From Salipaludibacillus agaradhaerens (GTDB lineage Bacteria > Bacillota > Bacilli > Bacillales > Salisediminibacteriaceae), in the NCBI RefSeq assembly GCF_002019735.1, contig NZ_KV917378.1:1576869-1640868 (forward strand): a stretch of 64,000 nt of DNA, in the 5' to 3' direction. The notes beneath the pieces are model-generated. The model was given only the letters and a program-made list of their open reading frames with translations. It was not told the DNA's origin and did not search any database. Made by a program: the position numbers and the translations under genes. The stretch's first letter is position 1. Every line of letters begins with the position of its first letter. Below, piece after piece: positions 1 through 64,000 of this stretch.

Positions 1-623
1 ACTGGGGTTAAATGTTTGGCTGCTGCCTCCATCACCTTTTTCCCTACCGATGTGCTCCCTGTAAAGAAAATGTAATCAAACTTTTCATTTAAAAGTGCTT
101 GTGATACCTCAACGTCTCCTTCAACGACTGCCACATACTCTTCTGGGAAAGTGGCCACTATGAGATCTCTAATCACAGTACTCGTATTAGGGGTTAATTC
201 GGAAGGCTTTAGGATAGCCGTATTACCAGCCCCTATCGCCCCAATTAAAGGGCCGAGACATAACTGAAAAGGATAATTCCATGGAGAGATAATTAATGTC
301 ACACCATATGGTTCCTTATATATGTAACTTTTTCCTCCCATATGGCTAATCGGGGTCTTAACTTTTCTAGGTTCAGCCCAATAATCCACATTTTTCATCA
401 TATCTTTTAGTTCACTATAAAGAAATCCTATCTCAGTGAAAAATACTTCTTGCTGACCTTTATTTAAATCTTTTTTAAGAGCGTCCATAATATCTTGTTC
501 ACGCTTCTTTATTGCTTCTTTTAGTTTTGTCAACTGGGCTTTACGAAAAGAAAGACCTTTCGTTTCTCCAGAATAAAAGTATTGTTTTTGTTTCTGAATG
601 AGTGACTGAATGGCTTCTCTCAT
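1..623 (-). CDS. Aldehyde dehydrogenase, N-terminal part (cut by window edge)
   Basis: The minus-strand frame from the ATG at 623 runs open to the window edge, giving about 207 residues of the N-terminal cofactor-binding half of a class 3-like aldehyde dehydrogenase (NAD(P)-dependent oxidation of aldehydes to acids). Visible motifs are ISPWNYPFQL, GNTAILKPSE and the nucleotide-fold segment FFTGSTSVGKKV. The catalytic cysteine lies beyond the edge. A GGGGGG ribosome site sits 8 bases before the ATG. It resembles Bacillus YwdH in layout (short N-terminus, no signal), but assignment to a particular aldehyde is not possible. Confidence 0.9.
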   Translation of the reverse strand, partial: MREAIQSLIQKQKQYFYSGETKGLSFRKAQLTKLKEAIKKREQDIMDALKKDLNKGQQEVFFTEIGFLYSELKDMMKNVDYWAEPRKVKTPISHMGGKSYIYKEPYGVTLIISPWNYPFQLCLGPLIGAIGAGNTAILKPSELTPNTSTVIRDLIVATFPEEYVAVVEGDVEVSQALLNEKFDYIFFTGSTSVGKKVMEAAAKHLTP

Positions 624-717
624 TATAATATCCCCCCTGTAATATTATATCTATGTTCCATTGTATAATGTTTTCCCTTAAATATCAGTCGCTAAGCATC
701 GTCAAGATGTTACAACA

Positions 718-747
718 GGACCGCCGTTTAATCGAGCGGTCCTTTTT
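718..747 (+). terminator. Possible hairpin terminator overlapping the end of the M50-like gene
   Basis: GGACCGC (718-724) pairs with GCGGTCC (736-742), followed on the plus strand by CTTTTT. The stem overlaps the stop codon of the minus-strand protease gene. The T run faces the plus strand, on which no gene is seen upstream, so its direction of use is unclear. Confidence 0.4.
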
Positions 748-1207
748 CTGGTCCATATTTCAGCGCATCATAAAACGCTTTCCCATCACTCGGCTTCCCT
801 TCCCCATATTCAACAGGAAGTAAGGCGAAGCACACATAGTACAAGGAGAAATAAACAAATTGGTAAAAAAATAAATGTGGGGGTAAAACCTCAATATGAA
901 TAAGCCCGTTAACTAGTAACACTGTTAGGATATTAAATAATGATCCGCTGAGATACACAATCGCGTGAGTCCAACGGTTATTGACATTTAATTCTTCCAA
1001 CTGAGTCCACGAATCAAGGAAATACACTCTTCGAATTTCAAAATCTCCGTTTTTATACAGTAGTTTCCCTCTACCGATGATAAACTTCATTTTCCCGCCA
1101 AAAAAGTAGGTCATGAGAAAATGCCCGGCCTCGTGAACAAAAGCCACGATAGGAAGTATAATCAGTAATGAAATAACAAGCGTTGGGATATCATCCCATC
1201 CAAACAT
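728..1207 (-). CDS. Small site-2-protease-like membrane protein (M50 family)
   Basis: A 159-aa integral membrane protein with the zinc metalloprotease motif HEAGH at about residues 25-29, inside the first hydrophobic segment (VAFVHEAGHFLMTYFFGG), as in M50 proteases that cut within the membrane. Three or four further hydrophobic segments follow. The LDG-type second motif of full site-2 proteases is not obvious, so it may be a reduced member such as those that manage membrane proteins rather than RseP/SpoIVFB itself. The ATG at 1207 is chosen because GGAGGG lies 6 bases upstream; longer starts (to 1255) lack a ribosome site. Substrate unknown. Confidence 0.75.
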   Translation of the reverse strand: MFGWDDIPTLVISLLIILPIVAFVHEAGHFLMTYFFGGKMKFIIGRGKLLYKNGDFEIRRVYFLDSWTQLEELNVNNRWTHAIVYLSGSLFNILTVLLVNGLIHIEVLPPHLFFYQFVYFSLYYVCFALLPVEYGEGKPSDGKAFYDALKYGPEKGPLD

Positions 1208-1291
1208 ACACATCCCTCCAAGCAAGTTGTCATATGTGACTTGTACCACCGTCACATATGAATCAAACCCCTTAGAAGGTGTTTGATGTGT

Positions 1292-2653
1292 TTAACCATT
1301 ACTTAACTGAACGGCAAAGCTACGTTGAATTTTTAGTAAGCGGAAGGCAAGACACGCCGCACATACGGCTAAACCTAAGATTAATCCAACCCAGTAGCCA
1401 TAAGGTCCGAGAGCGGTATAATTAGCAAGCACCACACCTGTTGGTAAACCAACACCCCAGAAAGCAACAAGGGCCAGTATGAATGGGACATTAACATCTT
1501 TGTAGCCACGCAAAATACCTTGTATAGGGGTATTAATTGCATCAGACAGCTGAAAGAAAATCGAGTAAATCAAAAATTGTTGAATGTAAAATGCCACTTC
1601 AGAATCCACCGTATAAAGCAGTGAGACTGGTTCACGAAGAACATAAATAATGACACACGCCACTAAGCCCATCGCTACAGACAAACCCATCCCGATCTTC
1701 GTATATGATTTAGCATCAACTAGCCTTTTCCCACCAATTTCATACCCGACCGCAATCGTCAATGTAAACGCCATACTCATAGGCAGCATATAAAGCAAAC
1801 TTGCAAAGTTAATTGCGGCTTGATGGGCGGCAATGATGACAGTGCTAAATTGGCTCATAAGAAGCGTGACTGCGGAAAAAATGCTCGTTTCAAAAAAAAT
1901 CGTCAGCCCGATTGGCGTGCCAAGCAATAGCAATTCCTTCCAAACAGTAAAATCCAGGCGGTAAAAAGTAGAGAAAATCTTATAGGCTTTAAATGGTCGA
2001 ACGGTATGAACAAAGTAAATCGTCACGATAAGGATAAACCAATACGTAGCTGCTGACGCATAACCTGCCCCAATGCCCCCTAATTCTGGAAACCCTGCTT
2101 TACCGAAAATAAGTAAATAATTAAACAAAAAATTGACAGGGAGCGCTAGTAAAGTAATGATCATCGTGACACGCGTCTGTCCTAGAGAATCTATAAACCC
2201 TCGGATCGCATTGTACATAAATAGCGGCACCATACCGACGGCCAGACCAATTAAATAATGTTTAGCAATGTAAGCCACTTCCTCTTCTAATGCCATAAAA
2301 TTTAGGACTGGCTCAACGGCAATCAGTCCCACTAAAAAAACGAGAAGTGAGATGGCAAGAGATAAATAAATACTTTGAATTACATAAAAGGATACGCCTT
2401 CTTTTTTTTCCGCACCCATTAACTGAGAAATAATCGGTGGTAAAGCGAGTAAAATTCCTGATACACCTGTCAGTATTGGAACCCAAAGGCTTGAGCCGAT
2501 AGCGACACCAGCTAAATCCTCTGCCCCTGCTCGTCCTGACATCGTCGTATCGATAAAATTCATAGCATATAACCCTACTTGTGTCACAAGGATCGGCCCC
2601 ATGACTAAAAGTAAGAGCTTAATTTTTTCATTCAGTGTATGTGTTTTGTACAT
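1292..2653 (-). CDS. norM: MATE multidrug efflux pump NorM
   Basis: A 453-aa inner-membrane antiporter of the MATE family exporting cationic drugs in exchange for Na+ or H+. About twelve hydrophobic segments are seen, in two related halves. The N-terminus (TLNEKIKLLLLVMGPILVTQ), the segment NFIDTTMSGRAGAEDLAGVA and the loop IRGFIDSLGQTRVTM closely match Bacillus NorM/YojI. The ATG at 2653 is preferred because GGGGGAG precedes it by 8 bases; the extra upstream residues of the open frame are not protein-like. It is divergent from a TetR regulator at 2937, which may control both sides. Confidence 0.92.
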   Translation of the reverse strand: MYKTHTLNEKIKLLLLVMGPILVTQVGLYAMNFIDTTMSGRAGAEDLAGVAIGSSLWVPILTGVSGILLALPPIISQLMGAEKKEGVSFYVIQSIYLSLAISLLVFLVGLIAVEPVLNFMALEEEVAYIAKHYLIGLAVGMVPLFMYNAIRGFIDSLGQTRVTMIITLLALPVNFLFNYLLIFGKAGFPELGGIGAGYASAATYWFILIVTIYFVHTVRPFKAYKIFSTFYRLDFTVWKELLLLGTPIGLTIFFETSIFSAVTLLMSQFSTVIIAAHQAAINFASLLYMLPMSMAFTLTIAVGYEIGGKRLVDAKSYTKIGMGLSVAMGLVACVIIYVLREPVSLLYTVDSEVAFYIQQFLIYSIFFQLSDAINTPIQGILRGYKDVNVPFILALVAFWGVGLPTGVVLANYTALGPYGYWVGLILGLAVCAACLAFRLLKIQRSFAVQLSNG

Positions 2654-2848
2654 TCTCGTTCTCCCCCATGTTTCGTTACGACAATCATCACCTGCTTTTA
2701 GCAAGTGGCTAACGTTCCTGTCTTTAATCAACTATGTATTTTAACATATTTTACTGATTAAGTACGCTCTTCTTTCTTTTTGTGAAAAACATTATTTTTG
2801 GCGGCGTTACGACCGGATTATTTACAACCATTCAACCATAAAATGACT

Positions 2849-2877
2849 TGCTCCATCATTTTTTCAATGGTAAACTA
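2849..2877 (+). promoter_or_regulatory. Candidate promoter for the TetR-exporter operon
   Basis: TTGCTC and TAAACT lie 17 bases apart about 60 bases before the TetR start and just upstream of an inverted repeat, as expected for an autoregulated promoter. Matched by eye only. Confidence 0.4.
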
Positions 2878-2884
2878 CACAATG

Positions 2885-2906
2885 AACTAACTATCGTTCG
2901 TTAGTT
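2885..2906. promoter_or_regulatory. Inverted-repeat operator, probably for the TetR regulator
   Basis: AACTAAC (2885-2891) and GTTAGTT (2900-2906) form a perfect 7-bp dyad separated by 8 bases, between the divergent norM and tetR genes and about 30 bases before the tetR start. Size and position fit a TetR-family binding site; the inner bases ATCGTTCG resemble sites of AcrR-like regulators. Inference from sequence only. Confidence 0.65.
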
Positions 2907-2936
2907 TTAGTTTATCACGTTTTAAGGAGGTTGGCG

Positions 2937-3509
2937 ATGAAAACGTCAGAACAGCTTTTGCACGTAGCCCTTCAGCATTTTGCTGAACATGGTTACGAAG
3001 GAGCAAGCTTAGCACGCATGGCTGACGAGGTGGGGATTAAAAAAGCATCTATTTATAATCACTATCAAAATAAAGATGCGCTGTTTTTTTCTGCCGTAGA
3101 GTATGTTTATGAGGCTTATTTAAACTACTTAAAACGTTCATTAGAGACCAATAAATCCTTACCTACAGAAGATCGGCTATACATGATTTTAGAGGATCTT
3201 TCACATTATTTAAGTACTGAAACTGAAGGAAAGTTTTATTTCCATTTCATTCTTTTTCCACCCCCAGCTCTTGAGAAAAATGTGCATGCGCAATTTCTAC
3301 AATTTGAAAAAGAGTGCGATAAGTTGCTTGCCCCCCTTTTTCAAACATTACACAATAAGCACGCGCACCAAACTACTGTACGCGAAAGGCTCGATGCTTT
3401 TTATTGCCTTCTCGATGGGTTGGCTACACAAATGTCTTATTATGATAAGGAGACTTGCGATCGAAAAAGGCAGTCATCTTGGAAACACTTCATCGCTGGC
3501 TTTATGTAA
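2937..3509 (+). CDS. TetR/AcrR family transcriptional regulator
   Basis: A 190-aa dimeric repressor. The helix-turn-helix lies at about residues 20-50 (ASLARMADEVGIKKASIYNHYQNKDALF), with the typical TetR YxHYxNKxxL ending. The ligand-binding C-terminal part is all helical and diverged. The ATG at 2937 has AGGAGG 6 bases upstream; a TTG at 2931 would sit directly against the ribosome site. It is co-directional with, and 22 bases from, a small multidrug export protein and divergent from norM, so drug efflux is its likely regulon. A dyad at 2885-2906 is the likely autoregulatory operator. Confidence 0.9.
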   Translation: MKTSEQLLHVALQHFAEHGYEGASLARMADEVGIKKASIYNHYQNKDALFFSAVEYVYEAYLNYLKRSLETNKSLPTEDRLYMILEDLSHYLSTETEGKFYFHFILFPPPALEKNVHAQFLQFEKECDKLLAPLFQTLHNKHAHQTTVRERLDAFYCLLDGLATQMSYYDKETCDRKRQSSWKHFIAGFM

Positions 3510-3531
3510 TCGATGAGAAGGGAGTCACCTC

Positions 3532-4071
3532 ATGATAGAACTACTTTGGCAATATATACTCATTTTCATTATGGCCGCCACGCCATGGCTCGAGATACTC
3601 ATCGTCATTCCAATCGGGATCGGCATGGGACTTCATCCGATAATGGTTGGCATCGTGTCTTATATAGGGAACTTTCTTCCGATTATTTTAATCGTATATA
3701 CGTTAAGCTTTATTAAAAGAACACGTATTTATCAACAGTGGCAGCTAAAACGCCATAATAAAAAACAACTTAAGATGCAAATGGAAGAGCACTCTGTGAA
3801 GAAGCAAGAGGAAAATCGCGTAAAAGAAGAAAAAAGAGCACGTCGACAACAACGGGCTAAAACGATTTTCTATTCGTATGGGCTACCTGGCCTTGCGTTT
3901 TTAGGACCATTAGTGACAGGCATTCACTTAGCTACGATTATTGCGCTTACGTTAAAAGCAAACAAAAGGCATACGACCGTATGGATGGGAGTTGGCTTAG
4001 GCGTGTGGACGATCTGCATAACAGTGGCTAGTTACTATAGTATCGATTGGATCGTTAACATCGTTTCATAG
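3532..4071 (+). CDS. Small multi-drug export family membrane protein
   Basis: A 179-aa membrane protein matching the small multi-drug export family (COG2426). Two hydrophobic segments with the family signature ATPWLEILIVIPIGIGMGL come first, then a long charged cytoplasmic segment (about residues 63-105, rich in K, R, E, Q), then two more membrane segments (LPGLAFLGPLVTGIHLATIIAL). A ribosome site AAGGGAG precedes the ATG. It follows the TetR gene by 22 bases and ends at a terminator, so the two form an operon. The family name comes from early annotation and its transport substrate is not established. Confidence 0.8.
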   Translation: MIELLWQYILIFIMAATPWLEILIVIPIGIGMGLHPIMVGIVSYIGNFLPIILIVYTLSFIKRTRIYQQWQLKRHNKKQLKMQMEEHSVKKQEENRVKEEKRARRQQRAKTIFYSYGLPGLAFLGPLVTGIHLATIIALTLKANKRHTTVWMGVGLGVWTICITVASYYSIDWIVNIVS

Positions 4072-4106
4072 ACATTAGAGGTAAAGATAAAGTAACAGAT
4101 CTAAAG

Positions 4107-4134
4107 GGTAGGTGACGACCACCTATTCTTTTTT
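4107..4134 (+). terminator. Rho-independent terminator of the tetR-exporter operon
   Basis: TAGGTG and CACCTA pair around a short loop (stem about 4109-4125) and are followed by TTCTTTTTT, 40 bases after the exporter stop codon. Confidence 0.8.
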
Positions 4135-4172
4135 GGAGTGGTAAGCTTACTACAGCTTTTGAGCTATGACTG

Positions 4173-4505
4173 TTACCATTCATCATCTCCAACTGTTTCT
4201 AGAAACCAGCCTTCATGAAAAGCCCCCCGCCTTTCTGATTTATCTGAGCGAATACTTTCTAATTCGACTTTTGAGTACCCGTGCCGTTCAGCGAGACAAT
4301 AAATGATTTCTAATAAATCCGCTAACTCTTCAATCGCTTGTTCTGGGTTTTGTGCTTCGAGATATTCTTTCATTTCCTCTTTCAGCTTTTCTTTCGCTTC
4401 TTTAATAAAATCCTCTCCAGAAATTCGCCGATACATGACTTTTTGGCCATTCATTTCAATAATTTCTGGAATTTTATCTCTCACCAATTTATGATAAGAC
4501 GGCAT
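4173..4505 (-). CDS. MazG-like nucleotide pyrophosphohydrolase
   Basis: A 110-aa all-alpha NTP pyrophosphohydrolase of the phosphoribosyl-ATP-pyrophosphatase-like group (COG4997). The start MPSYHKLVRDKIPEII is typical. The metal-binding acidic residues are seen as KEEMKEYLE (about 42-50) and EELADLLEII (about 59-68), the EExxE / ExxD pattern of the MazG fold. It probably hydrolyses abnormal or surplus NTPs (house-cleaning). GGGGGG precedes the ATG by 7 bases. Stand-alone gene; flanks give no further clue. Confidence 0.85.
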   Translation of the reverse strand: MPSYHKLVRDKIPEIIEMNGQKVMYRRISGEDFIKEAKEKLKEEMKEYLEAQNPEQAIEELADLLEIIYCLAERHGYSKVELESIRSDKSERRGAFHEGWFLETVGDDEW

Positions 4506-5297
4506 GAGTATCCCCCCTGTTTCTCAATTTAATAAATTCTTCCCCTTCATACTAGCATCCATTTAATAGACAAAATACACTTGCGAAAAACAAATAATAT
4601 ATGAACGTGTACTCCAGACTGCCGCTTTTCCGAGGATGCTTCTTTCACTATTGTCTTACTGTTACTACATTCGACGCTTCGTGAGTGATTCCTTTTTAAA
4701 TATTTCGACATCTTGATGCATAAGAATAGAGACTTGATTTGCGTCCTTAGTATGACCTTTAATGAAAGGTTAATGGAATTAGTCATCAAAGACACGTTAC
4801 ACCTTGATAGATGTAAACTAACCTAGAATCAATGATTTTTAACGTATGATGTAATGGTTTTGGCATGAATTTGAGCGACTAATTTTTTTATACACATCTA
4901 AATACAATGTTTTAATATGCTATCCAAATAATTGATTTTTTTACAAAAACATTGCCCATATGACATTTTTAGTGTATTCTTTTCCATGAATTTATTAGTG
5001 AAATTGGACAGGTTACCACACAACTTATCCATTAAAGGGCTTTTTCTTTGCAAAATATGTCTTTATTAAAGATTATGAACCTGCTAGAAATTGATAATTT
5101 GATTAAAATTCATGAAAAAGCTGTTCAAACCATTAATCATAAGGTAGAACTTTGGTGCTAAGGTTGATACGAATATTCGGAAATACCAGTAAAAATACAT
5201 TGTATGAAGAGATTGTATGGGAGTCCAAGTAATTAACTATAATATTCTGAGAACGTTTATGTATTCATTTACAATATTCTAAAAAGTTGGTGTCCAT
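4506..5297. other. Gene-poor, AT-rich stretch with a remnant of the large repeat
   Basis: No convincing gene. Around 5008-5055 the words GGTTACC, ACTTATCCATTA and CTTTTTCTTTGCA recur in the same order at 26240-26290 and 37313-37355, so this is a short truncated copy of the large repeat described there. A 28-codon open frame (5075-5161, starting MNLLEIDNLIKIH) has no clear ribosome site and may be a gene fragment. Confidence 0.5.
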
Positions 5298-5567
5298 ATG
5301 ATACTTTTTGATGATACCCTACATATGCATGTAGGGTATTACGAAGGTGGTAACGATATAGAAGGTATTTTTTTAAAAGTTTATGAGAAAGATATTTGGT
5401 GTTTATTTTACAATGATGATATGTATAAGACAAAAATTTCAAACAAAAGTATTTATCCATTTATAGATCCTTTTGGGCATCTTGTGGGAATCTATACTAT
5501 CTCCGAAACAGAATTAACACTAGAAAAGGGAAATTACTACTTCAAAAAATTTCTGGATTCCTTATAA
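5298..5567 (+). CDS. Orphan small protein, unknown function
   Basis: An 89-aa soluble protein with no recognised domain. It is acidic and aromatic-rich (HMHVGYYEGGNDIEGIF, DPFGHLVGIYTISETEL), and looks like a small beta-rich domain rather than random translation. Only a weak GGTG lies before the ATG. A strong terminator follows directly, which supports transcription. A 28-codon fragment lies 140 bases upstream. Small immunity proteins of polymorphic-toxin loci can look like this and are often left orphaned, but nothing here proves it. Confidence 0.5.
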   Translation: MILFDDTLHMHVGYYEGGNDIEGIFLKVYEKDIWCLFYNDDMYKTKISNKSIYPFIDPFGHLVGIYTISETELTLEKGNYYFKKFLDSL

Positions 5568-5575
5568 TTATAGAA

Positions 5576-5608
5576 GAGGCTGGGATAAAAACCAGCCTCT
5601 ATTTTATA
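5576..5608 (+). terminator. Rho-independent terminator
   Basis: GAGGCTGG (5576-5583) and CCAGCCTC (5592-5599) form a perfect 8-bp stem followed by TATTTTA, 9 bases after the orphan gene's stop. Confidence 0.85.
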
Positions 5609-5645
5609 CCAATTTTAAGGGCGTACCTATCAAGGTGAACGTGTC

Positions 5646-6290
5646 TCATTTCTTATTTTTAGTGAGCATTTTTCGCCACGACGTTGCTAAATAGGGGTCT
5701 TCTGATACTTGTTCAATAACCATCTTATCTTTGCAGCGCTTATAGTAAACATCATTTACCATGGCAATAGAAAAGGTCGTATGTCTTTCTTGAAAAATAA
5801 GTGGTTCTTTTACTGACACTGTCCCTTCCTTGAGAACCCGTAAATAATAACCTGAAAAACCCGTTTCTATGACGCGCTTTGGTAGATCTGGTACTTCAAA
5901 TTTCTTAGCAAGCTTATGACACGGCATACGCGGTTGAGACACTTGAACGACAGCCTCACCCCACTTAAACGTATCCCCTATGTGAATCTCTTGTTCAGTT
6001 CCTCCAGCAATAGTAAGGTTTTCTCCAAATGCCCCATAAGAGATCGTGTTGTCAAGGTGTTTCTCCCAATAAGGGTAATGGTCGTAAGAATACACACAAA
6101 CAGCTTTATCAGGCCCTCCATGATGAACTAAATCTGCTTGTCCGTCTCCTGTTAATTGTTCTTGAGATAGATAAATCTCCTCGTCCACTGGCCGTTTGAC
6201 AATTCCTGAGATCACTGTTTGACCTAAACCAGTGAGCGTCTGTGGTTTCCCGATGTTTAACGCCATAATGCTTAGTCCTTCTTTTACCAT
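5646..6290 (-). CDS. yflK: MOSC domain protein, YflK/YiiM-like
   Basis: A 214-aa MOSC-domain protein with a C-terminal three-helix extension. The MOSC core includes VHHGGPDKAVCVYSYDHYPYW and GAFGENLTIAG, and the conserved cysteine of the family is in QPRMPCHKLAKKF. Relatives (YiiM, YcbX, mARC) handle molybdenum cofactor substrates and reduce N-hydroxylated compounds such as 6-hydroxylaminopurine; which reaction this one performs is not visible. The ATG at 6290 follows AAAGGAGG by 8 bases; the open frame reaches 6326 but would overlap the upstream gene. It lies 28 bases after an acyl-CoA dehydrogenase, probably one operon. Confidence 0.85.
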   Translation of the reverse strand: MVKEGLSIMALNIGKPQTLTGLGQTVISGIVKRPVDEEIYLSQEQLTGDGQADLVHHGGPDKAVCVYSYDHYPYWEKHLDNTISYGAFGENLTIAGGTEQEIHIGDTFKWGEAVVQVSQPRMPCHKLAKKFEVPDLPKRVIETGFSGYYLRVLKEGTVSVKEPLIFQERHTTFSIAMVNDVYYKRCKDKMVIEQVSEDPYLATSWRKMLTKNKK

Positions 6291-6318
6291 CGTTACCGCC
6301 TCCTTTATAGGATATGAA

Positions 6319-7482
6319 TTAGTCAAAAGCCCTTCTAGCCAATGCCGCGGTTGTTAAATCATCTGAAGGTGGATTATGCAACCCTGCCCTCACATCACGG
6401 TAATACCGTTCAAAATGATGTGCTTTATGCAAGCTATAGCCACCTGCAATTCGCATGCTTAGATCAACTACTTTAACTGCCGCATTCGTACATATCGTTT
6501 TCACAGCGGCCAATTCCTCTCCAAGGCCCGGTCGATACTCGGGCATGTTATCCCATACTTCTGCAATATGGTACATAAAATGTCGTGCACTCATAAGTTC
6601 CAGATCCATTTCTGCAACTTTACGGCGAACTTCTGGTACTTCACTAATAGGATGCGACAAGCTATTTGGCTGATAAGATTTAGCGAAAGCCACCGCTTCA
6701 TCCCTCGCTGCTTGGGCAATTCCTAAATAGCATGCTGGAATATGAAGTAGCCATCCTTGAGGACTTTTTCCATGTCCAGCATCTTTCACAGCTACGAGTG
6801 CCTGATGATTCACTAATACATTCTTTAAGTGCAAATCATCACTACGGGTACTCCTCATGCCTAATGTCTCCCATGTTTCTTCAATCTCTACTCCAGCTGT
6901 TTGCGCCGGTATTAAAAATTCACCGACTCTATCCTCACCTTTCATTGCCGCTGTTACGATAAAATAATCTAACGCTGGTGCGAGAGAGGTATATGTTTTA
7001 GAGCCGTTTATTCGCCAGCCCTCTGCTGATTTGGTAGCAGTTGTTTCAGGCATCCCGCCTCGTGCTGGACTTCCGGTCGCCTTCTCTGACGCTGCTGCAT
7101 TTATCAAGATATGATCGTCTACAGCTTCACGACAAATAGCTTCAAACATTGCTTCTTCCCATTTTCTCGTCTGCCTTAACTGCATGATTAACCCGTTATG
7201 CCAACCTAAAGAGAGAGCCGTTGGTCCATCCCCTTTAGCTATTGTTTCTTGTACAATTAACAATTCATAAAGCGAGGCTTCCTTTCCACCCCACTTAGCT
7301 GGAACAGTTAACGTCGTTAATTCTGCTTTCTTAAGCTCGGCCATATTCTCAAACGGAAAACAAGCCTCTCGATCATTTTTAATCGCTCTTTCCTTAAATG
7401 GCTCACTCACTCGTGACGCCAATTGATAAAACGTACGCTGTCTTTCTCTTTTCAACAATTTTTCAGTCGTTTTAGTTATCAT
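6319..7482 (-). CDS. ydbM: Acyl-CoA dehydrogenase family flavoprotein, YdbM-like
   Basis: A 387-aa FAD-dependent protein with the three-domain acyl-CoA dehydrogenase layout: helical N-domain, beta domain (NAAASEKATGSP, GWRINGSKTYTSL) and C-terminal helical domain (CYLGIAQAARDEAVAF, MRIAGGYSLHKAHHFERYYRD). The pattern is nearer to YdbM and the SfnB/DszC-type desulfurisation flavoproteins than to beta-oxidation enzymes. In B. subtilis ydbM is, as far as I recall, under the cysteine regulator CymR, which suggests sulfur metabolism; no such site was identified here. The pairing with the MOSC protein could point to oxidised or sulfurated substrates (inference). Confidence 0.85.
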   Translation of the reverse strand: MITKTTEKLLKRERQRTFYQLASRVSEPFKERAIKNDREACFPFENMAELKKAELTTLTVPAKWGGKEASLYELLIVQETIAKGDGPTALSLGWHNGLIMQLRQTRKWEEAMFEAICREAVDDHILINAAASEKATGSPARGGMPETTATKSAEGWRINGSKTYTSLAPALDYFIVTAAMKGEDRVGEFLIPAQTAGVEIEETWETLGMRSTRSDDLHLKNVLVNHQALVAVKDAGHGKSPQGWLLHIPACYLGIAQAARDEAVAFAKSYQPNSLSHPISEVPEVRRKVAEMDLELMSARHFMYHIAEVWDNMPEYRPGLGEELAAVKTICTNAAVKVVDLSMRIAGGYSLHKAHHFERYYRDVRAGLHNPPSDDLTTAALARRAFD

Positions 7483-7529
7483 GTTCCAACCTCTCCTTGT
7501 TCTTCCACTATAAATAAACGTTTATAAAA

Positions 7530-7614
7530 CGAACCTTCAATCAGTGGGAGTTTTCGTTCTTCTCCCACTGATTGGTAGTTGAGTGAATCAGGACATTAGC
7601 GTCCGTTATCTGTG
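7530..7614 (+). repeat. Structured mobile repeat, copy A (internally deleted)
   Basis: An 85-bp shortened copy. It keeps the left hairpin (CAATCAGTGGGAG with CTCCCACTGATTG) and the right end (GCGTCCGTTATCTGTG) but lacks the middle. ATAAAA flanks it exactly on both sides (7524-7529 and 7615-7620), as a target-site duplication would. It lies between divergent ydbM and mreBH genes. Confidence 0.85.
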
Positions 7615-7823
7615 ATAAAAGTATAAACAAAAAAACTCTTTGGCGAAACATTACTGCCTAACAATTATATGACAATCTTCACAGTTGTTTGCTATATTTC
7701 CCGGGAAATCTCCTCGAATTCCACACATTTTCAACATTTATCTTACTAAAGACCCCTATAAAACGACCATGTATGAAGAATGATTATGTAGTAACACCAA
7801 ACGTGATACTGGAGGAATGTAGG

Positions 7824-8834
7824 ATGTTTTCAACTATACAAATCGGCATTGATTTAGGAACTGCCAATTTACTTGTTTATACAAAAAATAAAGGGATGAT
7901 CATTAACGAACCGTCCGTGGTAGCTATCGACACACATACGAATGCAGTGCTTGCTGTAGGAGAAGAAGCGAAACGTATGGTAGGTAAAACACCGGAAAAT
8001 ATCGTGGCTATTCGTCCGTTAAAAGATGGCGTCATTGCTGACTATCAAGTGACCACAGATATGCTTAAGCATATTATGAAAAAAGTATCTAAAAAGCTGG
8101 GAACCCCTCTACGAAAACCTAACGTGGTCGTTTGTACGCCTTCAGGCTCCACGTCCGTTGAAAGGAGAGCGATTTCTGACGCTGTTAAACAGTGCGGTGC
8201 TAAAGACGTTCAATTAATTGAAGAACCTGTTGCCGCTGCAATAGGTGCTGATCTCCCTGTTGAAGAGCCGATTGCAAACGTGATCGTTGATATAGGCGGT
8301 GGCACGACTGAAGTTGCTATCATTTCCTTCGGCGGTGTGGTCTCCTGTCATTCCATTAGAACAGGAGGCGATCAGCTTGATGAGGATATCGTGCAATTCG
8401 TCCGAAAAAAATACAATTTGATGATCGGTCCTAGAACGGCAGAGAATATCAAAATGGAAATTGGATTTGCCCTTGTTGAGCATGAGGAGCTTACGATGGC
8501 TATTCGAGGACGAGACCTTGTAAGCGGCCTCCCAAAAACAATTGATATCTCCTCATACGAAATACAAGAAGCAATTAAAGAATCACTTTTATCCGTTCTA
8601 GAAGCGATTAGAGCGACGTTAGAGGACTGCCCTCCTGAGTTAAGTGGTGATATCGTCGACCGTGGCGTTATTTTAACAGGGGGCGGCGCGTTATTAAATG
8701 GTATGGAAGATTGGTTATCTAATGAAATTGTTGTCCCTGTGCATATCGCACCAAGTCCATTAGAATCTGTCGCCATCGGGACAGGGCGTTCTTTAGTCAT
8801 GATGCAACGCATTCAAACATTAAAACAGCGTTAA
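7824..8834 (+). CDS. mreBH: Actin-like cell-shape protein MreBH
   Basis: A 336-aa bacterial actin that forms membrane-associated filaments and guides the cell wall machinery; in B. subtilis MreBH positions the hydrolase LytE. The actin-type phosphate loops are visible as [13 protein letters not shown] (about 5-17) and [17 protein letters not shown] (about 156-172), with [12 protein letters not shown] near the C-terminus. The start [19 protein letters not shown] and the overall sequence are nearer MreBH than Mbl or MreB. GGAGG lies 8 bases before the ATG at 7824; the open frame extends upstream to 7689 but that part is not conserved-looking. In B. subtilis the gene belongs to the SigI stress regulon; no clear SigI promoter was seen. 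Confidence 0.93.
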
Positions 8835-8897
8835 AATATTCTTATATGACTTCCTCTAAATCGGTGAGGTCGATTAGGTTAACTCATAAGCGTCAAG

Positions 8898-8950
8898 TCA
8901 CGGTTGCACCTTTTTTAACGGCGTAACCGTGAGCCCTTTTTATATCCTTC
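8898..8950 (+). terminator. Terminator downstream of mreBH
   Basis: TCACGGTT (8898-8905) and AACCGTGA (8935-8942) pair over a long loop, followed by GCCCTTTTT. Confidence 0.65.
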
Positions 8951-8992
8951 ATAAACTCTTAAAATTGTCTAACAACTAATACAGAGCTTTCT

Positions 8993-9031
8993 CATAAGAG
9001 GTTATTTATGAGAAAGCCCTGTCCACTTTTA
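8993..9031. terminator. Hairpin between convergent mreBH and carbonic anhydrase genes
   Basis: AGAGCTTTCTCATAA pairs with TTATGAGAAAGCCCT around a short loop. The T run is weak on both strands; it may end the minus-strand carbonic anhydrase transcript. Confidence 0.45.
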
Positions 9032-9035
9032 TCAA

Positions 9036-9596
9036 TTAATTATCATTAATCCATTCTAGCTCGCCTGATTCTAAATGAAATAACATACCTACTACTGGAA
9101 TTCCCCGCCCTACTTTTTTGTATACAGGATGGTTTTTCAAATCAATGATTTGCTGTTTAACGTTATGTCTTTCAAGATCCTCTAGTGTTGGAGATAAGTT
9201 CGTTTTATCAAAGCTATCAATACTTTCTTTGACGTGATCGAGCCAGTTATTCATCGCTTCGTGACGCACTCCTGTGCTTGCAGCGAGGATGCCACCACAG
9301 TTTGTATGACCAATAATTAGTATGTACTTTACTTTCAAAACATCAAGAGCAAAATGAAGGCTGGCGCGTAAACCGTCATCTTCTTCCACAACTTGATTAG
9401 CAATATTTCGATGGGTAAACATCGTTCCTAATGGCATACCTGTAATGGTGGATGGACATGTTCGAGAATCACAGCAAGACAGAACGAAAAAAGAAGGTTC
9501 CTGCCCTTCCCCAAGCTTTTTAAAAAAACCGGGGTCTTCCTGTTTCATTTTAGTCATAAATTGTTGATGGGATGCTTCAATGTGTTGAATATCCAT
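9036..9596 (-). CDS. ytiB: Beta-class carbonic anhydrase, YtiB-like
   Basis: A 186-aa cytoplasmic enzyme interconverting CO2 and bicarbonate. The zinc ligands and catalytic dyad of beta carbonic anhydrases are seen in SCCDSRTCP (about 41-49; Cys-Asp-Ser-Arg) and IIGHTNCGGI (His and Cys ligands). Length matches the short YtiB type rather than plant or YvdA forms. The ATG at 9596 has GAGGTG 6 bases upstream, so the 12 further upstream residues of the open frame are left out. Single gene, ending at a hairpin at 8993-9031. Confidence 0.9.
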   Translation of the reverse strand: MDIQHIEASHQQFMTKMKQEDPGFFKKLGEGQEPSFFVLSCCDSRTCPSTITGMPLGTMFTHRNIANQVVEEDDGLRASLHFALDVLKVKYILIIGHTNCGGILAASTGVRHEAMNNWLDHVKESIDSFDKTNLSPTLEDLERHNVKQQIIDLKNHPVYKKVGRGIPVVGMLFHLESGELEWINDN

Positions 9597-10084
9597 GTTA
9601 CTCACCTCGTTACTCAAATGATATGAAAACAATCAGCAAAGCGAACAATAGCCTCCTGCTTCATGCAACACTCATTCTGCTGTTCGTTTTAATTAGTCTC
9701 TCACAAGACACTCACTTGAGCAAGATAAATGTTCGTAACTTTTTCGCTACATTAAAGATAACTTTAAATGCATTTTCAACATTAATTGATCTGATGAATC
9801 ACGCTACCACTGTCGTTAATATTTCAGTGAGGTGAACCAACACGATCGTTTGTTCAATGCCAAAAGATAGAGATAGTCCTTCAACTCCTTAAATTCCTTC
9901 CGTTATCGCTTCAATCAGACATTAACCGTTGAATAAAAAAGCCCCTAATTATGAGAAAAGGGCTTTTTAAAATTACTATCTTAGCATTCTTGAATGTAAT
10001 ATATAGTTTTCCAAAAAAGGTGCTATCAAATAAGTTCCTTCTTAATATTAAAAATTATTTCAGCACTAAGAAGATAAGGAAAAA
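9597..10084. other. Intergenic, no gene seen
   Basis: Apart from a bidirectional hairpin at 9935-9969, nothing gene-like is seen. An 87-codon plus-strand frame (9572-9835) starts inside the carbonic anhydrase gene and lacks a ribosome site. Confidence 0.5.
9935..9969. terminator. Bidirectional terminator hairpin
   Basis: AAAAAGCCC (9936-9944) and GGGCTTTTT pair, giving T runs on both strands. On the minus strand it lies about 115 bases beyond the end of the 114-aa membrane protein gene. Confidence 0.7.
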
Positions 10085-10429
10085 CTATCTATTTTGATTG
10101 ACAATTTCTGTTTCTGACATATTTTCATCTTTCCATCCAACAGTCAGTTGACTTCCATTTTTCATATCAACTATTACAGAATAATTAAAAGGAAATGCTC
10201 CTGCTTTCATTTTCGAGACTTGTATATTTTCAATATCTTCACAATTTACGGACTCATCCTGTGCAATTGTCAATGTTGCAGAAGCTAAAAGATTTTCTCT
10301 AATATTTTGATCACCATTTTTTACATTTGACACAATCTGAAAACCTATCGAAACTAGCAGTATAATTGTAAGAAATCCCCAACTAATTAATATTATTTTG
10401 TTTCGTACATTTTTCTTAGTATCTGTCAT
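10085..10429 (-). CDS. Small membrane-anchored protein, unknown function
   Basis: A 114-aa protein with a charged N-terminus, a single membrane segment at about residues 11-32 (IILISWGFLTIILLVSIGF) and an extracytoplasmic domain of about 80 residues that includes one cysteine (DESVNCEDIENIQVS) and a beta-rich end (AFPFNYSVIVDMKNGSQLTVGW). No family is recognised. GTGGGGT before the ATG is a weak ribosome site. It follows, on the same strand, a second membrane-anchored unknown protein after 245 bases, so they may be functionally linked. Confidence 0.65.
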   Translation of the reverse strand: MTDTKKNVRNKIILISWGFLTIILLVSIGFQIVSNVKNGDQNIRENLLASATLTIAQDESVNCEDIENIQVSKMKAGAFPFNYSVIVDMKNGSQLTVGWKDENMSETEIVNQNR

Positions 10430-10674
10430 TTGAATTACCCCACTATTTTAAACATAAATCTTGAGATATTATGTACACAAAGTCAAATTCAATTTAAGCA
10501 TTTTCATGTTGAAAGTTGAATTTTGAAAATCAAACATTTATTTGTCAATTGTGGGGATAACATAGTTTAAACTATTCTTCTTGATAATTTAAGTAACATT
10601 TCCAAGTAAATTTGATATTTAATAGTTATTACGACTGAAATTCAAATGAAGTTTTAAATTCACAAACCAATTGG

Positions 10675-11778
10675 CTAAAAACCATTAATGATCTTAAAAT
10701 CATACAAAAACTGTTCATTTACCTTTAAGTTCTTCGTATCAATGTCTATTTCTGATTGCAGCGCCATGTCCAGTAAATTAACGCTTTGTATCGTTGAATC
10801 GTCCCCATTTTTGAAAATATATAACGTCTCGTCATCCCATGCTGGAAATATATCATTATATTCATGATAATCAGGTACGGTGGACAACGTTTCAATGAGG
10901 TTACCTTCTAGGTTAAATTGATATAACATCCCTGTTCCATCATAAAAATAAATAAAATCATCTGTCATGTGAATACCACTATGGCCTTTGCTTGGTAAAT
11001 GTTCAGCTATGTCATCATTATTTTTCACTTCTAAAAAAGGTGTCTCTGATTGTTCCATTGTATTTAAATCAACTTTCCCGAGAGCATAATCATAATCTAT
11101 GTTAACGATATAATAGAGCTGATTGTCTTTAGCTAACATGTCCGTCATAATTAAATAATTGTCTACATCGTCTGCTAGTACAAGAAGCGGCTTATCCTCA
11201 ATTGTCTGATCTAAGGCTATTTGGCGCAAAATAATCTCATTGTTTTCTTCATCATCCTCTTCAATAACAAAAAGGGACTTCCCATCAGAACCAGCAGTAC
11301 TAATAAAATAACGCAACTCTGCAAACTGCATGACGCCATCATGCTCCCAATAGAGATGGGAGCCATATGTCGCCTGATCAATATAACCATGATTGTAGAG
11401 TTCCACACGTTTCCCATCGATCACAGATAAAAAGATAGTTGTGTGCTCTGTGTCTGCTCGTTTTTCTTTTACAATCTCATCGTTATGAATGAAGTAAGTA
11501 TCCTTGTTGTCATTAAGGATAAACATTTCATCCTGTTGATAAATCTGACCTAAATCCATTCCGTCCGTTTTTACTAGTTTTTGTACTTCATTCTCGTCAT
11601 TAATAACGTATAAACTCCCTCTCGTTACGAAATTAGTCGCGGAGGTAGAATAATATAAAAACCCTTTAGCATTCGCCACATCTACTGAGTCATTTCGTCC
11701 AATGAATAGGCTAAAAACAACCGCTACAACAATAAAAACTGCCATGAAAAAGATGAGAAGAATATGCTTTTTCTTCAT
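10675..11778 (-). CDS. Membrane-anchored beta-propeller-like protein, unknown function
   Basis: A 367-aa protein with one N-terminal membrane segment (KKKHILLIFFMAVFIVVAVV, about 2-27) and a large, acidic extracytoplasmic domain. That domain shows repeated strands of the type YIVNIDYDYALGKVDLNT, DDFIYFYDGTGMLYQFNLEG and DETLYIFKNGDDSTIQSVNL, the pattern of DUF5050-like or other six/seven-bladed beta propellers. The acidity suits export by a halophilic or alkaliphilic cell. AGAGGAAC precedes the ATG. No enzymatic residues or partner gene can be named. Confidence 0.7.
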   Translation of the reverse strand: MKKKHILLIFFMAVFIVVAVVFSLFIGRNDSVDVANAKGFLYYSTSATNFVTRGSLYVINDENEVQKLVKTDGMDLGQIYQQDEMFILNDNKDTYFIHNDEIVKEKRADTEHTTIFLSVIDGKRVELYNHGYIDQATYGSHLYWEHDGVMQFAELRYFISTAGSDGKSLFVIEEDDEENNEIILRQIALDQTIEDKPLLVLADDVDNYLIMTDMLAKDNQLYYIVNIDYDYALGKVDLNTMEQSETPFLEVKNNDDIAEHLPSKGHSGIHMTDDFIYFYDGTGMLYQFNLEGNLIETLSTVPDYHEYNDIFPAWDDETLYIFKNGDDSTIQSVNLLDMALQSEIDIDTKNLKVNEQFLYDFKIINGF

Positions 11779-12482
11779 TTATCATGTTCCTCTCTTTATT
11801 ATTTAATAGTTTTATAAGTCACTGTGTGAGGACTATCTCTTATATCTTTAGGATAACGCCTTTCACTCCATTAGTTTCAATGTCTATTTCTACTGTCATC
11901 CTCTCCTCTTGGGTACTATAATTCCTCTTTCATTATACGCCTTTTTTACTAATCATTATAAATATTTGTTAATTTTTTGTGAACATTATAATGATTTCCT
12001 TTATAGGTAACACCACACTAATAACTACTAAATTTCAATAATGTAAAATTATACTAATCTTTTTTGTCTCTCTTCTGCTTTCAAGGGGATCAACGTTCAT
12101 ACAAATGCTTAGAGTTGTTGGATCATAGATATAACGAAATCTTTATTTTCGGAATAGCGTGTAATGGTCGGGGGCGATATTTCATGCACAAAATAACTTG
12201 GAATAAATAGATTGATTTTTTGGGGCTTTAGCTTCCGTAATTCTTTTTATATTCGTATTTAATAATACAATTATAAAAGGTAACTAGACTTTCTTGATGT
12301 TGTAACGTTACTAATACTTTTACCTATATTACTCTTTTTTTAGCTATACCAATGACTCTCAAGAAACGATATGCCAATAAAAATTATTATTATTGAATTA
12401 ACAATAGGGAATTAGAACGCAATATTAGAGAAGAAATTCCCCCCTTGAATTGTTAATGTTTTAACTGAAAGAGGGGATATTT
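11779..12482. other. 700-bp AT-rich intergenic stretch, nothing recognised
   Basis: Divergent upstream region of the propeller protein and the permease. No gene, no riboswitch pattern and no strong hairpin was recognised by eye. Confidence 0.5.
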
Positions 12483-13748
12483 ATGGGAAAACGTTCTATT
12501 GGTTTATATGAAGGTATTGCATTGTATATTGCTGCAATACTTGGATCGGGTGTTCTTTTTATTTCATCGGTTACAGCTTCTATTGCAGGCCCTGCATCCA
12601 TATTGTCTTGGATGATTGTAATTCTTGCTAACCTTCCACTCGCCTACACATTTGCTTGTCTAGCACGTGAATACCCAGATGCAGGTGGGGCAGCAAATTT
12701 TGTACGGAAATCATTTGGGTTTCATTGCGGAAATATTGTAGGTTGGTTTTACTTTGTCACTGCTGCAGTTGGACAAACGATTGTATCCTTAACAGGGGCA
12801 TTTTACATTAGTCAAGCATTTGGATTTTCTGACTTGGCAAGGACTTTTATTGCGTTCATCATTCTAGTTATTGCAGGTATCGTCAATTATAATGGGATTA
12901 AGGTTAGTGGCAAAGTTGCGTTAATCATAAGTGGTTGTTTACTATTAATGCTTACACTTACCATTATAATTTCAATACCGAGCATCAATTCGGGAAATTT
13001 TACACCCTTTGCCTCTAATGGGTGGTACGCAATTGGAACAGCAATAACAGTAATATTTTGGGCCTTTTTTGGCTGGGAAGCTATATGTAATCTTGCTAAT
13101 CACTTTAAAGATCCAGATAAAAACATTGTTAGTAGTACTTTTATTAGCGTAATAATTATAGGGGTATTATTTTTAGCATTAAGTTTTGTAACAATCGGCA
13201 CCGGGACATATGGGAGTATAGAGAGTAATCTTTCACCAATCGGTGTTATAATGGGAGAAACACTAGGGATTGGTGCACAAATTGTAACCGCCATATTGGC
13301 ATTTTTCATATGTATAGGCACCTCAAATGCATTTGTAGCAAGCCTGACGCAACTCGGATACTCCTTGAGTAGAGACGGGGCGTTTCCAAAGCTATTATCA
13401 TATATGCATCCAACTAAACAAATCCCAAGATGTATGGTTATTTTTGTCATTAGTTTCGCAGGTATCGGAGTTATTATTACAGAATACTTTACAATGACCT
13501 TTAATGATATTTTATTTATTCCGACTTCATTAGGAGTGTTAGTATATATTTTTTCTATGGCTGCTGGTGTTAGACTTTTTAAGAATAAAACCTTACCCTG
13601 GTGGTCCTCTCTATTATCTTTAATCTTTTGTATCCTTGTATTACCGTTTTTTCAATTATACATTTTTGTCCCTGTTATCATTATCGCTTTATATGTTAGC
13701 TATATGACATTTCAAAAAAGGGTTCTCCTTTTGAAGAAAGCAAGCTAG
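12483..13748 (+). CDS. APC-family amino acid permease, YjeH-like
   Basis: A 421-aa protein with about twelve membrane segments from the amino acid-polyamine-organocation superfamily. The substrate-site helix 1 signature ALYIAAILGSGVLF (about 12-25) and helix 6 segment VIFWAFFGWEAICNLANHFKDP are clear. The short length and the FFGWE motif resemble YjeH-type exporters of methionine and branched-chain amino acids more than uptake permeases, but direction and substrate are inferred. AGAGGGG precedes the ATG. An AdaA-like AraC regulator follows 100 bases downstream. The two genes are more AT-rich than the surroundings, which could reflect recent acquisition. Confidence 0.85.
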   Translation: MGKRSIGLYEGIALYIAAILGSGVLFISSVTASIAGPASILSWMIVILANLPLAYTFACLAREYPDAGGAANFVRKSFGFHCGNIVGWFYFVTAAVGQTIVSLTGAFYISQAFGFSDLARTFIAFIILVIAGIVNYNGIKVSGKVALIISGCLLLMLTLTIIISIPSINSGNFTPFASNGWYAIGTAITVIFWAFFGWEAICNLANHFKDPDKNIVSSTFISVIIIGVLFLALSFVTIGTGTYGSIESNLSPIGVIMGETLGIGAQIVTAILAFFICIGTSNAFVASLTQLGYSLSRDGAFPKLLSYMHPTKQIPRCMVIFVISFAGIGVIITEYFTMTFNDILFIPTSLGVLVYIFSMAAGVRLFKNKTLPWWSSLLSLIFCILVLPFFQLYIFVPVIIIALYVSYMTFQKRVLLLKKAS

Positions 13749-13848
13749 TCAATGAAAATTTGAGTTGACGTAATGGTATATTGGGGAGAGGTAAAGTCTA
13801 CCTGGTATTAGCTAAGAGAAACTTTATCAATTGGAGAGAGTTTAATCC

Positions 13849-14427
13849 ATGAAATCAAATAAACTATTTTCACTCAAGGTAAAATGGAAAGCTATAGTTA
13901 ATTGCGACAAAAGATATGATGGTAAGTTTTTTTATGCCGTAAAGACAACTGGTATTTTTTGTCGACCATCTTGTAAATCTAAAACCCCTAACTATGAAAA
14001 TGTATGTTTTTTTAAAAATGCTACGGAAGCAATACAACAAGGATTTCGACCATGCAAAAGGTGTCGACCTGAACTTTTTATTGACATATATGATCCTCAA
14101 CAAGAAATAGTGGCGAAAACAAAATTTTTTTTAGAAAAGAACTATGAAGAAAGAATCACCTTAAACAACCTTGCTGTCAAAATTGGGATAAGCCCCTATC
14201 ATTTAAGTCGAATCTTCCAAGAAAATTTAGGCAGCACACCACACAAATACCTTGAAAATATAAGAATTCATAAAGCCAAGAGTTTGTTAATGAACACAGA
14301 TCATAACATCATGGAAATATGCTTTCAGGTAGGGTACCAGAATCTTTCTAGTTTCTACAAACACTTTAAAAAAATATGTGGCTGCTCACCTCACCAATTT
14401 AGAATTAACAATAAGAAAATAAATTAA
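13849..14427 (+). CDS. adaA: AdaA methylphosphotriester-DNA methyltransferase / AraC-type activator
   Basis: A 192-aa protein with the N-terminal Ada zinc domain (about 5-80) and a C-terminal AraC helix-turn-helix (about 95-190). The four zinc cysteines are in GIFCRPSCKSKTP and GFRPCKRCRPE; the first is the methyl acceptor in Ada. The AraC part has NLAVKIGISPYHLSRIFQ and the second helix pair MEICFQVGYQNLSSFYKHFK. In B. subtilis, AdaA removes methyl groups from DNA phosphotriesters and then switches on adaB; no adaB-like O6-methylguanine methyltransferase follows here. GGAGAGAG precedes the ATG. Confidence 0.9.
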   Translation: MKSNKLFSLKVKWKAIVNCDKRYDGKFFYAVKTTGIFCRPSCKSKTPNYENVCFFKNATEAIQQGFRPCKRCRPELFIDIYDPQQEIVAKTKFFLEKNYEERITLNNLAVKIGISPYHLSRIFQENLGSTPHKYLENIRIHKAKSLLMNTDHNIMEICFQVGYQNLSSFYKHFKKICGCSPHQFRINNKKIN

Positions 14428-14610
14428 GAATACCTTCTAAAGATTGGGTTTCTCCACAAATCACGTCTCACTCATTAGAATTTCTAAAATATTTAGACAG
14501 GTTAAAAATCATTTTTTCATAAGAATTATCATGGCTCACTTTAATAAGCCTTTCTATTTTTTAAATAATATTTCGTGATAACATTGTTTCTGTTAAGGAG
14601 GGAAAGTCTT

Positions 14611-15522
14611 ATGGGTGATATAAAACTATTTAGGTTAAATGGGGATAGTGTTGATGAATTAGAAGGCCAATCCGTAGCAGTTGAAAAATCGTTACAACAT
14701 ATTCTTGAAAGGCATTTAGAAACGTTTTTAGGGATACGTTTTTTAGCTTCTGAATATCGTACAGGTAAACGTCACGCAGGACGTATTGATACGTTAGGGA
14801 TTGATGAAAACAACTCCCCTGTCATTATTGAATATAAGCGATCTATAAACGAAAATGTCATTAATCAAGGCTTATTTTACCTCGATTGGCTGCTAGACCA
14901 TAAAGCAGAATATGAACTAATGGTTATGCGTAGATACGGGCAACCTGTTTCAGATGCGATTGATTGGAGTAGCCCACGTTTATTATGTATTGCAGGTGGC
15001 TTCACTAAGTATGATGAACACGCCGTTCAACAAATAAACCGTCATATAGAGCTTTATCAGTACAAACATTACAGTGACGGACTCCTATTACTAGATTTGG
15101 TTAATGCTACAACAGCGCAGACTGAAGATGTGATAAATGCTTCAACAACCACTAAACATGTTAATGTTAAAACGGTGTCTGATTATTTAGAGCAAGCTAA
15201 TGTAGCATTGACAGATAAATTTGAGATGTTAAAAGCTTATATGATAGCTTTAGGTGATGATGTTCAAGTAAAAATATTAAAACATTACATAGCATTTAAA
15301 CGTATTAAAAACTTTGCCTGTGTTGAAATACATCCGCAGACAGCGAAGATACTGCTTTATTTAAAAGTTAAGCCCGATAGTATCACGTTGGAACAAGGCT
15401 TTACCCGTGATGTCACACATATTGGGCATTATGGTACAGGTGATTTAGAAGTCACCATTTCTAACAGTGACGATATTGAAAAGGCCAAACGGTTGATTAA
15501 CATGGCTTATGACGTTAGTTAA
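14611..15522 (+). CDS. DUF5655 protein with NucS-like nuclease N-terminus
   Basis: A 303-aa protein. The N-terminal half (about 1-125) has the PD-(D/E)XK nuclease-like core of NucS/DUF91: AGRIDTLGIDENNSPVIIEYKR supplies the Asp and the E-x-K pair, and INQGLFYLDWLLDHK is typical of the family. The C-terminal half (about 195-303) matches DUF5655 (KILKHYIAFKRIKNFACVEIHP ... TGDLEVTISNSDDIEKAKRLI). Such proteins occur widely and have been labelled as transport or restriction-related without proof. The ATG at 14611 has AAGGAGGG 8 bases upstream; the open frame reaches 14575. Single gene ended by a terminator. Confidence 0.75.
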   Translation: MGDIKLFRLNGDSVDELEGQSVAVEKSLQHILERHLETFLGIRFLASEYRTGKRHAGRIDTLGIDENNSPVIIEYKRSINENVINQGLFYLDWLLDHKAEYELMVMRRYGQPVSDAIDWSSPRLLCIAGGFTKYDEHAVQQINRHIELYQYKHYSDGLLLLDLVNATTAQTEDVINASTTTKHVNVKTVSDYLEQANVALTDKFEMLKAYMIALGDDVQVKILKHYIAFKRIKNFACVEIHPQTAKILLYLKVKPDSITLEQGFTRDVTHIGHYGTGDLEVTISNSDDIEKAKRLINMAYDVS

Positions 15523-15528
15523 TTGTAG

Positions 15529-15563
15529 AAACGGGCAAGCCATTACGCAAGCCCGTTTTCCTC
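15529..15563 (+). terminator. Terminator after the NucS/DUF5655 gene
   Basis: AAACGGGC and GCCCGTTT pair around the loop AAGCCATTACGCAA, followed by TTCCTCATTTTT, a few bases after the stop codon. Confidence 0.8.
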
Positions 15564-15636
15564 ATTTTTAGTGCAGAACCTTCACACAAATCCATACTAT
15601 TATCGGAGTAAAAAGCATGCATACAAACATGTTAAA

Positions 15637-15664
15637 AACGCCTTACGTCAGCACGTAAAGCGTT
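15637..15664. other. Isolated perfect hairpin
   Basis: ACGCCTTACGT and ACGTAAAGCGT pair around CAGC with one mismatch. No T run follows on the plus strand, so it is not a simple terminator; it could be a protein site or the end of the 46-aa gene's transcript from the other strand. Confidence 0.4.
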
Positions 15665-15813
15665 GGTATCATTATATCACTGGATAGGTGCGAGCCAACA
15701 CGCCTATGAAAAAGATTTTAAGCTTCCGGCTACTTCCCCATATTTAAAATGCCATTTTATGTGTGAATAGGTGCTTACACACTTACCTGACCAATTTCAC
15801 TGATGAAAATCCT

Positions 15814-15954
15814 TCATCCTCTCCCTCTAATCATTTTCACAATAAACACAATTAAAGCCACGACCAAGATAAGATGAATTAATCCACCTACTAAATCAAG
15901 GAAAAGTCCTACGAGCCAAAATAGAATTAAAATGCTGATGATTGTCCAAAGCAT
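15814..15954 (-). CDS. 46-aa membrane peptide, lmo0937 family-like
   Basis: A short gene with an excellent ribosome site (AAGGAGG, 8 bases before the ATG at 15954). The product is a single hydrophobic hairpin: LWTIISILILFWLVGLFLDL, then a glycine turn (VGGLIHL), a second membrane segment (ILVVALIVFIVKM) and the basic tail IRGRG. This layout matches the Listeria lmo0937-type small membrane proteins common in Bacilli, often linked to general stress. No partner gene; it lies upstream of the strand-mate lipid kinase's far end. Confidence 0.85.
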   Translation of the reverse strand: MLWTIISILILFWLVGLFLDLVGGLIHLILVVALIVFIVKMIRGRG

Positions 15955-16061
15955 TGATAATACCTCCTTAGAAATAACGTATTATTTTCGTTCTTTGTAG
16001 CAATAACCGTCTTTATCAATGTTTAAACTAAGTCAAAAGCCTTATCGGTACGTCTGCCAAC

Positions 16062-16952
16062 TTATAGACTGGTGGCATCCGTCATAAAGGTGAACGGTCT
16101 GCCTATGCTTATCTCAACCGGTGTCTGCAAATAAACATCGCCATCTGTATCTACTTTTTCTGTTTCAGTTGTTTTAAGGGTGATGGTTTTAGCTGTCTTG
16201 GCAATAACAGTCGTTTCATCTGGTAAGGCATCAAAAGCTTTACGCTGAATCCATTCTTTAAAGACAGCTAATCCACCTTCTTTCACTAAAAACACATTTA
16301 AATGCCCATCTTGGACGGATAAGTTATGAAAAGGAAGTTCGTATGTCCCGATAAAGCGGCCGTTCACTACAGTGATTAGTACTGCTTCCCCGTTCATCGT
16401 TTCGCCATCAATGACTATCTCGTAGTGAAATGACCGAGAATCACTGGCTGTTTTAACAGCGCTGATTAAATAACTGAGTGGTCCTGTCAATGCTTTCGTC
16501 TCTTCGTTAATATTTTCGGATGTATCAACGATCAAGCCTGTTCCTGCAAAATTAGTAAACGTGCGATCATTGACACGGCCTGTATCAATTTTTTGTTTCT
16601 GCCCATTAATCGCTACAATTGCAGCTTCAGCAACTGTTAAAGGGAGGTTTAATGCTCTGGCAAAATCATTACATGTGCCTGTTGGAATGATCGCTATTAG
16701 AGGTGGAGCAGTTAATTCATTTAATCCATTCACACATTCGTGCACCGTGCCATCTCCCCCCATAATGATCAACAGTTCTATCTCGCTATCGAGCTTTCGG
16801 CACATCTCCTCTAAGTCCCCTTTTTTCTTACCTTTTCTAATCGTCAGGTCATCTACCTTTTCTGTCAAAATGCCTGCTACTATTCCTATGTTTTTTTGAA
16901 CATCACCTTGACCTGCTTTATCATTACAAAGGAGCAACGCTTTTTTAAGCAT
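16062..16952 (-). CDS. Diacylglycerol-kinase family lipid kinase
   Basis: A 296-aa soluble kinase of the DAGK/LCB5 family. The catalytic GGDGTVHE motif is present (IIMGGDGTVHECVNGL, about 63-78), followed by PTGTCNDFARALNLP (about 88-102), and the beta-sandwich C-domain carries GRFIGTYELPF. It phosphorylates a lipid or lipid-like alcohol using ATP. B. subtilis has DgkB (essential), YtlR and BmrU; this protein is too diverged in its N-terminus for DgkB and looks like a YtlR/BmrU relative. GGAGG lies 7 bases before the ATG. Stand-alone. Confidence 0.88.
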   Translation of the reverse strand: MLKKALLLCNDKAGQGDVQKNIGIVAGILTEKVDDLTIRKGKKKGDLEEMCRKLDSEIELLIIMGGDGTVHECVNGLNELTAPPLIAIIPTGTCNDFARALNLPLTVAEAAIVAINGQKQKIDTGRVNDRTFTNFAGTGLIVDTSENINEETKALTGPLSYLISAVKTASDSRSFHYEIVIDGETMNGEAVLITVVNGRFIGTYELPFHNLSVQDGHLNVFLVKEGGLAVFKEWIQRKAFDALPDETTVIAKTAKTITLKTTETEKVDTDGDVYLQTPVEISIGRPFTFMTDATSL

Positions 16953-17300
16953 GCTTATGCCTCCATTCCCTTACTCTCGTTATAACGCCTATACCCGTTA
17001 ATGCACGTGATGAAGCCTTTTAGCATGACTATCGTCTCTCAAAGGTATAACACTTTTATTTTTAGTGAAACATCATGCTAAAATAGCTATATACAAAAAA
17101 GTATGATTTAAATCCTTTACATATTATGTGTTCACCATTCTTATCTGCTATGATAATACTTATTGCAGGAGATAGAGTGGCTATACTGGATTGGTATGTG
17201 TGACTAACGATTCTTTTCAGAAGACGTTTACCATCCTATTGCATGCTTAATATAACTCATAAACCACACAATATAATGATGTTAAATCGGAGGGCTGACC
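16953..17300. other. Divergent intergenic region, no gene seen
   Basis: Separates the lipid kinase from ytvI. AT-rich, with no recognised RNA structure or gene. A SigE promoter would be expected before ytvI but no convincing match was found. Confidence 0.45.
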
Positions 17301-18422
17301 ATGACTAAAAGGCATGCCTGGATATTTGCCAGATTGCTTATGACAGTATTAATTAGTTTATTTTTCTTTTGGCTCCTTGGTTGGCTTTTTAAGATATCGT
17401 ACCCGTTTTGGATTGCAGCCACTCTCGTATGGATGTTCTATCCTTTAATCCGTCTGCTACGGGATAAAATAAAGCTTCCCAATACCTTATCTGTTATTAT
17501 TGCTTTATTACTAGGGTTAAGTACCTTAATAGGGGCGATTACCGGCGTTGTCTTTTTAATTATTTTCGGGGTCCGACGCATTTCAGACTTTGTTCCTGAA
17601 TGGATTCAGACCACCTCTTTACAAATGCAAGAGTTTTTTAATACGACCATTTTGCCGCTGTGGCAATCTGTAAGTGGAGCGCTGTCTTCTTTAACACCTG
17701 AGCAACAAGCCACTTTGCAAGACGGGATTGCGACATTTGGCAATCGGCTAGCGGAAACGCTGACCGCTCTTGGACAAGCACTTGCTGATGCGTTAACCCA
17801 ATTTATTATGGTGGTACCATCTTTTCTTCTAGCTTTCTTAATTGTATTTATTGCTTTTTATTTCATCGGAAAAGACTGGGAAAAACTTTTTAAACAAATT
17901 TACTGTTCCACACCAGCTCCCTTAATAAAAAAAGCAAAAGCTTTTAAAACGATGTTTCAATATAGGGTGCTCGGCTTTATACAAGCCCAATTTATTCTCA
18001 TGTTTATTGCTTCTATCGTTGTTTTAATTGGCTTATCTATATTGCGAGTGGAACATGCTTTAACCATCGCTATGATTGTGGGCATCGCTGAAATCCTTCC
18101 CTATCTCGGATCAGGGACCATTTTAATCCCTTGGTTTCTGTATATGTTTTTCACAGGGAATATTAGTATGGGGATTGGACTCGCTATCGTTTACGGGGTG
18201 ACAGTGGGGATTAGACAATCGATTGAGCCTAAGGTTTTATCTTCAAGTATGAACTTAAACGCTTTGGCCGTCCTTGTTGCCTTGTTTGCTGGCTTTCAAA
18301 TCTTCGGTGTCGTCGGTGTCTTTTTAGGTCCCCTTATTCTTGTGATCATCGTCATTTTAAAAGATATTGGTGTGCTAGAAGATACCATACTGTTTATTCG
18401 GAATGGGTTTAAAGATGATTAA
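17301..18422 (+). CDS. ytvI: AI-2E family transporter YtvI (sporulation membrane protein)
   Basis: A 373-aa membrane protein of the AI-2E transporter/permease family: two N-terminal membrane segments, a soluble stretch around residues 95-160 (SSLTPEQQATLQDGIATFG), then five or six further segments with the family signature GIAEILPYLGSGTILIPW and the conserved QSIEPKVLSSSMNLNALAVL. This is the YtvI branch, made in the mother cell in sporulating Bacillus; the role is unsettled. GGAGGG precedes the ATG by 7 bases. No following gene is close enough for an operon. Confidence 0.9.
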   Translation: MTKRHAWIFARLLMTVLISLFFFWLLGWLFKISYPFWIAATLVWMFYPLIRLLRDKIKLPNTLSVIIALLLGLSTLIGAITGVVFLIIFGVRRISDFVPEWIQTTSLQMQEFFNTTILPLWQSVSGALSSLTPEQQATLQDGIATFGNRLAETLTALGQALADALTQFIMVVPSFLLAFLIVFIAFYFIGKDWEKLFKQIYCSTPAPLIKKAKAFKTMFQYRVLGFIQAQFILMFIASIVVLIGLSILRVEHALTIAMIVGIAEILPYLGSGTILIPWFLYMFFTGNISMGIGLAIVYGVTVGIRQSIEPKVLSSSMNLNALAVLVALFAGFQIFGVVGVFLGPLILVIIVILKDIGVLEDTILFIRNGFKDD

Positions 18423-18508
18423 TGATAGACCAAATTGAATAGCTTCCTCCTACATACGCTCTTACTGGTGCTGTTAGGCATATTGACAAACGATTTTCAC
18501 AATTAAGC

Positions 18509-18564
18509 TTGTAGTGAGAATCGTTTTCATTTATAATTGTAGTTGAGAATGATTATCATTTTTA
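18509..18564 (+). promoter_or_regulatory. Promoter with two Fur boxes
   Basis: TTGTAG (18509-18514) and TATAAT (18532-18537) are separated by 17 bases. A Fur-like site (TGAGAATCGTTTTCATTTA, 18515-18533) fills the spacer and a second, near-consensus one (TGAGAATGATTATCATTTTT, 18544-18563) lies over the transcription start. Iron-loaded Fur would block the promoter, so the downstream DUF2325 gene should be induced by iron starvation. Confidence 0.8.
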
Positions 18565-18583
18565 TTTAAAGGAGGAAAAATGA

Positions 18584-18901
18584 ATGTCTGCCCTGCTTCT
18601 CATTGGCGGTGATAACCTTGGCTCAATTCCCGGCAAATTAAAAAATATCGGCTTTAACGAAGTCATCCATGTAGATGGGAGAAAAGTAAAAATGGTCAAA
18701 AATGAGATTCCAGAGCGCGTTGATCTCATTCTTATTCTCACTGATTTCGTTAACCATAACCTGTCAAATAAAATTAAAAACAAGGCTGGAAAAAAAGATA
18801 TTCCCATTTGTTATTCTAAGCGGTCTTGGTCTTGTATTTATAAATCACTTACTACATGTGATAACATTTGTGAGCAATGCCCATTTTTAAAGAAATGCTA
18901 G
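18584..18901 (+). CDS. DUF2325 protein, iron-regulated
   Basis: A 105-aa protein of the DUF2325 family: a Rossmann-like start (MSALLLIGGDNLGSIPGKL), the segment VDLILILTDFVNHNLSNKIKNKA, and a cysteine-rich end with C in SWSCIY, TTCDNICEQCPFLKKC. The clustered cysteines suggest a bound metal or iron-sulfur centre. The function of the family is not established. The ATG at 18584 follows AAAGGAGG by 8 bases; another ATG at 18580 is out of frame. Two Fur boxes upstream make iron-limitation control very likely. A 156-aa unknown gene follows after 72 bases on the same strand and could be co-expressed. Confidence 0.85.
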   Translation: MSALLLIGGDNLGSIPGKLKNIGFNEVIHVDGRKVKMVKNEIPERVDLILILTDFVNHNLSNKIKNKAGKKDIPICYSKRSWSCIYKSLTTCDNICEQCPFLKKC

Positions 18902-18973
18902 TGGCCTTACATGCATTGATAAAACACATAGACTTACTATCCATAACATGTATTTAATCGAGGAGGGAATTTA

Positions 18974-19444
18974 ATGCCTACTACAACGTTGGCTCGGAAT
19001 TTGCTCATTCAACCGGAAAATGACATTACTAGCTTCCATGACCTTGTGCAACGGATGATGACAAAAATTCTAATAGAACGCACCCCTTCGAAGCAGCAAA
19101 TGATGACGGTCATGCATGAGGAGTGTCATCATTATTTTTCAACCGTTTTTACATCTTTTGATGACTATATTTTGAAACTCTCTAAAGCTATGGACCATTT
19201 ACTTAAGCTTTCGTCATACCTTAAACAGTTGAACTTTAAAAATGTTATCCCGTTAACATATAGTTATGTTTTTGAAGTGACTGATTCGAGGGAAGGATGG
19301 TGCTTTGTAAGTCATGAGACGTTACATATGTCCTGTCTTTATAATGAACTAACCCAGCATCTAAGAGAAGAAAAAAGCCATAATTTAAATGCAATATGGA
19401 TTTATCATCTCGAATCAGGAGATATTGATTTAATTACTAAATGA
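18974..19444 (+). CDS. Protein of unknown function, possibly iron-regulated
   Basis: A 156-aa soluble protein without recognised domain. It has a helical first half (HDLVQRMMTKILIERTPSKQ, LSKAMDHLLKLSSYLKQL) and a strand-rich second half ending IWIYHLESGDIDLITK. Histidine and cysteine clusters (MHEECHHYF, CFVSHETLHMSC) could bind metal, which would suit its place just behind the Fur-controlled DUF2325 gene, but this is a guess. GAGGAGGG lies 7 bases before the ATG. Confidence 0.7.
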   Translation: MPTTTLARNLLIQPENDITSFHDLVQRMMTKILIERTPSKQQMMTVMHEECHHYFSTVFTSFDDYILKLSKAMDHLLKLSSYLKQLNFKNVIPLTYSYVFEVTDSREGWCFVSHETLHMSCLYNELTQHLREEKSHNLNAIWIYHLESGDIDLITK

Positions 19445-19486
19445 TTTAATCTTCAAACAGTGACCTTTCGCTAATGATTAAAAAAA

Positions 19487-19512
19487 GCCCCTCGCAAAGT
19501 GAGGGGCACACT
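19487..19512 (-). terminator. Terminator for a minus-strand transcript
   Basis: GCCCCTC (19489-19495) and GAGGGGC pair around a short loop; reading the minus strand, the stem is followed by TTTTTTT. It would end the transcript that carries the 51-aa gene at 19708-19863. Confidence 0.8.
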
Positions 19513-19707
19513 TATTCGCTGGATCCCAGCCTTCAATTTTGTTGTCAAAGTGTGCTTTATCGCACGTAACACTTTTACCTAAATGATTCTACTAAACACT
19601 TCTTTACGTTAGCCCTAATCTTACCCTTCATAGGAGCAGTCAAATCATGATTCATTACGTTATCCAAGTTCTGCCTATCTCCACAACATCTGTCCATGGC
19701 TATATCT

Positions 19708-19863
19708 TTAATCCAAAACAGTGATATTTTTTCTCTCCTGTGGAGCTGAGGACCTTTCTGCTTCTGCAATTCGAAATTCCTCAATAAATGTATATAAAAT
19801 GCGTAGCTCTGTCTCTGATAGATCGTCAATTAAATGAAGGATATCTCGTTTCGTGACATTCAT
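19708..19863 (-). CDS. 51-aa helical protein, unknown function
   Basis: A short gene with a strong ribosome site (GGAGGGG, about 8 bases before the ATG at 19863). The product is highly charged and predicted helical: NVTKRDILHLIDDLSETELR then ILYTFIEEFRIAEAERSSAP. The pattern of a leucine-spaced helix, an S-E-x-E-L turn and a second amphipathic helix resembles small dimeric antitoxin- or regulator-like proteins (for example DUF2281), but no family is certain. About 195 bases of untranslated sequence lie between its stop and the minus-strand terminator. Confidence 0.6.
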   Translation of the reverse strand: MNVTKRDILHLIDDLSETELRILYTFIEEFRIAEAERSSAPQERKNITVLD

Positions 19864-19944
19864 ACATGTCCCCTCCTTCTAACCTACCCTTACTACTAAA
19901 GTAATACCCTCTTCTGAGTCTTTTCAATCATCATTCCCATAAAG

Positions 19945-20149
19945 CGAACCTGCAATCAGTGGAAGTTTTCGTTCTTTTCCCACTGATAAGGAACACAAGC
20001 TAACGTCTTCGCGTCCTGCGAAAACGCTTGTGTGACCAACATCCTGTTGGCCCCAGTGAATCAGGACATTAGCGTCCCTTAGCTCCCGCTTAAATAGATT
20101 ATCTCTGCTCTCTATTTTGAGCCAGGAGGTTTACGGACGCTTATCTGTG
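19945..20149 (+). repeat. Structured mobile repeat, copy B (full length)
   Basis: A 205-bp copy with four nested hairpins: AATCAGTGG/CCACTGAT; ACACAAGC/GCTTGTGT enclosing CGTCTTCGCG/CGCGAAAACG-like arms; CCAACA/TGTTGG; and a long stem from AGCGTCC to GGACGCT enclosing TAAATAGA/TCTATTTTGA. Flanks are ATAAAG (19939-19944) and ATAAAA (20150-20155). Its right end lies inside the 3' end of the TspO-type gene and supplies that gene's last codons. Confidence 0.88.
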
Positions 20150-20908
20150 ATAAAAACCTTTCCACTTAATAAACAAATACAAGGCCATTGCCCCTAAAAT
20201 AATGGCACTTATTAAAGCGGTATAAGCTAAAACAGTGTATTCGTGCCATCTTTCCACGGCAATACCAATAAAGGCCCACGTGAACACGAGTGGATAGACA
20301 GCATCTTTCAACGCAGTTGTTAAATAACCAGCTATTATTAGAGCTATGATCAGCCCTAATATCGTCCACATTTCTGCACTTAACCAAAGCCCATCTTCAA
20401 ATCCTAATGAATTAAAGACAACACCAATATTGACGATAAAAGCAACGGAAATCCATCCCATATAAACTGAAAAAGGCAGCCGCATCCAAATCGTTACGTT
20501 CGAGTGTGCCCCATCGATCCGATAATAAATCATAATTAAATTAATTAGTAAACCTGTCATGATCACCATTGACAACATAAAATAGCCATAATGAAAGGCT
20601 AAAAGCCAGCTGCCATTTAATAAACCGTTAATGAAAAACGCCAATCCTATTCTCTCATATGCGGCGTAATCAACATCTTGAATAGAAATAAATTGTCTTA
20701 TGACCCAAATGGCAAGCAGGGCGTATATCACGCTCCAAATACTAAAGACATAACCGGCTGGTGTAAATAACACATTTAACCGATCTGCTAGTTCCCCAGT
20801 TGTAATATTATTAAATGGTAAAGTATTAGATAAAGCATTTATAATGATGACAACGATTAATGTCACTAAGTTTATCCATTTAAGCTTCTGCAATTTTCTC
20901 TGAGTCAT
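20141..20908 (-). CDS. Large TspO/MBR-type membrane protein
   Basis: A 255-aa protein with about eight membrane segments. The TspO-like signature is FTPAGYVFSIWSVIYALLAIW (about 48-68) with tryptophan-rich later helices (GSWLLAFHYG, YMGWISVAFIVNIGV). This long class of tryptophan-rich sensory proteins is common in Bacilli; TspO proteins bind porphyrins and related ligands, but the role of the long class is unknown. AAAGGAG precedes the ATG. Oddly, the last residues H-R and the stop codon come from the end of repeat copy B, so the original C-terminus was replaced or cut. Confidence 0.85.
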   Translation of the reverse strand: MTQRKLQKLKWINLVTLIVVIIINALSNTLPFNNITTGELADRLNVLFTPAGYVFSIWSVIYALLAIWVIRQFISIQDVDYAAYERIGLAFFINGLLNGSWLLAFHYGYFMLSMVIMTGLLINLIMIYYRIDGAHSNVTIWMRLPFSVYMGWISVAFIVNIGVVFNSLGFEDGLWLSAEMWTILGLIIALIIAGYLTTALKDAVYPLVFTWAFIGIAVERWHEYTVLAYTALISAIILGAMALYLFIKWKGFYHR

Positions 20909-21121
20909 CGATTGGGCTCCTTTCTCGTCTTTAATAAAATTTACCCACTAAGAGCCCATCCTAATCCGATTGCAAAAAACAAGATAACTATATACCTTCA
21001 GCACCTGAGACTTTTCATCATATAAGAGACTTTTTAGGTTAGGGAGTACTCGTGCCTGCATACATAATTAGCCGTTTCTTTATTCATACTCATCTTTCAC
21101 TCATAACGTGAAGCAATTAAC

Positions 21122-21310
21122 TTATACAACATCCACCTGTAAAAACAACTCCTGTAGTGATCTATCGCTAAGAACGTCCCTTTTCAAATGGGGCTCAATG
21201 GTGCATAACCCCTGGTCCATCAATAAATTCAGACATTTCTGATCCCTCGGAGTCGTCATTTCCTTGACGCTTTTTTTTAACACGATTGTGTGATAGAGAT
21301 TGATTAACAT
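21122..21310 (-). CDS. Possible 62-aa protein
   Basis: An open frame with protein-like composition (MTTPRDQKCLNLLMDQGLCT, then LKRDVLSDRSLQELFLQVDV). No Shine-Dalgarno sequence precedes either candidate ATG at a good distance, and no family is recognised. It may be a fragment. Confidence 0.25.
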   Translation of the reverse strand: MLINLYHTIVLKKSVKEMTTPRDQKCLNLLMDQGLCTIEPHLKRDVLSDRSLQELFLQVDVV

Positions 21311-21375
21311 TGTTCATGTAGAAAAGTCACTTGTAACATTCTTACAGATGAAAATGTATCACTTATTTCGTCACA

Positions 21376-23280
21376 CTATTTATGCTTATTCGCTTCAATT
21401 TCTTCAACGATTAAGGAAAGTTCTGTCCAACGTTCCATTGCCTGCTCTAATTGCGCTTCTACCTCTAATTGTTCATTATATAAATCACGCGCTTTATCAA
21501 CGTTACTTCCCGATGCTTCAATCTCAGATGCTATTTGTTCAAGTCTTTCTTCTAAATTACTGATTTTGCCTTCAATCGTTTGCCATTCCTGTTGCTCTTT
21601 ATAAGATAGTTTTTTTGGTTTGTTAGTTGCTTCTTTTTTCGCAGCAACTGATAACGGTGCCGTGTCTTTTGCCTGCTTAACAGCGGCTGTCTTCTCACTT
21701 AACCACTCGCTATATGTCCCATAATAAGTGTCTATGACAGCATTCCCTTTAAAAACGAGGAGTTTATCAACCACACGATCAAGAAAATATCGGTCATGGG
21801 AAACAGTAATCACGACACCTGGAAATTGGTCAAGATAATCTTCCAGCACGGATAATGTCTGTGTGTCCAAGTCATTTGTAGGCTCATCTAAAAACAGGAC
21901 GTTCGGTTCTTCCATGAGGATTTTTAACAAATAAAGCCGGCGTCTTTCTCCACCTGAAAGGCGTCTAATGTACGTAAATTGCATCGCCCGTGAGAATAAA
22001 AATCGTTCTAGCATTTGCTCAGCAGTAATGGCAACCCCATCAATCGTATATACCACTTCGGCTGTTTCTTTAATATAATCAATCATACGCATATTTTCAT
22101 CCATTTCTTCGTGCTCTTGCGTATAGTAACCGATTTTAACCGTTTCTCCTGTGGTAATACTCCCTTTATCAGGCTTTTTTCGCCCAGCCATCATGTTGAG
22201 TAATGTTGATTTTCCAATACCATTCGGTCCGATAATGCCTAGTCGTTCACCTCGCACGACAAGATAAGATAAGCCGTTAATTAACATTTTATTGTCTATA
22301 GATGTCGCCACGTCTTTTAATTCAATGACTTGTTTACCTAGCCGTGTGGATCCAATAGCAAAATCAAGGTCTCCTTGCTTCGCTAGTGGGGTGTCCTGTT
22401 GAATGCCTTCGATTCGTTGTTTTCTTGCCTTTTGTTTCGTTGTTCGTGCTTTCGCTCCTCGTTGTAGCCATGCTAGTTCACGACGAAGGAGGTTTTGTCG
22501 TTTTACCTCCTGCTGCTCTTCATTTAATTCTCTTTCTGCTTTCTTTTCTAAAAACAATTCGTAGTTTCCGTCATACTGAAATAAGCGGCCTCGATCAAGC
22601 TCAAAAATTCTCTTTGTGACCCGATTTAAGAAATATCGATCGTGAGTAATCAGCATTATCGCGCCTTGATAGTTCGCCAAAAAGCCTTCCAGCCATTCAA
22701 TTGTGACATTGTCTAGATGGTTCGTTGGTTCATCCAATAATAATAAGTCAACCGGTTGAATTAACGCTTTAGCAATCGCTACCCGCTTTTTTTGCCCGCC
22801 CGATAAATGAGCTACCTTTTTCGTAAATGTATGAACACCTAATTTTGTAAGGACTGTTTTCGCAAGGGTGTTTGCCTCCCACGCATCCAGTTCATCCATT
22901 TTCTCCTGACATGCGGCTAATTTTTTCTGTGCACCACTGTTTGCTGGATCTGTCTCTAGCGCCATCAACGCTTCTTCATACGCTCTCATTGCCTTCATGA
23001 CCGGGGCATCCCCGTAATACACTTGCTCAAGCACAGTCAATTCCTCTTGTAAGGCTGGTTCTTGAGGTAAATACTCCATTGTGAAATTGTTAGCATGAAT
23101 TAATTCTCCTGCTTCTCGCCCGTCTAGGCCTGCCAGTACTTTAAGAAGCGACGATTTTCCAGTCCCATTTACCCCGATAAGGCCAATTCGATCTTTTGGC
23201 TCCACGACAAAAGACAAGTGATTAAATAATATTTTCTCACCGTATGTTTTATGTAAATTTTCTACACGCAATAAGCTCAT
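21376..23280 (-). CDS. yfmR: ABC-F ribosome-associated ATPase YfmR (Uup-like)
   Basis: A 634-aa soluble protein with two ABC ATPase domains. The first has GLIGVNGTGKSS (Walker A, about 33-44), LSGGQKKR and LLLLDEPTNHLD; the second has GIIGPNGIGKST, LSGGERRR and VLFLDEPTNDLD. The inter-domain linker (REL AWLQRGAKARTTKQKAR) and a C-terminal coiled coil (about 565-634) are typical of YfmR/Uup. ABC-F proteins bind the ribosomal E site; YfmR has been reported to help with stalled, proline-rich translation alongside EF-P. GAAGGATG precedes the ATG. No transmembrane partner, as expected. Confidence 0.94.
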   Translation of the reverse strand: MSLLRVENLHKTYGEKILFNHLSFVVEPKDRIGLIGVNGTGKSSLLKVLAGLDGREAGELIHANNFTMEYLPQEPALQEELTVLEQVYYGDAPVMKAMRAYEEALMALETDPANSGAQKKLAACQEKMDELDAWEANTLAKTVLTKLGVHTFTKKVAHLSGGQKKRVAIAKALIQPVDLLLLDEPTNHLDNVTIEWLEGFLANYQGAIMLITHDRYFLNRVTKRIFELDRGRLFQYDGNYELFLEKKAERELNEEQQEVKRQNLLRRELAWLQRGAKARTTKQKARKQRIEGIQQDTPLAKQGDLDFAIGSTRLGKQVIELKDVATSIDNKMLINGLSYLVVRGERLGIIGPNGIGKSTLLNMMAGRKKPDKGSITTGETVKIGYYTQEHEEMDENMRMIDYIKETAEVVYTIDGVAITAEQMLERFLFSRAMQFTYIRRLSGGERRRLYLLKILMEEPNVLFLDEPTNDLDTQTLSVLEDYLDQFPGVVITVSHDRYFLDRVVDKLLVFKGNAVIDTYYGTYSEWLSEKTAAVKQAKDTAPLSVAAKKEATNKPKKLSYKEQQEWQTIEGKISNLEERLEQIASEIEASGSNVDKARDLYNEQLEVEAQLEQAMERWTELSLIVEEIEANKHK

Positions 23281-23387
23281 TTTCTCATCATCCTTCTTAA
23301 TAAAAACATTCTTTGTTTATTGTAGCTGAAAATTTTCGTTAAAGACAGATTCGAAACAAATTTCATCTGCGAAACACACCTATAAAA

Positions 23388-23513
23388 CGAACCTTCAATC
23401 AGTGAGAGTTTTCGTGCTTCTCCCACTGATGAGTAGTTGACTTAGCTCCCGCCTTAATAGATTTCGCTTTCTTCTCTATTTTGTGGTTGGCGTTTTATGG
23501 ACGCTTATCTGTT
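23388..23513 (+). repeat. Structured mobile repeat, copy C (partial)
   Basis: A 126-bp copy with left flank ATAAAA (23382-23387), the left hairpin AATCAGTGAGAG/CTCCCACTGAT and the right stem, but no middle hairpins; the right end stops at TTATCTGTTG without the usual flank. Confidence 0.75.
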
Positions 23514-23822
23514 GACTCATACATGGCTCTCGCGCTACAAATGGGTACTTTCATCAAGCACTTCTCTTCTGTTCAATGATCCATCATTGAGTTTTCAGAC
23601 ACCGCTGATCCTCTAGATCTCACCGTCTCACTTCAGTCCTATCGTTTAATTTTAATTGCTCGATTTTTTGGGTTAAAAAATAAATTGTGACATTCACTCA
23701 TTTAACCGCTGATTCCTATGTTAAGATTAAAATGGTCACAAATATGAAACATTCTCTTATCCCGTACGTAAGAACACATAAGTTATTATTTTTTATATGC
23801 TATATTTATGAGGTGAAAAGGT

Positions 23823-25514
23823 ATGTTACAAATGCTAATGATGAGTGTCTTATTATCCATTTTATTTTTGCCGTTCCAACCGATTTGCTGGCGAATGGCT
23901 ATCTTCCGACGCTGGATCCCTATCCGGTTATTTTTAGGTATCGTGTATGGCGGTTTCTTATTTTATATCGGCTTACTCGACCAGAGTGTTGCTGCTATTA
24001 TCACAGCTTATTTGCCGATCCTCGGCCTCAGTCTCATGCTCGATAACACACTTATATTTATGTTCGTCAAAACATTTAGGAAAAAACAAGCGACGATGGG
24101 GGCAGCAACAGGCCTACTTATCATTGTCGGGTTCGGCTTGTTTTGGCTATTACAGCCATTCTTTCTTGCAGATGCAAAATTTAATATGGCTAACGGTGAA
24201 GAAGTGACGGTAGAAGAATTAAATCCAGTAAACGAAGAATATATTCCCGTTGTTTCCCGCAGTTATGCAGAGTATCGCTCAGATGTTTTAATGGGGCAGC
24301 TAGATAATCCCGCCTTTTATAACCTTGGTGACACGCGGATTCAGCGGGTGAATGATGCGCTTTATTGGATTACACCTATAGAGTATGATGGCTTTTTCCG
24401 CTGGTATCGTAGCAGCCATGCTCCAGGGTACATTATGGTCAGTGCCGAAAACCCGCGTGAAGAACCAGAAATGGTCTTAACTGAGATGACCTATGTCCCT
24501 TCAGCGTTTTTCCATGAAAATCTAGAACGACATGTTCGTTCTCAATACCCTGATGTGCTTATGTTAGACACGACGTTTGAAATTGACGGTGAAGGTAATC
24601 CTTATTACATTGTCAGCTACGGACATTATACGGAATTCCGCCGTGTAGCCGATGTTGATGGCGTCATCATTGTGGATCCTGCTACTGGCGAAACAGAACA
24701 ATATGAAAAAGAAGCAGTCCCTGAGTGGGTAAATCGTATCTATCCCCCAAGTATTGCAGAAGAGCGTAATGAGTGGTTTGGTATTTACAAGCAAGGCATG
24801 ATCAATCGCTTTTTTGGCCGTGAAGGATTAACAGAGCCTACAGCATGGGGAGCAGTGGATTCTGTGACAGGGGTTGTAGATGCAGACCTAAAACTAAACT
24901 GGTTCACTGATCATATGCGGCTGCAAAACGAAGATCAGGAAGCATCACGCTCTATGGTCGGCTTCACGATGTTCGATGCCCGCACTGGAGAGCTTCAGTA
25001 TTTCCGAGATGCTAGCGGCTCACTCAATGGCCGAACTGCCATGGATTTAGCTGAACGAACGTTTCGCCGTGATGATTACGTAGCAGGGACACCCTCTTTA
25101 TATAATATATATGGTCAATATACATGGATTGTCCCTCTCATGGACAAAAATGACGTCTTGCGACAAATCATGCTCGTAAGCGCACGGGATGAGAACATCT
25201 ACGGCTATGGTGAAACAAAGCGAGAAGCTTTCGGAGCTTATCAGTTAGAAATATCTTCCCAAAGTGATGAGAAGGTCGTACCAGGTGAATACACAGATAT
25301 GGTTGAAATAACCGCAGAAATTGACCGTATTTATAAATGGGATAAAGAAGACAATGTCACGATCAGATTTCTTCTAGAAGGGGAAGATCGAATCTTCACG
25401 GTTAATGCTTCGTCTTACCCGAGAGCCCTTTTCCTTGAACCCGGTGATGAAGTGACCATCTCATTTATGGATACTGGTGAAGAAGTGCAAGCGATTGAAG
25501 ATTTGGAACAATAG
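23823..25514 (+). CDS. Large membrane protein, unknown function
   Basis: A 563-aa protein. Four hydrophobic segments occupy about residues 1-130 (MLMMSVLLSILFLPFQPICW, FLGIVYGGFLFYIGL, AAIITAYLPILGLSLML, GLLIIVGFGLFWLLQPF). The remaining 430 residues form an acidic extracytoplasmic region with recurring strand patterns such as DGVIIVDPATGETEQY, VGFTMFDARTGELQYFRDA and YTWIVPLMDKNDVLRQIMLV, which resemble PepSY-like or repeated beta units. No catalytic motif is recognised. GAGGTGAAAAGGT precedes the ATG. Followed by a terminator, so monocistronic. Conserved-looking, but I cannot name its family. Confidence 0.75.
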   Translation: MLQMLMMSVLLSILFLPFQPICWRMAIFRRWIPIRLFLGIVYGGFLFYIGLLDQSVAAIITAYLPILGLSLMLDNTLIFMFVKTFRKKQATMGAATGLLIIVGFGLFWLLQPFFLADAKFNMANGEEVTVEELNPVNEEYIPVVSRSYAEYRSDVLMGQLDNPAFYNLGDTRIQRVNDALYWITPIEYDGFFRWYRSSHAPGYIMVSAENPREEPEMVLTEMTYVPSAFFHENLERHVRSQYPDVLMLDTTFEIDGEGNPYYIVSYGHYTEFRRVADVDGVIIVDPATGETEQYEKEAVPEWVNRIYPPSIAEERNEWFGIYKQGMINRFFGREGLTEPTAWGAVDSVTGVVDADLKLNWFTDHMRLQNEDQEASRSMVGFTMFDARTGELQYFRDASGSLNGRTAMDLAERTFRRDDYVAGTPSLYNIYGQYTWIVPLMDKNDVLRQIMLVSARDENIYGYGETKREAFGAYQLEISSQSDEKVVPGEYTDMVEITAEIDRIYKWDKEDNVTIRFLLEGEDRIFTVNASSYPRALFLEPGDEVTISFMDTGEEVQAIEDLEQ

Positions 25515-25530
25515 AGAATGGCTTAACTGA

Positions 25531-25567
25531 CTTAAGAAAAGGGCTTATCTAAAGCTCTTTTCTTTTT
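25531..25567 (+). terminator. Terminator after the 563-aa membrane protein
   Basis: AAGAAAAGGGCTT pairs with AAGCTCTTTTCTT around a short loop, followed by TTTTAT, 20 bases after the stop codon. Confidence 0.85.
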
Positions 25568-25573
25568 ATAAAA

Positions 25574-25669
25574 CCTTCAATCAGGACTGAGCATCCGTTA
25601 TCACCCGCCTAAATAGAGTTACCTCTTCTCTCTATTTTGAGCCGACAGTTTGACGGACGATTAGCTGTG
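25574..25669 (+). repeat. Structured mobile repeat, copy D (partial)
   Basis: A 96-bp copy lacking the left hairpin's second arm and the middle. The right stem is well kept (CCTAAATAGAG with CTCTATTTTGAG). Flanked by ATAAAA (25568-25573) and ATAAAC (25670-25675). It sits directly on the T run of the preceding terminator. Confidence 0.75.
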
Positions 25670-25764
25670 ATAAACGAAGCTCTATTTATTAAACGAATGT
25701 TAGAACACAAAAATAATAATTGACGGTACAACATATTAGTATAATCAATAGGGAGCTGAATTAG

Positions 25765-26124
25765 ATGAAAACTTATATTTGTCCAATTTGCGGATACGAT
25801 GGGTTAGATGCCCCACCATATGAGATCCATAGCCATTCAGCCTCTTATGATATTTGCCCTTGTTGTTATTTTGAATATGGATATAGTGAAGATCATGAAG
25901 TAGATTTAGGCTATATTGTTACACCTGTTGACATGAGGGAGGCAGCTTTTCAATTATACCGAAAACAGTGGATTGAAAAAGGTGCGGTAGTCGGTTCTCC
26001 AGAAAACTACCCAAAAGAATTTCAAGAAGATGGAAAGGTAAAACAAGAGGCAGTCCTGAAACAATTAAATCGCTTGAACCTATCATTAGATAACTTCACA
26101 TTTCTTGAGGAGTATGATATATAA
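25765..26124 (+). CDS. CPCC-family cysteine-rich protein
   Basis: A 119-aa soluble protein. The N-terminal zinc-ribbon-like part has YICPICGYDGL (about 4-14) and YDICPCCYFEYGYSEDHE (about 29-46), the CPCC signature of the Cys_rich_CPCC family. The rest is helical (MREAAFQLYRKQWIEKGAVV, VLKQLNRLNLSLDNF). Members are often found among immunity-like proteins of polymorphic toxin loci, but also as isolated genes as here. GGGAGC precedes the ATG by 9 bases. No toxin gene is seen next to it. Confidence 0.8.
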   Translation: MKTYICPICGYDGLDAPPYEIHSHSASYDICPCCYFEYGYSEDHEVDLGYIVTPVDMREAAFQLYRKQWIEKGAVVGSPENYPKEFQEDGKVKQEAVLKQLNRLNLSLDNFTFLEEYDI

Positions 26125-26148
26125 AATATGTCTATGAAACTCACTAGT

Positions 26149-26870
26149 CACGCATAAATAATGTCATCATTTTCAGTTTAATCATTCTAGTTGTTCAGAG
26201 CTGAAAAAAGGTGATAACTGGTTAAAGGTGGATTTGGAAGGGTTATCGCCTGACTTATCCATTATAAAGGACCTTTTTCTTTGCATAACTTTAATGGACT
26301 TTAAAACGAGATAACATGAGTGACAAAAAAGACGTGTGACATCCTGGCTTGTCATTAATAAAAAACCTCGTTTACGTACCTTTTTTATAAACTAAATCAC
26401 CTCCTCTTTACTTGTGGATAAGAAGTCTTGTCAAAATGAGGTCATTAGCGAAAGTAAAATAAGCGGATATTTTCCGGTTAGATGCAGAAAAGACCTCATA
26501 TTGGGGTATATAGGGGGAAATTTTCCGATTATGCAAAGCAAAACAAGCCAATTTCAGATTTTCCGAGTCAATAGGCGGAATTTCTCCGTCTATTTAAGCT
26601 ATTTCCATTGCCAATGACTATTTAAGAGTATTTTCTCCGCCTATTTCTCAGATCGGGTTCTTAACCTGATCCCCCAACCGATAAAAGCGCATTCTCACGA
26701 TCCCATATGGGGAATCAACATATTATTTTCGACTAGCTGAGAAAACACCTTTTTCACTGTCTAGTTCATCCCTCAGGCCTATCACTTGCTGAACTTCTCT
26801 TTAATTTGGTCATGTGAAAAGCGGATCACGGTCCCCCGTCAATCACCAACTATTTTTGACGATTCCAGAC
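26149..26870. repeat. Large interspersed repeat, copy L1
   Basis: About 720 bp whose segments recur in order at 37250-38085: ATGTCATCATTTTC, GACTTATCCATTATAAA, GCGGATATTTTCCGGTTA, AAATTTTCCGATTATGCAAA, CTCAGATCGG, TCACTTGCTGAA and AAGCGGATCACG. It contains a series of imperfect CGGA/TCCG palindromes. On the minus strand traces of a protein are seen (reading DRDPLF then, after stops, REVQQVIG), so it looks like decayed coding DNA. It has the uninterrupted site (TTTTTTATAAAC at 26391-26402) where the other copy carries a mobile repeat. Confidence 0.75.
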
Positions 26871-26883
26871 GATAGACATAAAA

Positions 26884-27028
26884 CGAACCTTTAAAAGTGG
26901 GAGTTTTCGTTCTTCTTCCACTGATTGATAGTTGAGTCAATCAGGATATGAGCGTCCGTTATCCCCGCATATATAGTTAATCTCTCCTCCCTATTTTGAG
27001 CCGAGAGTTTTACGGTCGGTTATCTGTG
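26884..27028 (+). repeat. Structured mobile repeat, copy E
   Basis: A 145-bp copy flanked by ATAAAA (26878-26883) and ATAAAT (27029-27034), directly behind the large repeat L1. Left hairpin and right stem are present, the middle hairpins are missing. Confidence 0.8.
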
Positions 27029-27150
27029 ATAAATAAACTCCCCTAAAGCTAGAGAAAGAATCTCGATGTGCCGTAGGGGAGTCTTGATAAGTGAGGACGT
27101 CGGATAAAAAGCTCATCCGTTGCTAAACGTTTGTTTCATAGAAAGCTCGT

Positions 27151-29433
27151 TTATTGGGAAACCTTCCATTCTTCTCTTACTTTCTTCGTAGCTGTCACCA
27201 TATTTTTCAACGCTGCAATTGTTTGCTCTTCTGTTCGCGTTTTCAATCCACAATCTGGGTTCACCCAAAAGGCTTGTGCTGGTAAAACATTCAATGCTTG
27301 TTTAATCACATTTAACATCTTCTCAACATTTGGAATTTGAGGACTATGAATATCGTAAACACCTAAACCGATCCCTTTATCATAGACATTCGTTTTAAAT
27401 GTCTCAATGAGTTCACCGTGACTGCGGGACGTCTCTATAGAAATAACATCAGCGTCTAATGCTTTAATGGAATCAATGATGTCATGAAACTCACAGTAGC
27501 ACATATGAGTATGAATTTGTGTCGTTGGTTTTACTTGAGCAGTTGCCAATCTAAACGCTTCAACTGCCCAATCTAAGTATGCTTGTTGCTCATGTTTCTT
27601 TAATGGCAATCCTTCTCTCAACGCCGGTTCATCCATTTGAATCATCTCGATCCCTGCTTGTTCAAGGGCCTTCACCTCTTCTACTAAAGCTTTTGCGATT
27701 TGCCTTGTGACGTCTCGATTAGGTATATCATTGCGAACGAATGACCAGTTTAAAATGGTGACAGGTCCTGTGAGCATTCCTTTTACCGGCTTTTTCGTCA
27801 ATGATTGAGCAAATTTCGTCTCTTTCACCGTCATTGGTTTTTCAAAGCTCACATTCCCATAAACCACCGGAGGTTTTACACAACGGGAGCCGTATGATTG
27901 CACCCAGCCATTTTGTGTTACGGCAAAGCCATTCAGCTTTTCACCGAAATACTCGACCATATCATTCCGTTCGAATTCACCGTGTACAAACACGTCTAGT
28001 CCCACTTCTTCTTGGATCGTAATCCACTTTTCAATTTTCCCCTTAACGAAAGTGTCATATGTGTCATCATCAAGCTCTCCCCGACGCCATTCAGTACGTG
28101 TTCGCTTCACATCACGTGTCTGGGGGAAACTCCCAATCGTTGTCGTTGGTAAAAACGGAAGGTGCCATTTCTTTTCTTGTAATTCTTTTCTCTCTTCATA
28201 CGTATGCGTTCGTTCAGTAGGCAAGTCCGAGTCAGTTGAAATGTCTGTTAGTTTTCTAAATGGGGCATGCTTAAACGTGTCAACTGACTGTTGATACTCT
28301 TCAAACGTTTGTTTCGCCGCTTCATCTGTTGGATGATTGCTTATCGTTTTTAACAAGTGTAATTCATACAATTTTTCCTCGGCATACGACAAACCGTTAA
28401 GGAGTTCTTGATCTAATTTCGTTTCATATTTTAATGTAACTGGCACATGTAATAAACTCGACGATGGCTGAACAAGTAAGTGTTCAGAGGGAACAACTTC
28501 TTGTAGCTCTGTTAAGAGAGACAACGCATCACGTACATCTGTTTTCCAAATATTACGGCCATCAATGATACCAGCGCCTAATAATTTGCCTTCTGGAAAC
28601 CCATGAGCTTTAATTGCTTGTAAATTCACACCTTTATCATGAATAAAATCTAGTCCAATCCCTTTAACAGGAAGTGAGACAATTTGCTCAAAATGATCAA
28701 TTGAACCGAAATACGTTTGGAGCAACAAGCTAACTTCTGGAAGTTTCTCAGCTAATTCACGGTAAATTCCTTTCAGCTGCTCAATATCTCCTTCTGATAA
28801 TGTGGTAACAAGTGATGGCTCATCTAATTGGATAAGTGAAGCGCCAGCTTGATACAGTTCTGATATGACTTGTTCATACAACGGAACTAATTTTTCTGCC
28901 AACTGTGGAAATTCATTGTTTGTATAACCCTTTGATAACTTCAAAAATGTAAATGGTCCTATAAGCACAGGCTTGGCTTCAATTCCTAACTCTTTCTTCG
29001 CTTCTTCATATGCTTGAAGGGTATAGTTGGTCGTTACTTTAGGTACCCAGCCTCGATGAAATTCCGGCACAATGTAGTGATAATTTGTATCAAACCATTT
29101 CGTCATTTCGCATGCTTCCCCATCATCACTACCTCTTGCCATAGCAAAATAAGTATCTAAAGGGTCTGCTGGTGATTTTGCAAACCGCTCTGGAATGACG
29201 TTAAACATGAGTGCCGTATCCAGCACATGATCATAAAAGCTAAAATCTCCAACTGGTATATAATCAACATATGCATCACGTTGCTTTTGTAAATGAGATA
29301 AACGAATCTGTTTCATTTCCTCGTAAAATCGTTCCTTTGAGCGTTCCCCTTTCCAATAAGCTTCAAGCGTCCGCTTCCATTCTCGTTGTTCCCCTATACG
29401 TGGATATCCTAATTGACTTGTTTTTAGTGCCAT
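27151..29433 (-). CDS. metE: Cobalamin-independent methionine synthase MetE
   Basis: A 760-aa cytoplasmic zinc enzyme transferring the methyl group of methyltetrahydropteroyl-triglutamate to homocysteine. Two related barrels are seen: the N-terminal one starts TSQLGYPRIGEQREWKR, the catalytic C-terminal one has LPTTTIGSFPQTRDVKRTR. The zinc ligands are in QIHTHMCYCEFHDI (His, Cys) and WVNPDCGLKTR (Cys). The start at 29433 has AAAGGAGG 8 bases upstream; the ATG at 29439 would be too close. It is preceded by a SAM-I riboswitch, a cobalamin riboswitch and a terminator, so it is made only when SAM and adenosylcobalamin are both low. Confidence 0.97.
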   Translation of the reverse strand: MALKTSQLGYPRIGEQREWKRTLEAYWKGERSKERFYEEMKQIRLSHLQKQRDAYVDYIPVGDFSFYDHVLDTALMFNVIPERFAKSPADPLDTYFAMARGSDDGEACEMTKWFDTNYHYIVPEFHRGWVPKVTTNYTLQAYEEAKKELGIEAKPVLIGPFTFLKLSKGYTNNEFPQLAEKLVPLYEQVISELYQAGASLIQLDEPSLVTTLSEGDIEQLKGIYRELAEKLPEVSLLLQTYFGSIDHFEQIVSLPVKGIGLDFIHDKGVNLQAIKAHGFPEGKLLGAGIIDGRNIWKTDVRDALSLLTELQEVVPSEHLLVQPSSSLLHVPVTLKYETKLDQELLNGLSYAEEKLYELHLLKTISNHPTDEAAKQTFEEYQQSVDTFKHAPFRKLTDISTDSDLPTERTHTYEERKELQEKKWHLPFLPTTTIGSFPQTRDVKRTRTEWRRGELDDDTYDTFVKGKIEKWITIQEEVGLDVFVHGEFERNDMVEYFGEKLNGFAVTQNGWVQSYGSRCVKPPVVYGNVSFEKPMTVKETKFAQSLTKKPVKGMLTGPVTILNWSFVRNDIPNRDVTRQIAKALVEEVKALEQAGIEMIQMDEPALREGLPLKKHEQQAYLDWAVEAFRLATAQVKPTTQIHTHMCYCEFHDIIDSIKALDADVISIETSRSHGELIETFKTNVYDKGIGLGVYDIHSPQIPNVEKMLNVIKQALNVLPAQAFWVNPDCGLKTRTEEQTIAALKNMVTATKKVREEWKVSQ

Positions 29434-29470
29434 CTTCATTTCCTCCTTTAAAAGTGAGTTGTTCCTTCCT

Positions 29471-29516
29471 AAATTAAAAAGGATATTTTTACCATTGAAA
29501 AGGTTAAAAATATCCT
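29471..29516 (-). terminator. Riboswitch-controlled terminator before metE
   Basis: On the minus strand AGGATATTTTTA pairs with TAAAAATATCCT around a 12-base loop, followed by TTTTTAATTT. It lies between the cobalamin aptamer and metE and is the likely expression platform of that riboswitch. Confidence 0.85.
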
Positions 29517-29571
29517 ATTACATGTCTTAGATATTTAACACCTCCCTATTTCCCCGTAGGATAACAGTGTT

Positions 29572-29756
29572 GTGATAATAGGCAGGTCTCCTGACTCGTC
29601 TCTCATCATGAATATGGTCTTCCCAGAATAAGATATTGACTTCCAGTGACTTGGTCATATTCACTCTTGACTTACAGTGGCGGGACCGTTCTGGATTTAC
29701 ACCAGATTCCCTTTTAATCATTCAGCGTATTAAACGCTAAATGAACCTATCTCACG
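29572..29756 (-). promoter_or_regulatory. Cobalamin (AdoCbl) riboswitch
   Basis: The minus strand carries the B12 aptamer core: AAAGGGAATCTGGTGTAAAT, CCAGAACGGTCCCGCCACTG, and the 3' box GAGTCAGGAGACCTGCC. Outer stem GTGAGATAGG (5') pairs with CCTATTATCAC (3'). A terminator follows at 29471-29516. Adenosylcobalamin binding should cause early termination upstream of metE. Confidence 0.95.
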
Positions 29757-29863
29757 ACTATGAAGTTTTTATAAGAAAACAGGCTTAGGACGTCCTCAAT
29801 AAACGAGAGGTCAGAAGCTAGTTTCTAATCGTACCATTACATTGAGGAACGTTATACCATCGT

Positions 29864-29909
29864 AAAAAACCCCTTCTCTCACTAATAATTTAGATGAGAA
29901 AAGGGGTTG
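29864..29909 (-). terminator. Terminator of the SAM riboswitch
   Basis: AACCCCTTTTCTCA pairs with TGAGAGAAGGGGTT on the minus strand, followed by TTTT, directly after the SAM aptamer. Confidence 0.9.
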
Positions 29910-29932
29910 ATAGCAGTATTAAATGCAGATCA

Positions 29933-30046
29933 CGTCTCTCTCATCTTTGAAATGCTAAGCATTCCTCTGAAATTGGCACCGTGTACGAACGTACTGGTTG
30001 CCGAGGTCTCATAGGGTCAGTCCCTCCACCTCTCTGGATAAGAATC
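29933..30046 (-). promoter_or_regulatory. SAM-I riboswitch (S-box)
   Basis: The minus strand has the S-box core in order: CTTATCCAGAGAGGTGGAGG, GACTGACCCTATGAGACC, CGGCAACC, GGTGCCAATTTC and the closing GATGAGAG. The downstream hairpin at 29864-29909 ends transcription when SAM is bound. It is the first of two riboswitches in series before metE. Confidence 0.95.
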
Positions 30047-30072
30047 ATATGAAGTTTGGTAAGTTATTAACG

Positions 30073-30100
30073 AGTGTAACATACTCAGATAATAAATCAA
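30073..30100 (-). promoter_or_regulatory. Candidate promoter of the metE leader
   Basis: On the minus strand TTGATT and TACACT are 16 bases apart, about 30 bases before the SAM aptamer. Matched by eye. Confidence 0.5.
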
Positions 30101-30213
30101 CAAATAATTAAAATTAATTTTAAAATTCCAATTTTTTTGGCTAATTAGTAAATCACAAAGAGGAGATTGATCACATCGCTGAAACATCGAGACCCCCTAA
30201 AACATTTTAAAGA

Positions 30214-30263
30214 TCAAAAAAAGAGTGTGTTAAAAGGACAATCGCCCCTTTAACACACTCTAA
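30214..30263 (-). terminator. Terminator of cshA
   Basis: AGAGTGTGTTAAA pairs with TTTAACACACTCT; on the minus strand it is followed by TTTTTTT, 20 bases past the cshA stop. Confidence 0.9.
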
Positions 30264-30284
30264 TAAACACCTTCAAATAAGATG

Positions 30285-31787
30285 TTACTTTTTCTTTTTG
30301 AAAGACAAAGATTTTACTTTTGCATCAGAACCACCAGATCCGCCAGATCCACCAGTTCCACGGCCTTTTCCACCACGGCGTCCACGGTCATTTCTCTGAC
30401 GTGACCCACCTCGATAACCACCCTGGCTTTTATTTCCGCCTTGTGGTCCTGAGTTACGACGTTTAGAACGAACAGGTGCTTCACCAGTAATATGAACAGG
30501 CGTTTGATCCGGTTCCTTCGTCATCGTTTTTAATGCCGCAGCTACGAGTGTTTCAGGGTCATGTTCTTCTAAAAGTGATTTTGCTGCTCCGAGAAGATGT
30601 TCAAAATCTCCTTTTCGAAGTGAATTCTGCAAATGATTGACAGATCTATCTTGGCGACCTGCTAATGCTTCCTCATATGTCGGTACCCCTTGTTGCTTCA
30701 TCGGTTTTTTCGTTGTTTTTTCAATGACTTTTAAGTGATCTCGCTCTTTCGGTGTGACAAAACTAAATGCTATACCACTCTTACCTGCACGTCCTGTACG
30801 ACCGATACGATGGACATAGCTTTCAGAGTCTTGTGGTAAATCAAAGTTAAACACGTGTGAGACGTTATTCACATCGAGCCCTCTTGCAGCTACATCTGTC
30901 GCAACAAGAATTTCGATAGCGCCTCGTTTAAACTTACGGATGACCGCATCACGACGCTCTTGCTTCATATCACCATGGAGGCCTTCAGCCGCAAAACCAC
31001 GAATCCCTAGTGACTCAGCGACTTCGTCAACTCGTCGCTTCGTACGTCCGAAGACGATTGCCAATTCAGGCGGATCAATATCCAGTAAATGACAGAGCGC
31101 ATCGAATTTTTGTTTTTCGTTAACCACAACGTAGCGTTGCTCAATATTCTCAACAGTTACTTCTTTTGATTTAACCGTTACGTTAACAGGATCGGTCATA
31201 AATGATGCTATGACATTTTTCAGCCTTGCAGGCATCGTTGCTGAAAATAGCATCGTCCGTCTATCTTCAGGGACTTCTTTTAAAATCGTCTCGATATCTT
31301 CAATGAATCCCATACTCAGCATTTCATCCGCTTCATCAAGGACAACCGTATTGATATACTCTGGACGAATCGTCTTACGGCGCATATGATCCATAAAACG
31401 TCCTGGTGTCCCTACAATGATTTCAGGGCGTTTTTTAAGTCCTCGGATTTGTTTGGAAATCTCCTGACCGCCATAAATAGCAAGAGAACTTACACCTTTC
31501 TCGCGACCGAGCTTGTTCAATTCCTCTGATACTTGAATAGCCAATTCTCTCGTCGGAGCTAATACAAGACCTTGTGGATGACGTTGCTGTGGTATGACCG
31601 ATTCCAGTAAAGGAATCCCAAAAGCTACTGTTTTTCCTGTTCCTGTTTGAGCTTGTCCGATGACATCGCGGCCATCCTTTGCAGCTGGAATAACTTTTTC
31701 CTGAATAGGGGTTGCATCAGTAAACCCCATTTTTTCAATGGATTTCAAAATCGTTTCTTCAATGTTTAAATCTTTAAAACGTGCCAA
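30285..31787 (-). CDS. cshA: DEAD-box RNA helicase CshA
   Basis: A 500-aa ATP-dependent RNA helicase of the RNA degradosome and cold-shock group. Motifs in order: Q motif GFTDATPIQ, Walker A AQTGTGKT (about 46-53), PTRELA, VLDEADEML, FSATMP, and in the second domain VATDVAARGLD and HRIGRTGRAG. The C-terminal tail (about 430-500) is glycine/arginine/lysine rich (GGYRGGSRQRNDRGRRGGKG), which binds RNA. The start is TTG at 31787 with AAAGGAG about 10 bases upstream; no ATG is available near the conserved N-terminus. Length agrees with B. subtilis CshA. Monocistronic. Confidence 0.95.
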   Translation of the reverse strand: MARFKDLNIEETILKSIEKMGFTDATPIQEKVIPAAKDGRDVIGQAQTGTGKTVAFGIPLLESVIPQQRHPQGLVLAPTRELAIQVSEELNKLGREKGVSSLAIYGGQEISKQIRGLKKRPEIIVGTPGRFMDHMRRKTIRPEYINTVVLDEADEMLSMGFIEDIETILKEVPEDRRTMLFSATMPARLKNVIASFMTDPVNVTVKSKEVTVENIEQRYVVVNEKQKFDALCHLLDIDPPELAIVFGRTKRRVDEVAESLGIRGFAAEGLHGDMKQERRDAVIRKFKRGAIEILVATDVAARGLDVNNVSHVFNFDLPQDSESYVHRIGRTGRAGKSGIAFSFVTPKERDHLKVIEKTTKKPMKQQGVPTYEEALAGRQDRSVNHLQNSLRKGDFEHLLGAAKSLLEEHDPETLVAAALKTMTKEPDQTPVHITGEAPVRSKRRNSGPQGGNKSQGGYRGGSRQRNDRGRRGGKGRGTGGSGGSGGSDAKVKSLSFKKKK

Positions 31788-31853
31788 ATGCTTTTATCTC
31801 CTTTTAATTCATACTTTACCGTCAGAGCGATTGTATTTATTTTAACCTTAAAA

Positions 31854-31896
31854 ATGCAGCTCATACGTTTTTTAAACGGACAAGCTGCATGCGTTA
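31854..31896 (-). terminator. Terminator of the SNF2 helicase gene
   Basis: ATGCAGCTTGTCCG pairs with CGTATGAGCTGCAT on the minus strand, followed by TTTTTAAGG; it separates the SNF2 gene from cshA. Confidence 0.8.
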
Positions 31897-31990
31897 TCCT
31901 ATTTTAACCTACTGAGAAAAGGATGAATCCTTCTGAAATTTTTTCAACTTGTTAAGTTTACCATATATCAACTAAAATAACCATCCCTTT

Positions 31991-34900
31991 TTAAGATAAA
32001 CCTAGCAATTCTTCAATATCTTCTTTACCTAGTGATGACATCATTGTTTCTCCAGGCTGAATGACGCGATCAAGTAGATGCCGCTTTTTTTCTTGTAATT
32101 GATGAATTTTTTCTTCAATCGTCCCTGTCGTAACCATTTTGGTCACATGTACGACACGCTTTTGTCCAAATCGGTAAACACGATCTGCTGCCTGTTCCTC
32201 TACAGCAGGGTTCCACCAAGAGTCAAAAAGAATGACCGTGTCCCCTCCTGTCAAGTTAAGCCCTGTGCCACCAGCTTTTAATGACACGAGAAATAAATCT
32301 TTTTCTCCTCGATTAAACCTCTCTGCTAGCTCAACTCGTTCATTAGAAGGCGTTGATCCATCTAAGTAATGATAGTCCCAACCACTTTTATTTAGATGCT
32401 TTTTCATAATAGCAAGCATTTGGGTAAACTGGCTAAAAAGCACGATACGTTTCCCGGCATCTCTTGCTTCTTCCAAGTATTCAAGGAGCCGGTCCAGCTT
32501 TCCAGATCCGCCGGTATAATCATCTAAAAACATCCCTGGATGACAGCAAATTTGTCTCAGCCGTGTCAAACCTGCCAACAACTTCATCCGATTTTCTTGA
32601 AAGGTATTGGTTTGAAAGACTTCACTTGCTTCAGATTTCAATAAATGTAGCTGACCTAGATAGACCGTCTTTTGCTGCTCAGATAAATGGGTATATTCAA
32701 TGGACTCAATTTTATCAGGAAGCTCTTGGAGAACATCGTTTTTCATCCGCCTTAAAACAAACGGTTTTATTCTACGAGCAATACGATCTTCTTCATAATT
32801 TTTAAACGTTTGCTTATTTTTGAAAATCCCCGGTTGCACGATAGAAAAAATGGAATAAAGCTCATCCAGTGAATTTTCAATCGGTGTCCCGCTTAATGCA
32901 AAGCTGTTAGTTGATGTAATCATTCGAACAGCCTTCGATGTCAACGTTCCTTGATTTTTCACATACTGGGCTTCATCTAATACGAGCGTTGAAAAATGGT
33001 GAGCGTCATAATAATGGATATCTCTACGAATTAAAGGATAAGACGTAATCCAAATGTCCACACCAGCAGCTGACTTTAAAGCGTCCTCCCTTTCATGTTG
33101 AGAGCCTGATATCACCACCGTGGATAGTTCAGGAGCAAACTTCTCCAGCTCTTTCTGCCAATTATATACCACGCTAGACGGACAAATTATCATCGCTGGT
33201 GCCGATTCTTTATCAGCATTTTTCACTGAGCTTAAGTAAGCAATTGTTTGAAGTGTTTTACCCAGGCCCATGTCATCGGCAAGTATCCCACCAAAACCAT
33301 AGTGTGCAAGAGACATTAGCCATTGATAGCCGCGTTTTTGATAATCACGTAACACGTTGTCGAGATGCTCAGGAACAGGAAAATCTAATTCCTCAGGTTC
33401 AGTCAAACGTTCTACTAGCTTTTTAAAAGCCCGATCCTTTTTTATTTGCACCTCTGTCTCTTCAGATAACTGAAACGCGCGATAAAGCGGCAAAGAGGTA
33501 TGAGGTGAAACATCTTTCGCCGACATATCTAAGTCTTCAATGACACGCTTCATGTGTTTAAAGGCGTCAGAGTCTAAATGAAGGTAAGCACCTGACTCTA
33601 ACTGATAGTATTTTTTTTGGTCTAGAAGGCTTTTTAATACACCATTCAGCTCCTCATCACTTATCCCATCAACTTCAAAAGAAACATCGAGAAGGCTTAA
33701 TGATTCATTCGTTTCCACTTTGATCGACGGTGCCTCTACTGGCTGATGGACGATATTTTTGACGCTAGCAGATATATATAAGTGAAAGGATTTAGAAAGT
33801 TGTGGGACATCTTCAGCTACAAATGCAAGAATTTCAGCTTGGTCATCTAAAAACAAGTCACTTCCGTTAAATTTAAAAGGGATGTTTTCAATAATTGATA
33901 AGAGAAAATATTCCTGTTCCACATCACGAACGATGACATGTGAGCTATCGGTTGCTTCACGATGAAAAGGAGATAATTTCGTTTCACCATATTGGAAAAA
34001 CACTTCTGCAGTGAGACGTTCATCAACATAATCCACATATAATAGCGGTTGTAAGGGTGCCATTTTAATATTTTCGTTTAGGGATTTCGTTAAAGAAACA
34101 TGCCCCAATTCTTTAAGCCTCGGCAAAACAAGGGAGGCGAATGTTTCAAGCTGACTTTCGTCTAAAAACAACTCTGCTGGCGCCTCTGTGACCAGTTGAA
34201 AAAATAACGTATCAAAGGCTTCGAGGGCATCCCCCTTCAAGTGATGAAAGGTCCCATCTATATAGAGAAAACCATATTTTTTCCCGAAATAATGGGCGTA
34301 ATTAGACCCTTCCCATGACAGGCGGTACGCTCCTGTCCACTCATCGTTGGCTTCTGTCAAATGAAATGCCAGTTCAGGCTTTTCATTAGTGACCTTTATG
34401 TCATGATGCACCTCAAGCCCATCATCTAACACAACTTGACGGGTCTGAAGCAAGGTAAGAATCTCCCCCGCATAAGTAGGCGGTATCACAAATTCTCGCT
34501 TTTTCTCAGCCATAGACTTGAAGTAACCGTAACTAGCCGTCTCTTTTTCATCTTCACGTAACTGCGTAATTTTCGCCATTACGCTAAAAATACTCATATC
34601 TTCTTTCGAAAAAAAGTAATCTGCTGGGTGATATGTAAACAATTTAGAGAACTTAACTGCTTCATTTTCCTCAGCTGCTTTTAATAATTCAGGAATATCC
34701 TTTACCACATACAAACGTTTAGGTCCGATTTTCAATTCCAGCGACATCATGCCTAAAAAGCGGGGGGAATAAGCCGACTGAAGGTGCAAAGTATACTCCA
34801 CATTAAGTGGTTCCCGTTCTTGAAACGCTTCTTGTTTTTTCATGTAAATTTGCTCAAAAGAATCCATTAAGCGTTTCGCACGTCGCTGACTTGCTGATGG

Positions 34901-35272
34901 CATATGGGGCTTATCGGCAGGCTTCATCAACGAGCTAGAAGTTAGCTTCGTTCTCTCCAATTCTTGACACTCGTTTTTTATCTTCAGCATGACAGCCACA
35001 AGATGCTTGCACATTCCTTCATACTCATGAAAGGCAGCACACGTACAGCCCATGCTTTCCACTTCAAACGTTTTGAGGTCATACTCTACGGCAACATGAT
35101 AACTATCACCAAACGAGGAGGCAGCCACTTCTCCTTCATAAACCCCTGTGGTTGCATTTTTCATAAGCTCGATAATTTTATTTTCCGAAAAATACGTCAA
35201 CCCTTTTTCAAATGTGGTAGGCAGTGCACATTCATGACGTATATCGTCATGAGATAATGTTTCCAGGTTCAT
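31991..35272 (-). CDS. SWIM zinc finger-SNF2 family helicase-like ATPase
   Basis: A 1093-aa DNA-dependent ATPase. An N-terminal SWIM zinc finger (CTCAAFHEYEGMCKHLVAVM, about 75-95) is followed by a large diverged middle part and a C-terminal SNF2 motor: Walker A in LADDMGLGKTLQTIAYL (about 667-683), DEAQ box in VLDEAQYVKNQ, LSGTPIENSLDELYSIF, and helicase_C motifs LVSLKAGGTGLNLTGG and EQAADRVYRFGQ. Bacterial SNF2 proteins of this layout remodel DNA-protein complexes, perhaps RNA polymerase; the precise role is unknown. The ATG at 35272 follows AGGTG; a GTG at 35281 overlaps that site. Stand-alone, with its own terminator. Confidence 0.92.
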   Translation of the reverse strand: MNLETLSHDDIRHECALPTTFEKGLTYFSENKIIELMKNATTGVYEGEVAASSFGDSYHVAVEYDLKTFEVESMGCTCAAFHEYEGMCKHLVAVMLKIKNECQELERTKLTSSSLMKPADKPHMPSASQRRAKRLMDSFEQIYMKKQEAFQEREPLNVEYTLHLQSAYSPRFLGMMSLELKIGPKRLYVVKDIPELLKAAEENEAVKFSKLFTYHPADYFFSKEDMSIFSVMAKITQLREDEKETASYGYFKSMAEKKREFVIPPTYAGEILTLLQTRQVVLDDGLEVHHDIKVTNEKPELAFHLTEANDEWTGAYRLSWEGSNYAHYFGKKYGFLYIDGTFHHLKGDALEAFDTLFFQLVTEAPAELFLDESQLETFASLVLPRLKELGHVSLTKSLNENIKMAPLQPLLYVDYVDERLTAEVFFQYGETKLSPFHREATDSSHVIVRDVEQEYFLLSIIENIPFKFNGSDLFLDDQAEILAFVAEDVPQLSKSFHLYISASVKNIVHQPVEAPSIKVETNESLSLLDVSFEVDGISDEELNGVLKSLLDQKKYYQLESGAYLHLDSDAFKHMKRVIEDLDMSAKDVSPHTSLPLYRAFQLSEETEVQIKKDRAFKKLVERLTEPEELDFPVPEHLDNVLRDYQKRGYQWLMSLAHYGFGGILADDMGLGKTLQTIAYLSSVKNADKESAPAMIICPSSVVYNWQKELEKFAPELSTVVISGSQHEREDALKSAAGVDIWITSYPLIRRDIHYYDAHHFSTLVLDEAQYVKNQGTLTSKAVRMITSTNSFALSGTPIENSLDELYSIFSIVQPGIFKNKQTFKNYEEDRIARRIKPFVLRRMKNDVLQELPDKIESIEYTHLSEQQKTVYLGQLHLLKSEASEVFQTNTFQENRMKLLAGLTRLRQICCHPGMFLDDYTGGSGKLDRLLEYLEEARDAGKRIVLFSQFTQMLAIMKKHLNKSGWDYHYLDGSTPSNERVELAERFNRGEKDLFLVSLKAGGTGLNLTGGDTVILFDSWWNPAVEEQAADRVYRFGQKRVVHVTKMVTTGTIEEKIHQLQEKKRHLLDRVIQPGETMMSSLGKEDIEELLGLS

Positions 35273-35850
35273 TTTTTTCACCTGCTTTTAAATTATTTAT
35301 AAAATGACTGTACTAAGAATTATCTGTTTTATGAGAGCATTTGAAGACTCATCACATAAGTATCGTATGTTTAACTGAAAGCTAAACACTCATTTTTTCA
35401 TTTTACCAAATAACCAATGCTAAATCGAAAATCATTCGGTTCAATTTTTATGACAACTCACGATTGTCCTATTTTAAAATATAGATCAAAAGACCTTATT
35501 AACCAATACATACCGTTAACAACCATAAGTCAGCTTTACGAGTATGGTAAACTAAAATTGACTTCATACTTTGGACCAACGTTATCGTACAAAACACACC
35601 TCTAAAAAAACACCTATAGTGATCATTCTCTACAGGCAGACATCCCGCATAGGATGTCCAGAGTTGGCTGGGCCTCTGGGAGTCATCCCCTTTCCATACA
35701 GTGCTTTTAAAAAGGATATGTGATACTATTTATTTTTCATTATGCGATTGTTACGTCGAAAATTAATTGTTACTACTTATGGAACTTTTTAACGATGTGG
35801 ACGTAACTATTTAACACATGATATATTTTTACTTCTTTGGAGGAATGACA
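35273..35850. other. Intergenic stretch with two adjacent hairpins
   Basis: No gene is supported; a 62-codon plus frame at 35417 lacks a ribosome site. At 35638-35685 two hairpins sit side by side: GACATCC/GGATGTC around CGCATA, then CCAGAG/CTCTGG around TTGGCTGGGC. The purpose is unknown; no T run follows. Confidence 0.45.
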
Positions 35851-37101
35851 ATGAAATCTTACGTAACATTATCTTTAATCGGAACTAGCTTACTCCTATT
35901 CGCCGGGTGCAGTGATTCAACTGCTTCTATAGAATTTGAGGATGCCGCATTGGAAGAAGCCGTATTAGAAGCAGTGGATAGTGAAGAAGAAACTGTAACG
36001 ACAGAAGAAGCTGCTAGTGTAAAAATCCTTGATGCGAGTGACGCAGGGATTGAAAAGATTGCTGGTATTGAGCAGTTAGAAAATTTAACTGATTTAAACC
36101 TTGCTGGGAATGCTATTTCTGATTTTTCTCCGCTGGACGAGTTAGAACATCTAGAAGTGCTTCACGCAGGTGACGTATTTATTACAGAAACGATGGATGA
36201 CAGTCAATGGGAATTGTTAGAACAACTCGAGGAAGACGGCATGGAGGTGAACGCGAGAGTGCGCCTCTCGGTGGAAGATCCCGAGGATGAACCGTCAAAG
36301 GGGATCTTTTTAACTGTTTCGGAAGGAAATCAAATAGTTTATTTACTTGGATCAATCCATGTAGGTGATGAAAATCTATACCCTCTACATAACGAAATTG
36401 AAGAAGCATTTGACGAAGCTGATCACTTAGCAGTAGAAATTGATATGGCGGACATTGATGAAATGGAAATCACGAGCTATATGATGCAAGAAGGTATGTA
36501 TACAGATGGCACTGCATTATCCGACGTGTTAGATGAAGATGTGTACGAAGAAGCCGTCTCACACCTTTCAGAATTTGGGATGACAAGTAGCCTAGTTGAT
36601 TCTTACAAACCATGGTTTGTCTCAATGCTCCTTACAGATGTCGCGTTAATGGAAACAGACTTCAGTGGTGAGCATGGCATTGATAATTATTTTATGGAGC
36701 GTGCGCATAATGATGGTCTCCCTGTGATTAGCCTTGAATCAATTGAAAGTCAGCTAGAGACTATTAGCGGTGCCCCAGAAGAGGAACAGATTGAAAGCCT
36801 TGAAGCCACTGTTGAAGGTTACGACGTGTATGAGGAAGATACTCGACAATTAATTAATCTTTGGCGCAGCGGGAACAGTGAGCTGTTAACATACTTACGA
36901 GAGATGGATAATGAAACTGATCAGCTTGCTCTTGATGAAAGAGATGTGGCAATGACTGATCAAATTGAAGAATTTCTTCAAGGAGATAATGGAGATACCT
37001 ATTTTGTTGTCGTAGGGGCCATGCATCTCGTAGGTGATAATAGCATTGCAGGCCTTTTAGAACAGCGTGGCTATGATGTTGAGACGCCAGAGGGATTTTA
37101 A
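35851..37101 (+). CDS. LRR-TraB domain lipoprotein
   Basis: A 416-aa lipoprotein. The signal peptide ends in the lipobox LLFAGC (Cys about 20). A short leucine-rich repeat part follows (IEQLENLTDLNLAGNAISDF, about 73-92, then SPLDELEHLEVLHAG), and from about residue 145 a TraB/GumN domain with YLLGSIHVGDE (about 165-175), AVEIDMADID and the C-terminal GAMHLVGDNS. TraB/TIKI-type proteins are metal-dependent proteases or related; the GS-H and H motifs are kept. It is strongly acidic, as expected for an exported protein of a salt or alkali-adapted cell. GGAGG precedes the ATG at 35851. The LRR-TraB combination on one lipoprotein is uncommon. Confidence 0.88.
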   Translation: MKSYVTLSLIGTSLLLFAGCSDSTASIEFEDAALEEAVLEAVDSEEETVTTEEAASVKILDASDAGIEKIAGIEQLENLTDLNLAGNAISDFSPLDELEHLEVLHAGDVFITETMDDSQWELLEQLEEDGMEVNARVRLSVEDPEDEPSKGIFLTVSEGNQIVYLLGSIHVGDENLYPLHNEIEEAFDEADHLAVEIDMADIDEMEITSYMMQEGMYTDGTALSDVLDEDVYEEAVSHLSEFGMTSSLVDSYKPWFVSMLLTDVALMETDFSGEHGIDNYFMERAHNDGLPVISLESIESQLETISGAPEEEQIESLEATVEGYDVYEEDTRQLINLWRSGNSELLTYLREMDNETDQLALDERDVAMTDQIEEFLQGDNGDTYFVVVGAMHLVGDNSIAGLLEQRGYDVETPEGF

Positions 37102-37135
37102 AAGTGGCCTGACCCTATATCAATGTTAGTGATTT

Positions 37136-37172
37136 AATCAAAACCACCCGTGTTGGTGGTTTTGATTTTCTA
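37136..37172 (+). terminator. Terminator after the TraB lipoprotein
   Basis: AATCAAAACCACC and GGTGGTTTTGATT form a perfect 13-bp stem around CGTGTT, followed by TTCTATTT. Confidence 0.93.
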
Positions 37173-37249
37173 TTTAAGACCCATGCCTCTTTGACAGGGG
37201 CAGTTCATTATTTCTCGAGCTTATTATTAACTAATGATATCTCCCTAGC

Positions 37250-38085
37250 ATTGCATAAAAATGTCATCATTTTCTGTTTAGAGCCAAAGGCCCGATTAAA
37301 GGTGGATTTTGCCGGGTTACCATCTGACTTATCCATTATAAATTTTCTTTGTACAACATAACTTTAATGAACAAAAAAGACACGTGACATCCTAATAGGG
37401 AAGGGGTGTCCTTAATAAAAACCTCGTTTTACGCCCCTTTTTTATCACAGATAACCGTCTAACAATCAATAGGATAAGAGCGAAAACGCCCACTGAATTG
37501 AAGGTTCGTTTTATAAACTTGTTCCCCTCTTTATTTAGATTAAGAAGCTTGTCAATAATCGAGTCATTAGTGAGAGTAAAATAAGCGGATATTTTCCGGT
37601 TAAATGCAGAAGAGAGCTCATCTTTAGGAATATAGGGGAAAATTTTCCGATTATGCAAAGCAAAACGAGCCATTTTCTGATTTTCCGAGGCAATAGGCGG
37701 AATATCTCCATCTATTTAAGCTATTGTCAATGCTAAATGACTCATTAAGAGAAATTTCTCCTTCTATTTCTCAGATCGGACTCTTAACCTGATACCTCAG
37801 CCGATACGAGTGAATCGGCACGATCCCAGATACGGAAATCAGCCTCTTTTAAAGCACTTTTTTCACCGTTTTGTCACTTAGCTTTAAATGCTTCTGGCGT
37901 TCTATAAGGGATATGATTTCTCCTTTTCGAATGGCTAGCCGCTGCACTTCCTTTTCTACTAAAGATAGACTGGTGTGGTCACATTCATCTCCCAACCATC
38001 AAGCAATCGGCCAATCACTTGCTGAATTTCTCTTAAACTTTGTCCTATAAAAAGCGGATCACGATCCATCCGTCAATCACAAACT
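37250..38085. repeat. Large interspersed repeat, copy L2
   Basis: About 830 bp, the second copy of the element at 26149-26870. It is longer and less decayed near its right end: on the minus strand one frame reads DPLFIGQSLREIQQVIGRLL and, after a frameshift, EVQRLAIRKGEIISLIERQK followed by HLKLSDKTVKKVL and a stop. This is coding remnant of an unrecognised protein. Relative to L1 it carries mobile repeat copy F. The remainder up to 38461 has no gene; a GACTAG/CTAGTC hairpin with a T run sits at about 38228-38262. Confidence 0.75.
37446..37508 (-). repeat. Structured mobile repeat, copy F (short), nested in L2
   Basis: A 63-bp remnant with both ends kept (CACAGATAACCGTC at one side, AATTGAAGGTTCG at the other). 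TTTTAT flanks it on both sides (37440-37445, 37509-37514), while L1 has a single uninterrupted TTTTTTATAAAC at the matching place: an insertion with a 6-bp target duplication. Confidence 0.8.
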
Positions 38086-38461
38086 GGCCGTTACAGACTG
38101 TCAGGAACCCCCCATCTTATATATAGTCTTTAAAGGAACTAGATGTATTTTTAAAGTGAATATGTATGATTTAAAGTGGCTATGTTGAAAGCGTAGGTCA
38201 ATTAGTTGTTAATATATAGAACAAAAGACTAGCACATAACGGCTAGTCTCGACATTTTTTTCGGGCGGAGTGAACTCGTTTCAGTAAGCTGAAACATCGA
38301 GGACTCAGATTGTGTCTCGACGCCACCTGTTTGAACGCTCCCACTTACGCTACCGTTGTAGTGGCGGTCTATAACCCTTAAAACGAGGATTAAAGTCATA
38401 TAGATCATTAGAAGCCACTTTACCCGTTCGCTTTTATGCTATTATTTAAAATAGCTGTTAA

Positions 38462-39067
38462 TTAGGGTCGATCTATTTCAAAAATAGCTCCGAGAGAGGC
38501 GTATTGCTTACCTCCTAAACGTGAAACAGGCTTTAGTTTAGCTGTGTCTACCGTGTTATCATCAGTAAGAATCTCATCATCCACATCATAACCAACAATC
38601 TCTCCAATGATCACATCCGTTACTGCCTCTTGCCCTTCGAAAGTAAGGTGTTTCTCTAAACGGCATTCGAGCCGAATCCGACTTTCTTTTAGCGACGGCA
38701 CAGCTACACGACGGCTGTTTACCTCCGTTAAACCTGTCTTTAATACTTCGCTCTCATTTGCCGGTAGGTTAGCCGCTGTTTCATTGGCAACACCTACATT
38801 GTCTTCATCAATCACATGAACGACAAATTCACCTGTTTCAGTAATATTCCTCGCTGTATCTTTTAATTTTCCTTCTCTTCTTCCAATAGACACTGACAGT
38901 AATGGCGGATCTGCTGAGATCATGTTAAAATAACTAAACGGAGCTGCATTTAAAACACGCTGTGACGATTGCGACGTAATCCATGCGATCGGGCGTGGTG
39001 TAACAGCAGATGTCAAGAAATGATAATTCTCTTTCTTGGACCACTGAGCGGGATCAATATAAGCCAT
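38462..39067 (-). CDS. Flavin reductase-like (FMN-binding split barrel) protein
   Basis: A 201-aa FMN-binding protein of the flavin reductase-like family. The typical start YHFLTSAVTPRPIAWITSQS and the FMN-site segment NAAPFSYFNMISADPPLLSVSIG (about 40-62) are clear, as is DTARNITETGEFVVHVI. It lies 6 bases after mhqD on the same strand and is therefore in the same operon, which suggests a role in quinone or aromatic-electrophile detoxification. The exact substrate is not visible. AAAGGAG precedes the ATG. Confidence 0.88.
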   Translation of the reverse strand: MAYIDPAQWSKKENYHFLTSAVTPRPIAWITSQSSQRVLNAAPFSYFNMISADPPLLSVSIGRREGKLKDTARNITETGEFVVHVIDEDNVGVANETAANLPANESEVLKTGLTEVNSRRVAVPSLKESRIRLECRLEKHLTFEGQEAVTDVIIGEIVGYDVDDEILTDDNTVDTAKLKPVSRLGGKQYASLGAIFEIDRP

Positions 39068-39073
39068 AAGCTG

Positions 39074-39682
39074 TTATTCTCCTTTAATGGCGTGATCATA
39101 CCATGCTTTTGCTTCTGTTATCTCATCTCTCGTGAGCTGGTGCCCTTGATTTGCCCAATATAAATTAACAGAGGCACCTGCCTTTTCAAGGTTGTCGTAA
39201 AGCTCCTTCGTTTCTTCCGGTGGACAAATAGGATCATTCGCCCCTGCCCCAATAAAAACAGGTAGTTTCGTCATGCTAGGTAAGTCAATCCCCCGTCTCG
39301 GCACCATTGGATGCAAAAGAACAGCGCCCTGAAGCGGTTTGTCATAATGATAGAGTAAACTTCCGGCAATGTTAGCCCCGTTTGAATAGCCAACAGCAAT
39401 CATTTGTTTTTTGTCGACGTTATAATCCGTCGCTGCTTTATCGATAAAGTCATACAATTCCTTCGTCCTGAAAACTAAATCCTCTTCATCAAACACACCT
39501 TCACGTAATCTGCGAAAAAAGCGATTCATCCCATTCTCGTCAACATTACCTCGAACACTCAACACAGACGCATCCGGATCAATCATATCAGCTATCGGAA
39601 CTAAATCGTGCTCATCTCCACCAGTCCCATGTAATAAAAGTAACGTTCGCTCACTCGTCCCTTTATTGAAAATATGCTTCAT
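39074..39682 (-). CDS. mhqD: Carboxylesterase/phospholipase family hydrolase MhqD
   Basis: A 202-aa alpha/beta hydrolase of the phospholipase/carboxylesterase family. It shows LLLLHGTGGDEHDL (oxyanion region), the nucleophile elbow VGYSNGANIAG (Ser about 113), AGANDPICPP (Asp) and NQGHQLT (His). Length and sequence pattern fit B. subtilis MhqD, a member of the MhqR regulon induced by methylhydroquinone, catechol and diamide. The gene leads an operon with a flavin reductase and has a promoter overlapped by a 31-bp dyad, as expected for control by a MarR-type redox regulator. GGGAG precedes the ATG. Confidence 0.88.
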   Translation of the reverse strand: MKHIFNKGTSERTLLLLHGTGGDEHDLVPIADMIDPDASVLSVRGNVDENGMNRFFRRLREGVFDEEDLVFRTKELYDFIDKAATDYNVDKKQMIAVGYSNGANIAGSLLYHYDKPLQGAVLLHPMVPRRGIDLPSMTKLPVFIGAGANDPICPPEETKELYDNLEKAGASVNLYWANQGHQLTRDEITEAKAWYDHAIKGE

Positions 39683-39775
39683 TTTTAAACACGCTCCCTT
39701 TAATATGCTTTCAAAATTTTATTATGACCTACTGATAGCTTTCTATTTCACCAAACCTATAAGCCACTCTAACTA

Positions 39776-39806
39776 ACTATAATAAAGTAATTTACTTCAT
39801 TATAGT
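39776..39806. promoter_or_regulatory. 31-bp operator dyad at the mhqD promoter
   Basis: ACTATAAT (39776-39783) mirrors ATTATAGT (39799-39806) and AAGTAA (39785-39790) mirrors TTACTT (39792-39797), all about one centre at 39791 with a single mismatch. The dyad covers the -10 of the mhqD promoter. MarR/DUF24-type quinone sensors (YodB, CatR, MhqR) bind dyads of this size; which one is inference. Confidence 0.8.
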
Positions 39807-39827
39807 AGTTTCCCTATCACTTATCAA
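39799..39827 (-). promoter_or_regulatory. Promoter of the mhqD-flavin reductase operon
   Basis: On the minus strand TTGATA (39822-39827) and a perfect TATAAT (39799-39804) are 17 bases apart. The -10 lies within the operator dyad. Confidence 0.8.
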
Positions 39828-40012
39828 ATGAATCACTTTTTTTTCTAACATATGGGATCGTATTTTCAAAGTATAAAAACCCGATAATTTCATGTACACT
39901 ATTAAAAGACATGATCACTTTAATAGACAATCATTTAATGGCAAATAGTATTTAATCACCTATTTGTCTTACTCATAATGTCAGGAAAATGACTTGTTTT
40001 GGAGGAATGACA

Positions 40013-42148
40013 ATGCTGCTAGAAGCACAACAGCGTTTAAAAGAACATTTCGGCTACGATCATTTTAGATCGGGCCAAAAACACATACTTGAAAATATTT
40101 TTGCCGGCAACAACACGATGGGAGTCATGCCTACCGGAGGCGGAAAATCAATCTGTTATCAAATACCTTCACTTCTGTTTAAAGGAGTCACACTCGTCAT
40201 TTCACCCCTCATCTCACTAATGAAAGATCAGGTAGACGAGCTCCAGGAGGTCGGAATTGAAGCGACCTATATTAATAGTTCTTTGCAATACGAAGACGTT
40301 AACGAGCGAATTAACGGGATACGCCAAGGGAAATACAAGCTTGTGTATATCGCCCCTGAACGATTAGAGTCAGGCCAATTTTTAGCTATGCTGCGCACAT
40401 TACCTGTCTCCTTATTAGCGATTGATGAAGCCCACTGCTTATCACAATGGGGTCATGATTTTAGACCGAGCTATCTAAAAATCCCTGAACTAATTCATCA
40501 ATTAAACGGTACACCAACTGTACTCGCATTGACAGCAACCGCTACGCCTGAAGTCACAAAGGACATTTCAACTTCACTTCATGTGGCTGATCATCATGTC
40601 GTCCAGACCGGATTTGCTAGAGAAAATTTATCCTTCCATGTCATTAAAGGCATAGACAAAGATAGCTATATTAAAGACTATATCCAACAAAACAAAACGA
40701 GTGCAGGTATTATTTACGCTGCCACCCGTAAAGAAGTTGACAAGCTTCATCAACAGCTCAGCCGCGCAGGTGTTGCTGTCGGAAAATATCACGGTGGGAT
40801 GTCTGCCGAAGAACGCCAGCACATGCAAGAAGCATTCGTTTATGACAACACCCGGGTGATGGTTGCGACGAATGCCTTTGGAATGGGAATTAACAAATCC
40901 AATGTTCGTTTCGTCATACACGCACAAATGCCAAGGAACATTGAAAGCTACTATCAAGAGGCAGGACGCGCTGGTCGAGATGGGGAACCAAGTGAGTGTC
41001 TCCTTTTGTTCAGTCCGCAGGATATTCGTATTCAACAATTTCTCATTGATCAATCTTTAATGGAAGACGAACGGAAGGAACAGGAATACGGAAAGCTACA
41101 AGCAATGGTTAATTATTGCCACACGGAAAATTGTTTACAATCATATATCCTTCATTATTTTGGTGATAGCGATGCCGCTCCTTGTGGTCAATGCTCCGAA
41201 TGTGTGGATAACCGTGAAACCGTCGATGTAACGCGAGAGGCTCAAATGGTGTTTTCTTGCATCAAGCGTATGAATGAACGATTTGGTAAAACGATGGTTG
41301 CCCAAGTTCTCGTAGGATCAGCTAACAAAAAAGTAAAAGACTTCTCGCTACACACATTATCAACATACGGGCTCATGAAGGACCGGACACAAAAAGATGT
41401 GAGCCAATTCATTGATTATTTAACAGCGTCTCAGTTTTTAAAAATGAGTGGTGGCGCTTATCCTGTTCTTCAATTGACTGAGCATGCCGTTCCAGTGTTA
41501 AAAGGAGAAACACCTGTGACTAAAAAAGAAATACGGCAGCCTGTGTCAGTGGATACGAAAACACATCCGCTCTTCCATACATTGCGCGAACTGCGGCTTG
41601 CACTGGCAAAAGAGCACAATGTTGCACCGTATATGATTTTCTCCGATAAAACGCTCAACGATATGTGCGCTCAGCTCCCTGAAACTGCAGCCCAACTGCT
41701 TGACGTTAAAGGCGTTGGGAAGATGAAAGTAGACAGTTACGGTGAGCCTTTTCTTCAAGCTATTCAAGACTATGTGGCAGCCCACCCTGACGAAAAAGAA
41801 AACACTTTTAGTGGAAGTGGGGACGGGGTTGGTACGATTAAAGATAAGACACCGAGTTTTGAAAAAACAATCAGCCTTTTTAAAAACGGTCATACAGTTG
41901 AGGAGATTGCCGAATTACGTCATATAAAAGAAACAACTGCAAAAAGTCACCTTTTACAAGCTGCTGAAGAAGGCTACGATGTAGATTTTTCTTCTCTCGT
42001 AGAAACGGAACATCTCCAATTGATCGAAGAGGCTGTAGATCGCATCGGCCTTGAAGATGGCCTAAAGCCTCTAAAAGAAGCTCTTCCAGAAGAAATCGAT
42101 TATTTTACATTAAAAGTATATATTCAAGAGTATCTCATCCACTCTTAA
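40013..42148 (+). CDS. recQ: RecQ-family DNA helicase with C-terminal HTH domain
   Basis: A 711-aa 3'-5' DNA helicase. Motor motifs: FRSGQKHILENI (motif 0), MPTGGGKS (Walker A, about 42-49), LLAIDEAHCLSQWGHDFR, LTATATPEV, and in domain 2 YHGGMSAEERQ and YYQEAGRAGRDGEPS. The RQC zinc cysteines are in YCHTENCLQSYI and PCGQCSEC. An HRDC domain follows (about 510-590), and then a helix-turn-helix tail (about 605-711: FKNGHTVEEIAELRHIKETT) of the type seen in YpbB. It is longer than B. subtilis RecQ (591 aa). GGAGG precedes the ATG at 40013; upstream in-frame residues are not conserved. Confidence 0.93.
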   Translation: MLLEAQQRLKEHFGYDHFRSGQKHILENIFAGNNTMGVMPTGGGKSICYQIPSLLFKGVTLVISPLISLMKDQVDELQEVGIEATYINSSLQYEDVNERINGIRQGKYKLVYIAPERLESGQFLAMLRTLPVSLLAIDEAHCLSQWGHDFRPSYLKIPELIHQLNGTPTVLALTATATPEVTKDISTSLHVADHHVVQTGFARENLSFHVIKGIDKDSYIKDYIQQNKTSAGIIYAATRKEVDKLHQQLSRAGVAVGKYHGGMSAEERQHMQEAFVYDNTRVMVATNAFGMGINKSNVRFVIHAQMPRNIESYYQEAGRAGRDGEPSECLLLFSPQDIRIQQFLIDQSLMEDERKEQEYGKLQAMVNYCHTENCLQSYILHYFGDSDAAPCGQCSECVDNRETVDVTREAQMVFSCIKRMNERFGKTMVAQVLVGSANKKVKDFSLHTLSTYGLMKDRTQKDVSQFIDYLTASQFLKMSGGAYPVLQLTEHAVPVLKGETPVTKKEIRQPVSVDTKTHPLFHTLRELRLALAKEHNVAPYMIFSDKTLNDMCAQLPETAAQLLDVKGVGKMKVDSYGEPFLQAIQDYVAAHPDEKENTFSGSGDGVGTIKDKTPSFEKTISLFKNGHTVEEIAELRHIKETTAKSHLLQAAEEGYDVDFSSLVETEHLQLIEEAVDRIGLEDGLKPLKEALPEEIDYFTLKVYIQEYLIHS

Positions 42149-42225
42149 GATAGAAGCATAGATTATGTCATTATCAAATCCAATCGGCGACTAAGTTAAT
42201 GCCGATTGGATTTTTGTATAAACAG

Positions 42226-43323
42226 CTATTTTAGACAGCCATCTTCCTGAAAAAGCGGCTCTTGATAGTGAAAATTAGGTGATACAAGCTCGTCTTTGTA
42301 GTCTTGATGAAAAATATGGGTCGTAGCTGGAGATAGAGGTGGTATGAGCCAGCTCCATGTTCCTGTAAGGGGTCTACCGCTCGCTTTCTCACGCTTTTCA
42401 AATTGCTTGAACTGCTCAGCAGCCGTGTGATGATCGACGATACTGACACCTTTTTTTTGAAAGGAATGCAGCACGGCACGATTTAACTCTACTAATGCTT
42501 TGTCTTTCCATAACGATGAAGCCTTTGTCATATCAAACTCTAATTTCTCAGCCACGATAGGTAATAAATTATATCTTTGTTCATCAGCAAAGTTCCTCGC
42601 GCCGATTTCAGTCCCCATATACCAGCCGTTGAATGGCACTGTTGGATATTCGATCCCACCAATTTCAACCATCATGTCAGTAATAGCTGGCACGGCGTAC
42701 CATTCTAACTGTAAGTCATTTAATTTATCTGTATCCGGGTGACTAATCGGCACTCGAAGTACCTCGTCCTCAGACAAATCACGCCATCTCACACTGCCAT
42801 CACCCAATTTAATCACCAGTGGCAGAACATCAAAAGCTGATCCCTCTCCACGCCATCCTAGTGATTCGCATAAAGCTGTGAATGACTGCGACGCTGGATC
42901 ACCTATTATATGTGGTCCGGCCTCATAACCTGCATAACGAACAAGCTGATGGTTGAGTATTCTCACAGGCTCTTCACCGTGTTTTCTTGGTGCAAAAAAG
43001 GTCATCATTGGTTTGATTTTACCACCGTTAGTTGCTAAGTGTAGATGTGTCGTTAATTCGTTAAAAACCGCTTCTTCGTCAGTACACAAACGGGCATCAC
43101 GTACAGTAAGTGTATGCCAAAACAGACGACCGATACACTTATTAGCGTTTCGCCACGCCATTTTAGCCCCATGCTCTAGCTCTGTAAACGTATGTTCATA
43201 AAAATTCGTCTCTTGAATGTCTTGTTTTATCGTCATAAGACGCTCTTCTATTTTGTCCTCCATTCCTAACTCTTGATAGCATGTCCGAACAAACGCTTCC
43301 GCTTTTTTGAATAAATTTGTCAT
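42226..43323 (-). CDS. nos: Bacterial nitric oxide synthase oxygenase
   Basis: A 365-aa haem enzyme producing NO and citrulline from arginine using reductases from elsewhere in the cell. The haem-ligating cysteine is in WRNANKCIGRLFWHTL (about 55-70) and the substrate-binding glutamate in NGWYMGTEIGARNF (about 235-248). There is no reductase domain, as in other Gram-positive forms (B. subtilis 363 aa). In Bacillus, NO protects against oxidative stress and antibiotics. The ATG at 43323 has GAGGG 5 bases upstream; a GTG at 43335 overlaps that site. Divergent from the TPP-controlled thi operon. Confidence 0.95.
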   Translation of the reverse strand: MTNLFKKAEAFVRTCYQELGMEDKIEERLMTIKQDIQETNFYEHTFTELEHGAKMAWRNANKCIGRLFWHTLTVRDARLCTDEEAVFNELTTHLHLATNGGKIKPMMTFFAPRKHGEEPVRILNHQLVRYAGYEAGPHIIGDPASQSFTALCESLGWRGEGSAFDVLPLVIKLGDGSVRWRDLSEDEVLRVPISHPDTDKLNDLQLEWYAVPAITDMMVEIGGIEYPTVPFNGWYMGTEIGARNFADEQRYNLLPIVAEKLEFDMTKASSLWKDKALVELNRAVLHSFQKKGVSIVDHHTAAEQFKQFEKREKASGRPLTGTWSWLIPPLSPATTHIFHQDYKDELVSPNFHYQEPLFQEDGCLK

Positions 43324-43359
43324 GATTGCCCTCACTTTTGTTATACTTTCTCAATTTTT

Positions 43360-43389
43360 TTGTTCCTCTAATTATTATTATGATAGTAT
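43360..43389 (+). promoter_or_regulatory. Candidate promoter of the thiMDE leader
   Basis: TTGTTC (43360-43365) and TAGTAT (43384-43389) are 18 bases apart, about 30 bases before the TPP aptamer. Matched by eye. Confidence 0.5.
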
Positions 43390-43417
43390 AGAGATGATAG
43401 AAAAAACAATAGTTTAA

Positions 43418-43505
43418 CCACTAGGGGTGCCTTCGGGCTGAGATAAGCGATTGCTTAATCCCTTTGAACCTGATCTGGAACAGCATGCCAGCGTAGGAAA
43501 GTGGA
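43418..43505 (+). promoter_or_regulatory. TPP riboswitch (THI box)
   Basis: The thiamine pyrophosphate aptamer is complete: CTAGGGGTGCC, GGGCTGAGAT, CCCTTTGAACCTGATCTGG and GCCAGCGTAGGAAAGTGG in order. The terminator at 43519-43546 follows at once, so TPP binding should stop transcription before thiM. Confidence 0.97.
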
Positions 43506-43518
43506 ACGACTCTTTTCA

Positions 43519-43546
43519 CCTTTCGTTCTGCGCGAACGGTTTTTTA
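43519..43546 (+). terminator. Riboswitch terminator before thiM
   Basis: CGTTC and GAACG pair around TGCGC, extended by ACC/GGT, followed by TTTTTT. Confidence 0.8.
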
Positions 43547-43595
43547 TGTTTCATTTTACTTCTAAAAGATGTAAAATAAGGAAAGGGGTTAGAAG

Positions 43596-44393
43596 ATGTT
43601 ACCTGTTAATGAATTACGAAACATTATTCAAGAAAAATCTCCGCTTATCCACAACATTACAAATGTGGTGGTAACAAATTTCACAGCAAATGGCCTTTAT
43701 GCCCTCGGTGCCAGTCCTGTTATGGCATATGCTGAAGAAGAAGTAGCCGATATGGCCAGTGTGTCACAAGCGTTAGTCATTAATATTGGCACGTTAACTA
43801 AACCGGTTGTTAATGCCATGCTACTTGCTGGTAAAGCAGCAAATAAAGCGGGCGTTCCTATTATCCTTGATCCAGTAGGTGCTGGGGCGACACCTTATCG
43901 AACAGAAACGGTCCAACGATTATTAAACGAGCTTGATATTACGCTTATACGGGGTAATGCTAGCGAAATTGCTAACCTTTCAGACGAGAATGTCAAAATG
44001 AAAGGCGTCGATTCTACTGCTGAAGTAACTGATGCGGCTGAGATTGCAAAAAATGTTGCATTAAAATGGAAAACCGTGACGGCACTTACCGGAAAAACAG
44101 ATGTCATTACCGATGGTCACATAACGTACACCGTTGAAAATGGTCATGCTCTTCAATCCAAAATTACGGGAGCTGGTTGTTTATTAAGTGCTGTCACAGG
44201 TGCTTTTATCGCTGTCCATGATAATGTCGTCGAAGCTGCCGCCGCTGCCATTGGCTTTTATGGGGTAGCCGCTGAACATGCTGCAACACGTCGTGACAAT
44301 ATGGGGCCTGGCCATTTTCAAATGCACTTTCTCGACGCCCTTTATGACTTAAAACCAGAAGATATTGAGCAACTCATCTCGATTCATTCTTAG
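43596..44393 (+). CDS. thiM: Hydroxyethylthiazole kinase ThiM
   Basis: A 265-aa ribokinase-fold enzyme that phosphorylates 4-methyl-5-hydroxyethylthiazole with ATP, a salvage step of thiamine synthesis. Family segments are SPLIHNITNVVVTNFTANGL (about 15-34), GASPVMAYAEEEV, DPVGAGATPYRTE, IRGNASEIANL and the anion hole ITGAGCLLSAVTGAF (about 190-204, with the catalytic Cys region). AAGGGG precedes the ATG by about 8 bases. First gene of a TPP-controlled thiM-thiD-thiE operon. Confidence 0.97.
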   Translation: MLPVNELRNIIQEKSPLIHNITNVVVTNFTANGLYALGASPVMAYAEEEVADMASVSQALVINIGTLTKPVVNAMLLAGKAANKAGVPIILDPVGAGATPYRTETVQRLLNELDITLIRGNASEIANLSDENVKMKGVDSTAEVTDAAEIAKNVALKWKTVTALTGKTDVITDGHITYTVENGHALQSKITGAGCLLSAVTGAFIAVHDNVVEAAAAAIGFYGVAAEHAATRRDNMGPGHFQMHFLDALYDLKPEDIEQLISIHS

Positions 44394-44405
44394 GAGGACA
44401 ACATA

Positions 44406-45236
44406 ATGTTACCTAAAGCTCTTACGATTGCCGGCTCTGATAGCGGAGGCGGAGCGGGTATTCAAGCGGACCTTAAAACCTTTCAGGAACTTGACGTGTT
44501 TGGTATGAGTGCGATTACTGCCATTACCGCACAAAACAGTCAAGGTGTCAGCGGGGTGTATCCTGTCCCACCCGAAGGTATCTCGCAACAGATTACAGCT
44601 GTGGCGGATGATATTGGTGCTGATGCGGTTAAAACCGGCATGTTATTTGACGAACCGACGATTAAAATCGTTGCTGAAAAAGCCGCTAATTATAATTGGA
44701 CAAATTTAGTTATTGATCCTGTCATGGTATCTACATCAGGAGCGAAACTTCTCCAAGACGATGCCATTGAGGCACTTAAAACACAACTATTTCCGTTAGC
44801 AACAATTATTACGCCAAACATTCCTGAAGCTTCAGAAATTACTGGTCGCTCCTTAACCACTTTGGAACAACGAAAAGAAGCAGCCAGAATGATGTACGAG
44901 ATGGGAGCTCGTGCCGTATTAATTAAAGGCGGTCATCATCTTGATGAAACTAAAATTGTTGACCTCTTGTATGATGGAACGACTTATGTTTACTTATCAG
45001 TTCCACGACTCAACACCCGTCATACCCACGGGACTGGCTGTACATATGCCGCCGCAATTACAGCTCATTTAGCTAAAGGTCTCCCTTTAATAGACGCTGT
45101 TAAAGAAGCGAAGACATTTATCCATGTAGCGATTAAACATGGTTTTGCTGTTGGCAAAGGGCCTGGCCCGACGAATCACGCTGCCCCACGTTTCTACAAT
45201 GAACCATTACATGAATTGGAGGTGATCACTGAATGA
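44406..45236 (+). CDS. thiD: Hydroxymethylpyrimidine (phospho)kinase ThiD
   Basis: A 276-aa ribokinase-fold enzyme that phosphorylates 4-amino-5-hydroxymethyl-2-methylpyrimidine twice. Signatures are TIAGSDSGGGAGIQADLKTF (about 7-26), ITAQNSQGVSGVY, VMVSTSGAKLL, TPNIPEASEITG, and the catalytic loop THGTGCTYAAAITAHLAKG (about 207-225). It starts 12 bases after thiM with an AGGAGG site. Its last four bases overlap the thiE start (ATGA), which implies translational coupling. Confidence 0.97.
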   Translation: MLPKALTIAGSDSGGGAGIQADLKTFQELDVFGMSAITAITAQNSQGVSGVYPVPPEGISQQITAVADDIGADAVKTGMLFDEPTIKIVAEKAANYNWTNLVIDPVMVSTSGAKLLQDDAIEALKTQLFPLATIITPNIPEASEITGRSLTTLEQRKEAARMMYEMGARAVLIKGGHHLDETKIVDLLYDGTTYVYLSVPRLNTRHTHGTGCTYAAAITAHLAKGLPLIDAVKEAKTFIHVAIKHGFAVGKGPGPTNHAAPRFYNEPLHELEVITE

Positions 45237-45895
45237 GCGTGTACACACAAGATGACGTCAATTCTCGCTTACGTCTTTATTTCATTTGCGGTAGCACGAA
45301 TGTGAATCGTCCACTTCCAACAATTTTACGAGAAGCGATTTCAGGTGGTATTACAATGTTTCAATTTCGCGAAAAAGGTACAAACAGTCTGACTGGGGAC
45401 AAAAAACTGGCATTAGCCTGTGAATTACAAGCGATTTGCCAAGAACATCACATCCCCTTTATTATTAATGACGATGTAGCATTGGCTATTAAGCTTAATG
45501 CAGATGGCATCCATGTGGGACAAGGTGATGAAAGCGCCGCTTCCGTTCGAGAGAAAATTGGGAGAGACAAGATTCTTGGTGTATCTGCCAACACGTTAGC
45601 CGATGCAAAACAAGCCATAAAAGACGGGGCAACCTATATTGGGACTGGTCCTATGTATGAGACCTCTTCAAAAGATGATGCAGATGACGTATGTGGACCT
45701 GAGAGAATTAAAGAATTCCGGCAAAGAGGGTTGACTATTCCTATCGTTGCCATAGGTGGCATCACAGCTGATAACACTCCTCCTATACTAGCAGCAGGTG
45801 CCAACGGCGTGTCTGTCATTTCGGCCATAGCCGGGGCATCCTCACCAGCTGAAGCTGCCGCTAGATTCAACAAAGCAATTGTTAACAAATTTTAA
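45233..45895 (+). CDS. thiE: Thiamine phosphate synthase ThiE
   Basis: A 220-aa TIM-barrel enzyme joining hydroxymethylpyrimidine diphosphate with thiazole phosphate to give thiamine monophosphate. Seen are FQFREKGTNSLTGDKK (about 43-58), the pyrimidine site FIINDDVALAIKLNADGIHV, GQGDESA, GTGPMYETSSKDD and the phosphate loop AIGGITADN / GANGVSVISAI. GGAGGTG lies just before its overlapping start codon in thiD. Last gene of the operon; no thiazole synthesis genes are seen, so the cluster serves salvage. Confidence 0.97.
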   Translation: MSVYTQDDVNSRLRLYFICGSTNVNRPLPTILREAISGGITMFQFREKGTNSLTGDKKLALACELQAICQEHHIPFIINDDVALAIKLNADGIHVGQGDESAASVREKIGRDKILGVSANTLADAKQAIKDGATYIGTGPMYETSSKDDADDVCGPERIKEFRQRGLTIPIVAIGGITADNTPPILAAGANGVSVISAIAGASSPAEAAARFNKAIVNKF

Positions 45896-45953
45896 TACTA
45901 CCAAAAGTTTCGTGTGAAAACATATCATTAAACAACGTTAGGAGGGGATTTTA

Positions 45954-47252
45954 TTGGATATTGGCAAAAGAATTAGGTTTTATCGGCAATTAAAGGGACT
46001 TACACAGACAGATTTGTGTAAAGGCATCGTCTCACCTTCTCATTATAGTAATATAGAAAGTGGACGATATGACGCCTCCTACGATATACTAAGGTTGCTA
46101 GCGTTGCGTTTAAAAGTTCCTACCGATTACTTCACCCATCATGATCATTACTCTATGCGAGTGGAAAAATTATTAGGTGCTTACCAACTTTCGTTAGAGA
46201 GCTCTTTAGCTGATGCAGAAGCTTTTCACACTAAACATGAACAAGATTTTGCATTTATTCCGTCGTTAGAGCAAGAATTACAATACCTTTTAATCCAATG
46301 TAACCACGCTTTAAGAAGATTTGATCTAGAAGAAGCAGATAGCATTTACAAACATATTTCTTTTTACATGGAAGATTTTGATGAAAAGAATCTATCAAAA
46401 TCAACGCGTTTTCATTACCATTTTATTAATGGGCTTAAGTATTATTTAAGCGGGGACTACTCTAAAAGCTATTATTATTATTTAAATGCTTTAAAACATG
46501 TTTCTCGTGATATGGATACAGCTAAAACGAAATTCAACTGTGCTCAACTTTTTTATGTAATGAATGATTATTATCGTGCTTTATTTTATATCAATGAAGC
46601 GAAGGAAATTTTTGAGAATGTCAATCAGATTTCTAAAACAATCGATTGCCACACGGTAAAAGGACAGATTTTGATAGAATTGAAAGAATATGATCAAGCA
46701 CATCATGCGCTAAATAAAGGATTGTCGATTGCCCGTGATCACAATTATGTGAGAGAAGAAGCGGATTTACTACATACACTCGGCATGCTTCAGGTGGATG
46801 AAAAAGATTATCTTTCTAGTATTGCATCTTTTAAACAAAGTCTTGCTATAAGAGAACGAGAGATTAAGAAGAACAATGGCAATTTCGTGCCTAACCATAG
46901 CTACTATTCATATCACTGGTTAGTTCAAACACATTTATTAGCGGGGAAATATCATGAGATGCGCGAATATTTAAATAAAGCTGATGACTACTGCTTCTCT
47001 GAACACCATTATTACCAATTACTCGTTTATGAAGCAAAGTTAGACTACGCACTCGGTAATGAAAAAGCTTATGAAGAAAAAACTGACAAAGCTTTAAGTT
47101 ACCTTTACAATAATAAACTTTGGCGATTTGTTGAAGATGCCGTTACTGACTTTAGTCAGTATTATTCTAAAAAAAGGCAGTATAAAAAAGCAAATGAATA
47201 TTTGCGCATGGAAGTCGATGTTTACAAAAAATCTTATGTGAGGAGAGATTAA
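45954..47252 (+). CDS. NprR-like RNPP quorum-sensing regulator (HTH-TPR)
   Basis: A 432-aa protein. An XRE helix-turn-helix occupies about residues 5-62 (IRFYRQLKGLTQTDLCKGIV, SPSHYSNIESGRYDASYDIL); the rest (about 75-430) is a series of tetratricopeptide-like helix pairs, for example GDYSKSYYYYLNALKHVSRD, NDYYRALFYINEAKEIFENV, KEYDQAHHALNKGLSIARDH and KDYLSSIASFKQSLAIRERE. This is the layout of NprR/PlcR/Rap proteins that bind re-imported signal peptides. The start is TTG at 45954 with GGAGGGG upstream. A pre-propeptide gene follows one base after its stop, as in known regulator-peptide pairs. Target genes are unknown. Confidence 0.88.
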   Translation: MDIGKRIRFYRQLKGLTQTDLCKGIVSPSHYSNIESGRYDASYDILRLLALRLKVPTDYFTHHDHYSMRVEKLLGAYQLSLESSLADAEAFHTKHEQDFAFIPSLEQELQYLLIQCNHALRRFDLEEADSIYKHISFYMEDFDEKNLSKSTRFHYHFINGLKYYLSGDYSKSYYYYLNALKHVSRDMDTAKTKFNCAQLFYVMNDYYRALFYINEAKEIFENVNQISKTIDCHTVKGQILIELKEYDQAHHALNKGLSIARDHNYVREEADLLHTLGMLQVDEKDYLSSIASFKQSLAIREREIKKNNGNFVPNHSYYSYHWLVQTHLLAGKYHEMREYLNKADDYCFSEHHYYQLLVYEAKLDYALGNEKAYEEKTDKALSYLYNNKLWRFVEDAVTDFSQYYSKKRQYKKANEYLRMEVDVYKKSYVRRD

Positions 47253-47253
47253 C

Positions 47254-47376
47254 ATGAAAAAGAAATTAGCTGTATTATTAACTGTTGTGGTTCTTGTTGG
47301 AGGTGCCCTTTCTCTAACGGCACAAACTGAACAATTTGATTCCACACATACAAGACAAGCTCCAATCGTAGCTTAA
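47254..47376 (+). CDS. Signal pre-propeptide (NprX/Phr-like), partner of the RNPP regulator
   Basis: A 40-aa gene. Basic start MKKK, then a hydrophobic signal segment (LAVLLTVVVLVGGALSL, about 5-21), a polar propeptide (TAQTEQFDSTHTR) and the tail RQAPIVA ending at the C-terminus. This is the arrangement of Phr, NprX and PapR precursors, exported by Sec and trimmed outside. The tail resembles the NprX motif SKPDIVG in having P-x-I-V-small. AGGAGAG inside the 3' end of the regulator gene lies 7 bases before the ATG, and the two genes are one base apart, so they are translationally linked. A weak SigH-like site (AGGCAGT, then TGAAT at 47195-47199) lies upstream within the regulator gene. Confidence 0.85.
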   Translation: MKKKLAVLLTVVVLVGGALSLTAQTEQFDSTHTRQAPIVA

Positions 47377-47378
47377 TA

Positions 47379-47412
47379 GAAAAAGGCACCCGACATCCGG
47401 GTGCTTTTTCTA
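47379..47412 (+). terminator. Terminator of the RNPP-peptide cassette
   Basis: AAAAAGGCACCCG and CGGGTGCTTTTT form a strong stem with a short loop, followed by CTATTT, right after the peptide gene's stop. Confidence 0.92.
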
Positions 47413-47526
47413 TTTGTGTTACTTGCTTCAGCGCCCAGTGAAGTATCTTCTTTAGCCGATACTTCAGTCAGTGCGTTTAAATCTCTATCCTAATTTGTTA
47501 ATGGTTTAATTAGCTCGCTAATTTAC

Positions 47527-47734
47527 CACAGATAACAACCGTCCGTAAAGCTCCCGGCTCATAATAGAGTGGAGAGCTAACTCTATTTAGCCGGGAGAGA
47601 AAGGTGCTAATGACCTGATTAACTCGGGCCAACAGGATGTTGGTCACACAAGCGTTTTCGCAGGACGCGAAGACGTTAGCTTGTGTTCCTTATCAGTGGA
47701 AGAAGAACGAAAATTCCCACTGATTGAAGGTTCG
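47527..47734 (-). repeat. Structured mobile repeat, copy G (full length)
   Basis: A 208-bp copy in opposite orientation to copy B and of almost the same length and content. All hairpins are present, the inner stem best here (CTCCCGGCT with AGCCGGGAG, enclosing ATAGAGT/ACTCTAT). Flanks are ATTTAC (47521-47526) and TATTAT (47735-47740), diverged from the usual TTTTAT. It lies between the quorum-sensing cassette and adenine deaminase. Confidence 0.88.
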
Positions 47735-47771
47735 TATTATTTGAAAAAACGGCCTTTTCTTATACTCATCA

Positions 47772-49514
47772 TCACTTTTCGACTGCAATGTTTAAGTGGG
47801 TACCTAATGTGCAATCAAAGTAGCCCATGTCTGTCAATTTCAATTGAGGAATAACAGGTAGACACATGAATGATAAGGCAGAGAACGGATTAAAATTCCC
47901 TATAAAGCCTAGCTCTACTAAAGCTTCATCTACGCCTTTCATTTTGGCTAATGTCTCTTCTATCGCACTTGCCGACATAAGACCTGCAATTGTTAATGGT
48001 AATGAAGCAATCGGTTCCCCGTGCTTGACAATGACCATACCGCCCTTCATTTTTTCAACTTCGTTAATCGCTTTTAACATATCTTTGTCATCGGCTCCCG
48101 CTACGACAAGGTTATGTGAATCGTGAGCAACTGTTAAGGCTATGGCACCTTCTTTAAGCCCTAACCCCTGAATAAAGCCCAACCCAATATTCCCTGTTTG
48201 ATGATGGCGTTCAATAACTGCCAATTTTAGCAGACCATCCGCAGGCGAGCTAATAAAGCTCCCATTATACTGAGGCGGCTCCACAATTATTTTTTCCGTT
48301 ACGAGGCTGTTTGGCTGTAGTTTAATGGCATATGCCTGACCTAAACTGGATGCAGGAATCGCTAGTTTTTCTAAGGTAACCTCGGGCGTGTTAACAGTAT
48401 GAGTTAAATTTTCTGGCAGATGACGTTCCTCCACATCCTCCGGTAATGTCTTACCATCTTCAGCTACCAATTCTCCATTTTTGAAGACATGTGAAATTGT
48501 GAATGAGTCTAGATCATTAACTAATAAGAGATCAGCTAAATAACCTGGTGCTACTGCCCCCTTCGTTTTTAAACCGTAACATTCTGCAGCGTTTAACGTA
48601 GCAAGCTGGATAGCGAGAAGTGGATCGAGACCATGTTTTACTGCTAAACGGATATTCGCATCAATGCTCCCTTCTGCCATCAACTCATCAAGGTGCTTGT
48701 CATCGGTGCAAAATAAGAAACGGCGAGCGTTAGTAACGTTCACTTGCGGTATAAGCGCTTGTAAATCCTTTGCAGCAGATCCTTCTCTTATAAGGACATA
48801 AAGGCCTTTTTTTATCCGCTCAGCTGCTTCCTCAGCTGTCGTACATTCATGATCCGTTGTAATTCTAGCTGTCCCATATACATTCATAGCTTCAGCATCG
48901 AGTCCTGCTCCATGTCCATCAATAAGCTTTTCCTTACTTAGGGCGTCATGAAGCTTTGCCATCATGTCTGGGACTCCAGCGGCTGTCGAGGGATAATCCA
49001 TGACTTCCGCTAATCCTAACACACGCTCATGATCATAAAATGGGGCTAAATCTTCTGCTGTAAGTGTGGCTCCTGAATGTTCAAACGGTGTTGCTGGCAC
49101 ACATGAAGGTAACATAAACAAAACGTCTAAAGGCACCCCTTCTGAGTCTTCAAGCATAAATTGTATACCATCAGTTCCTGTAACATTTGCAATCTCATGG
49201 GGATCAGTAATGACCGTTGTCACACCATGTGGGATCACAATATCGGAAAATTTATGGGGAGGAACCATAGAAGATTCAATGTGGACATGCCCATCTATTA
49301 ATCCAGGTACAACATACTTTCCTTTTGCATCAATTTCTTTTTTTCCTTCATAGTTCCCTATTCCGACAATCATCCCGTTGTATATGGCTACGTCGCCTTC
49401 TTCAATTTCCAATGTGAAAACATTAACGATTTTACCATTTTTTATAACTAAGTCTGCTGGTGCTACTTTATTTGCTACGTGTATGCGATTAATTAAGTCT
49501 TTTTTTTCTGCCAT
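47772..49514 (-). CDS. adeC: Adenine deaminase
   Basis: A 580-aa amidohydrolase that converts adenine to hypoxanthine and ammonia in purine salvage. The metal site motif GLIDGHVHIESSMVPP (about 72-87) and TTVITDPHEIANVTG (about 98-112) are typical of the AdeC family; FCTDDKHLDELM carries the catalytic acidic residues. The C-terminal AdeC domain includes VAHDSHNLVVAGADD and LMSASAIEETL. AAGGGG precedes the ATG. The leader has a hairpin (49538-49564) but no purine riboswitch was recognised. Confidence 0.95.
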   Translation of the reverse strand: MAEKKDLINRIHVANKVAPADLVIKNGKIVNVFTLEIEEGDVAIYNGMIVGIGNYEGKKEIDAKGKYVVPGLIDGHVHIESSMVPPHKFSDIVIPHGVTTVITDPHEIANVTGTDGIQFMLEDSEGVPLDVLFMLPSCVPATPFEHSGATLTAEDLAPFYDHERVLGLAEVMDYPSTAAGVPDMMAKLHDALSKEKLIDGHGAGLDAEAMNVYGTARITTDHECTTAEEAAERIKKGLYVLIREGSAAKDLQALIPQVNVTNARRFLFCTDDKHLDELMAEGSIDANIRLAVKHGLDPLLAIQLATLNAAECYGLKTKGAVAPGYLADLLLVNDLDSFTISHVFKNGELVAEDGKTLPEDVEERHLPENLTHTVNTPEVTLEKLAIPASSLGQAYAIKLQPNSLVTEKIIVEPPQYNGSFISSPADGLLKLAVIERHHQTGNIGLGFIQGLGLKEGAIALTVAHDSHNLVVAGADDKDMLKAINEVEKMKGGMVIVKHGEPIASLPLTIAGLMSASAIEETLAKMKGVDEALVELGFIGNFNPFSALSFMCLPVIPQLKLTDMGYFDCTLGTHLNIAVEK

Positions 49515-50209
49515 TTCTAACGCCCCTTTTTAATGAAACGTCTCTGGCCTGTTGCCAAAGACGTTCGTCATCATCAATCTTCAACGTATATTCATGCCTT
49601 CACCGGAGATGACTCTCTTGAATGACATATTTTCTGAGTATCATGTCGCAAGCTTTGTAAGTAAAGCTATGGTTGTATAAATTGATTAGTACTATTATAA
49701 CGAAATAGTCGTCAGACATCTACGTCCACTGTTAAAATTGTCAAGTTATTTCACAGTGATCATTACCCCACTCTTTTCAGCCCATTTATGTGAAGATCGG
49801 CATTACATTTTAAGCTAAACATGTCCCGTGGTCTTCTTATTCAATAAATGTTCCTTGTTTCAGTCTCCTTCACAAATGCAGCGTTTCTACGAGCCTTTAA
49901 TTAATAACAGAAGGAAACACTATACGCTCAAGATATGATCACTTGCAGCTGATCATCAACAAAAACAGCGTGTGAAGAAGGAATCTACCATATTCAACAC
50001 GTTAACAACTTCCATAGTCGCTTATAAACTTGGATGGCGCATTTTCAAGGAGTAGCAACTAATAAATACTTGGATAACTACCTAAATTGAGTTCGTTGAC
50101 TTGAATTGAGCAAACAAATAGCATTTGAGGAACGAATCAAACAAATGCTTGTCTCTGCTTGCCGAAAATCAAATCACTTACAATAGACATGTTAAGGCGT
50201 TCTAAAAGG
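49515..50209. other. Intergenic, no gene seen
   Basis: Contains the adeC leader with the hairpin ACGTCTCTGG/CCAAAGACGT (49538-49564), which could be an attenuator although its T run is poor. The remainder holds no supported gene or known RNA. Confidence 0.5.
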
Positions 50210-50780
50210 TTAATTATTGGATTCATATTTGTTACTTCCAGGGAGTTTCTTGATTTTATTCCATGCTTCTATCGCTTCTTCACGACTTTTCCCTTGATTT
50301 TTAGGGTCTGCAAAAAAATCACGAATGAATTGGTTATATTCGAATTGAGGTGCAATTTTTTTCTTGTAAGAAGGGGCTTTTTTGCGTTCTTCTTCCTCAT
50401 ACCAAGCGTCTACAACGTCACGATAAGTCCGTCCAATGTTGTTTTTAAAATAGTTTTGAATATAGGTCGAAAAGTGAAATTTCGGGATTACTGTCTTAAA
50501 AAACGCCCTTACATCTTGACTACAACGATGATTTTCTGTAATGACTGTATCCAGACTTAAATCTGTTTGTGGCTCTATTTTTTTATTTACTCTTGAATTT
50601 CTGATAGGCTTCTTTATCTCTCCCGTCAGAAGAAATGTTTCTATTTCTATCGGAAATATCTATTTTAGAACCAGAAGCACTTATTTCATTTTCCCTACAA
50701 AATGATTGTAATTCTTCTTTTAACCAATAGTAATCTCTAAAACTATCTATACTAATATCTTTTGTTAGATTAGGTCTCAT
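50210..50780 (-). pseudogene. SAP domain (DUF6434-like) protein, broken by a 1-base frameshift
   Basis: Start at 50780 (GGAGG 8 bases upstream) gives a SAP-type DNA-binding start: DYYWLKEELQSFCRENEISA, SGSKIDISDRN. The frame then shifts: after removing one A from the AAA at 50644-50646 the protein continues IETFLLTGEIKKPIRNSR and on through LSLDTVITENHRCSQDVRAF, FHFSTYIQNYF, YRDVVDAWYEEEERKK and SREEAIEAWNKIKKLPGS to the stop at 50210. Corrected, it is 189 aa and full length. The total of 571 bases (3n+1) fits one inserted base. Either a true pseudogene or a sequencing error in a short homopolymer. Confidence 0.85.
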
Positions 50781-50925
50781 AAAACACACCTCCATTACAA
50801 CTCAACCATTATAGAACAACCGTTCCTATTAATCAAATTTAATTTAATTAAAACAATAAGTTTACGAAAAGAAAAGAACGCTAGTTAAAAGCGGCATGAT
50901 GCATTTTTTCAATGGTAATGTATGC

Positions 50926-50960
50926 AAAAACTGATGAGATCGTATTCTCATCAGTTTAAA
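50926..50960 (-). terminator. Terminator of the glycerate cluster
   Basis: AAACTGATGAGA pairs with TCTCATCAGTTT on the minus strand, followed by TTGC; just after the glycerate kinase stop. Confidence 0.75.
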
Positions 50961-50964
50961 AGCA

Positions 50965-52107
50965 TCACTTATTATTTTCTCCAAGCTTCCATAATCGGGC
51001 GATGTTTTCTGCTGTTTGTTCAAGATATTCATGTGATACGCCCTTTAAATCGTCAAAAGTGACGATATTGGATAGTGAGCTGAAAACAGCGTCAATGCCT
51101 TCATGATAGACAGATTCATAACCTTCACCAATGCTTCCACATATGGCGATAACAGGAAGATGATATTTTTTGGCAATACGTGCCACGTGAACAGGGGTTT
51201 TCCCATGTTGGGTCTGGTGATTAATACCGCCTTCTCCCGTTATGACGAGGTCAGCGTGTTCAATATAGGCTTCAAGACCTGTCACATCAGACACAATTTC
51301 TCCCCCTTTTTCTAAGGATGCTGGAAAGAAGGCAAGGAAGGCTGCCCCGAGACCGCCAGCGGCTCCAGCACCTTGGACCTCATCCACGTGATGACCGAGG
51401 TCTCTTTCAATCACTTGCGCATAATGGTGAAGCGCTGCATCAAGCTTCTTTATGTCATCAGCTGTTGCTCCCTTTTGTGGACCATAAATTGCTGAGGCGC
51501 CATTTGGTCCTGTTAGTGGGTTATCCACATCGCAGGCTACGCGTATTGTTACATCGTTAAGCCGCGGATCTAAGCCACTCATATTAATTGCCGCTAATTG
51601 TTGCAAGTTGATTCCGCCTTGCTTCAACTCGTTTCCATCAATATCCATTAAAGAGCCACCAAGAGCTTGAAACATACCTGCTCCACCATCATTTGTTGCA
51701 CTGCCACCGATACCGATAATAAGCTTTTTGATGCCAAGGTCAAGGGCTCCTTGAATGAGCTGACCAGTCCCATAAGAGCTCGTTATTTTTGGGTCCTTTA
51801 ATGCATTTGGCACGTGATGAATGCCAGATGCTGATGCCATTTCGATGACGGCTGTTTGATGATCACCGAGAATACCGAAACTAGCTTCGACCTTCCGTCC
51901 TAATGGATCCTCAACTATTTTCGTCACTAATCGTCCACCTGTAGCATCTATTAAGGATTGGACAGTTCCTTCTCCACCGTCTGCCATCGGACACGTCACG
52001 ATATTCGCATCATGCCAAATTTTTTGCAGTCCAGTCTTTATCGCATTGGCCACTTGCTGGGCTGTTAGCGTTTCTTTAAATGAATCGGGCGCCACGATAA
52101 TTTTCAT
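50965..52107 (-). CDS. glxK: Glycerate kinase GlxK
   Basis: A 380-aa class I glycerate kinase phosphorylating D-glycerate with ATP, feeding it into glycolysis. Typical segments are IVAPDSFKETLTAQQVANAI (about 3-22), CPMADGGEGTVQSLIDATGG (about 39-58), GIGGSATNDGGAGMFQALG (about 131-149), and GAGAAGGLGAAF. GGGAGG precedes the ATG. It lies 17 bases after a GntP-type permease gene, so transport and phosphorylation are one operon. Confidence 0.95.
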   Translation of the reverse strand: MKIIVAPDSFKETLTAQQVANAIKTGLQKIWHDANIVTCPMADGGEGTVQSLIDATGGRLVTKIVEDPLGRKVEASFGILGDHQTAVIEMASASGIHHVPNALKDPKITSSYGTGQLIQGALDLGIKKLIIGIGGSATNDGGAGMFQALGGSLMDIDGNELKQGGINLQQLAAINMSGLDPRLNDVTIRVACDVDNPLTGPNGASAIYGPQKGATADDIKKLDAALHHYAQVIERDLGHHVDEVQGAGAAGGLGAAFLAFFPASLEKGGEIVSDVTGLEAYIEHADLVITGEGGINHQTQHGKTPVHVARIAKKYHLPVIAICGSIGEGYESVYHEGIDAVFSSLSNIVTFDDLKGVSHEYLEQTAENIARLWKLGENNK

Positions 52108-52124
52108 TTTAAATTCCTCCCTCT

Positions 52125-53384
52125 TTAAAATAGTTGGAATACGCCGAAAAGTAATGTCGATATAAGGGCAAGCGTCAAACCAACGAGTGACTCGTAAGGA
52201 ATAAGCTTTAGGCGTTCTTGAATGCCCATGAGGACACTGCCTGCTGTAGCGTGGAAGAAGCTGCCGTGCGGCATATGGTCAAGCACTGTTGCTCCCGCAT
52301 GTATCATTGCAGCACCAGCGAGTCCGGCTACACCCAATTCTAATAACGTGCCACTAAATACTTCACTTGCTACAACTGCTCCAGCTGTAGTCGAAGCTGT
52401 GGCACCCGACATGAAAATACCTGAAGCAGGTGCCAGTGCATAGCTTGGCAAACCTACAAATTCAATAGCATCGATTAAGACATATTGTAATCCTGAGTTA
52501 GAAATAATTCCGGCTAACGTTCCAGTCCCTAGCAATAAAACAGCTACCGCTGACATTTTTCCTAAACCTGTAATGACGAATGCATTTAATTGCTTTATTT
52601 TCCCCATTGCGAGAGCGCCTGCAATTCCGCCTACAGGCAAGGCTATCATCGGATCGACTTCGATGCCAGCTGTTGGTCTAAGTACGAGTAAGAGAATAGC
52701 TGTAAGCGGTGCCACAATAGCTGCTAATAATGGTGGATGATCCTTTTCTGAAGATTGTTCAATGTCTTCTGCTTTGATCATTGTCCCTTTAGCAACTAAT
52801 CGTTTCGCTAAAATATAAGTAACAGCCACTCCGAAAATAGCTGGAATGATTCCCGCCGCCATAACAGAGGTCAACGGTACATTAAAGGATTCTGAAATAG
52901 CGATTGTATTAGGGTTAGGAGACATAATATTACCTGCTTTCCCCCCACCAACCATAGCTAATAAAATGGCAGTTCGAGATAATCCTGCCGTATAAGCAAT
53001 CGCTAAGGCAATCGGCGCCACGGTAATGACGGCTACATCCACAAATACACCTACAGCAGTTAGCAACATCGTCGCCAATACTAAGGCGAGTAACGCTTTC
53101 TTTTCACCGAGTTTTGTAACGACTCCCTTGGCGATGGATGCCGCTGCCCCAGATTCAATGAGTACACCGGCTAATATTCCGGCAGCCAAAATTCTAAGGA
53201 CTGCTGGAATAATTCCTTGCGCCCCTCCCATCATAAGATCAACCGTTTCTGTTAAACCCGCTCCACCTGCGAGCCCACCAATTAAGGCTCCTGCAACGAG
53301 TGCATAAACAGGGGGGACTTTTCGTAAAATAAGAATAATAGATATGACTAACGCAATAATAGCTCCTAATGCACTGACTGGCAT
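52125..53384 (-). CDS. GntP-family permease, probably for glycerate
   Basis: A 419-aa symporter with about twelve membrane segments. GntP features are PPVYALVAGALIGGLAGG (about 24-41), VGGGKAGNIMSPNPNTIA (about 144-161) and the C-terminal DHMPHGSFFHATAG. The family transports gluconate and related hydroxy acids; the glycerate kinase directly downstream makes glycerate the likely substrate. GGAGGAG precedes the ATG. A near-consensus cre sequence lies about 30 bases upstream. Confidence 0.9.
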   Translation of the reverse strand: MPVSALGAIIALVISIILILRKVPPVYALVAGALIGGLAGGAGLTETVDLMMGGAQGIIPAVLRILAAGILAGVLIESGAAASIAKGVVTKLGEKKALLALVLATMLLTAVGVFVDVAVITVAPIALAIAYTAGLSRTAILLAMVGGGKAGNIMSPNPNTIAISESFNVPLTSVMAAGIIPAIFGVAVTYILAKRLVAKGTMIKAEDIEQSSEKDHPPLLAAIVAPLTAILLLVLRPTAGIEVDPMIALPVGGIAGALAMGKIKQLNAFVITGLGKMSAVAVLLLGTGTLAGIISNSGLQYVLIDAIEFVGLPSYALAPASGIFMSGATASTTAGAVVASEVFSGTLLELGVAGLAGAAMIHAGATVLDHMPHGSFFHATAGSVLMGIQERLKLIPYESLVGLTLALISTLLFGVFQLF

Positions 53385-53415
53385 GATCTCACTCCTCCGT
53401 TTAGTATTAATGTCA

Positions 53416-53430
53416 TTGTAAGCGTTTTAA
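53416..53430. promoter_or_regulatory. Candidate cre site (CcpA)
   Basis: TTGTAAGCGTTTTAA matches the catabolite-repression consensus WTGNAANCGNWNNCW at all but one position and sits about 30 bases before the permease gene, so glucose repression of glycerate use is plausible. Confidence 0.5.
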
Positions 53431-53498
53431 TCGACAGTTTCATTGTGCATATGCTCAAATGTAAACGGATTCTCTTCATTTTTTTTGTGCATTAACGT

Positions 53499-54614
53499 CT
53501 ATGAAAAGGTGTTTTTTAACACACAGCTCACATAAAGATAGAAGAGATCTACGAGTCGCTGCGGATGCTTTCCTGTCAGTTCATATATTTTATCTAAGCG
53601 ATAATGGAGCGTGTTTCGATGAATAAACAATGCTTTTGCAGTGTGGGTAATGGATCCGTCATGCTTAATAAACGTTTCCAAAGTTACTAATAGATCCGCA
53701 TGCTGATCTTGTGTCAATAGTGGTTTATCTACAGGCAAACGTTTAATAGATTCATGGGTTAAAAGGTGATAGAACAAGACATCCACTGTCTTCGTTTTGT
53801 AAGCGATAACGTTCTCATCACTTCTCATGAGTAAGCTCATTTCCATTGTTTTTACTGCTTGTTCATAAGAGTAAGCGATGTGCGAATAGCTGTCATAAAT
53901 AAGCCCTGTTGTAAGCCTAAGCGGCTGGCCACTAAAATAGTCAGCCCACCCTTTAGCTGTATTTAACAGATCACGATCTGTTTTCGCCGTTTTAACGACT
54001 ACAATCGTATCCTTTATGAGACTGAGCAAATCTTGTTTGTGCAGTAATGGCTTTAGCGCTTTTTCGAGCTTGTCTAGTTCATGCCGTTTGTTTTCATATG
54101 TCCCCCCATTGTGCGAGATTAAAATGATGCCACGGGTTTTGACTAAATCAATTGAAAGCATATCCGCTTTTTCTATGAAATTGTTATCTAAAATACCTTC
54201 TCCTGACACCCACTGATTAACAAACTCTCGCGTCAATCGCTCATCATATTGCATCTGTTTTAGTAAAAATGCCTGTTCAATAATCATTTCAGCTGTCATT
54301 TTCACAAGCTCTCCATAACCTTTTACCTCATTTGGCGGACCAGTAATCCCCACGGTCCCGACAATATCTCCCCGAAAATAAACAGGCAAATTAATCCCTT
54401 GTTTTACTCCGTGCCACTTTTGTTCATCAGTCACTGTAATTTCAATGCTTTCTTTTTTAAATTGAATATGCTTCGCCACCTCATGAACCGTACCAATCCG
54501 CTCTGTTTCTCCTGAACCGATGATAACACCATGCTCGTCCATCACGTTAATGTTGTAATCTAAAATGTCCATCGTGCGCCTGACAATATTTTGAGCTACT
54601 TCAGCTGATAACAT
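53499..54614 (-). CDS. CdaR-type sugar-diacid regulator
   Basis: A 371-aa transcription factor: an N-terminal sugar-diacid recognition domain (about 1-130; QNIVRRTMDILDYNINVMDE, GINLPVYFRGDIVGTVGITG), a GGDEF-like middle part, and a C-terminal PucR/CdaR helix-turn-helix (HDGSITHTAKALFIHRNTLH, YRLDKIYELTGKHP). CdaR activates glycerate and glucarate genes in E. coli, and this gene lies just upstream of the glycerate permease-kinase pair on the same strand. The ATG at 54614 has GGAGG 7 bases upstream; the longer frame starts at a TTG overlapping that site. Confidence 0.92.
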   Translation of the reverse strand: MLSAEVAQNIVRRTMDILDYNINVMDEHGVIIGSGETERIGTVHEVAKHIQFKKESIEITVTDEQKWHGVKQGINLPVYFRGDIVGTVGITGPPNEVKGYGELVKMTAEMIIEQAFLLKQMQYDERLTREFVNQWVSGEGILDNNFIEKADMLSIDLVKTRGIILISHNGGTYENKRHELDKLEKALKPLLHKQDLLSLIKDTIVVVKTAKTDRDLLNTAKGWADYFSGQPLRLTTGLIYDSYSHIAYSYEQAVKTMEMSLLMRSDENVIAYKTKTVDVLFYHLLTHESIKRLPVDKPLLTQDQHADLLVTLETFIKHDGSITHTAKALFIHRNTLHYRLDKIYELTGKHPQRLVDLFYLYVSCVLKNTFS

Positions 54615-54626
54615 AGATGCCTCCAA

Positions 54627-55622
54627 TTAAGCAAATCTGTAATAAATTAAAAGAATCGTCGCCAGAACAAATAAGAAGTTTAGAAAGACAAAAATAATTT
54701 TTTCGAGTGAAGTATTGTGCATATCCACCGGCGGCCGATAAAAGGATACCCCTTCAATTATAAAGGTAACTAAAATAATATGTATCATAAAGTGCCCAAT
54801 AATTTCTGTCAGGCCGAACAGGAAGGTCGTACTAATGAAAATGAGGGTGAGCACGAGAGCAAGAAGTCGGTTAAGTAAACCGACCACAAGCAAGTACCCG
54901 ACCACAAACTCAATAAAAGCTGTGAGGACGACGAATGTTACTGGTGAAAAACCGAATGTAGGGACCCCATGATTGAGGATGACATCCGTTGCCATCGCAG
55001 GATACACCCATTTTTCAGCCGCTACCCAGCATAAAGATAACCCTGTGGCAAGATAAAGGAGGGGAAATCCCCATTTTTGCCATGCTGTTTTGTGAAAAAA
55101 TAAGATGAAGATGACAGCTAAGTAAAAGGCATAGTCAAGCATATGAAACAGGCCATACTCCCAAGCAGTCAAGCTAAATAAAACTAACAATATGCCCGCA
55201 GCTACTCGTGTTGTCCAAAGACTTGGAATGACTAGTAGGACAACCGCTGCCCATGGTAACACGGCCCACACATCGCTTGGAGCCAATAACTCGGGAGCAA
55301 ATAATCCCCCAGTTATCACTTGAATAAAGACGGCTAAAGCTGCCCCGTATTTAATAAGATAGTAGGTATAAGAGCGGAAATTCCCCAAAAAGTCTTCAGT
55401 ATGCTTAAATAAAGGGACTGTCAACATAACTGGGACGATTCGCGGCAAAACCGCCACAATGATGGCGGTGAGAAAGGCCAATGTGATAAAATGTGGTGTG
55501 ATGATCGTTTCGATTGCAGCCCGTTTTGGCTCAGCTTCTGTAAACCATTTCACATGAGCAAACACCTCTGATACAGGTAGTAAACATAAACTTATTAATA
55601 AGATCGTCAATCGCTTCGTCAC
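54627..55622 (-). CDS. DoxX-like membrane protein
   Basis: A 331-aa protein with about nine hydrophobic segments and a possible cleavable signal (TILLISLCLLPVSEVFAHVK). Segments like LAVFIQVITGGLFAPELLAP and the closing part (GFSPVTFVVLTAFIEFVVGY, LVVGLLNRLLALVL) resemble DoxX-type four-helix membrane proteins, present here as an enlarged form. The start is GTG at 55622 with AGAGGAG 8 bases upstream. It ends 12 bases before the CdaR gene, so they may be co-transcribed although no functional link is known. Function unknown. Confidence 0.7.
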   Translation of the reverse strand: MTKRLTILLISLCLLPVSEVFAHVKWFTEAEPKRAAIETIITPHFITLAFLTAIIVAVLPRIVPVMLTVPLFKHTEDFLGNFRSYTYYLIKYGAALAVFIQVITGGLFAPELLAPSDVWAVLPWAAVVLLVIPSLWTTRVAAGILLVLFSLTAWEYGLFHMLDYAFYLAVIFILFFHKTAWQKWGFPLLYLATGLSLCWVAAEKWVYPAMATDVILNHGVPTFGFSPVTFVVLTAFIEFVVGYLLVVGLLNRLLALVLTLIFISTTFLFGLTEIIGHFMIHIILVTFIIEGVSFYRPPVDMHNTSLEKIIFVFLNFLFVLATILLIYYRFA

Positions 55623-55887
55623 TGATGACACTCCTCTAAATCATTAGTTGCCACCTCTGGCCTTTCTCATTTAGACAGTTATAACCTTATTTTTGAAAAG
55701 GGGAAATAATGGGTGGCCTATTTATCTTTTAACCTTTCCAATTTTAAGATAAATAACTCTTAAAGGGCAGATGGGAAAATTAATCAGCAACACATACGGA
55801 GGAGAGAGCGATAGATGAAGGTTGATATTTTCCTTTTATGAATTCCAACTATTTTACTATGATGAGGGCTTAACTGAGGGGGAAAAG

Positions 55888-56667
55888 ATGGTATTACATT
55901 ATAAAGAATATGGACAGCAGCAATCACCATTAATAGTATTTCTTCACGGAGGTGGGCTGAGCGGGTGGATGTGGGACGAGCAAGTCACTTATTTTTCTCC
56001 AAACTTTCACTGTTTAGTTCCAGATATACCGGGGCAAGGCCGTAGCATTAATGAATCACCGTTTACGATAGCAGGCGCTGCGGAACAAATCAATGACTTA
56101 ATTGAACAGAAGCGGCAACACGATACAGTCGCCGTCGTAGGTTTTTCATTAGGTGCACAAGTATTAGTGGCCATGCTCGGTCAACGTCCCCATTCCATCG
56201 ACTTCGCCATGATTAACAGTGCCCTCGTAAAATCGATTCCATTCGCTAAAACATTAACTAAAACAATGGGTTTAGCTTATCCGCTTATGAAAAGTAGATC
56301 ATTTTCTAAGATACAGGCAAAATCGATGTACATAAAAGAAGACTATTGGAACACGTATTATGATGAGAGCTGTCGTATTAAAAAGGAGACGTTCACTCAA
56401 CTAATGAACGAAAATATGTCATTCTCTCTGCCCTCTAATTTTGATAAAGTCAGCAGTAACTTATTAGTTACTGTTGGGGCGAAGGAGAAGCGGATCATGA
56501 GAGATTCAATGAAAAACATCGTTAACAGCAATGCCAATTGCCGAGGTGTAATTATCCCTAAAATTGGCCATGGATGTTCGTTAGCCAACCCGCTTTTATT
56601 TAATCAAATGCTGGAACAATGGATTGAGCACGATAGAGTGATTAGCGGGATGATTGAATATAGATAA
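55888..56667 (+). CDS. Alpha/beta hydrolase
   Basis: A 259-aa hydrolase with the classical fold: LIVFLHGGGLSGWMWDEQVT (oxyanion hole, about 16-35), DIPGQGRS, the nucleophile elbow VVGFSLGAQVLVAML (Ser about 90) and PKIGHGCSLANP (His). The catalytic acid is probably in TVGAKEKR, where an Asp is missing, so the acid may be elsewhere. GAGGGGG precedes the ATG at 55888; the longer open frame includes a non-conserved leader. Substrate unknown. Confidence 0.85.
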   Translation: MVLHYKEYGQQQSPLIVFLHGGGLSGWMWDEQVTYFSPNFHCLVPDIPGQGRSINESPFTIAGAAEQINDLIEQKRQHDTVAVVGFSLGAQVLVAMLGQRPHSIDFAMINSALVKSIPFAKTLTKTMGLAYPLMKSRSFSKIQAKSMYIKEDYWNTYYDESCRIKKETFTQLMNENMSFSLPSNFDKVSSNLLVTVGAKEKRIMRDSMKNIVNSNANCRGVIIPKIGHGCSLANPLLFNQMLEQWIEHDRVISGMIEYR

Positions 56668-56768
56668 AGGGCTTTGAAACATAATGGAGAAATCGTTGTA
56701 AAGGGGAAAAAAAGAGATTTATAATGTAAGCTTGTTTTATTATTAAAATACGATTATTATCTTAATTA

Positions 56769-57668
56769 ATGAAAGAGATGATGTGTTTGATTGTTAAAGA
56801 ACGGAAAAAATCTTTGGAACTTGAGTATTATCAGTTGTTAAAACCTCGACTCCCAAGTAAGAAAGTAGATGAAAATCAGCTTAACTATTTATCGAAAGGT
56901 TTTGAAGGAGAAAGATTGTTCGACAAGCAACTAGCCAAATTAACGGCTGAGTCACTTACGATTGCTGATTTACAGTTAACTGCGGGACAATCATTCATCC
57001 AACTGGACACAGTCTTGATCATCAATGAAACCATCTATCTATTCGAAGTTAAGAATTATTCAGGTGAATATGTGATAGAAGCTGAAGGCACCTGGCTCCA
57101 CGCTAACGGCCGAGAAATAAAATCCCCAATTGTGCAATTGCAGCGCACAGAAGGCATTTTCCGCCAATTACTCCAATCGTTACATCTGCCCAGATATATT
57201 GTGAAATCCTTTGTAGTTTTCCCTAATAAGGAATTCACACTCTTTAATCTCCCTCCAGACCTTCCAATTTTACTCTCTAGTCAAATCCCAGCATTTTTGC
57301 GAAAGATTAATTCAAACTCTGGTCCCTTAACCACATTTTCTCGCACGTTAGCTGACAAACTGCTGGAACAACACCAAGCGCTCCCTCTACGCTTTTTGCG
57401 CGTACCAGATTACACTTTTGACGAATTAATGAAAGGAATTTTTTGTCCTGATTGCCTCCACTTAATGCATAAAATATCGCAACGAATGATAAAATGCCAT
57501 GGATGTGGACAAGTTGAGAAAAACAGTAGCGCATTAGTAAGGGAAATAAGGAACTTTCAAATGTTATTTCCCAACAGAAAATTACAGGCTAATGATGTCT
57601 ATGAATGGTGTGGCAGAACATTTGCAACACGTACAATCAATAGAATCTTAAAAAAATTGACTGATTAG
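56769..57668 (+). CDS. NERD (nuclease-related) domain protein with zinc ribbon
   Basis: A protein of up to 299 aa. The NERD domain lies at about 42-150 (GFEGERLFDKQLAKL; FIQLDTVLIINETIYLFEVK with the D and E-x-K of PD-(D/E)XK nucleases). A zinc ribbon follows (FCPDCLHLMHKI, IKCHGCGQVE, about 229-252), then a short helical end. NERD proteins of this type are frequent in Bacillus and assumed to act on nucleic acids, without proof. No good ribosome site precedes the ATG at 56769; a TTG at 56787 with AAAGAG upstream is an alternative start. Confidence 0.82.
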   Translation: MKEMMCLIVKERKKSLELEYYQLLKPRLPSKKVDENQLNYLSKGFEGERLFDKQLAKLTAESLTIADLQLTAGQSFIQLDTVLIINETIYLFEVKNYSGEYVIEAEGTWLHANGREIKSPIVQLQRTEGIFRQLLQSLHLPRYIVKSFVVFPNKEFTLFNLPPDLPILLSSQIPAFLRKINSNSGPLTTFSRTLADKLLEQHQALPLRFLRVPDYTFDELMKGIFCPDCLHLMHKISQRMIKCHGCGQVEKNSSALVREIRNFQMLFPNRKLQANDVYEWCGRTFATRTINRILKKLTD

Positions 57669-57737
57669 GGAGGCAAATGTTCAGATACCCTATTATATGG
57701 GCTAGCTGATTATTAAAAAGACAAGTGACTTGGTAAA

Positions 57738-58525
57738 ACTTTTTCCTCTCTGAGTGGCGGCGGTTTACTCCGGTTGCGTCACTCAGCTCGATTTTCCTCT
57801 CTGAGTTGCCTCAGTTTGCTCGGATTGCGTCTCTCAGCTCGACTTTCTTCTCTGAGTGGCGTGGGTTTACTCGGATTGCGTCTCTCAGCTCGACTTTCTT
57901 CTCTGAGTGACGTCGGTTTACTCCGGTTGCGTCACTCAGCTCAACTTTCCTCTCTGAGTGGCGGCAATTTACTCGGATTGCGTCACTCAGCTCGACTTTT
58001 CTTTCTGAGTGGCCTCAGTTTGCTCCAGTTACGCCACTCAGCTCGACTTTCCTCTCTGAGTGGCGGCAGTTTACTCCAGTTACGCCACTCAGCTCGACTT
58101 TCCTCTCTGAGTGGCGGCGGTTTACTCCAGTTACGCCACTCAGCTCAACTTTCCTCTCTAAGTGGCGTGAGTTTACTCAAGTTACGCCACTCAGCTCAAC
58201 TTTCCTCTCTGAGTGGCGGCGGTTTCTCCAGTTGCGTCACTCAGCTCAACTTTCCTCTCTGAGTGGCCTCAGTTTACTCGGATTGCGTCACTTAGCTCAA
58301 CTTTCCTCTCTGAGTGGCCTCAGTTTACTCCGGTTGCGTCACTCAGCCCGACTTTCCTCTCTGAGTGGCGGCGGTTTACTCAAGTTACGCCACTCAGCCC
58401 GACTTTCCTCTCTGAGTGGCCTCAGTTTACTCCGGTTGCGTCACTCAGCCCGACTTTCCTCTCTGAGTGGCCTCAGTTTACTCCGGTTGCGTCACTCAGC
58501 CCGACTTTCCTCTCTGAGTTGCCTG
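57738..58525. repeat. Tandem array of about 16 hairpin units, 51 bp each
   Basis: Fifteen complete units plus part of a sixteenth, starting at CTGAG positions 57750, 57801, 57852 and so on every 51 bases to 58514 (one unit, 58209, is 50). Each has CTGAGTGGCG and CGCCACTCAG (or CGTCACTCAG) arms around a 17-base loop and a 14-base linker (CTCGACTTTCCTCT). Several frames are open because 51 is a multiple of three, giving low-complexity LRHSARLSSLSGG-type proteins without ribosome sites, so coding is unlikely. It lies between convergent NERD and cob genes. Confidence 0.9.
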
Positions 58526-58549
58526 CTCTATGTATATGCTTGTCTATTC

Positions 58550-58987
58550 TTATTTTATCTTTTTCTCAAGCCCGTGCCACACGTACGTGACGTCGGCGGC
58601 TAGTGTTGCCGCGTCCTGCTGCAGCCAACCGCATACATCACGTAAAGATCGATCAGCTTCCGCAATAGGAACAATCCCCCGTCCCATTTCAAGCATGATC
58701 ACAACCGCGTGTTCATTTCGGCGGTTTTCCTCTGAACACACAGCTTCAAGCGTATGACGATAGCCCTCTCGAATGACGTCTAATTGACACCTTCCACCCT
58801 CTATTTCATCCCTTAACCACACTTCCCACCCTTCAAGGACGAGAAGCGTCTTTTCTTCCCACATGTTTTGCCAATGACCTAACTGTATCCCTTCATATGC
58901 CGACACCCAACTTATTTTTTTCGAAGGATATAGTTTTCTCACTGCTTGTCGTTTTCCTGAGTAGGCACCACCGATAATGAGTTGCAT
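58550..58987 (-). CDS. Short CobU-like P-loop protein
   Basis: A 145-aa protein with a P-loop of the CobU type at its start (LIIGGAYSGKRQAVRKLYPS) and a C-terminal half that keeps the CobU pattern VVIMLEMGRGIVPIAEADRS then LRDVCGWLQQDAA (compare VSNEVGMGIVP in CobU). It lacks much of the middle, including a clear guanylylation His. Full-length cobU is three genes upstream, so this is a second, shortened paralogue at the operon end; it might be a kinase only, or a regulatory copy. The ATG at 58987 has GGGGGG 7 bases upstream. It overlaps the phosphatase gene's end. Confidence 0.8.
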   Translation of the reverse strand: MQLIIGGAYSGKRQAVRKLYPSKKISWVSAYEGIQLGHWQNMWEEKTLLVLEGWEVWLRDEIEGGRCQLDVIREGYRHTLEAVCSEENRRNEHAVVIMLEMGRGIVPIAEADRSLRDVCGWLQQDAATLAADVTYVWHGLEKKIK

Positions 58988-59586
58988 TGCCATTCCCCCC
59001 TGTCATAAATGCAAGATAATTTAACTGCTTCACCATGAGAGATACGCCATCGCCAAAAGGCGTCTTTATCCTTTGTTAAAACTTGAATTAAATATCGAAT
59101 CACACCGCCATGCGTGACGATCACACACGATTTCGTACCAGTCCTCCAGTTCTCGTCAACAACTAACTTGGGTAGGTCTTCCATTAACCATTCACTCACT
59201 CGGCGGGAGAATGCTTGACCAGATTCCCCTCCTGGGACACTTTCTTTTTCCCAGTTATCAATCCACTGTCTATAAGCAGTGACATCCTTCAAATCGTTAT
59301 ACGTTTTTCCTTCCCAGTCACCGAAATTAAATTCTCTTAGCCGTGGCTCCACGATATAGTGATGATGAGGCAACAGATAAGCCACCGTCTCCTGACACCG
59401 CCTCAAATCACTTGATATTAGTAACGGTGCTTCTAACCTCGCAACAAACGCTCTCAATTTCTGAAGGTTTTCAAGCGAGTCATGGAGAAGCGGTTCATCA
59501 CTGTGTCCTAAATAACGCTTTTCCACATTCCACTGCGTCACCCCATGACGAATGAGGTAAAGATCCAGATTAACAGTAGTCCCCAT
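58939..59586 (-). CDS. cobC: Histidine phosphatase, CobC-like (alpha-ribazole phosphatase)
   Basis: A 215-aa phosphoglycerate-mutase-like phosphatase. The catalytic start LYLIRHGVTQWNVEKRYLGH (His about 14) is followed by SSDLRRCQETVAYLL, LREFNFGDWEGKTY and the second histidine in VIVTHGGVIRYLI. In a cobalamin operon this fits CobC, which removes phosphate from alpha-ribazole phosphate or cobalamin phosphate. It overlaps cobS at its start and the CobU-like gene at its end, so translation is coupled. GAAGGGAG precedes the ATG. Confidence 0.88.
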   Translation of the reverse strand: MGTTVNLDLYLIRHGVTQWNVEKRYLGHSDEPLLHDSLENLQKLRAFVARLEAPLLISSDLRRCQETVAYLLPHHHYIVEPRLREFNFGDWEGKTYNDLKDVTAYRQWIDNWEKESVPGGESGQAFSRRVSEWLMEDLPKLVVDENWRTGTKSCVIVTHGGVIRYLIQVLTKDKDAFWRWRISHGEAVKLSCIYDRGEWQCNSLSVVPTQENDKQ

Positions 59587-60302
59587 AATTCGCTCCCTTC
59601 AATGGCTGCACCTGTTAGATCGCCATTAACACCTTTAAAGGTACGCATGAGCCAGAAACCGTACAGCCCTGTCATGAGTAAAAATAAGATGACAAACCAA
59701 ATAAGATGAGGAAAAAAGCCGATCACTAACACGATAGGTATCCCCGCCCAAACACTATCGAGCCAGTTTAAATTCTTTTTCCAATGCCAAGCAAGACCTT
59801 CTTTTTTTGCTGCGGGTAAAAAAATGAGCAAGCCTACTGCACTTAAACGGGCTGAAGCAACGCTTAACATAAATGGAATAATGACGTGCCAATCTGCTTG
59901 AGTAAGAAGTAAATAAATGAGCATCGTTTTCCATCCAAGTAAGAAAACCAATGTCATGATACCGAAGCTTCCCACATGGGGGTCTTTCATAATCGTCCAT
60001 TTTTTCTCTAATGGGGCATTTGAACCGACAGCATCTGCCACATCCATTACCCCGTCAAGGTGCAAGCCGCCTGTCAACCACACCCAAAGTGACACAAGGA
60101 CAAGCGCCAGCAGGCCAGCAGGTAGGATTGGCGCAAGAATCGAGCCAACCGCCACTAACACCGCTCCCATTACGAGGCCTACGATTGGATAAAATCGAAT
60201 CGCCCACCGGCTCGTCTTAATTGTCCACGGACATTCAATCGGCACTGGAATACGGGTTAAAAATTGCATCGCCAGCAAAAAACCATATAGCACATTTTTC
60301 AT
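59538..60302 (-). CDS. cobS: Adenosylcobinamide-GDP ribazoletransferase CobS
   Basis: A 254-aa membrane enzyme joining adenosylcobinamide-GDP to alpha-ribazole (phosphate), the last assembly step of cobalamin. The start LLAMQFLTRIPVPIECPW, the segment LTGGLHLDGVMDVADAVGSN (metal-binding acidic residues, about 82-101) and MKDPHVGSFGIM are characteristic; about six membrane helices follow. AAGGGGGAAGG precedes the ATG at 60302; the start overlaps the cobU end by four bases. Confidence 0.95.
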   Translation of the reverse strand: MKNVLYGFLLAMQFLTRIPVPIECPWTIKTSRWAIRFYPIVGLVMGAVLVAVGSILAPILPAGLLALVLVSLWVWLTGGLHLDGVMDVADAVGSNAPLEKKWTIMKDPHVGSFGIMTLVFLLGWKTMLIYLLLTQADWHVIIPFMLSVASARLSAVGLLIFLPAAKKEGLAWHWKKNLNWLDSVWAGIPIVLVIGFFPHLIWFVILFLLMTGLYGFWLMRTFKGVNGDLTGAAIEGSELWGLLLIWIFTSFVMG

Positions 60303-60853
60303 GTACCTTCCCCCTTCCACTGAATAGGAATGCCTGCTACCACTTGATAAACGTGATCTGCTTGGCTCACAACAAAGCGATGAACACGTTCTAATGTTGC
60401 TATGTAAGATGTGACAAGCTCATTATCAACAGGAATACCTTCATTCACATCATTTGACACGAAGATGAGCTGCAATTTTTTCATATCTGCTTGTGACATG
60501 ATCTCACTTAATTCATGCAACAGGGCATTCTCACCGTTCCAATTGCTATCAAATAAGCGGTTATTTAGCCACACGGTCAAGCAATCCATAAGTATCACAT
60601 CCCCGTCCCCCGCCGTCATCACAGTAGCTAATAAATCTAGCGGCTCCTCTACTGTCTGCCATGCCTCTTCTCGTTCATGCCTGTGACGGTTGATTCGTTC
60701 AGTCATTTCAAGATCTGTATGACGAGCTGTGGCCACATAAATTAATTTCCCACCGCTTCCCTGCCGCCGGCTTTCGTCATAACAGTCACACGTCATCGCT
60801 TCAGCAAACCGACTTTTTCCTGATCGAGCGCCACCGGAAATAAAGACGATCAT
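60299..60853 (-). CDS. cobU: Adenosylcobinamide kinase / guanylyltransferase CobU
   Basis: A 184-aa bifunctional enzyme that phosphorylates adenosylcobinamide and adds GMP. The P-loop FISGGARSGKSRFAE is at about 4-18; the guanylylated histidine region INRHRHEREEAWQTVEEP is at about 58-75; VILMDCLTVWLNN and FVSNDVNEGIPVDNE complete the family pattern. The ATG at 60853 has GGAGG 9 bases upstream. It overlaps cobD by four bases. Confidence 0.95.
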   Translation of the reverse strand: MIVFISGGARSGKSRFAEAMTCDCYDESRRQGSGGKLIYVATARHTDLEMTERINRHRHEREEAWQTVEEPLDLLATVMTAGDGDVILMDCLTVWLNNRLFDSNWNGENALLHELSEIMSQADMKKLQLIFVSNDVNEGIPVDNELVTSYIATLERVHRFVVSQADHVYQVVAGIPIQWKGEGT

Positions 60854-61935
60854 ACGTGATGCCTCCAAGCTGCCAAGCACGCCAACAGCTTGTCATTATC
60901 CTCTGCTGACTTGACGGCAAAGCGCAAATATTGGCCGTTAAGCCCTTTAAAATTGTGGGTATGACGGGCAATGATACTATTTTTTGCTAAAAATGCGAAT
61001 AACTCTTCCGTCTTATCTGGCGCCTCCAAATCATATAAAAGAAAGAAATTCACTTGTGACGGCGATACATAAAAACGTAGCTCCGTTAGCCTCTCTCTCA
61101 CTCTCACTAACTCTTCCTTAACGAATGTCCGTGCCTCCCTGACAAATGGGTCATCTGTAGGAAGAGCTTTCACCACTTCTCCAGCAATCCCGTTCACACT
61201 CCACGGCACCTGCCAACATCTTAATTTTGCTGTTATGGTCGATGAAGCTAACAGATAGCCAATACGAAGTCCAGGAATACTATACATTTTCGTCAGCGAT
61301 CGTAATAAAATGAGCGAATTAAACTGTGAAAGCATCCGAGTTAAAGTGGCGTCTGTTCCTGGCACAAAGTCAGCGAACGCCTCATCCACTACTAGGAATG
61401 TCTTTGTCTCTTCACAACGTGCCAATAAAACGCGGATGTCTCGCTCTAAAATGACTGTCCCAGAAGGATTATTTGGCCGACATATATATACCACATCAGC
61501 CCATGCCATCTGACTCTCTAGTTCCTTCAATGGAACACGAAAGCCATTGTCATAAAACACATCCCTCGTCTCCACTCGATAATGAAGACATGCCTGCTCA
61601 TACTCCCCAAACGTCGGCTGAACGATGAGCGCTCGCTTCCCCTCAAACAACTTGGCTGTCATAAAAATCGCTTCTGCCCCGCCATTTGTCACGAGTACTT
61701 GTTCGGGTGACACGTCATTTAATTCTGCTAATCGTCTACTTGCTTCTTCATACTCTGGATCTGGATAAACTGAAATAGCGGCCATACTATCGGCCACTAT
61801 CGCTTTAATCCAATTCGGCGGCCCGAACGGGTGAATATTCGCACTGAAATCAATCCAATCGCTCCTATTCGTTTCTTTACTGTTAAACTGACGCCCAACC
61901 TTTGCCGGCTGTCCACCATGCTTTGGCCAATTCAT
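60850..61935 (-). CDS. cobD: Threonine-phosphate decarboxylase CobD
   Basis: A 361-aa PLP-dependent enzyme of the class I/II aminotransferase fold making (R)-1-amino-2-propanol phosphate, the linker of cobalamin. Seen are HGGQPAKVGR at the start, DFSANIHPFGPP (about 29-40), VTNGGAEAIFM, CRPNNPSGT, VVDEAFADF and the PLP lysine in LLRSLTKMYSIPGLRIGYL (about 211-229). AAAGGACG precedes the ATG. Middle of the cobinamide salvage operon. Confidence 0.95.
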   Translation of the reverse strand: MNWPKHGGQPAKVGRQFNSKETNRSDWIDFSANIHPFGPPNWIKAIVADSMAAISVYPDPEYEEASRRLAELNDVSPEQVLVTNGGAEAIFMTAKLFEGKRALIVQPTFGEYEQACLHYRVETRDVFYDNGFRVPLKELESQMAWADVVYICRPNNPSGTVILERDIRVLLARCEETKTFLVVDEAFADFVPGTDATLTRMLSQFNSLILLRSLTKMYSIPGLRIGYLLASSTITAKLRCWQVPWSVNGIAGEVVKALPTDDPFVREARTFVKEELVRVRERLTELRFYVSPSQVNFFLLYDLEAPDKTEELFAFLAKNSIIARHTHNFKGLNGQYLRFAVKSAEDNDKLLACLAAWRHHV

Positions 61936-61953
61936 ATTGTTTCGTCCTTTCGT

Positions 61954-62922
61954 TTAAAAATGAAGGAGTAGCCATATCCCTGACATTAACAGCGTAAAAA
62001 TAACCCAACCACCACGCATGCAACGTAAAGCTAATAAGATGTGGTGACAATGAAGTTGTTCAAAAGGTACACCCATCCTTGCCCTGTCCGATACTTGTCC
62101 GCTGTAAGTATTCCGTCCACCTAACTGAACACCTAGTAATGCAGCCATCATCGCTTCTGTCCAGCCGCTATTTGGACTTGGATGTTTAGGGGCATCCCGA
62201 CGTGTCAGCTGCCATGCATGACGCAGGCGTATACCTTTTACAAAAAAACCACCAAGCCATAACGTGAGAGCTGTTATTCGGGCAGGCAACCAATTAACCA
62301 CATCATCAAGTCTAGCAGAAGACCTGCCAAAATCTTTGTATGTATTATTTTTGTAGCCAACCATTGAGTCTAATGTATTTATCGCCCGATAAGTCATAGC
62401 GAGCGGTGCACCGCCAATAAATGCCCAAAAAATTGGAGCTGTAATCGCATCAGTCGTGTTTTCCGCAACTGTTTCCACCGTCCCCCTGACGATCTCTTCC
62501 TCATTAAGGTCGGCTGTATCTCTCCCTACGATCGTACTTAACTTTAGACGCGCCTCACTTAAGTCACCTGTGGTCAATGGTTTCACAATATCGCGCGCCG
62601 CTTGTCTCAGCCCTTTAATGGCGATTGTCGTAGAGATCATGTATAGTTGCCCGAGTGTACCTGCTACAGGATGAAGTTTATAAAGACTAACTGTAACAGC
62701 TGATGTTATTAAAAATACGATTAAAACGATGACTAATGTCAAGAAAACGCCGTTTCGCTTTTTTATGTGTACTGGGCCTCGATTCCACCGTTTATCGAAA
62801 AAACGAATAAGACGCCCGATACCTATGACTGGATGGGGGAGCCACCTAGGATCGCCCAGCATGAGGTCGAGCACGATAGCCCCTATCACTATAAGGATGA
62901 TAAGAGGAACAACCATATCCAT
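61954..62922 (-). CDS. cbiB: Adenosylcobinamide-phosphate synthase CbiB
   Basis: A 322-aa membrane enzyme that attaches aminopropanol phosphate to adenosylcobyric acid. Family segments are DLMLGDPRWLPHPVIGIGRL (about 19-38), GRDTADLNEEEIVRGTVETV (about 133-152), ENTTDAITAPIFWAF and DDVVNWLPARITAL, with four to five hydrophobic helices. Its ATG overlaps the stop of the CbiZ fusion gene (TAATG), so translation is coupled. Confidence 0.95.
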   Translation of the reverse strand: MDMVVPLIILIVIGAIVLDLMLGDPRWLPHPVIGIGRLIRFFDKRWNRGPVHIKKRNGVFLTLVIVLIVFLITSAVTVSLYKLHPVAGTLGQLYMISTTIAIKGLRQAARDIVKPLTTGDLSEARLKLSTIVGRDTADLNEEEIVRGTVETVAENTTDAITAPIFWAFIGGAPLAMTYRAINTLDSMVGYKNNTYKDFGRSSARLDDVVNWLPARITALTLWLGGFFVKGIRLRHAWQLTRRDAPKHPSPNSGWTEAMMAALLGVQLGGRNTYSGQVSDRARMGVPFEQLHCHHILLALRCMRGGWVIFTLLMSGIWLLLHF

Positions 62923-64000
62923 TATACGTGTTCACCTTTGTCTAAATAATAAGCTAACGCTTTTGTCGTCGCCTCATATACAACGGAACCGATCGCTTTT
63001 CCTTCTGGTGTCCCAGAACCAGCATATGGTGTTTGCTCACCCCGTTGTGTCGTAGCAATGAGTAAACTGTCCGTTGACGTTCCTGTGGCAATTGTACCTG
63101 TATAAGCATCCTTCACATTGGCATCATAAAGGGCTTTTGTTTTAGCTTCTGTAGCTGATAAACATGCATTAACAAGTGCGCCATCAGTAAAATGTCGATT
63201 TAGAAAAACCATCGTATTAATCGTGCCAATTTGACTGATTTTATCATCACGTTCGTGGGAAACAATATCCACAGCATTACTCACACCTGCTGTGACCATC
63301 ACGCGAATAGCGATACCTTCATAAACTTTATTTATCCAAACAGCGTCTTTCAAGCGAACAGCTGTCATCATTCCGACAGCATTTTCATAAGAGATGTGTC
63401 GTTCAGTCATCCAGCGCTTAACATCGTCCGCTGGCGTACTGCAATGATAATTTTTTTCCACATGAAAATTACAAAAGTCCGTTGCCCAGCGAATTCCTTC
63501 ACCGACTACGCCATTAGAAATGGTTCGTAGCGGCTGCTCAACCTGAATATGAATCGCTTTGTCGTCTTTTGCTACCTTCATCATCGTTTCAAGAGGATTT
63601 ACGTCATGTCCTTCTTTTTTGCTGGCTGGTGTCATTAATAATTGTGGTTTCGCTAGTGTGGGATGGGCTTGTGCCTTTACCTCCACGTTATAAACTGCTC
63701 GCAACTCGTCTTCTTGCTTTAAAATATCAACACTTCCTACTTTACGTAGACGTCCTTCATGAAGAAGACCCACTCTATCTGCATAGAGGGCCGCCACATT
63801 TAAATCGTGAAGAATAGCAAAGACAGTTAAACCATGGGTGAGCTGCCGCTCTTTTAATAAATTAAGCATATGAAAAGAGTGTTTAACATCAAGATGGTTC
63901 GTTGGCTCGTCCAGAAGGAGAATATCTGGCTGTTGCGCTAACGCTTTTGCTAGTAAAACCCGCTGCTTCTCTCCTCCACTAATGGTTCTGAATTGTTTAT
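62922..64000 (-). CDS. ABC transporter ATPase-CbiZ fusion (partial, cut by window edge)
   Basis: The frame is open from the window edge (first full codon at 63998) to 62922, 359 codons seen. The first part is the end of a cobalamin/iron-siderophore type ABC ATPase (BtuD/FecE): TISGGEKQRVLLAKALAQQ (signature), DILLLDEPTNHLD (Walker B) and FAILHDLNVAALYADRVGLL (H-loop). After a linker, from about 210 residues before the C-terminus, comes CbiZ, adenosylcobinamide amidohydrolase: AVGMMTAVRLKDAVW, VTAGVSNAVD, GTINTMVFLN, TGTSTDSLLIA. Uptake ATPase and the enzyme that opens cobinamides to cobyric acid are thus one protein. The open frame's internal ATG at 63869 is not the true start. Confidence 0.92.
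   Translation of the reverse strand, partial: KQFRTISGGEKQRVLLAKALAQQPDILLLDEPTNHLDVKHSFHMLNLLKERQLTHGLTVFAILHDLNVAALYADRVGLLHEGRLRKVGSVDILKQEDELRAVYNVEVKAQAHPTLAKPQLLMTPASKKEGHDVNPLETMMKVAKDDKAIHIQVEQPLRTISNGVVGEGIRWATDFCNFHVEKNYHCSTPADDVKRWMTERHISYENAVGMMTAVRLKDAVWINKVYEGIAIRVMVTAGVSNAVDIVSHERDDKISQIGTINTMVFLNRHFTDGALVNACLSATEAKTKALYDANVKDAYTGTIATGTSTDSLLIATTQRGEQTPYAGSGTPEGKAIGSVVYEATTKALAYYLDKGEHV

What the first reader, a model, noticed from the sequence alone, without database searches (positions are those of the whole stretch)
7524..47740. Family of at least seven structured mobile repeats with ATAAAA target duplications
Copies at 7530, 19945, 23388, 25574, 26884 (plus) and 37446, 47527 (minus). 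Full length is about 205 bp, beginning CGAACCTTCAATCAG and ending CTTATCTGTG, with no terminal inverted repeats. Flanks are ATAAAA or near it, identical on both sides in copies A and F. Inside are several nested hairpins; shortened copies lose whole hairpins. This looks like a small non-autonomous element that folds as RNA or single-stranded DNA and prefers T-rich TTTTAT targets. The agent that moves it is unknown.
Basis: seen in the sequence. Interest (0 to 1): 0.75.

Follow-up and report, generated by a model that had tools for sequence, protein, structure and literature searches.

The report
Fork-oriented hairpin repeats invading Bacillales genomes
The seven repeats are copies of a tiny gene-less mobile DNA element that folds into two hairpins, inserts at TTTAT with its strand set by the direction of DNA replication, has spread to hundreds of copies in some bacterial chromosomes, and is moved by an enzyme that is still unknown.

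Summary
All seven copies were recovered by a covariance model. Both sides carry ATAAA (TTTAT on the other strand). Three orthologous empty sites and one paralogous site show a single target.

Samples of 400 kb hold 35 copies in this genome and 75 in a congener, extrapolating to about 380 and 850. A structure model finds relatives in 114 of 397 genomes of the order. Between genomes the hairpins covary (19 of 41 pairs); among copies of one genome they do not.

Main new result: the TTTAT strand lies on the lagging-strand template in 62/75 and 29/35 sampled copies, and in 19 of 20 copies whose flanking genes both oppose the fork. Intergenic TTTAT itself is unbiased.

This fits replication-coupled, single-stranded (IS200/IS605-like) movement. 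Yet no Y1 transposase or reverse transcriptase was found in the host genome, and Y1 presence does not track the element. Closest described: bcr1 of the Bacillus cereus group; sequence kinship not tested.

The parts
7529..7614 (+). copy A, second hairpin deleted; ATAAA at 7524-7528 and 7615-7619
   Evidence: full length (148 nt) at orthologous site in G004, 128 nt in G006
19944..20149 (+). copy B, full length plus module; ATAAA at 19939-19943 and 20150-20154
   Evidence: site empty in G006, filled in G004
19984..20050 (+). 67-nt module in copy B, Rfam RF01690 (Bacillaceae-1)
   Evidence: 76.8 bits
23387..23509 (+). copy C, degraded; ATAAA on the left only (23382-23386)
   Evidence: only a short 5' remnant in G004
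25573..25669 (+). copy D, first hairpin deleted; ATAAA at 25568-25572 and 25670-25674
   Evidence: in G006 a second subfamily element is inserted in its right ATAAA
26883..27028 (+). copy E, full length without module; ATAAA at 26878-26882 and 27029-27033
37446..37509 (-). copy F, short; TTTAT at 37441-37445 and 37510-37514; inserted inside a copy of another repeat family
47527..47735 (-). copy G, full length plus module; flanks TTTAC / ATTAT
   Evidence: same element at this site in G004
47629..47695 (-). 67-nt module in copy G, Rfam RF01690
   Evidence: 76.8 bits

Best explanation
A non-autonomous mobile DNA element of about 149 nt that moves as folded single strand. Shown: it has no gene and no terminal inverted repeats, folds into two hairpins that covary between genomes, sits between TTTAT pentamers, has empty sites in relatives, and is oriented so that the TTTAT-bearing strand is on the lagging-strand template. 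Inferred: an enzyme acting in trans recognises the two subterminal hairpins on exposed lagging-strand template, cuts next to TTTAT at each end, and pastes the strand next to a TTTAT exposed at another fork, as IS200/IS605 'peel and paste' transposition does. Hairpin feet carry TAA on the TTTAT strand, complementary to TTA in TTTAT, which could act as guides like those of IS608 (inferred only). After insertion copies decay freely, losing hairpins between short direct repeats. The enzyme is not identified.
For: Strand bias: 62/75 (G006) and 29/35 (G000) in evenly spaced samples; 116/150 G006 model hits and 40/52 G000 copies; 19 of 22 hits in ten G004 stretches (my count by local GC skew); 30/41 in G378 and 17/25 (p 0.11) in G331, other families. 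Not due to genes: 132 of 167 copies with both neighbours assigned, and 19 of 20 where both genes oppose the fork. Not due to target supply: intergenic TTTAT 433 lagging / 433 leading in G006, 425/461 in G000. Structure: 13 of 38 pairs with double changes; 19 of 41; 87 cells against a shuffled mean of 24.0, 0/500. No selection after insertion: (84.0% paired, shuffles 84.0%). DNA rather than RNA: 28 G-U against 20 A-C cells of 1138. Empty sites. Guides: CTAA before the H1 foot in 27 of 28, NTTA before the H2 foot in 21 of 28. TTTAT is a known target of IS200/IS605-type IStrons (passages of PMC4227781); orientation following replication is the known mark of IS200/IS605 (passages of PMC5371812).
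Against: No Y1 transposase (PF01797) in G000 or G004, and no association over the order: 87 of 114 element genomes and 199 of 283 others have one, p 0.27. Of 42 Y1 loci scanned, one (L109) has an element, a separate one beside the IS. The G006 IS200 has other ends. IS200/IS605 elements make no target duplication, while here TTTAT stands at both ends (this can be reconciled only if one pentamer belongs to the element). G331 alone is not significant. The guide idea was read off the alignment after the fact.
Confidence: 0.6

Rival explanations
1. Site-specific recombination: an excised circle with one TTTAT recombines at TTTAT targets, by a tyrosine recombinase that may act on folded single strand.
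For: TTTAT at both ends and single TTTAT at tandem junctions are what circle insertion gives; tandem arrays exist (G000 152-bp period, G004 154-bp period). Left and right pentamers often differ (44 of 128 copies), with ATATA on the left and ATAAA on the right in 5 copies and the reverse in 1. A site-specific-recombination-like mechanism has been suggested for bcr repeats (passages of PMC6542083).
Against: Ordinary recombination does not by itself give a lagging-strand bias; no recombinase was searched for or found.
Confidence: 0.17
2. Conventional cut-and-paste of a MITE-like element by a DDE transposase with 5-bp staggered cuts, steered to forks (as Tn7 by TnsE).
For: 5-bp repeat at both ends; Tn7 shows a fork-dependent orientation (passages of PMC5371812); 5 bp is also the Tn7 duplication (recalled).
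Against: No terminal inverted repeats. Fixed target ATAAA: 100 of 128 left and 97 of 128 right. Unequal pentamers in 44 of 128 copies. Hairpins rather than end repeats are conserved.
Confidence: 0.1
3. RNA-mediated retrotransposition: the element RNA is reverse-spliced or reverse-transcribed at forks.
For: Lagging-strand preference is also known for some group II introns (recalled); very stable fold.
Against: No reverse transcriptase (PF00078) found in element-rich G000, G004, G126, G331, G350 (14 genomes searched, G007 without element also has none, G006 only a broken one). G-U pairs scarcely exceed A-C cells.
Confidence: 0.06
4. Static functional RNA or regulatory repeat copied by segmental duplication.
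For: One module is filed by Rfam as an sRNA gene; 204 of 205 copies are intergenic.
Against: Precise empty sites, patchy presence in one genus, no compensation among copies of one genome, and unrelated flanks at constant ends.
Confidence: 0.03

Closest known systems
bcr1 (group A Bacillus cereus repeats)
   Same: Size class, TTTAT motif, mobile features, high copy number (average 39, up to 130 per strain), intergenic; passages of PMC6542083, PMC3446304; listed at 167 bp in PMC2267715.
   Different: Reported as restricted to the B. cereus group; this family occurs over 58 of 135 sampled genera. No bcr1 sequence was compared; the papers of 2004, 2007 and 2011 on bcr repeats are not held (for the first). 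Fork-oriented insertion was not seen reported for bcr in the passages viewed.
IS200/IS605 family and its palindrome-associated non-autonomous elements (PATEs)
   Same: No terminal inverted repeats, hairpin near each end, T-rich pentanucleotide target, lagging-strand orientation.
   Different: No Y1 transposase in the host, no association with Y1 over the order, no IS with these ends found, TTTAT at both ends.
REP / REPIN elements moved by RAYT
   Same: Many intergenic hairpin copies, sometimes clustered.
   Different: 149 nt with two unlike hairpins, against 21-65 nt hairpins with GTAG/GTGG guides (passages of PMC6006769); no Y1/RAYT in G000 or G004.
Bhal-1 and Bhal-2 stem-loop families of Bacillus halodurans
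   Same: Small intergenic stem-loop repeats in an alkaliphilic Bacillaceae (table passages of PMC2267715).
   Different: 74-76 bp; sequences not seen, so overlap with this family cannot be judged.
Bacillaceae-1 RNA, RF01690
   Same: 10 of 12 hits in this genome lie inside the element.
   Different: It is a passenger module in a minority of copies; the other two hits lie in rRNA operon spacers.

Membership tests
IS200/IS605 (incl. PATE) | Y1 HUH transposase available in cis or trans | tested here: not met
   0 matches in G000 and G004; no association over 397 genomes. G006 and 87 of 114 element genomes do have Y1 proteins.
IS200/IS605 (incl. PATE) | subterminal hairpin at each end, no terminal inverted repeats | tested here: met
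IS200/IS605 (incl. PATE) | orientation follows replication (lagging-strand template) | tested here: met
   (G331 alone not significant)
IS200/IS605 (incl. PATE) | fixed short T-rich target 5' of the left end, no target duplication | tested here: inconclusive
   TTTAT target yes; a second TTTAT at the other end could be duplicated or element-borne
IS200/IS605 (incl. PATE) | ends shared with an autonomous IS | tested here: inconclusive
   None in 42 Y1 loci scanned and different ends in the G006 IS200; other loci not scanned
bcr1 | sequence homology to bcr1 | not tested
   no bcr1 sequence was at hand; blastn with one copy found no plasmid, and with a typed consensus 4 plasmid records, none of the B. 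cereus group
bcr1 | TTTAT at the ends, no gene, mobile | tested here: met
MITE | terminal inverted repeats | tested here: not met
   ends ACGAACC / TTATCTGTG and, in other genomes, GTGAAAC / ..GCGGG
REP/RAYT | short single hairpin with GTAG/GTGG guide and a RAYT gene | tested here: not met
Group II intron or other retroelement | reverse transcriptase in the genome | tested here: not met
   none in G000, G004, G126, G331, G350

The most novel reading that the evidence does not exclude
A Bacillales-wide superfamily of gene-less single-strand transposons, at up to several hundred copies per genome, is moved by a replication-coupled enzyme that is neither a Y1 HUH transposase nor a reverse transcriptase, that is, by an undescribed class of single-strand transposase or a co-opted host enzyme.
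Probability: 0.25. Interest if true: 0.9.

Novelty: new variant of a known kind. Interest (0 to 1): 0.7.

Why it matters
Small hairpin repeats of unknown mover are an old puzzle in bacterial genomes. Here one family gives a measurable trace of its mechanism (strand follows the fork, not the genes), a wide and patchy host range, structure kept by covariation between genomes and lost within them, and natural empty sites. It narrows the search for the mover and gives clean tests. It also shows that an Rfam 'sRNA gene' (RF01690) is, in this genome, mostly cargo of a mobile element.

Tried and rejected
Y1 transposase as obligatory present-day mover: rejected for G000 and G004 and not supported over 397 genomes (presence lists transcribed by hand). 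Reverse transcriptase. IS200 of G006 as source: ends differ. Phage origin: no blastn match in phages and two exact-pattern scans of viral contigs found none. Gene direction or target supply as cause of the strand bias. RNAalifold consensus on own-genome copies gave no hairpins, because the copies have decayed; the model R1 was built on that poor structure, R2 on a structure that I named from single-sequence folds.

Comparisons that were not clean: G004 insertion at 45300 of my joined stretch against the window (extra ~11 bases and left flank GTAAA); copy C in both relatives (larger deletions); D, E and F in G004 (one or no flank found); G006 50241 (flanks not collinear); G006 21802 (left end missing).

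Rows dropped: A3 uses 14 of the 17 sequences of A2; A5 uses 28 of 30 loci (L228 and near-duplicate L246 left out); four weak pairs or small helices of the L239 fold were left out of the structure counted, plasmid or small-contig hits were left out (3 of 44 in G378, 5 of 30 in G331). Sequences of A5 were found with a structural model and so lean to that structure. One measure (further pair types, 19 against 20.8) did not exceed its shuffles. One search counts include fragments and a few overlapping sense/antisense hits.

An autonomous relative with a gene between the two ends was looked for only in 42 Y1 loci, not systematically. No shuffled control was run for the order-wide R2 search; 89 of its 114 genomes have best E at or below 1e-10 (my count), and it scored only 7 candidates per genome.
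Full report
What is there. The seven copies are real. A wider set of own-genome copies (44 found by paired end motifs, 46 aligned) shows a 149-nt unit: ACGAACCTTCAATCAGTGGGAG, first hairpin, a linker, second nested hairpin, TTATCTGTG. ATAAA stands on both sides in most copies. In 128 copies of G000 and G006 whose two ends could be set, the left pentamer is ATAAA in 100, the right in 97, both in 80. A minority carry a 67-nt insert between the hairpins that is Rfam RF01690; 10 of its 12 hits in the genome are inside the element, the other two in rRNA operon spacers.

Copy number. The first search listed 57 pieces, with only 40 of 326 candidates scored. Twenty evenly spaced 20-kb stretches hold 35 copies or fragments in G000 (16 with both ends) and 75 in the congener G006 (47 with both ends), that is about 378 and 849 per genome. 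Tandem arrays occur.

Mobility. Within the genus, G004 and G006 have many copies and G001, G002, G003, G005, G007 none by blastn. Clean empty sites: copy B is absent from G006, which has one GTAAA there; a second-subfamily insertion in the right ATAAA of copy D in G006 is absent from G000, which has one ATAAA; a G006 insertion (26571 of the joined stretch) is absent from G000. Copy F and three G006 copies (L104-L106) sit at the same TTTTTTAT of another repeat; its uninterrupted copy at 26381 has one such site, and the flanks of the interrupted copies overlap by 5-6 bases in the three cases that aligned on both sides. Other comparisons were not clean and are listed under tried and rejected.

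Structure. The strand folds far better than shuffles (z -6.9 as RNA; -9.3 as DNA of the other strand). Among 23 copies of one genome there is no covariation: 84.0% of cells paired against 84.0% in shuffles, 4 double-changed pairs against 3.6. Between subfamilies 13 of 38 pairs have double changes, and among 28 elements from 28 genomes 19 of 41 (87 cells against 24.0, 0 of 500 shuffles). So the fold is kept in lineages that move, and not in copies that have landed. G-U cells (28) scarcely exceed A-C cells (20) out of 1138, which suggests that DNA rather than RNA folds. This is inference.

Range. The structural model finds the family in 114 of 397 genomes of the order, in 58 of 135 genera; 89 of the 114 have best E at or below 1e-10. 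Twenty-nine of the 30 loci fetched were printed with flanks (L238 failed to print), and nearly all of them have ATAAA on both sides. Named hosts: Evansella clarkii and Halalkalibacterium halodurans; plasmids of Pseudalkalibacillus hwajinpoensis, Cytobacillus oceanisediminis and Peribacillus asahii. The window genome itself was not named; it shares its family with Evansella.

Strand bias. GC skew and gene direction place origin and terminus. The strand bearing TTTAT is on the lagging-strand template in 62 of 75 (G006) and 29 of 35 (G000) sampled copies, 116 of 150 G006 model hits (104 of 135 after collapsing tandems) and 40 of 52 G000 copies, 19 of 22 hits in ten G004 stretches (my count), 30 of 41 in G378, and 17 of 25 (p 0.11) in G331. 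Two controls: the target motif between genes is evenly split (433/433; 425/461), and where both flanking genes run against the fork, 19 of 20 copies still follow the fork (205 copies examined, 167 with both neighbours assigned, 132 of these on the lagging template).

Mechanism. Subterminal hairpins, a fixed T-rich pentamer, no terminal inverted repeats and fork-set orientation are the marks of IS200/IS605 single-strand transposition (passages of PMC5371812 and PMC6006769; TTTAT as target of related IStrons, passages of PMC4227781). On the TTTAT strand CTAA precedes the first-hairpin foot in 27 of 28 elements and NTTA the second in 21 of 28, so TAA could pair with TTA of TTTAT as a guide. Against membership: no Y1 protein in G000 or G004, no association over the order (87/114 against 199/283, p 0.27), none of 42 Y1 loci shows an IS with these ends, one having a separate element beside it. 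Reverse transcriptases are also missing from five element-rich genomes. Hence: works like IS200/IS605, not shown to be a member, mover unknown. The mover may also have been lost after a burst; the second subfamily in G006 is the most uniform and the best place to look.

Known and new. bcr1 of the B. cereus group is described as mobile, TTTAT-associated and confined to that group (passages of PMC6542083). I could not compare sequences. I found no paper that describes this family outside that group, or a fork-oriented TTTAT repeat in Bacillaceae, in searches; the library lacks most subscription journals.

Noticed in passing
window 26222-26834 and 37296-38067: A second, longer (~600 bp) interspersed repeat family; 4 hits in the 400-kb sample of G000 and many more hits in G000, G004 and G006. 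The hairpin element is inserted at the same TTTTTTAT of it four times.
   Followed up: partly
19984-20050, 47629-47695; G000:C1:2596667 and 2106904: RF01690 (Bacillaceae-1 'sRNA') is mostly cargo of the mobile element here; the two other hits lie just before 16S rRNA and between 5S rRNA and tRNA genes. L241 of another family also has it near or in an element.
   Followed up: partly
window 29564-30044 (-) upstream of 27151-29439 (-): A cobalamin and a SAM riboswitch in tandem before B12-independent methionine synthase metE.
   Followed up: no
window 57663-58624: Array of 51-bp tandem repeats in coding-like sequence.
   Followed up: no
G000 and G006 flanks: ATATA on the left with ATAAA on the right in 5 copies, the reverse in 1: the left pentamer may travel with the element.
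   Followed up: partly
CP079755.1:221566-221624 (L328): Fragment of the element (R2 E 3e-9) in a plasmid recorded as Klebsiella grimontii; mis-assembly or transfer, not resolved.
   Followed up: partly
L070 (G041): In another family an element carries a different insert between the two hairpins, with the start motif ATAAACGAGACTT repeated inside.
   Followed up: no
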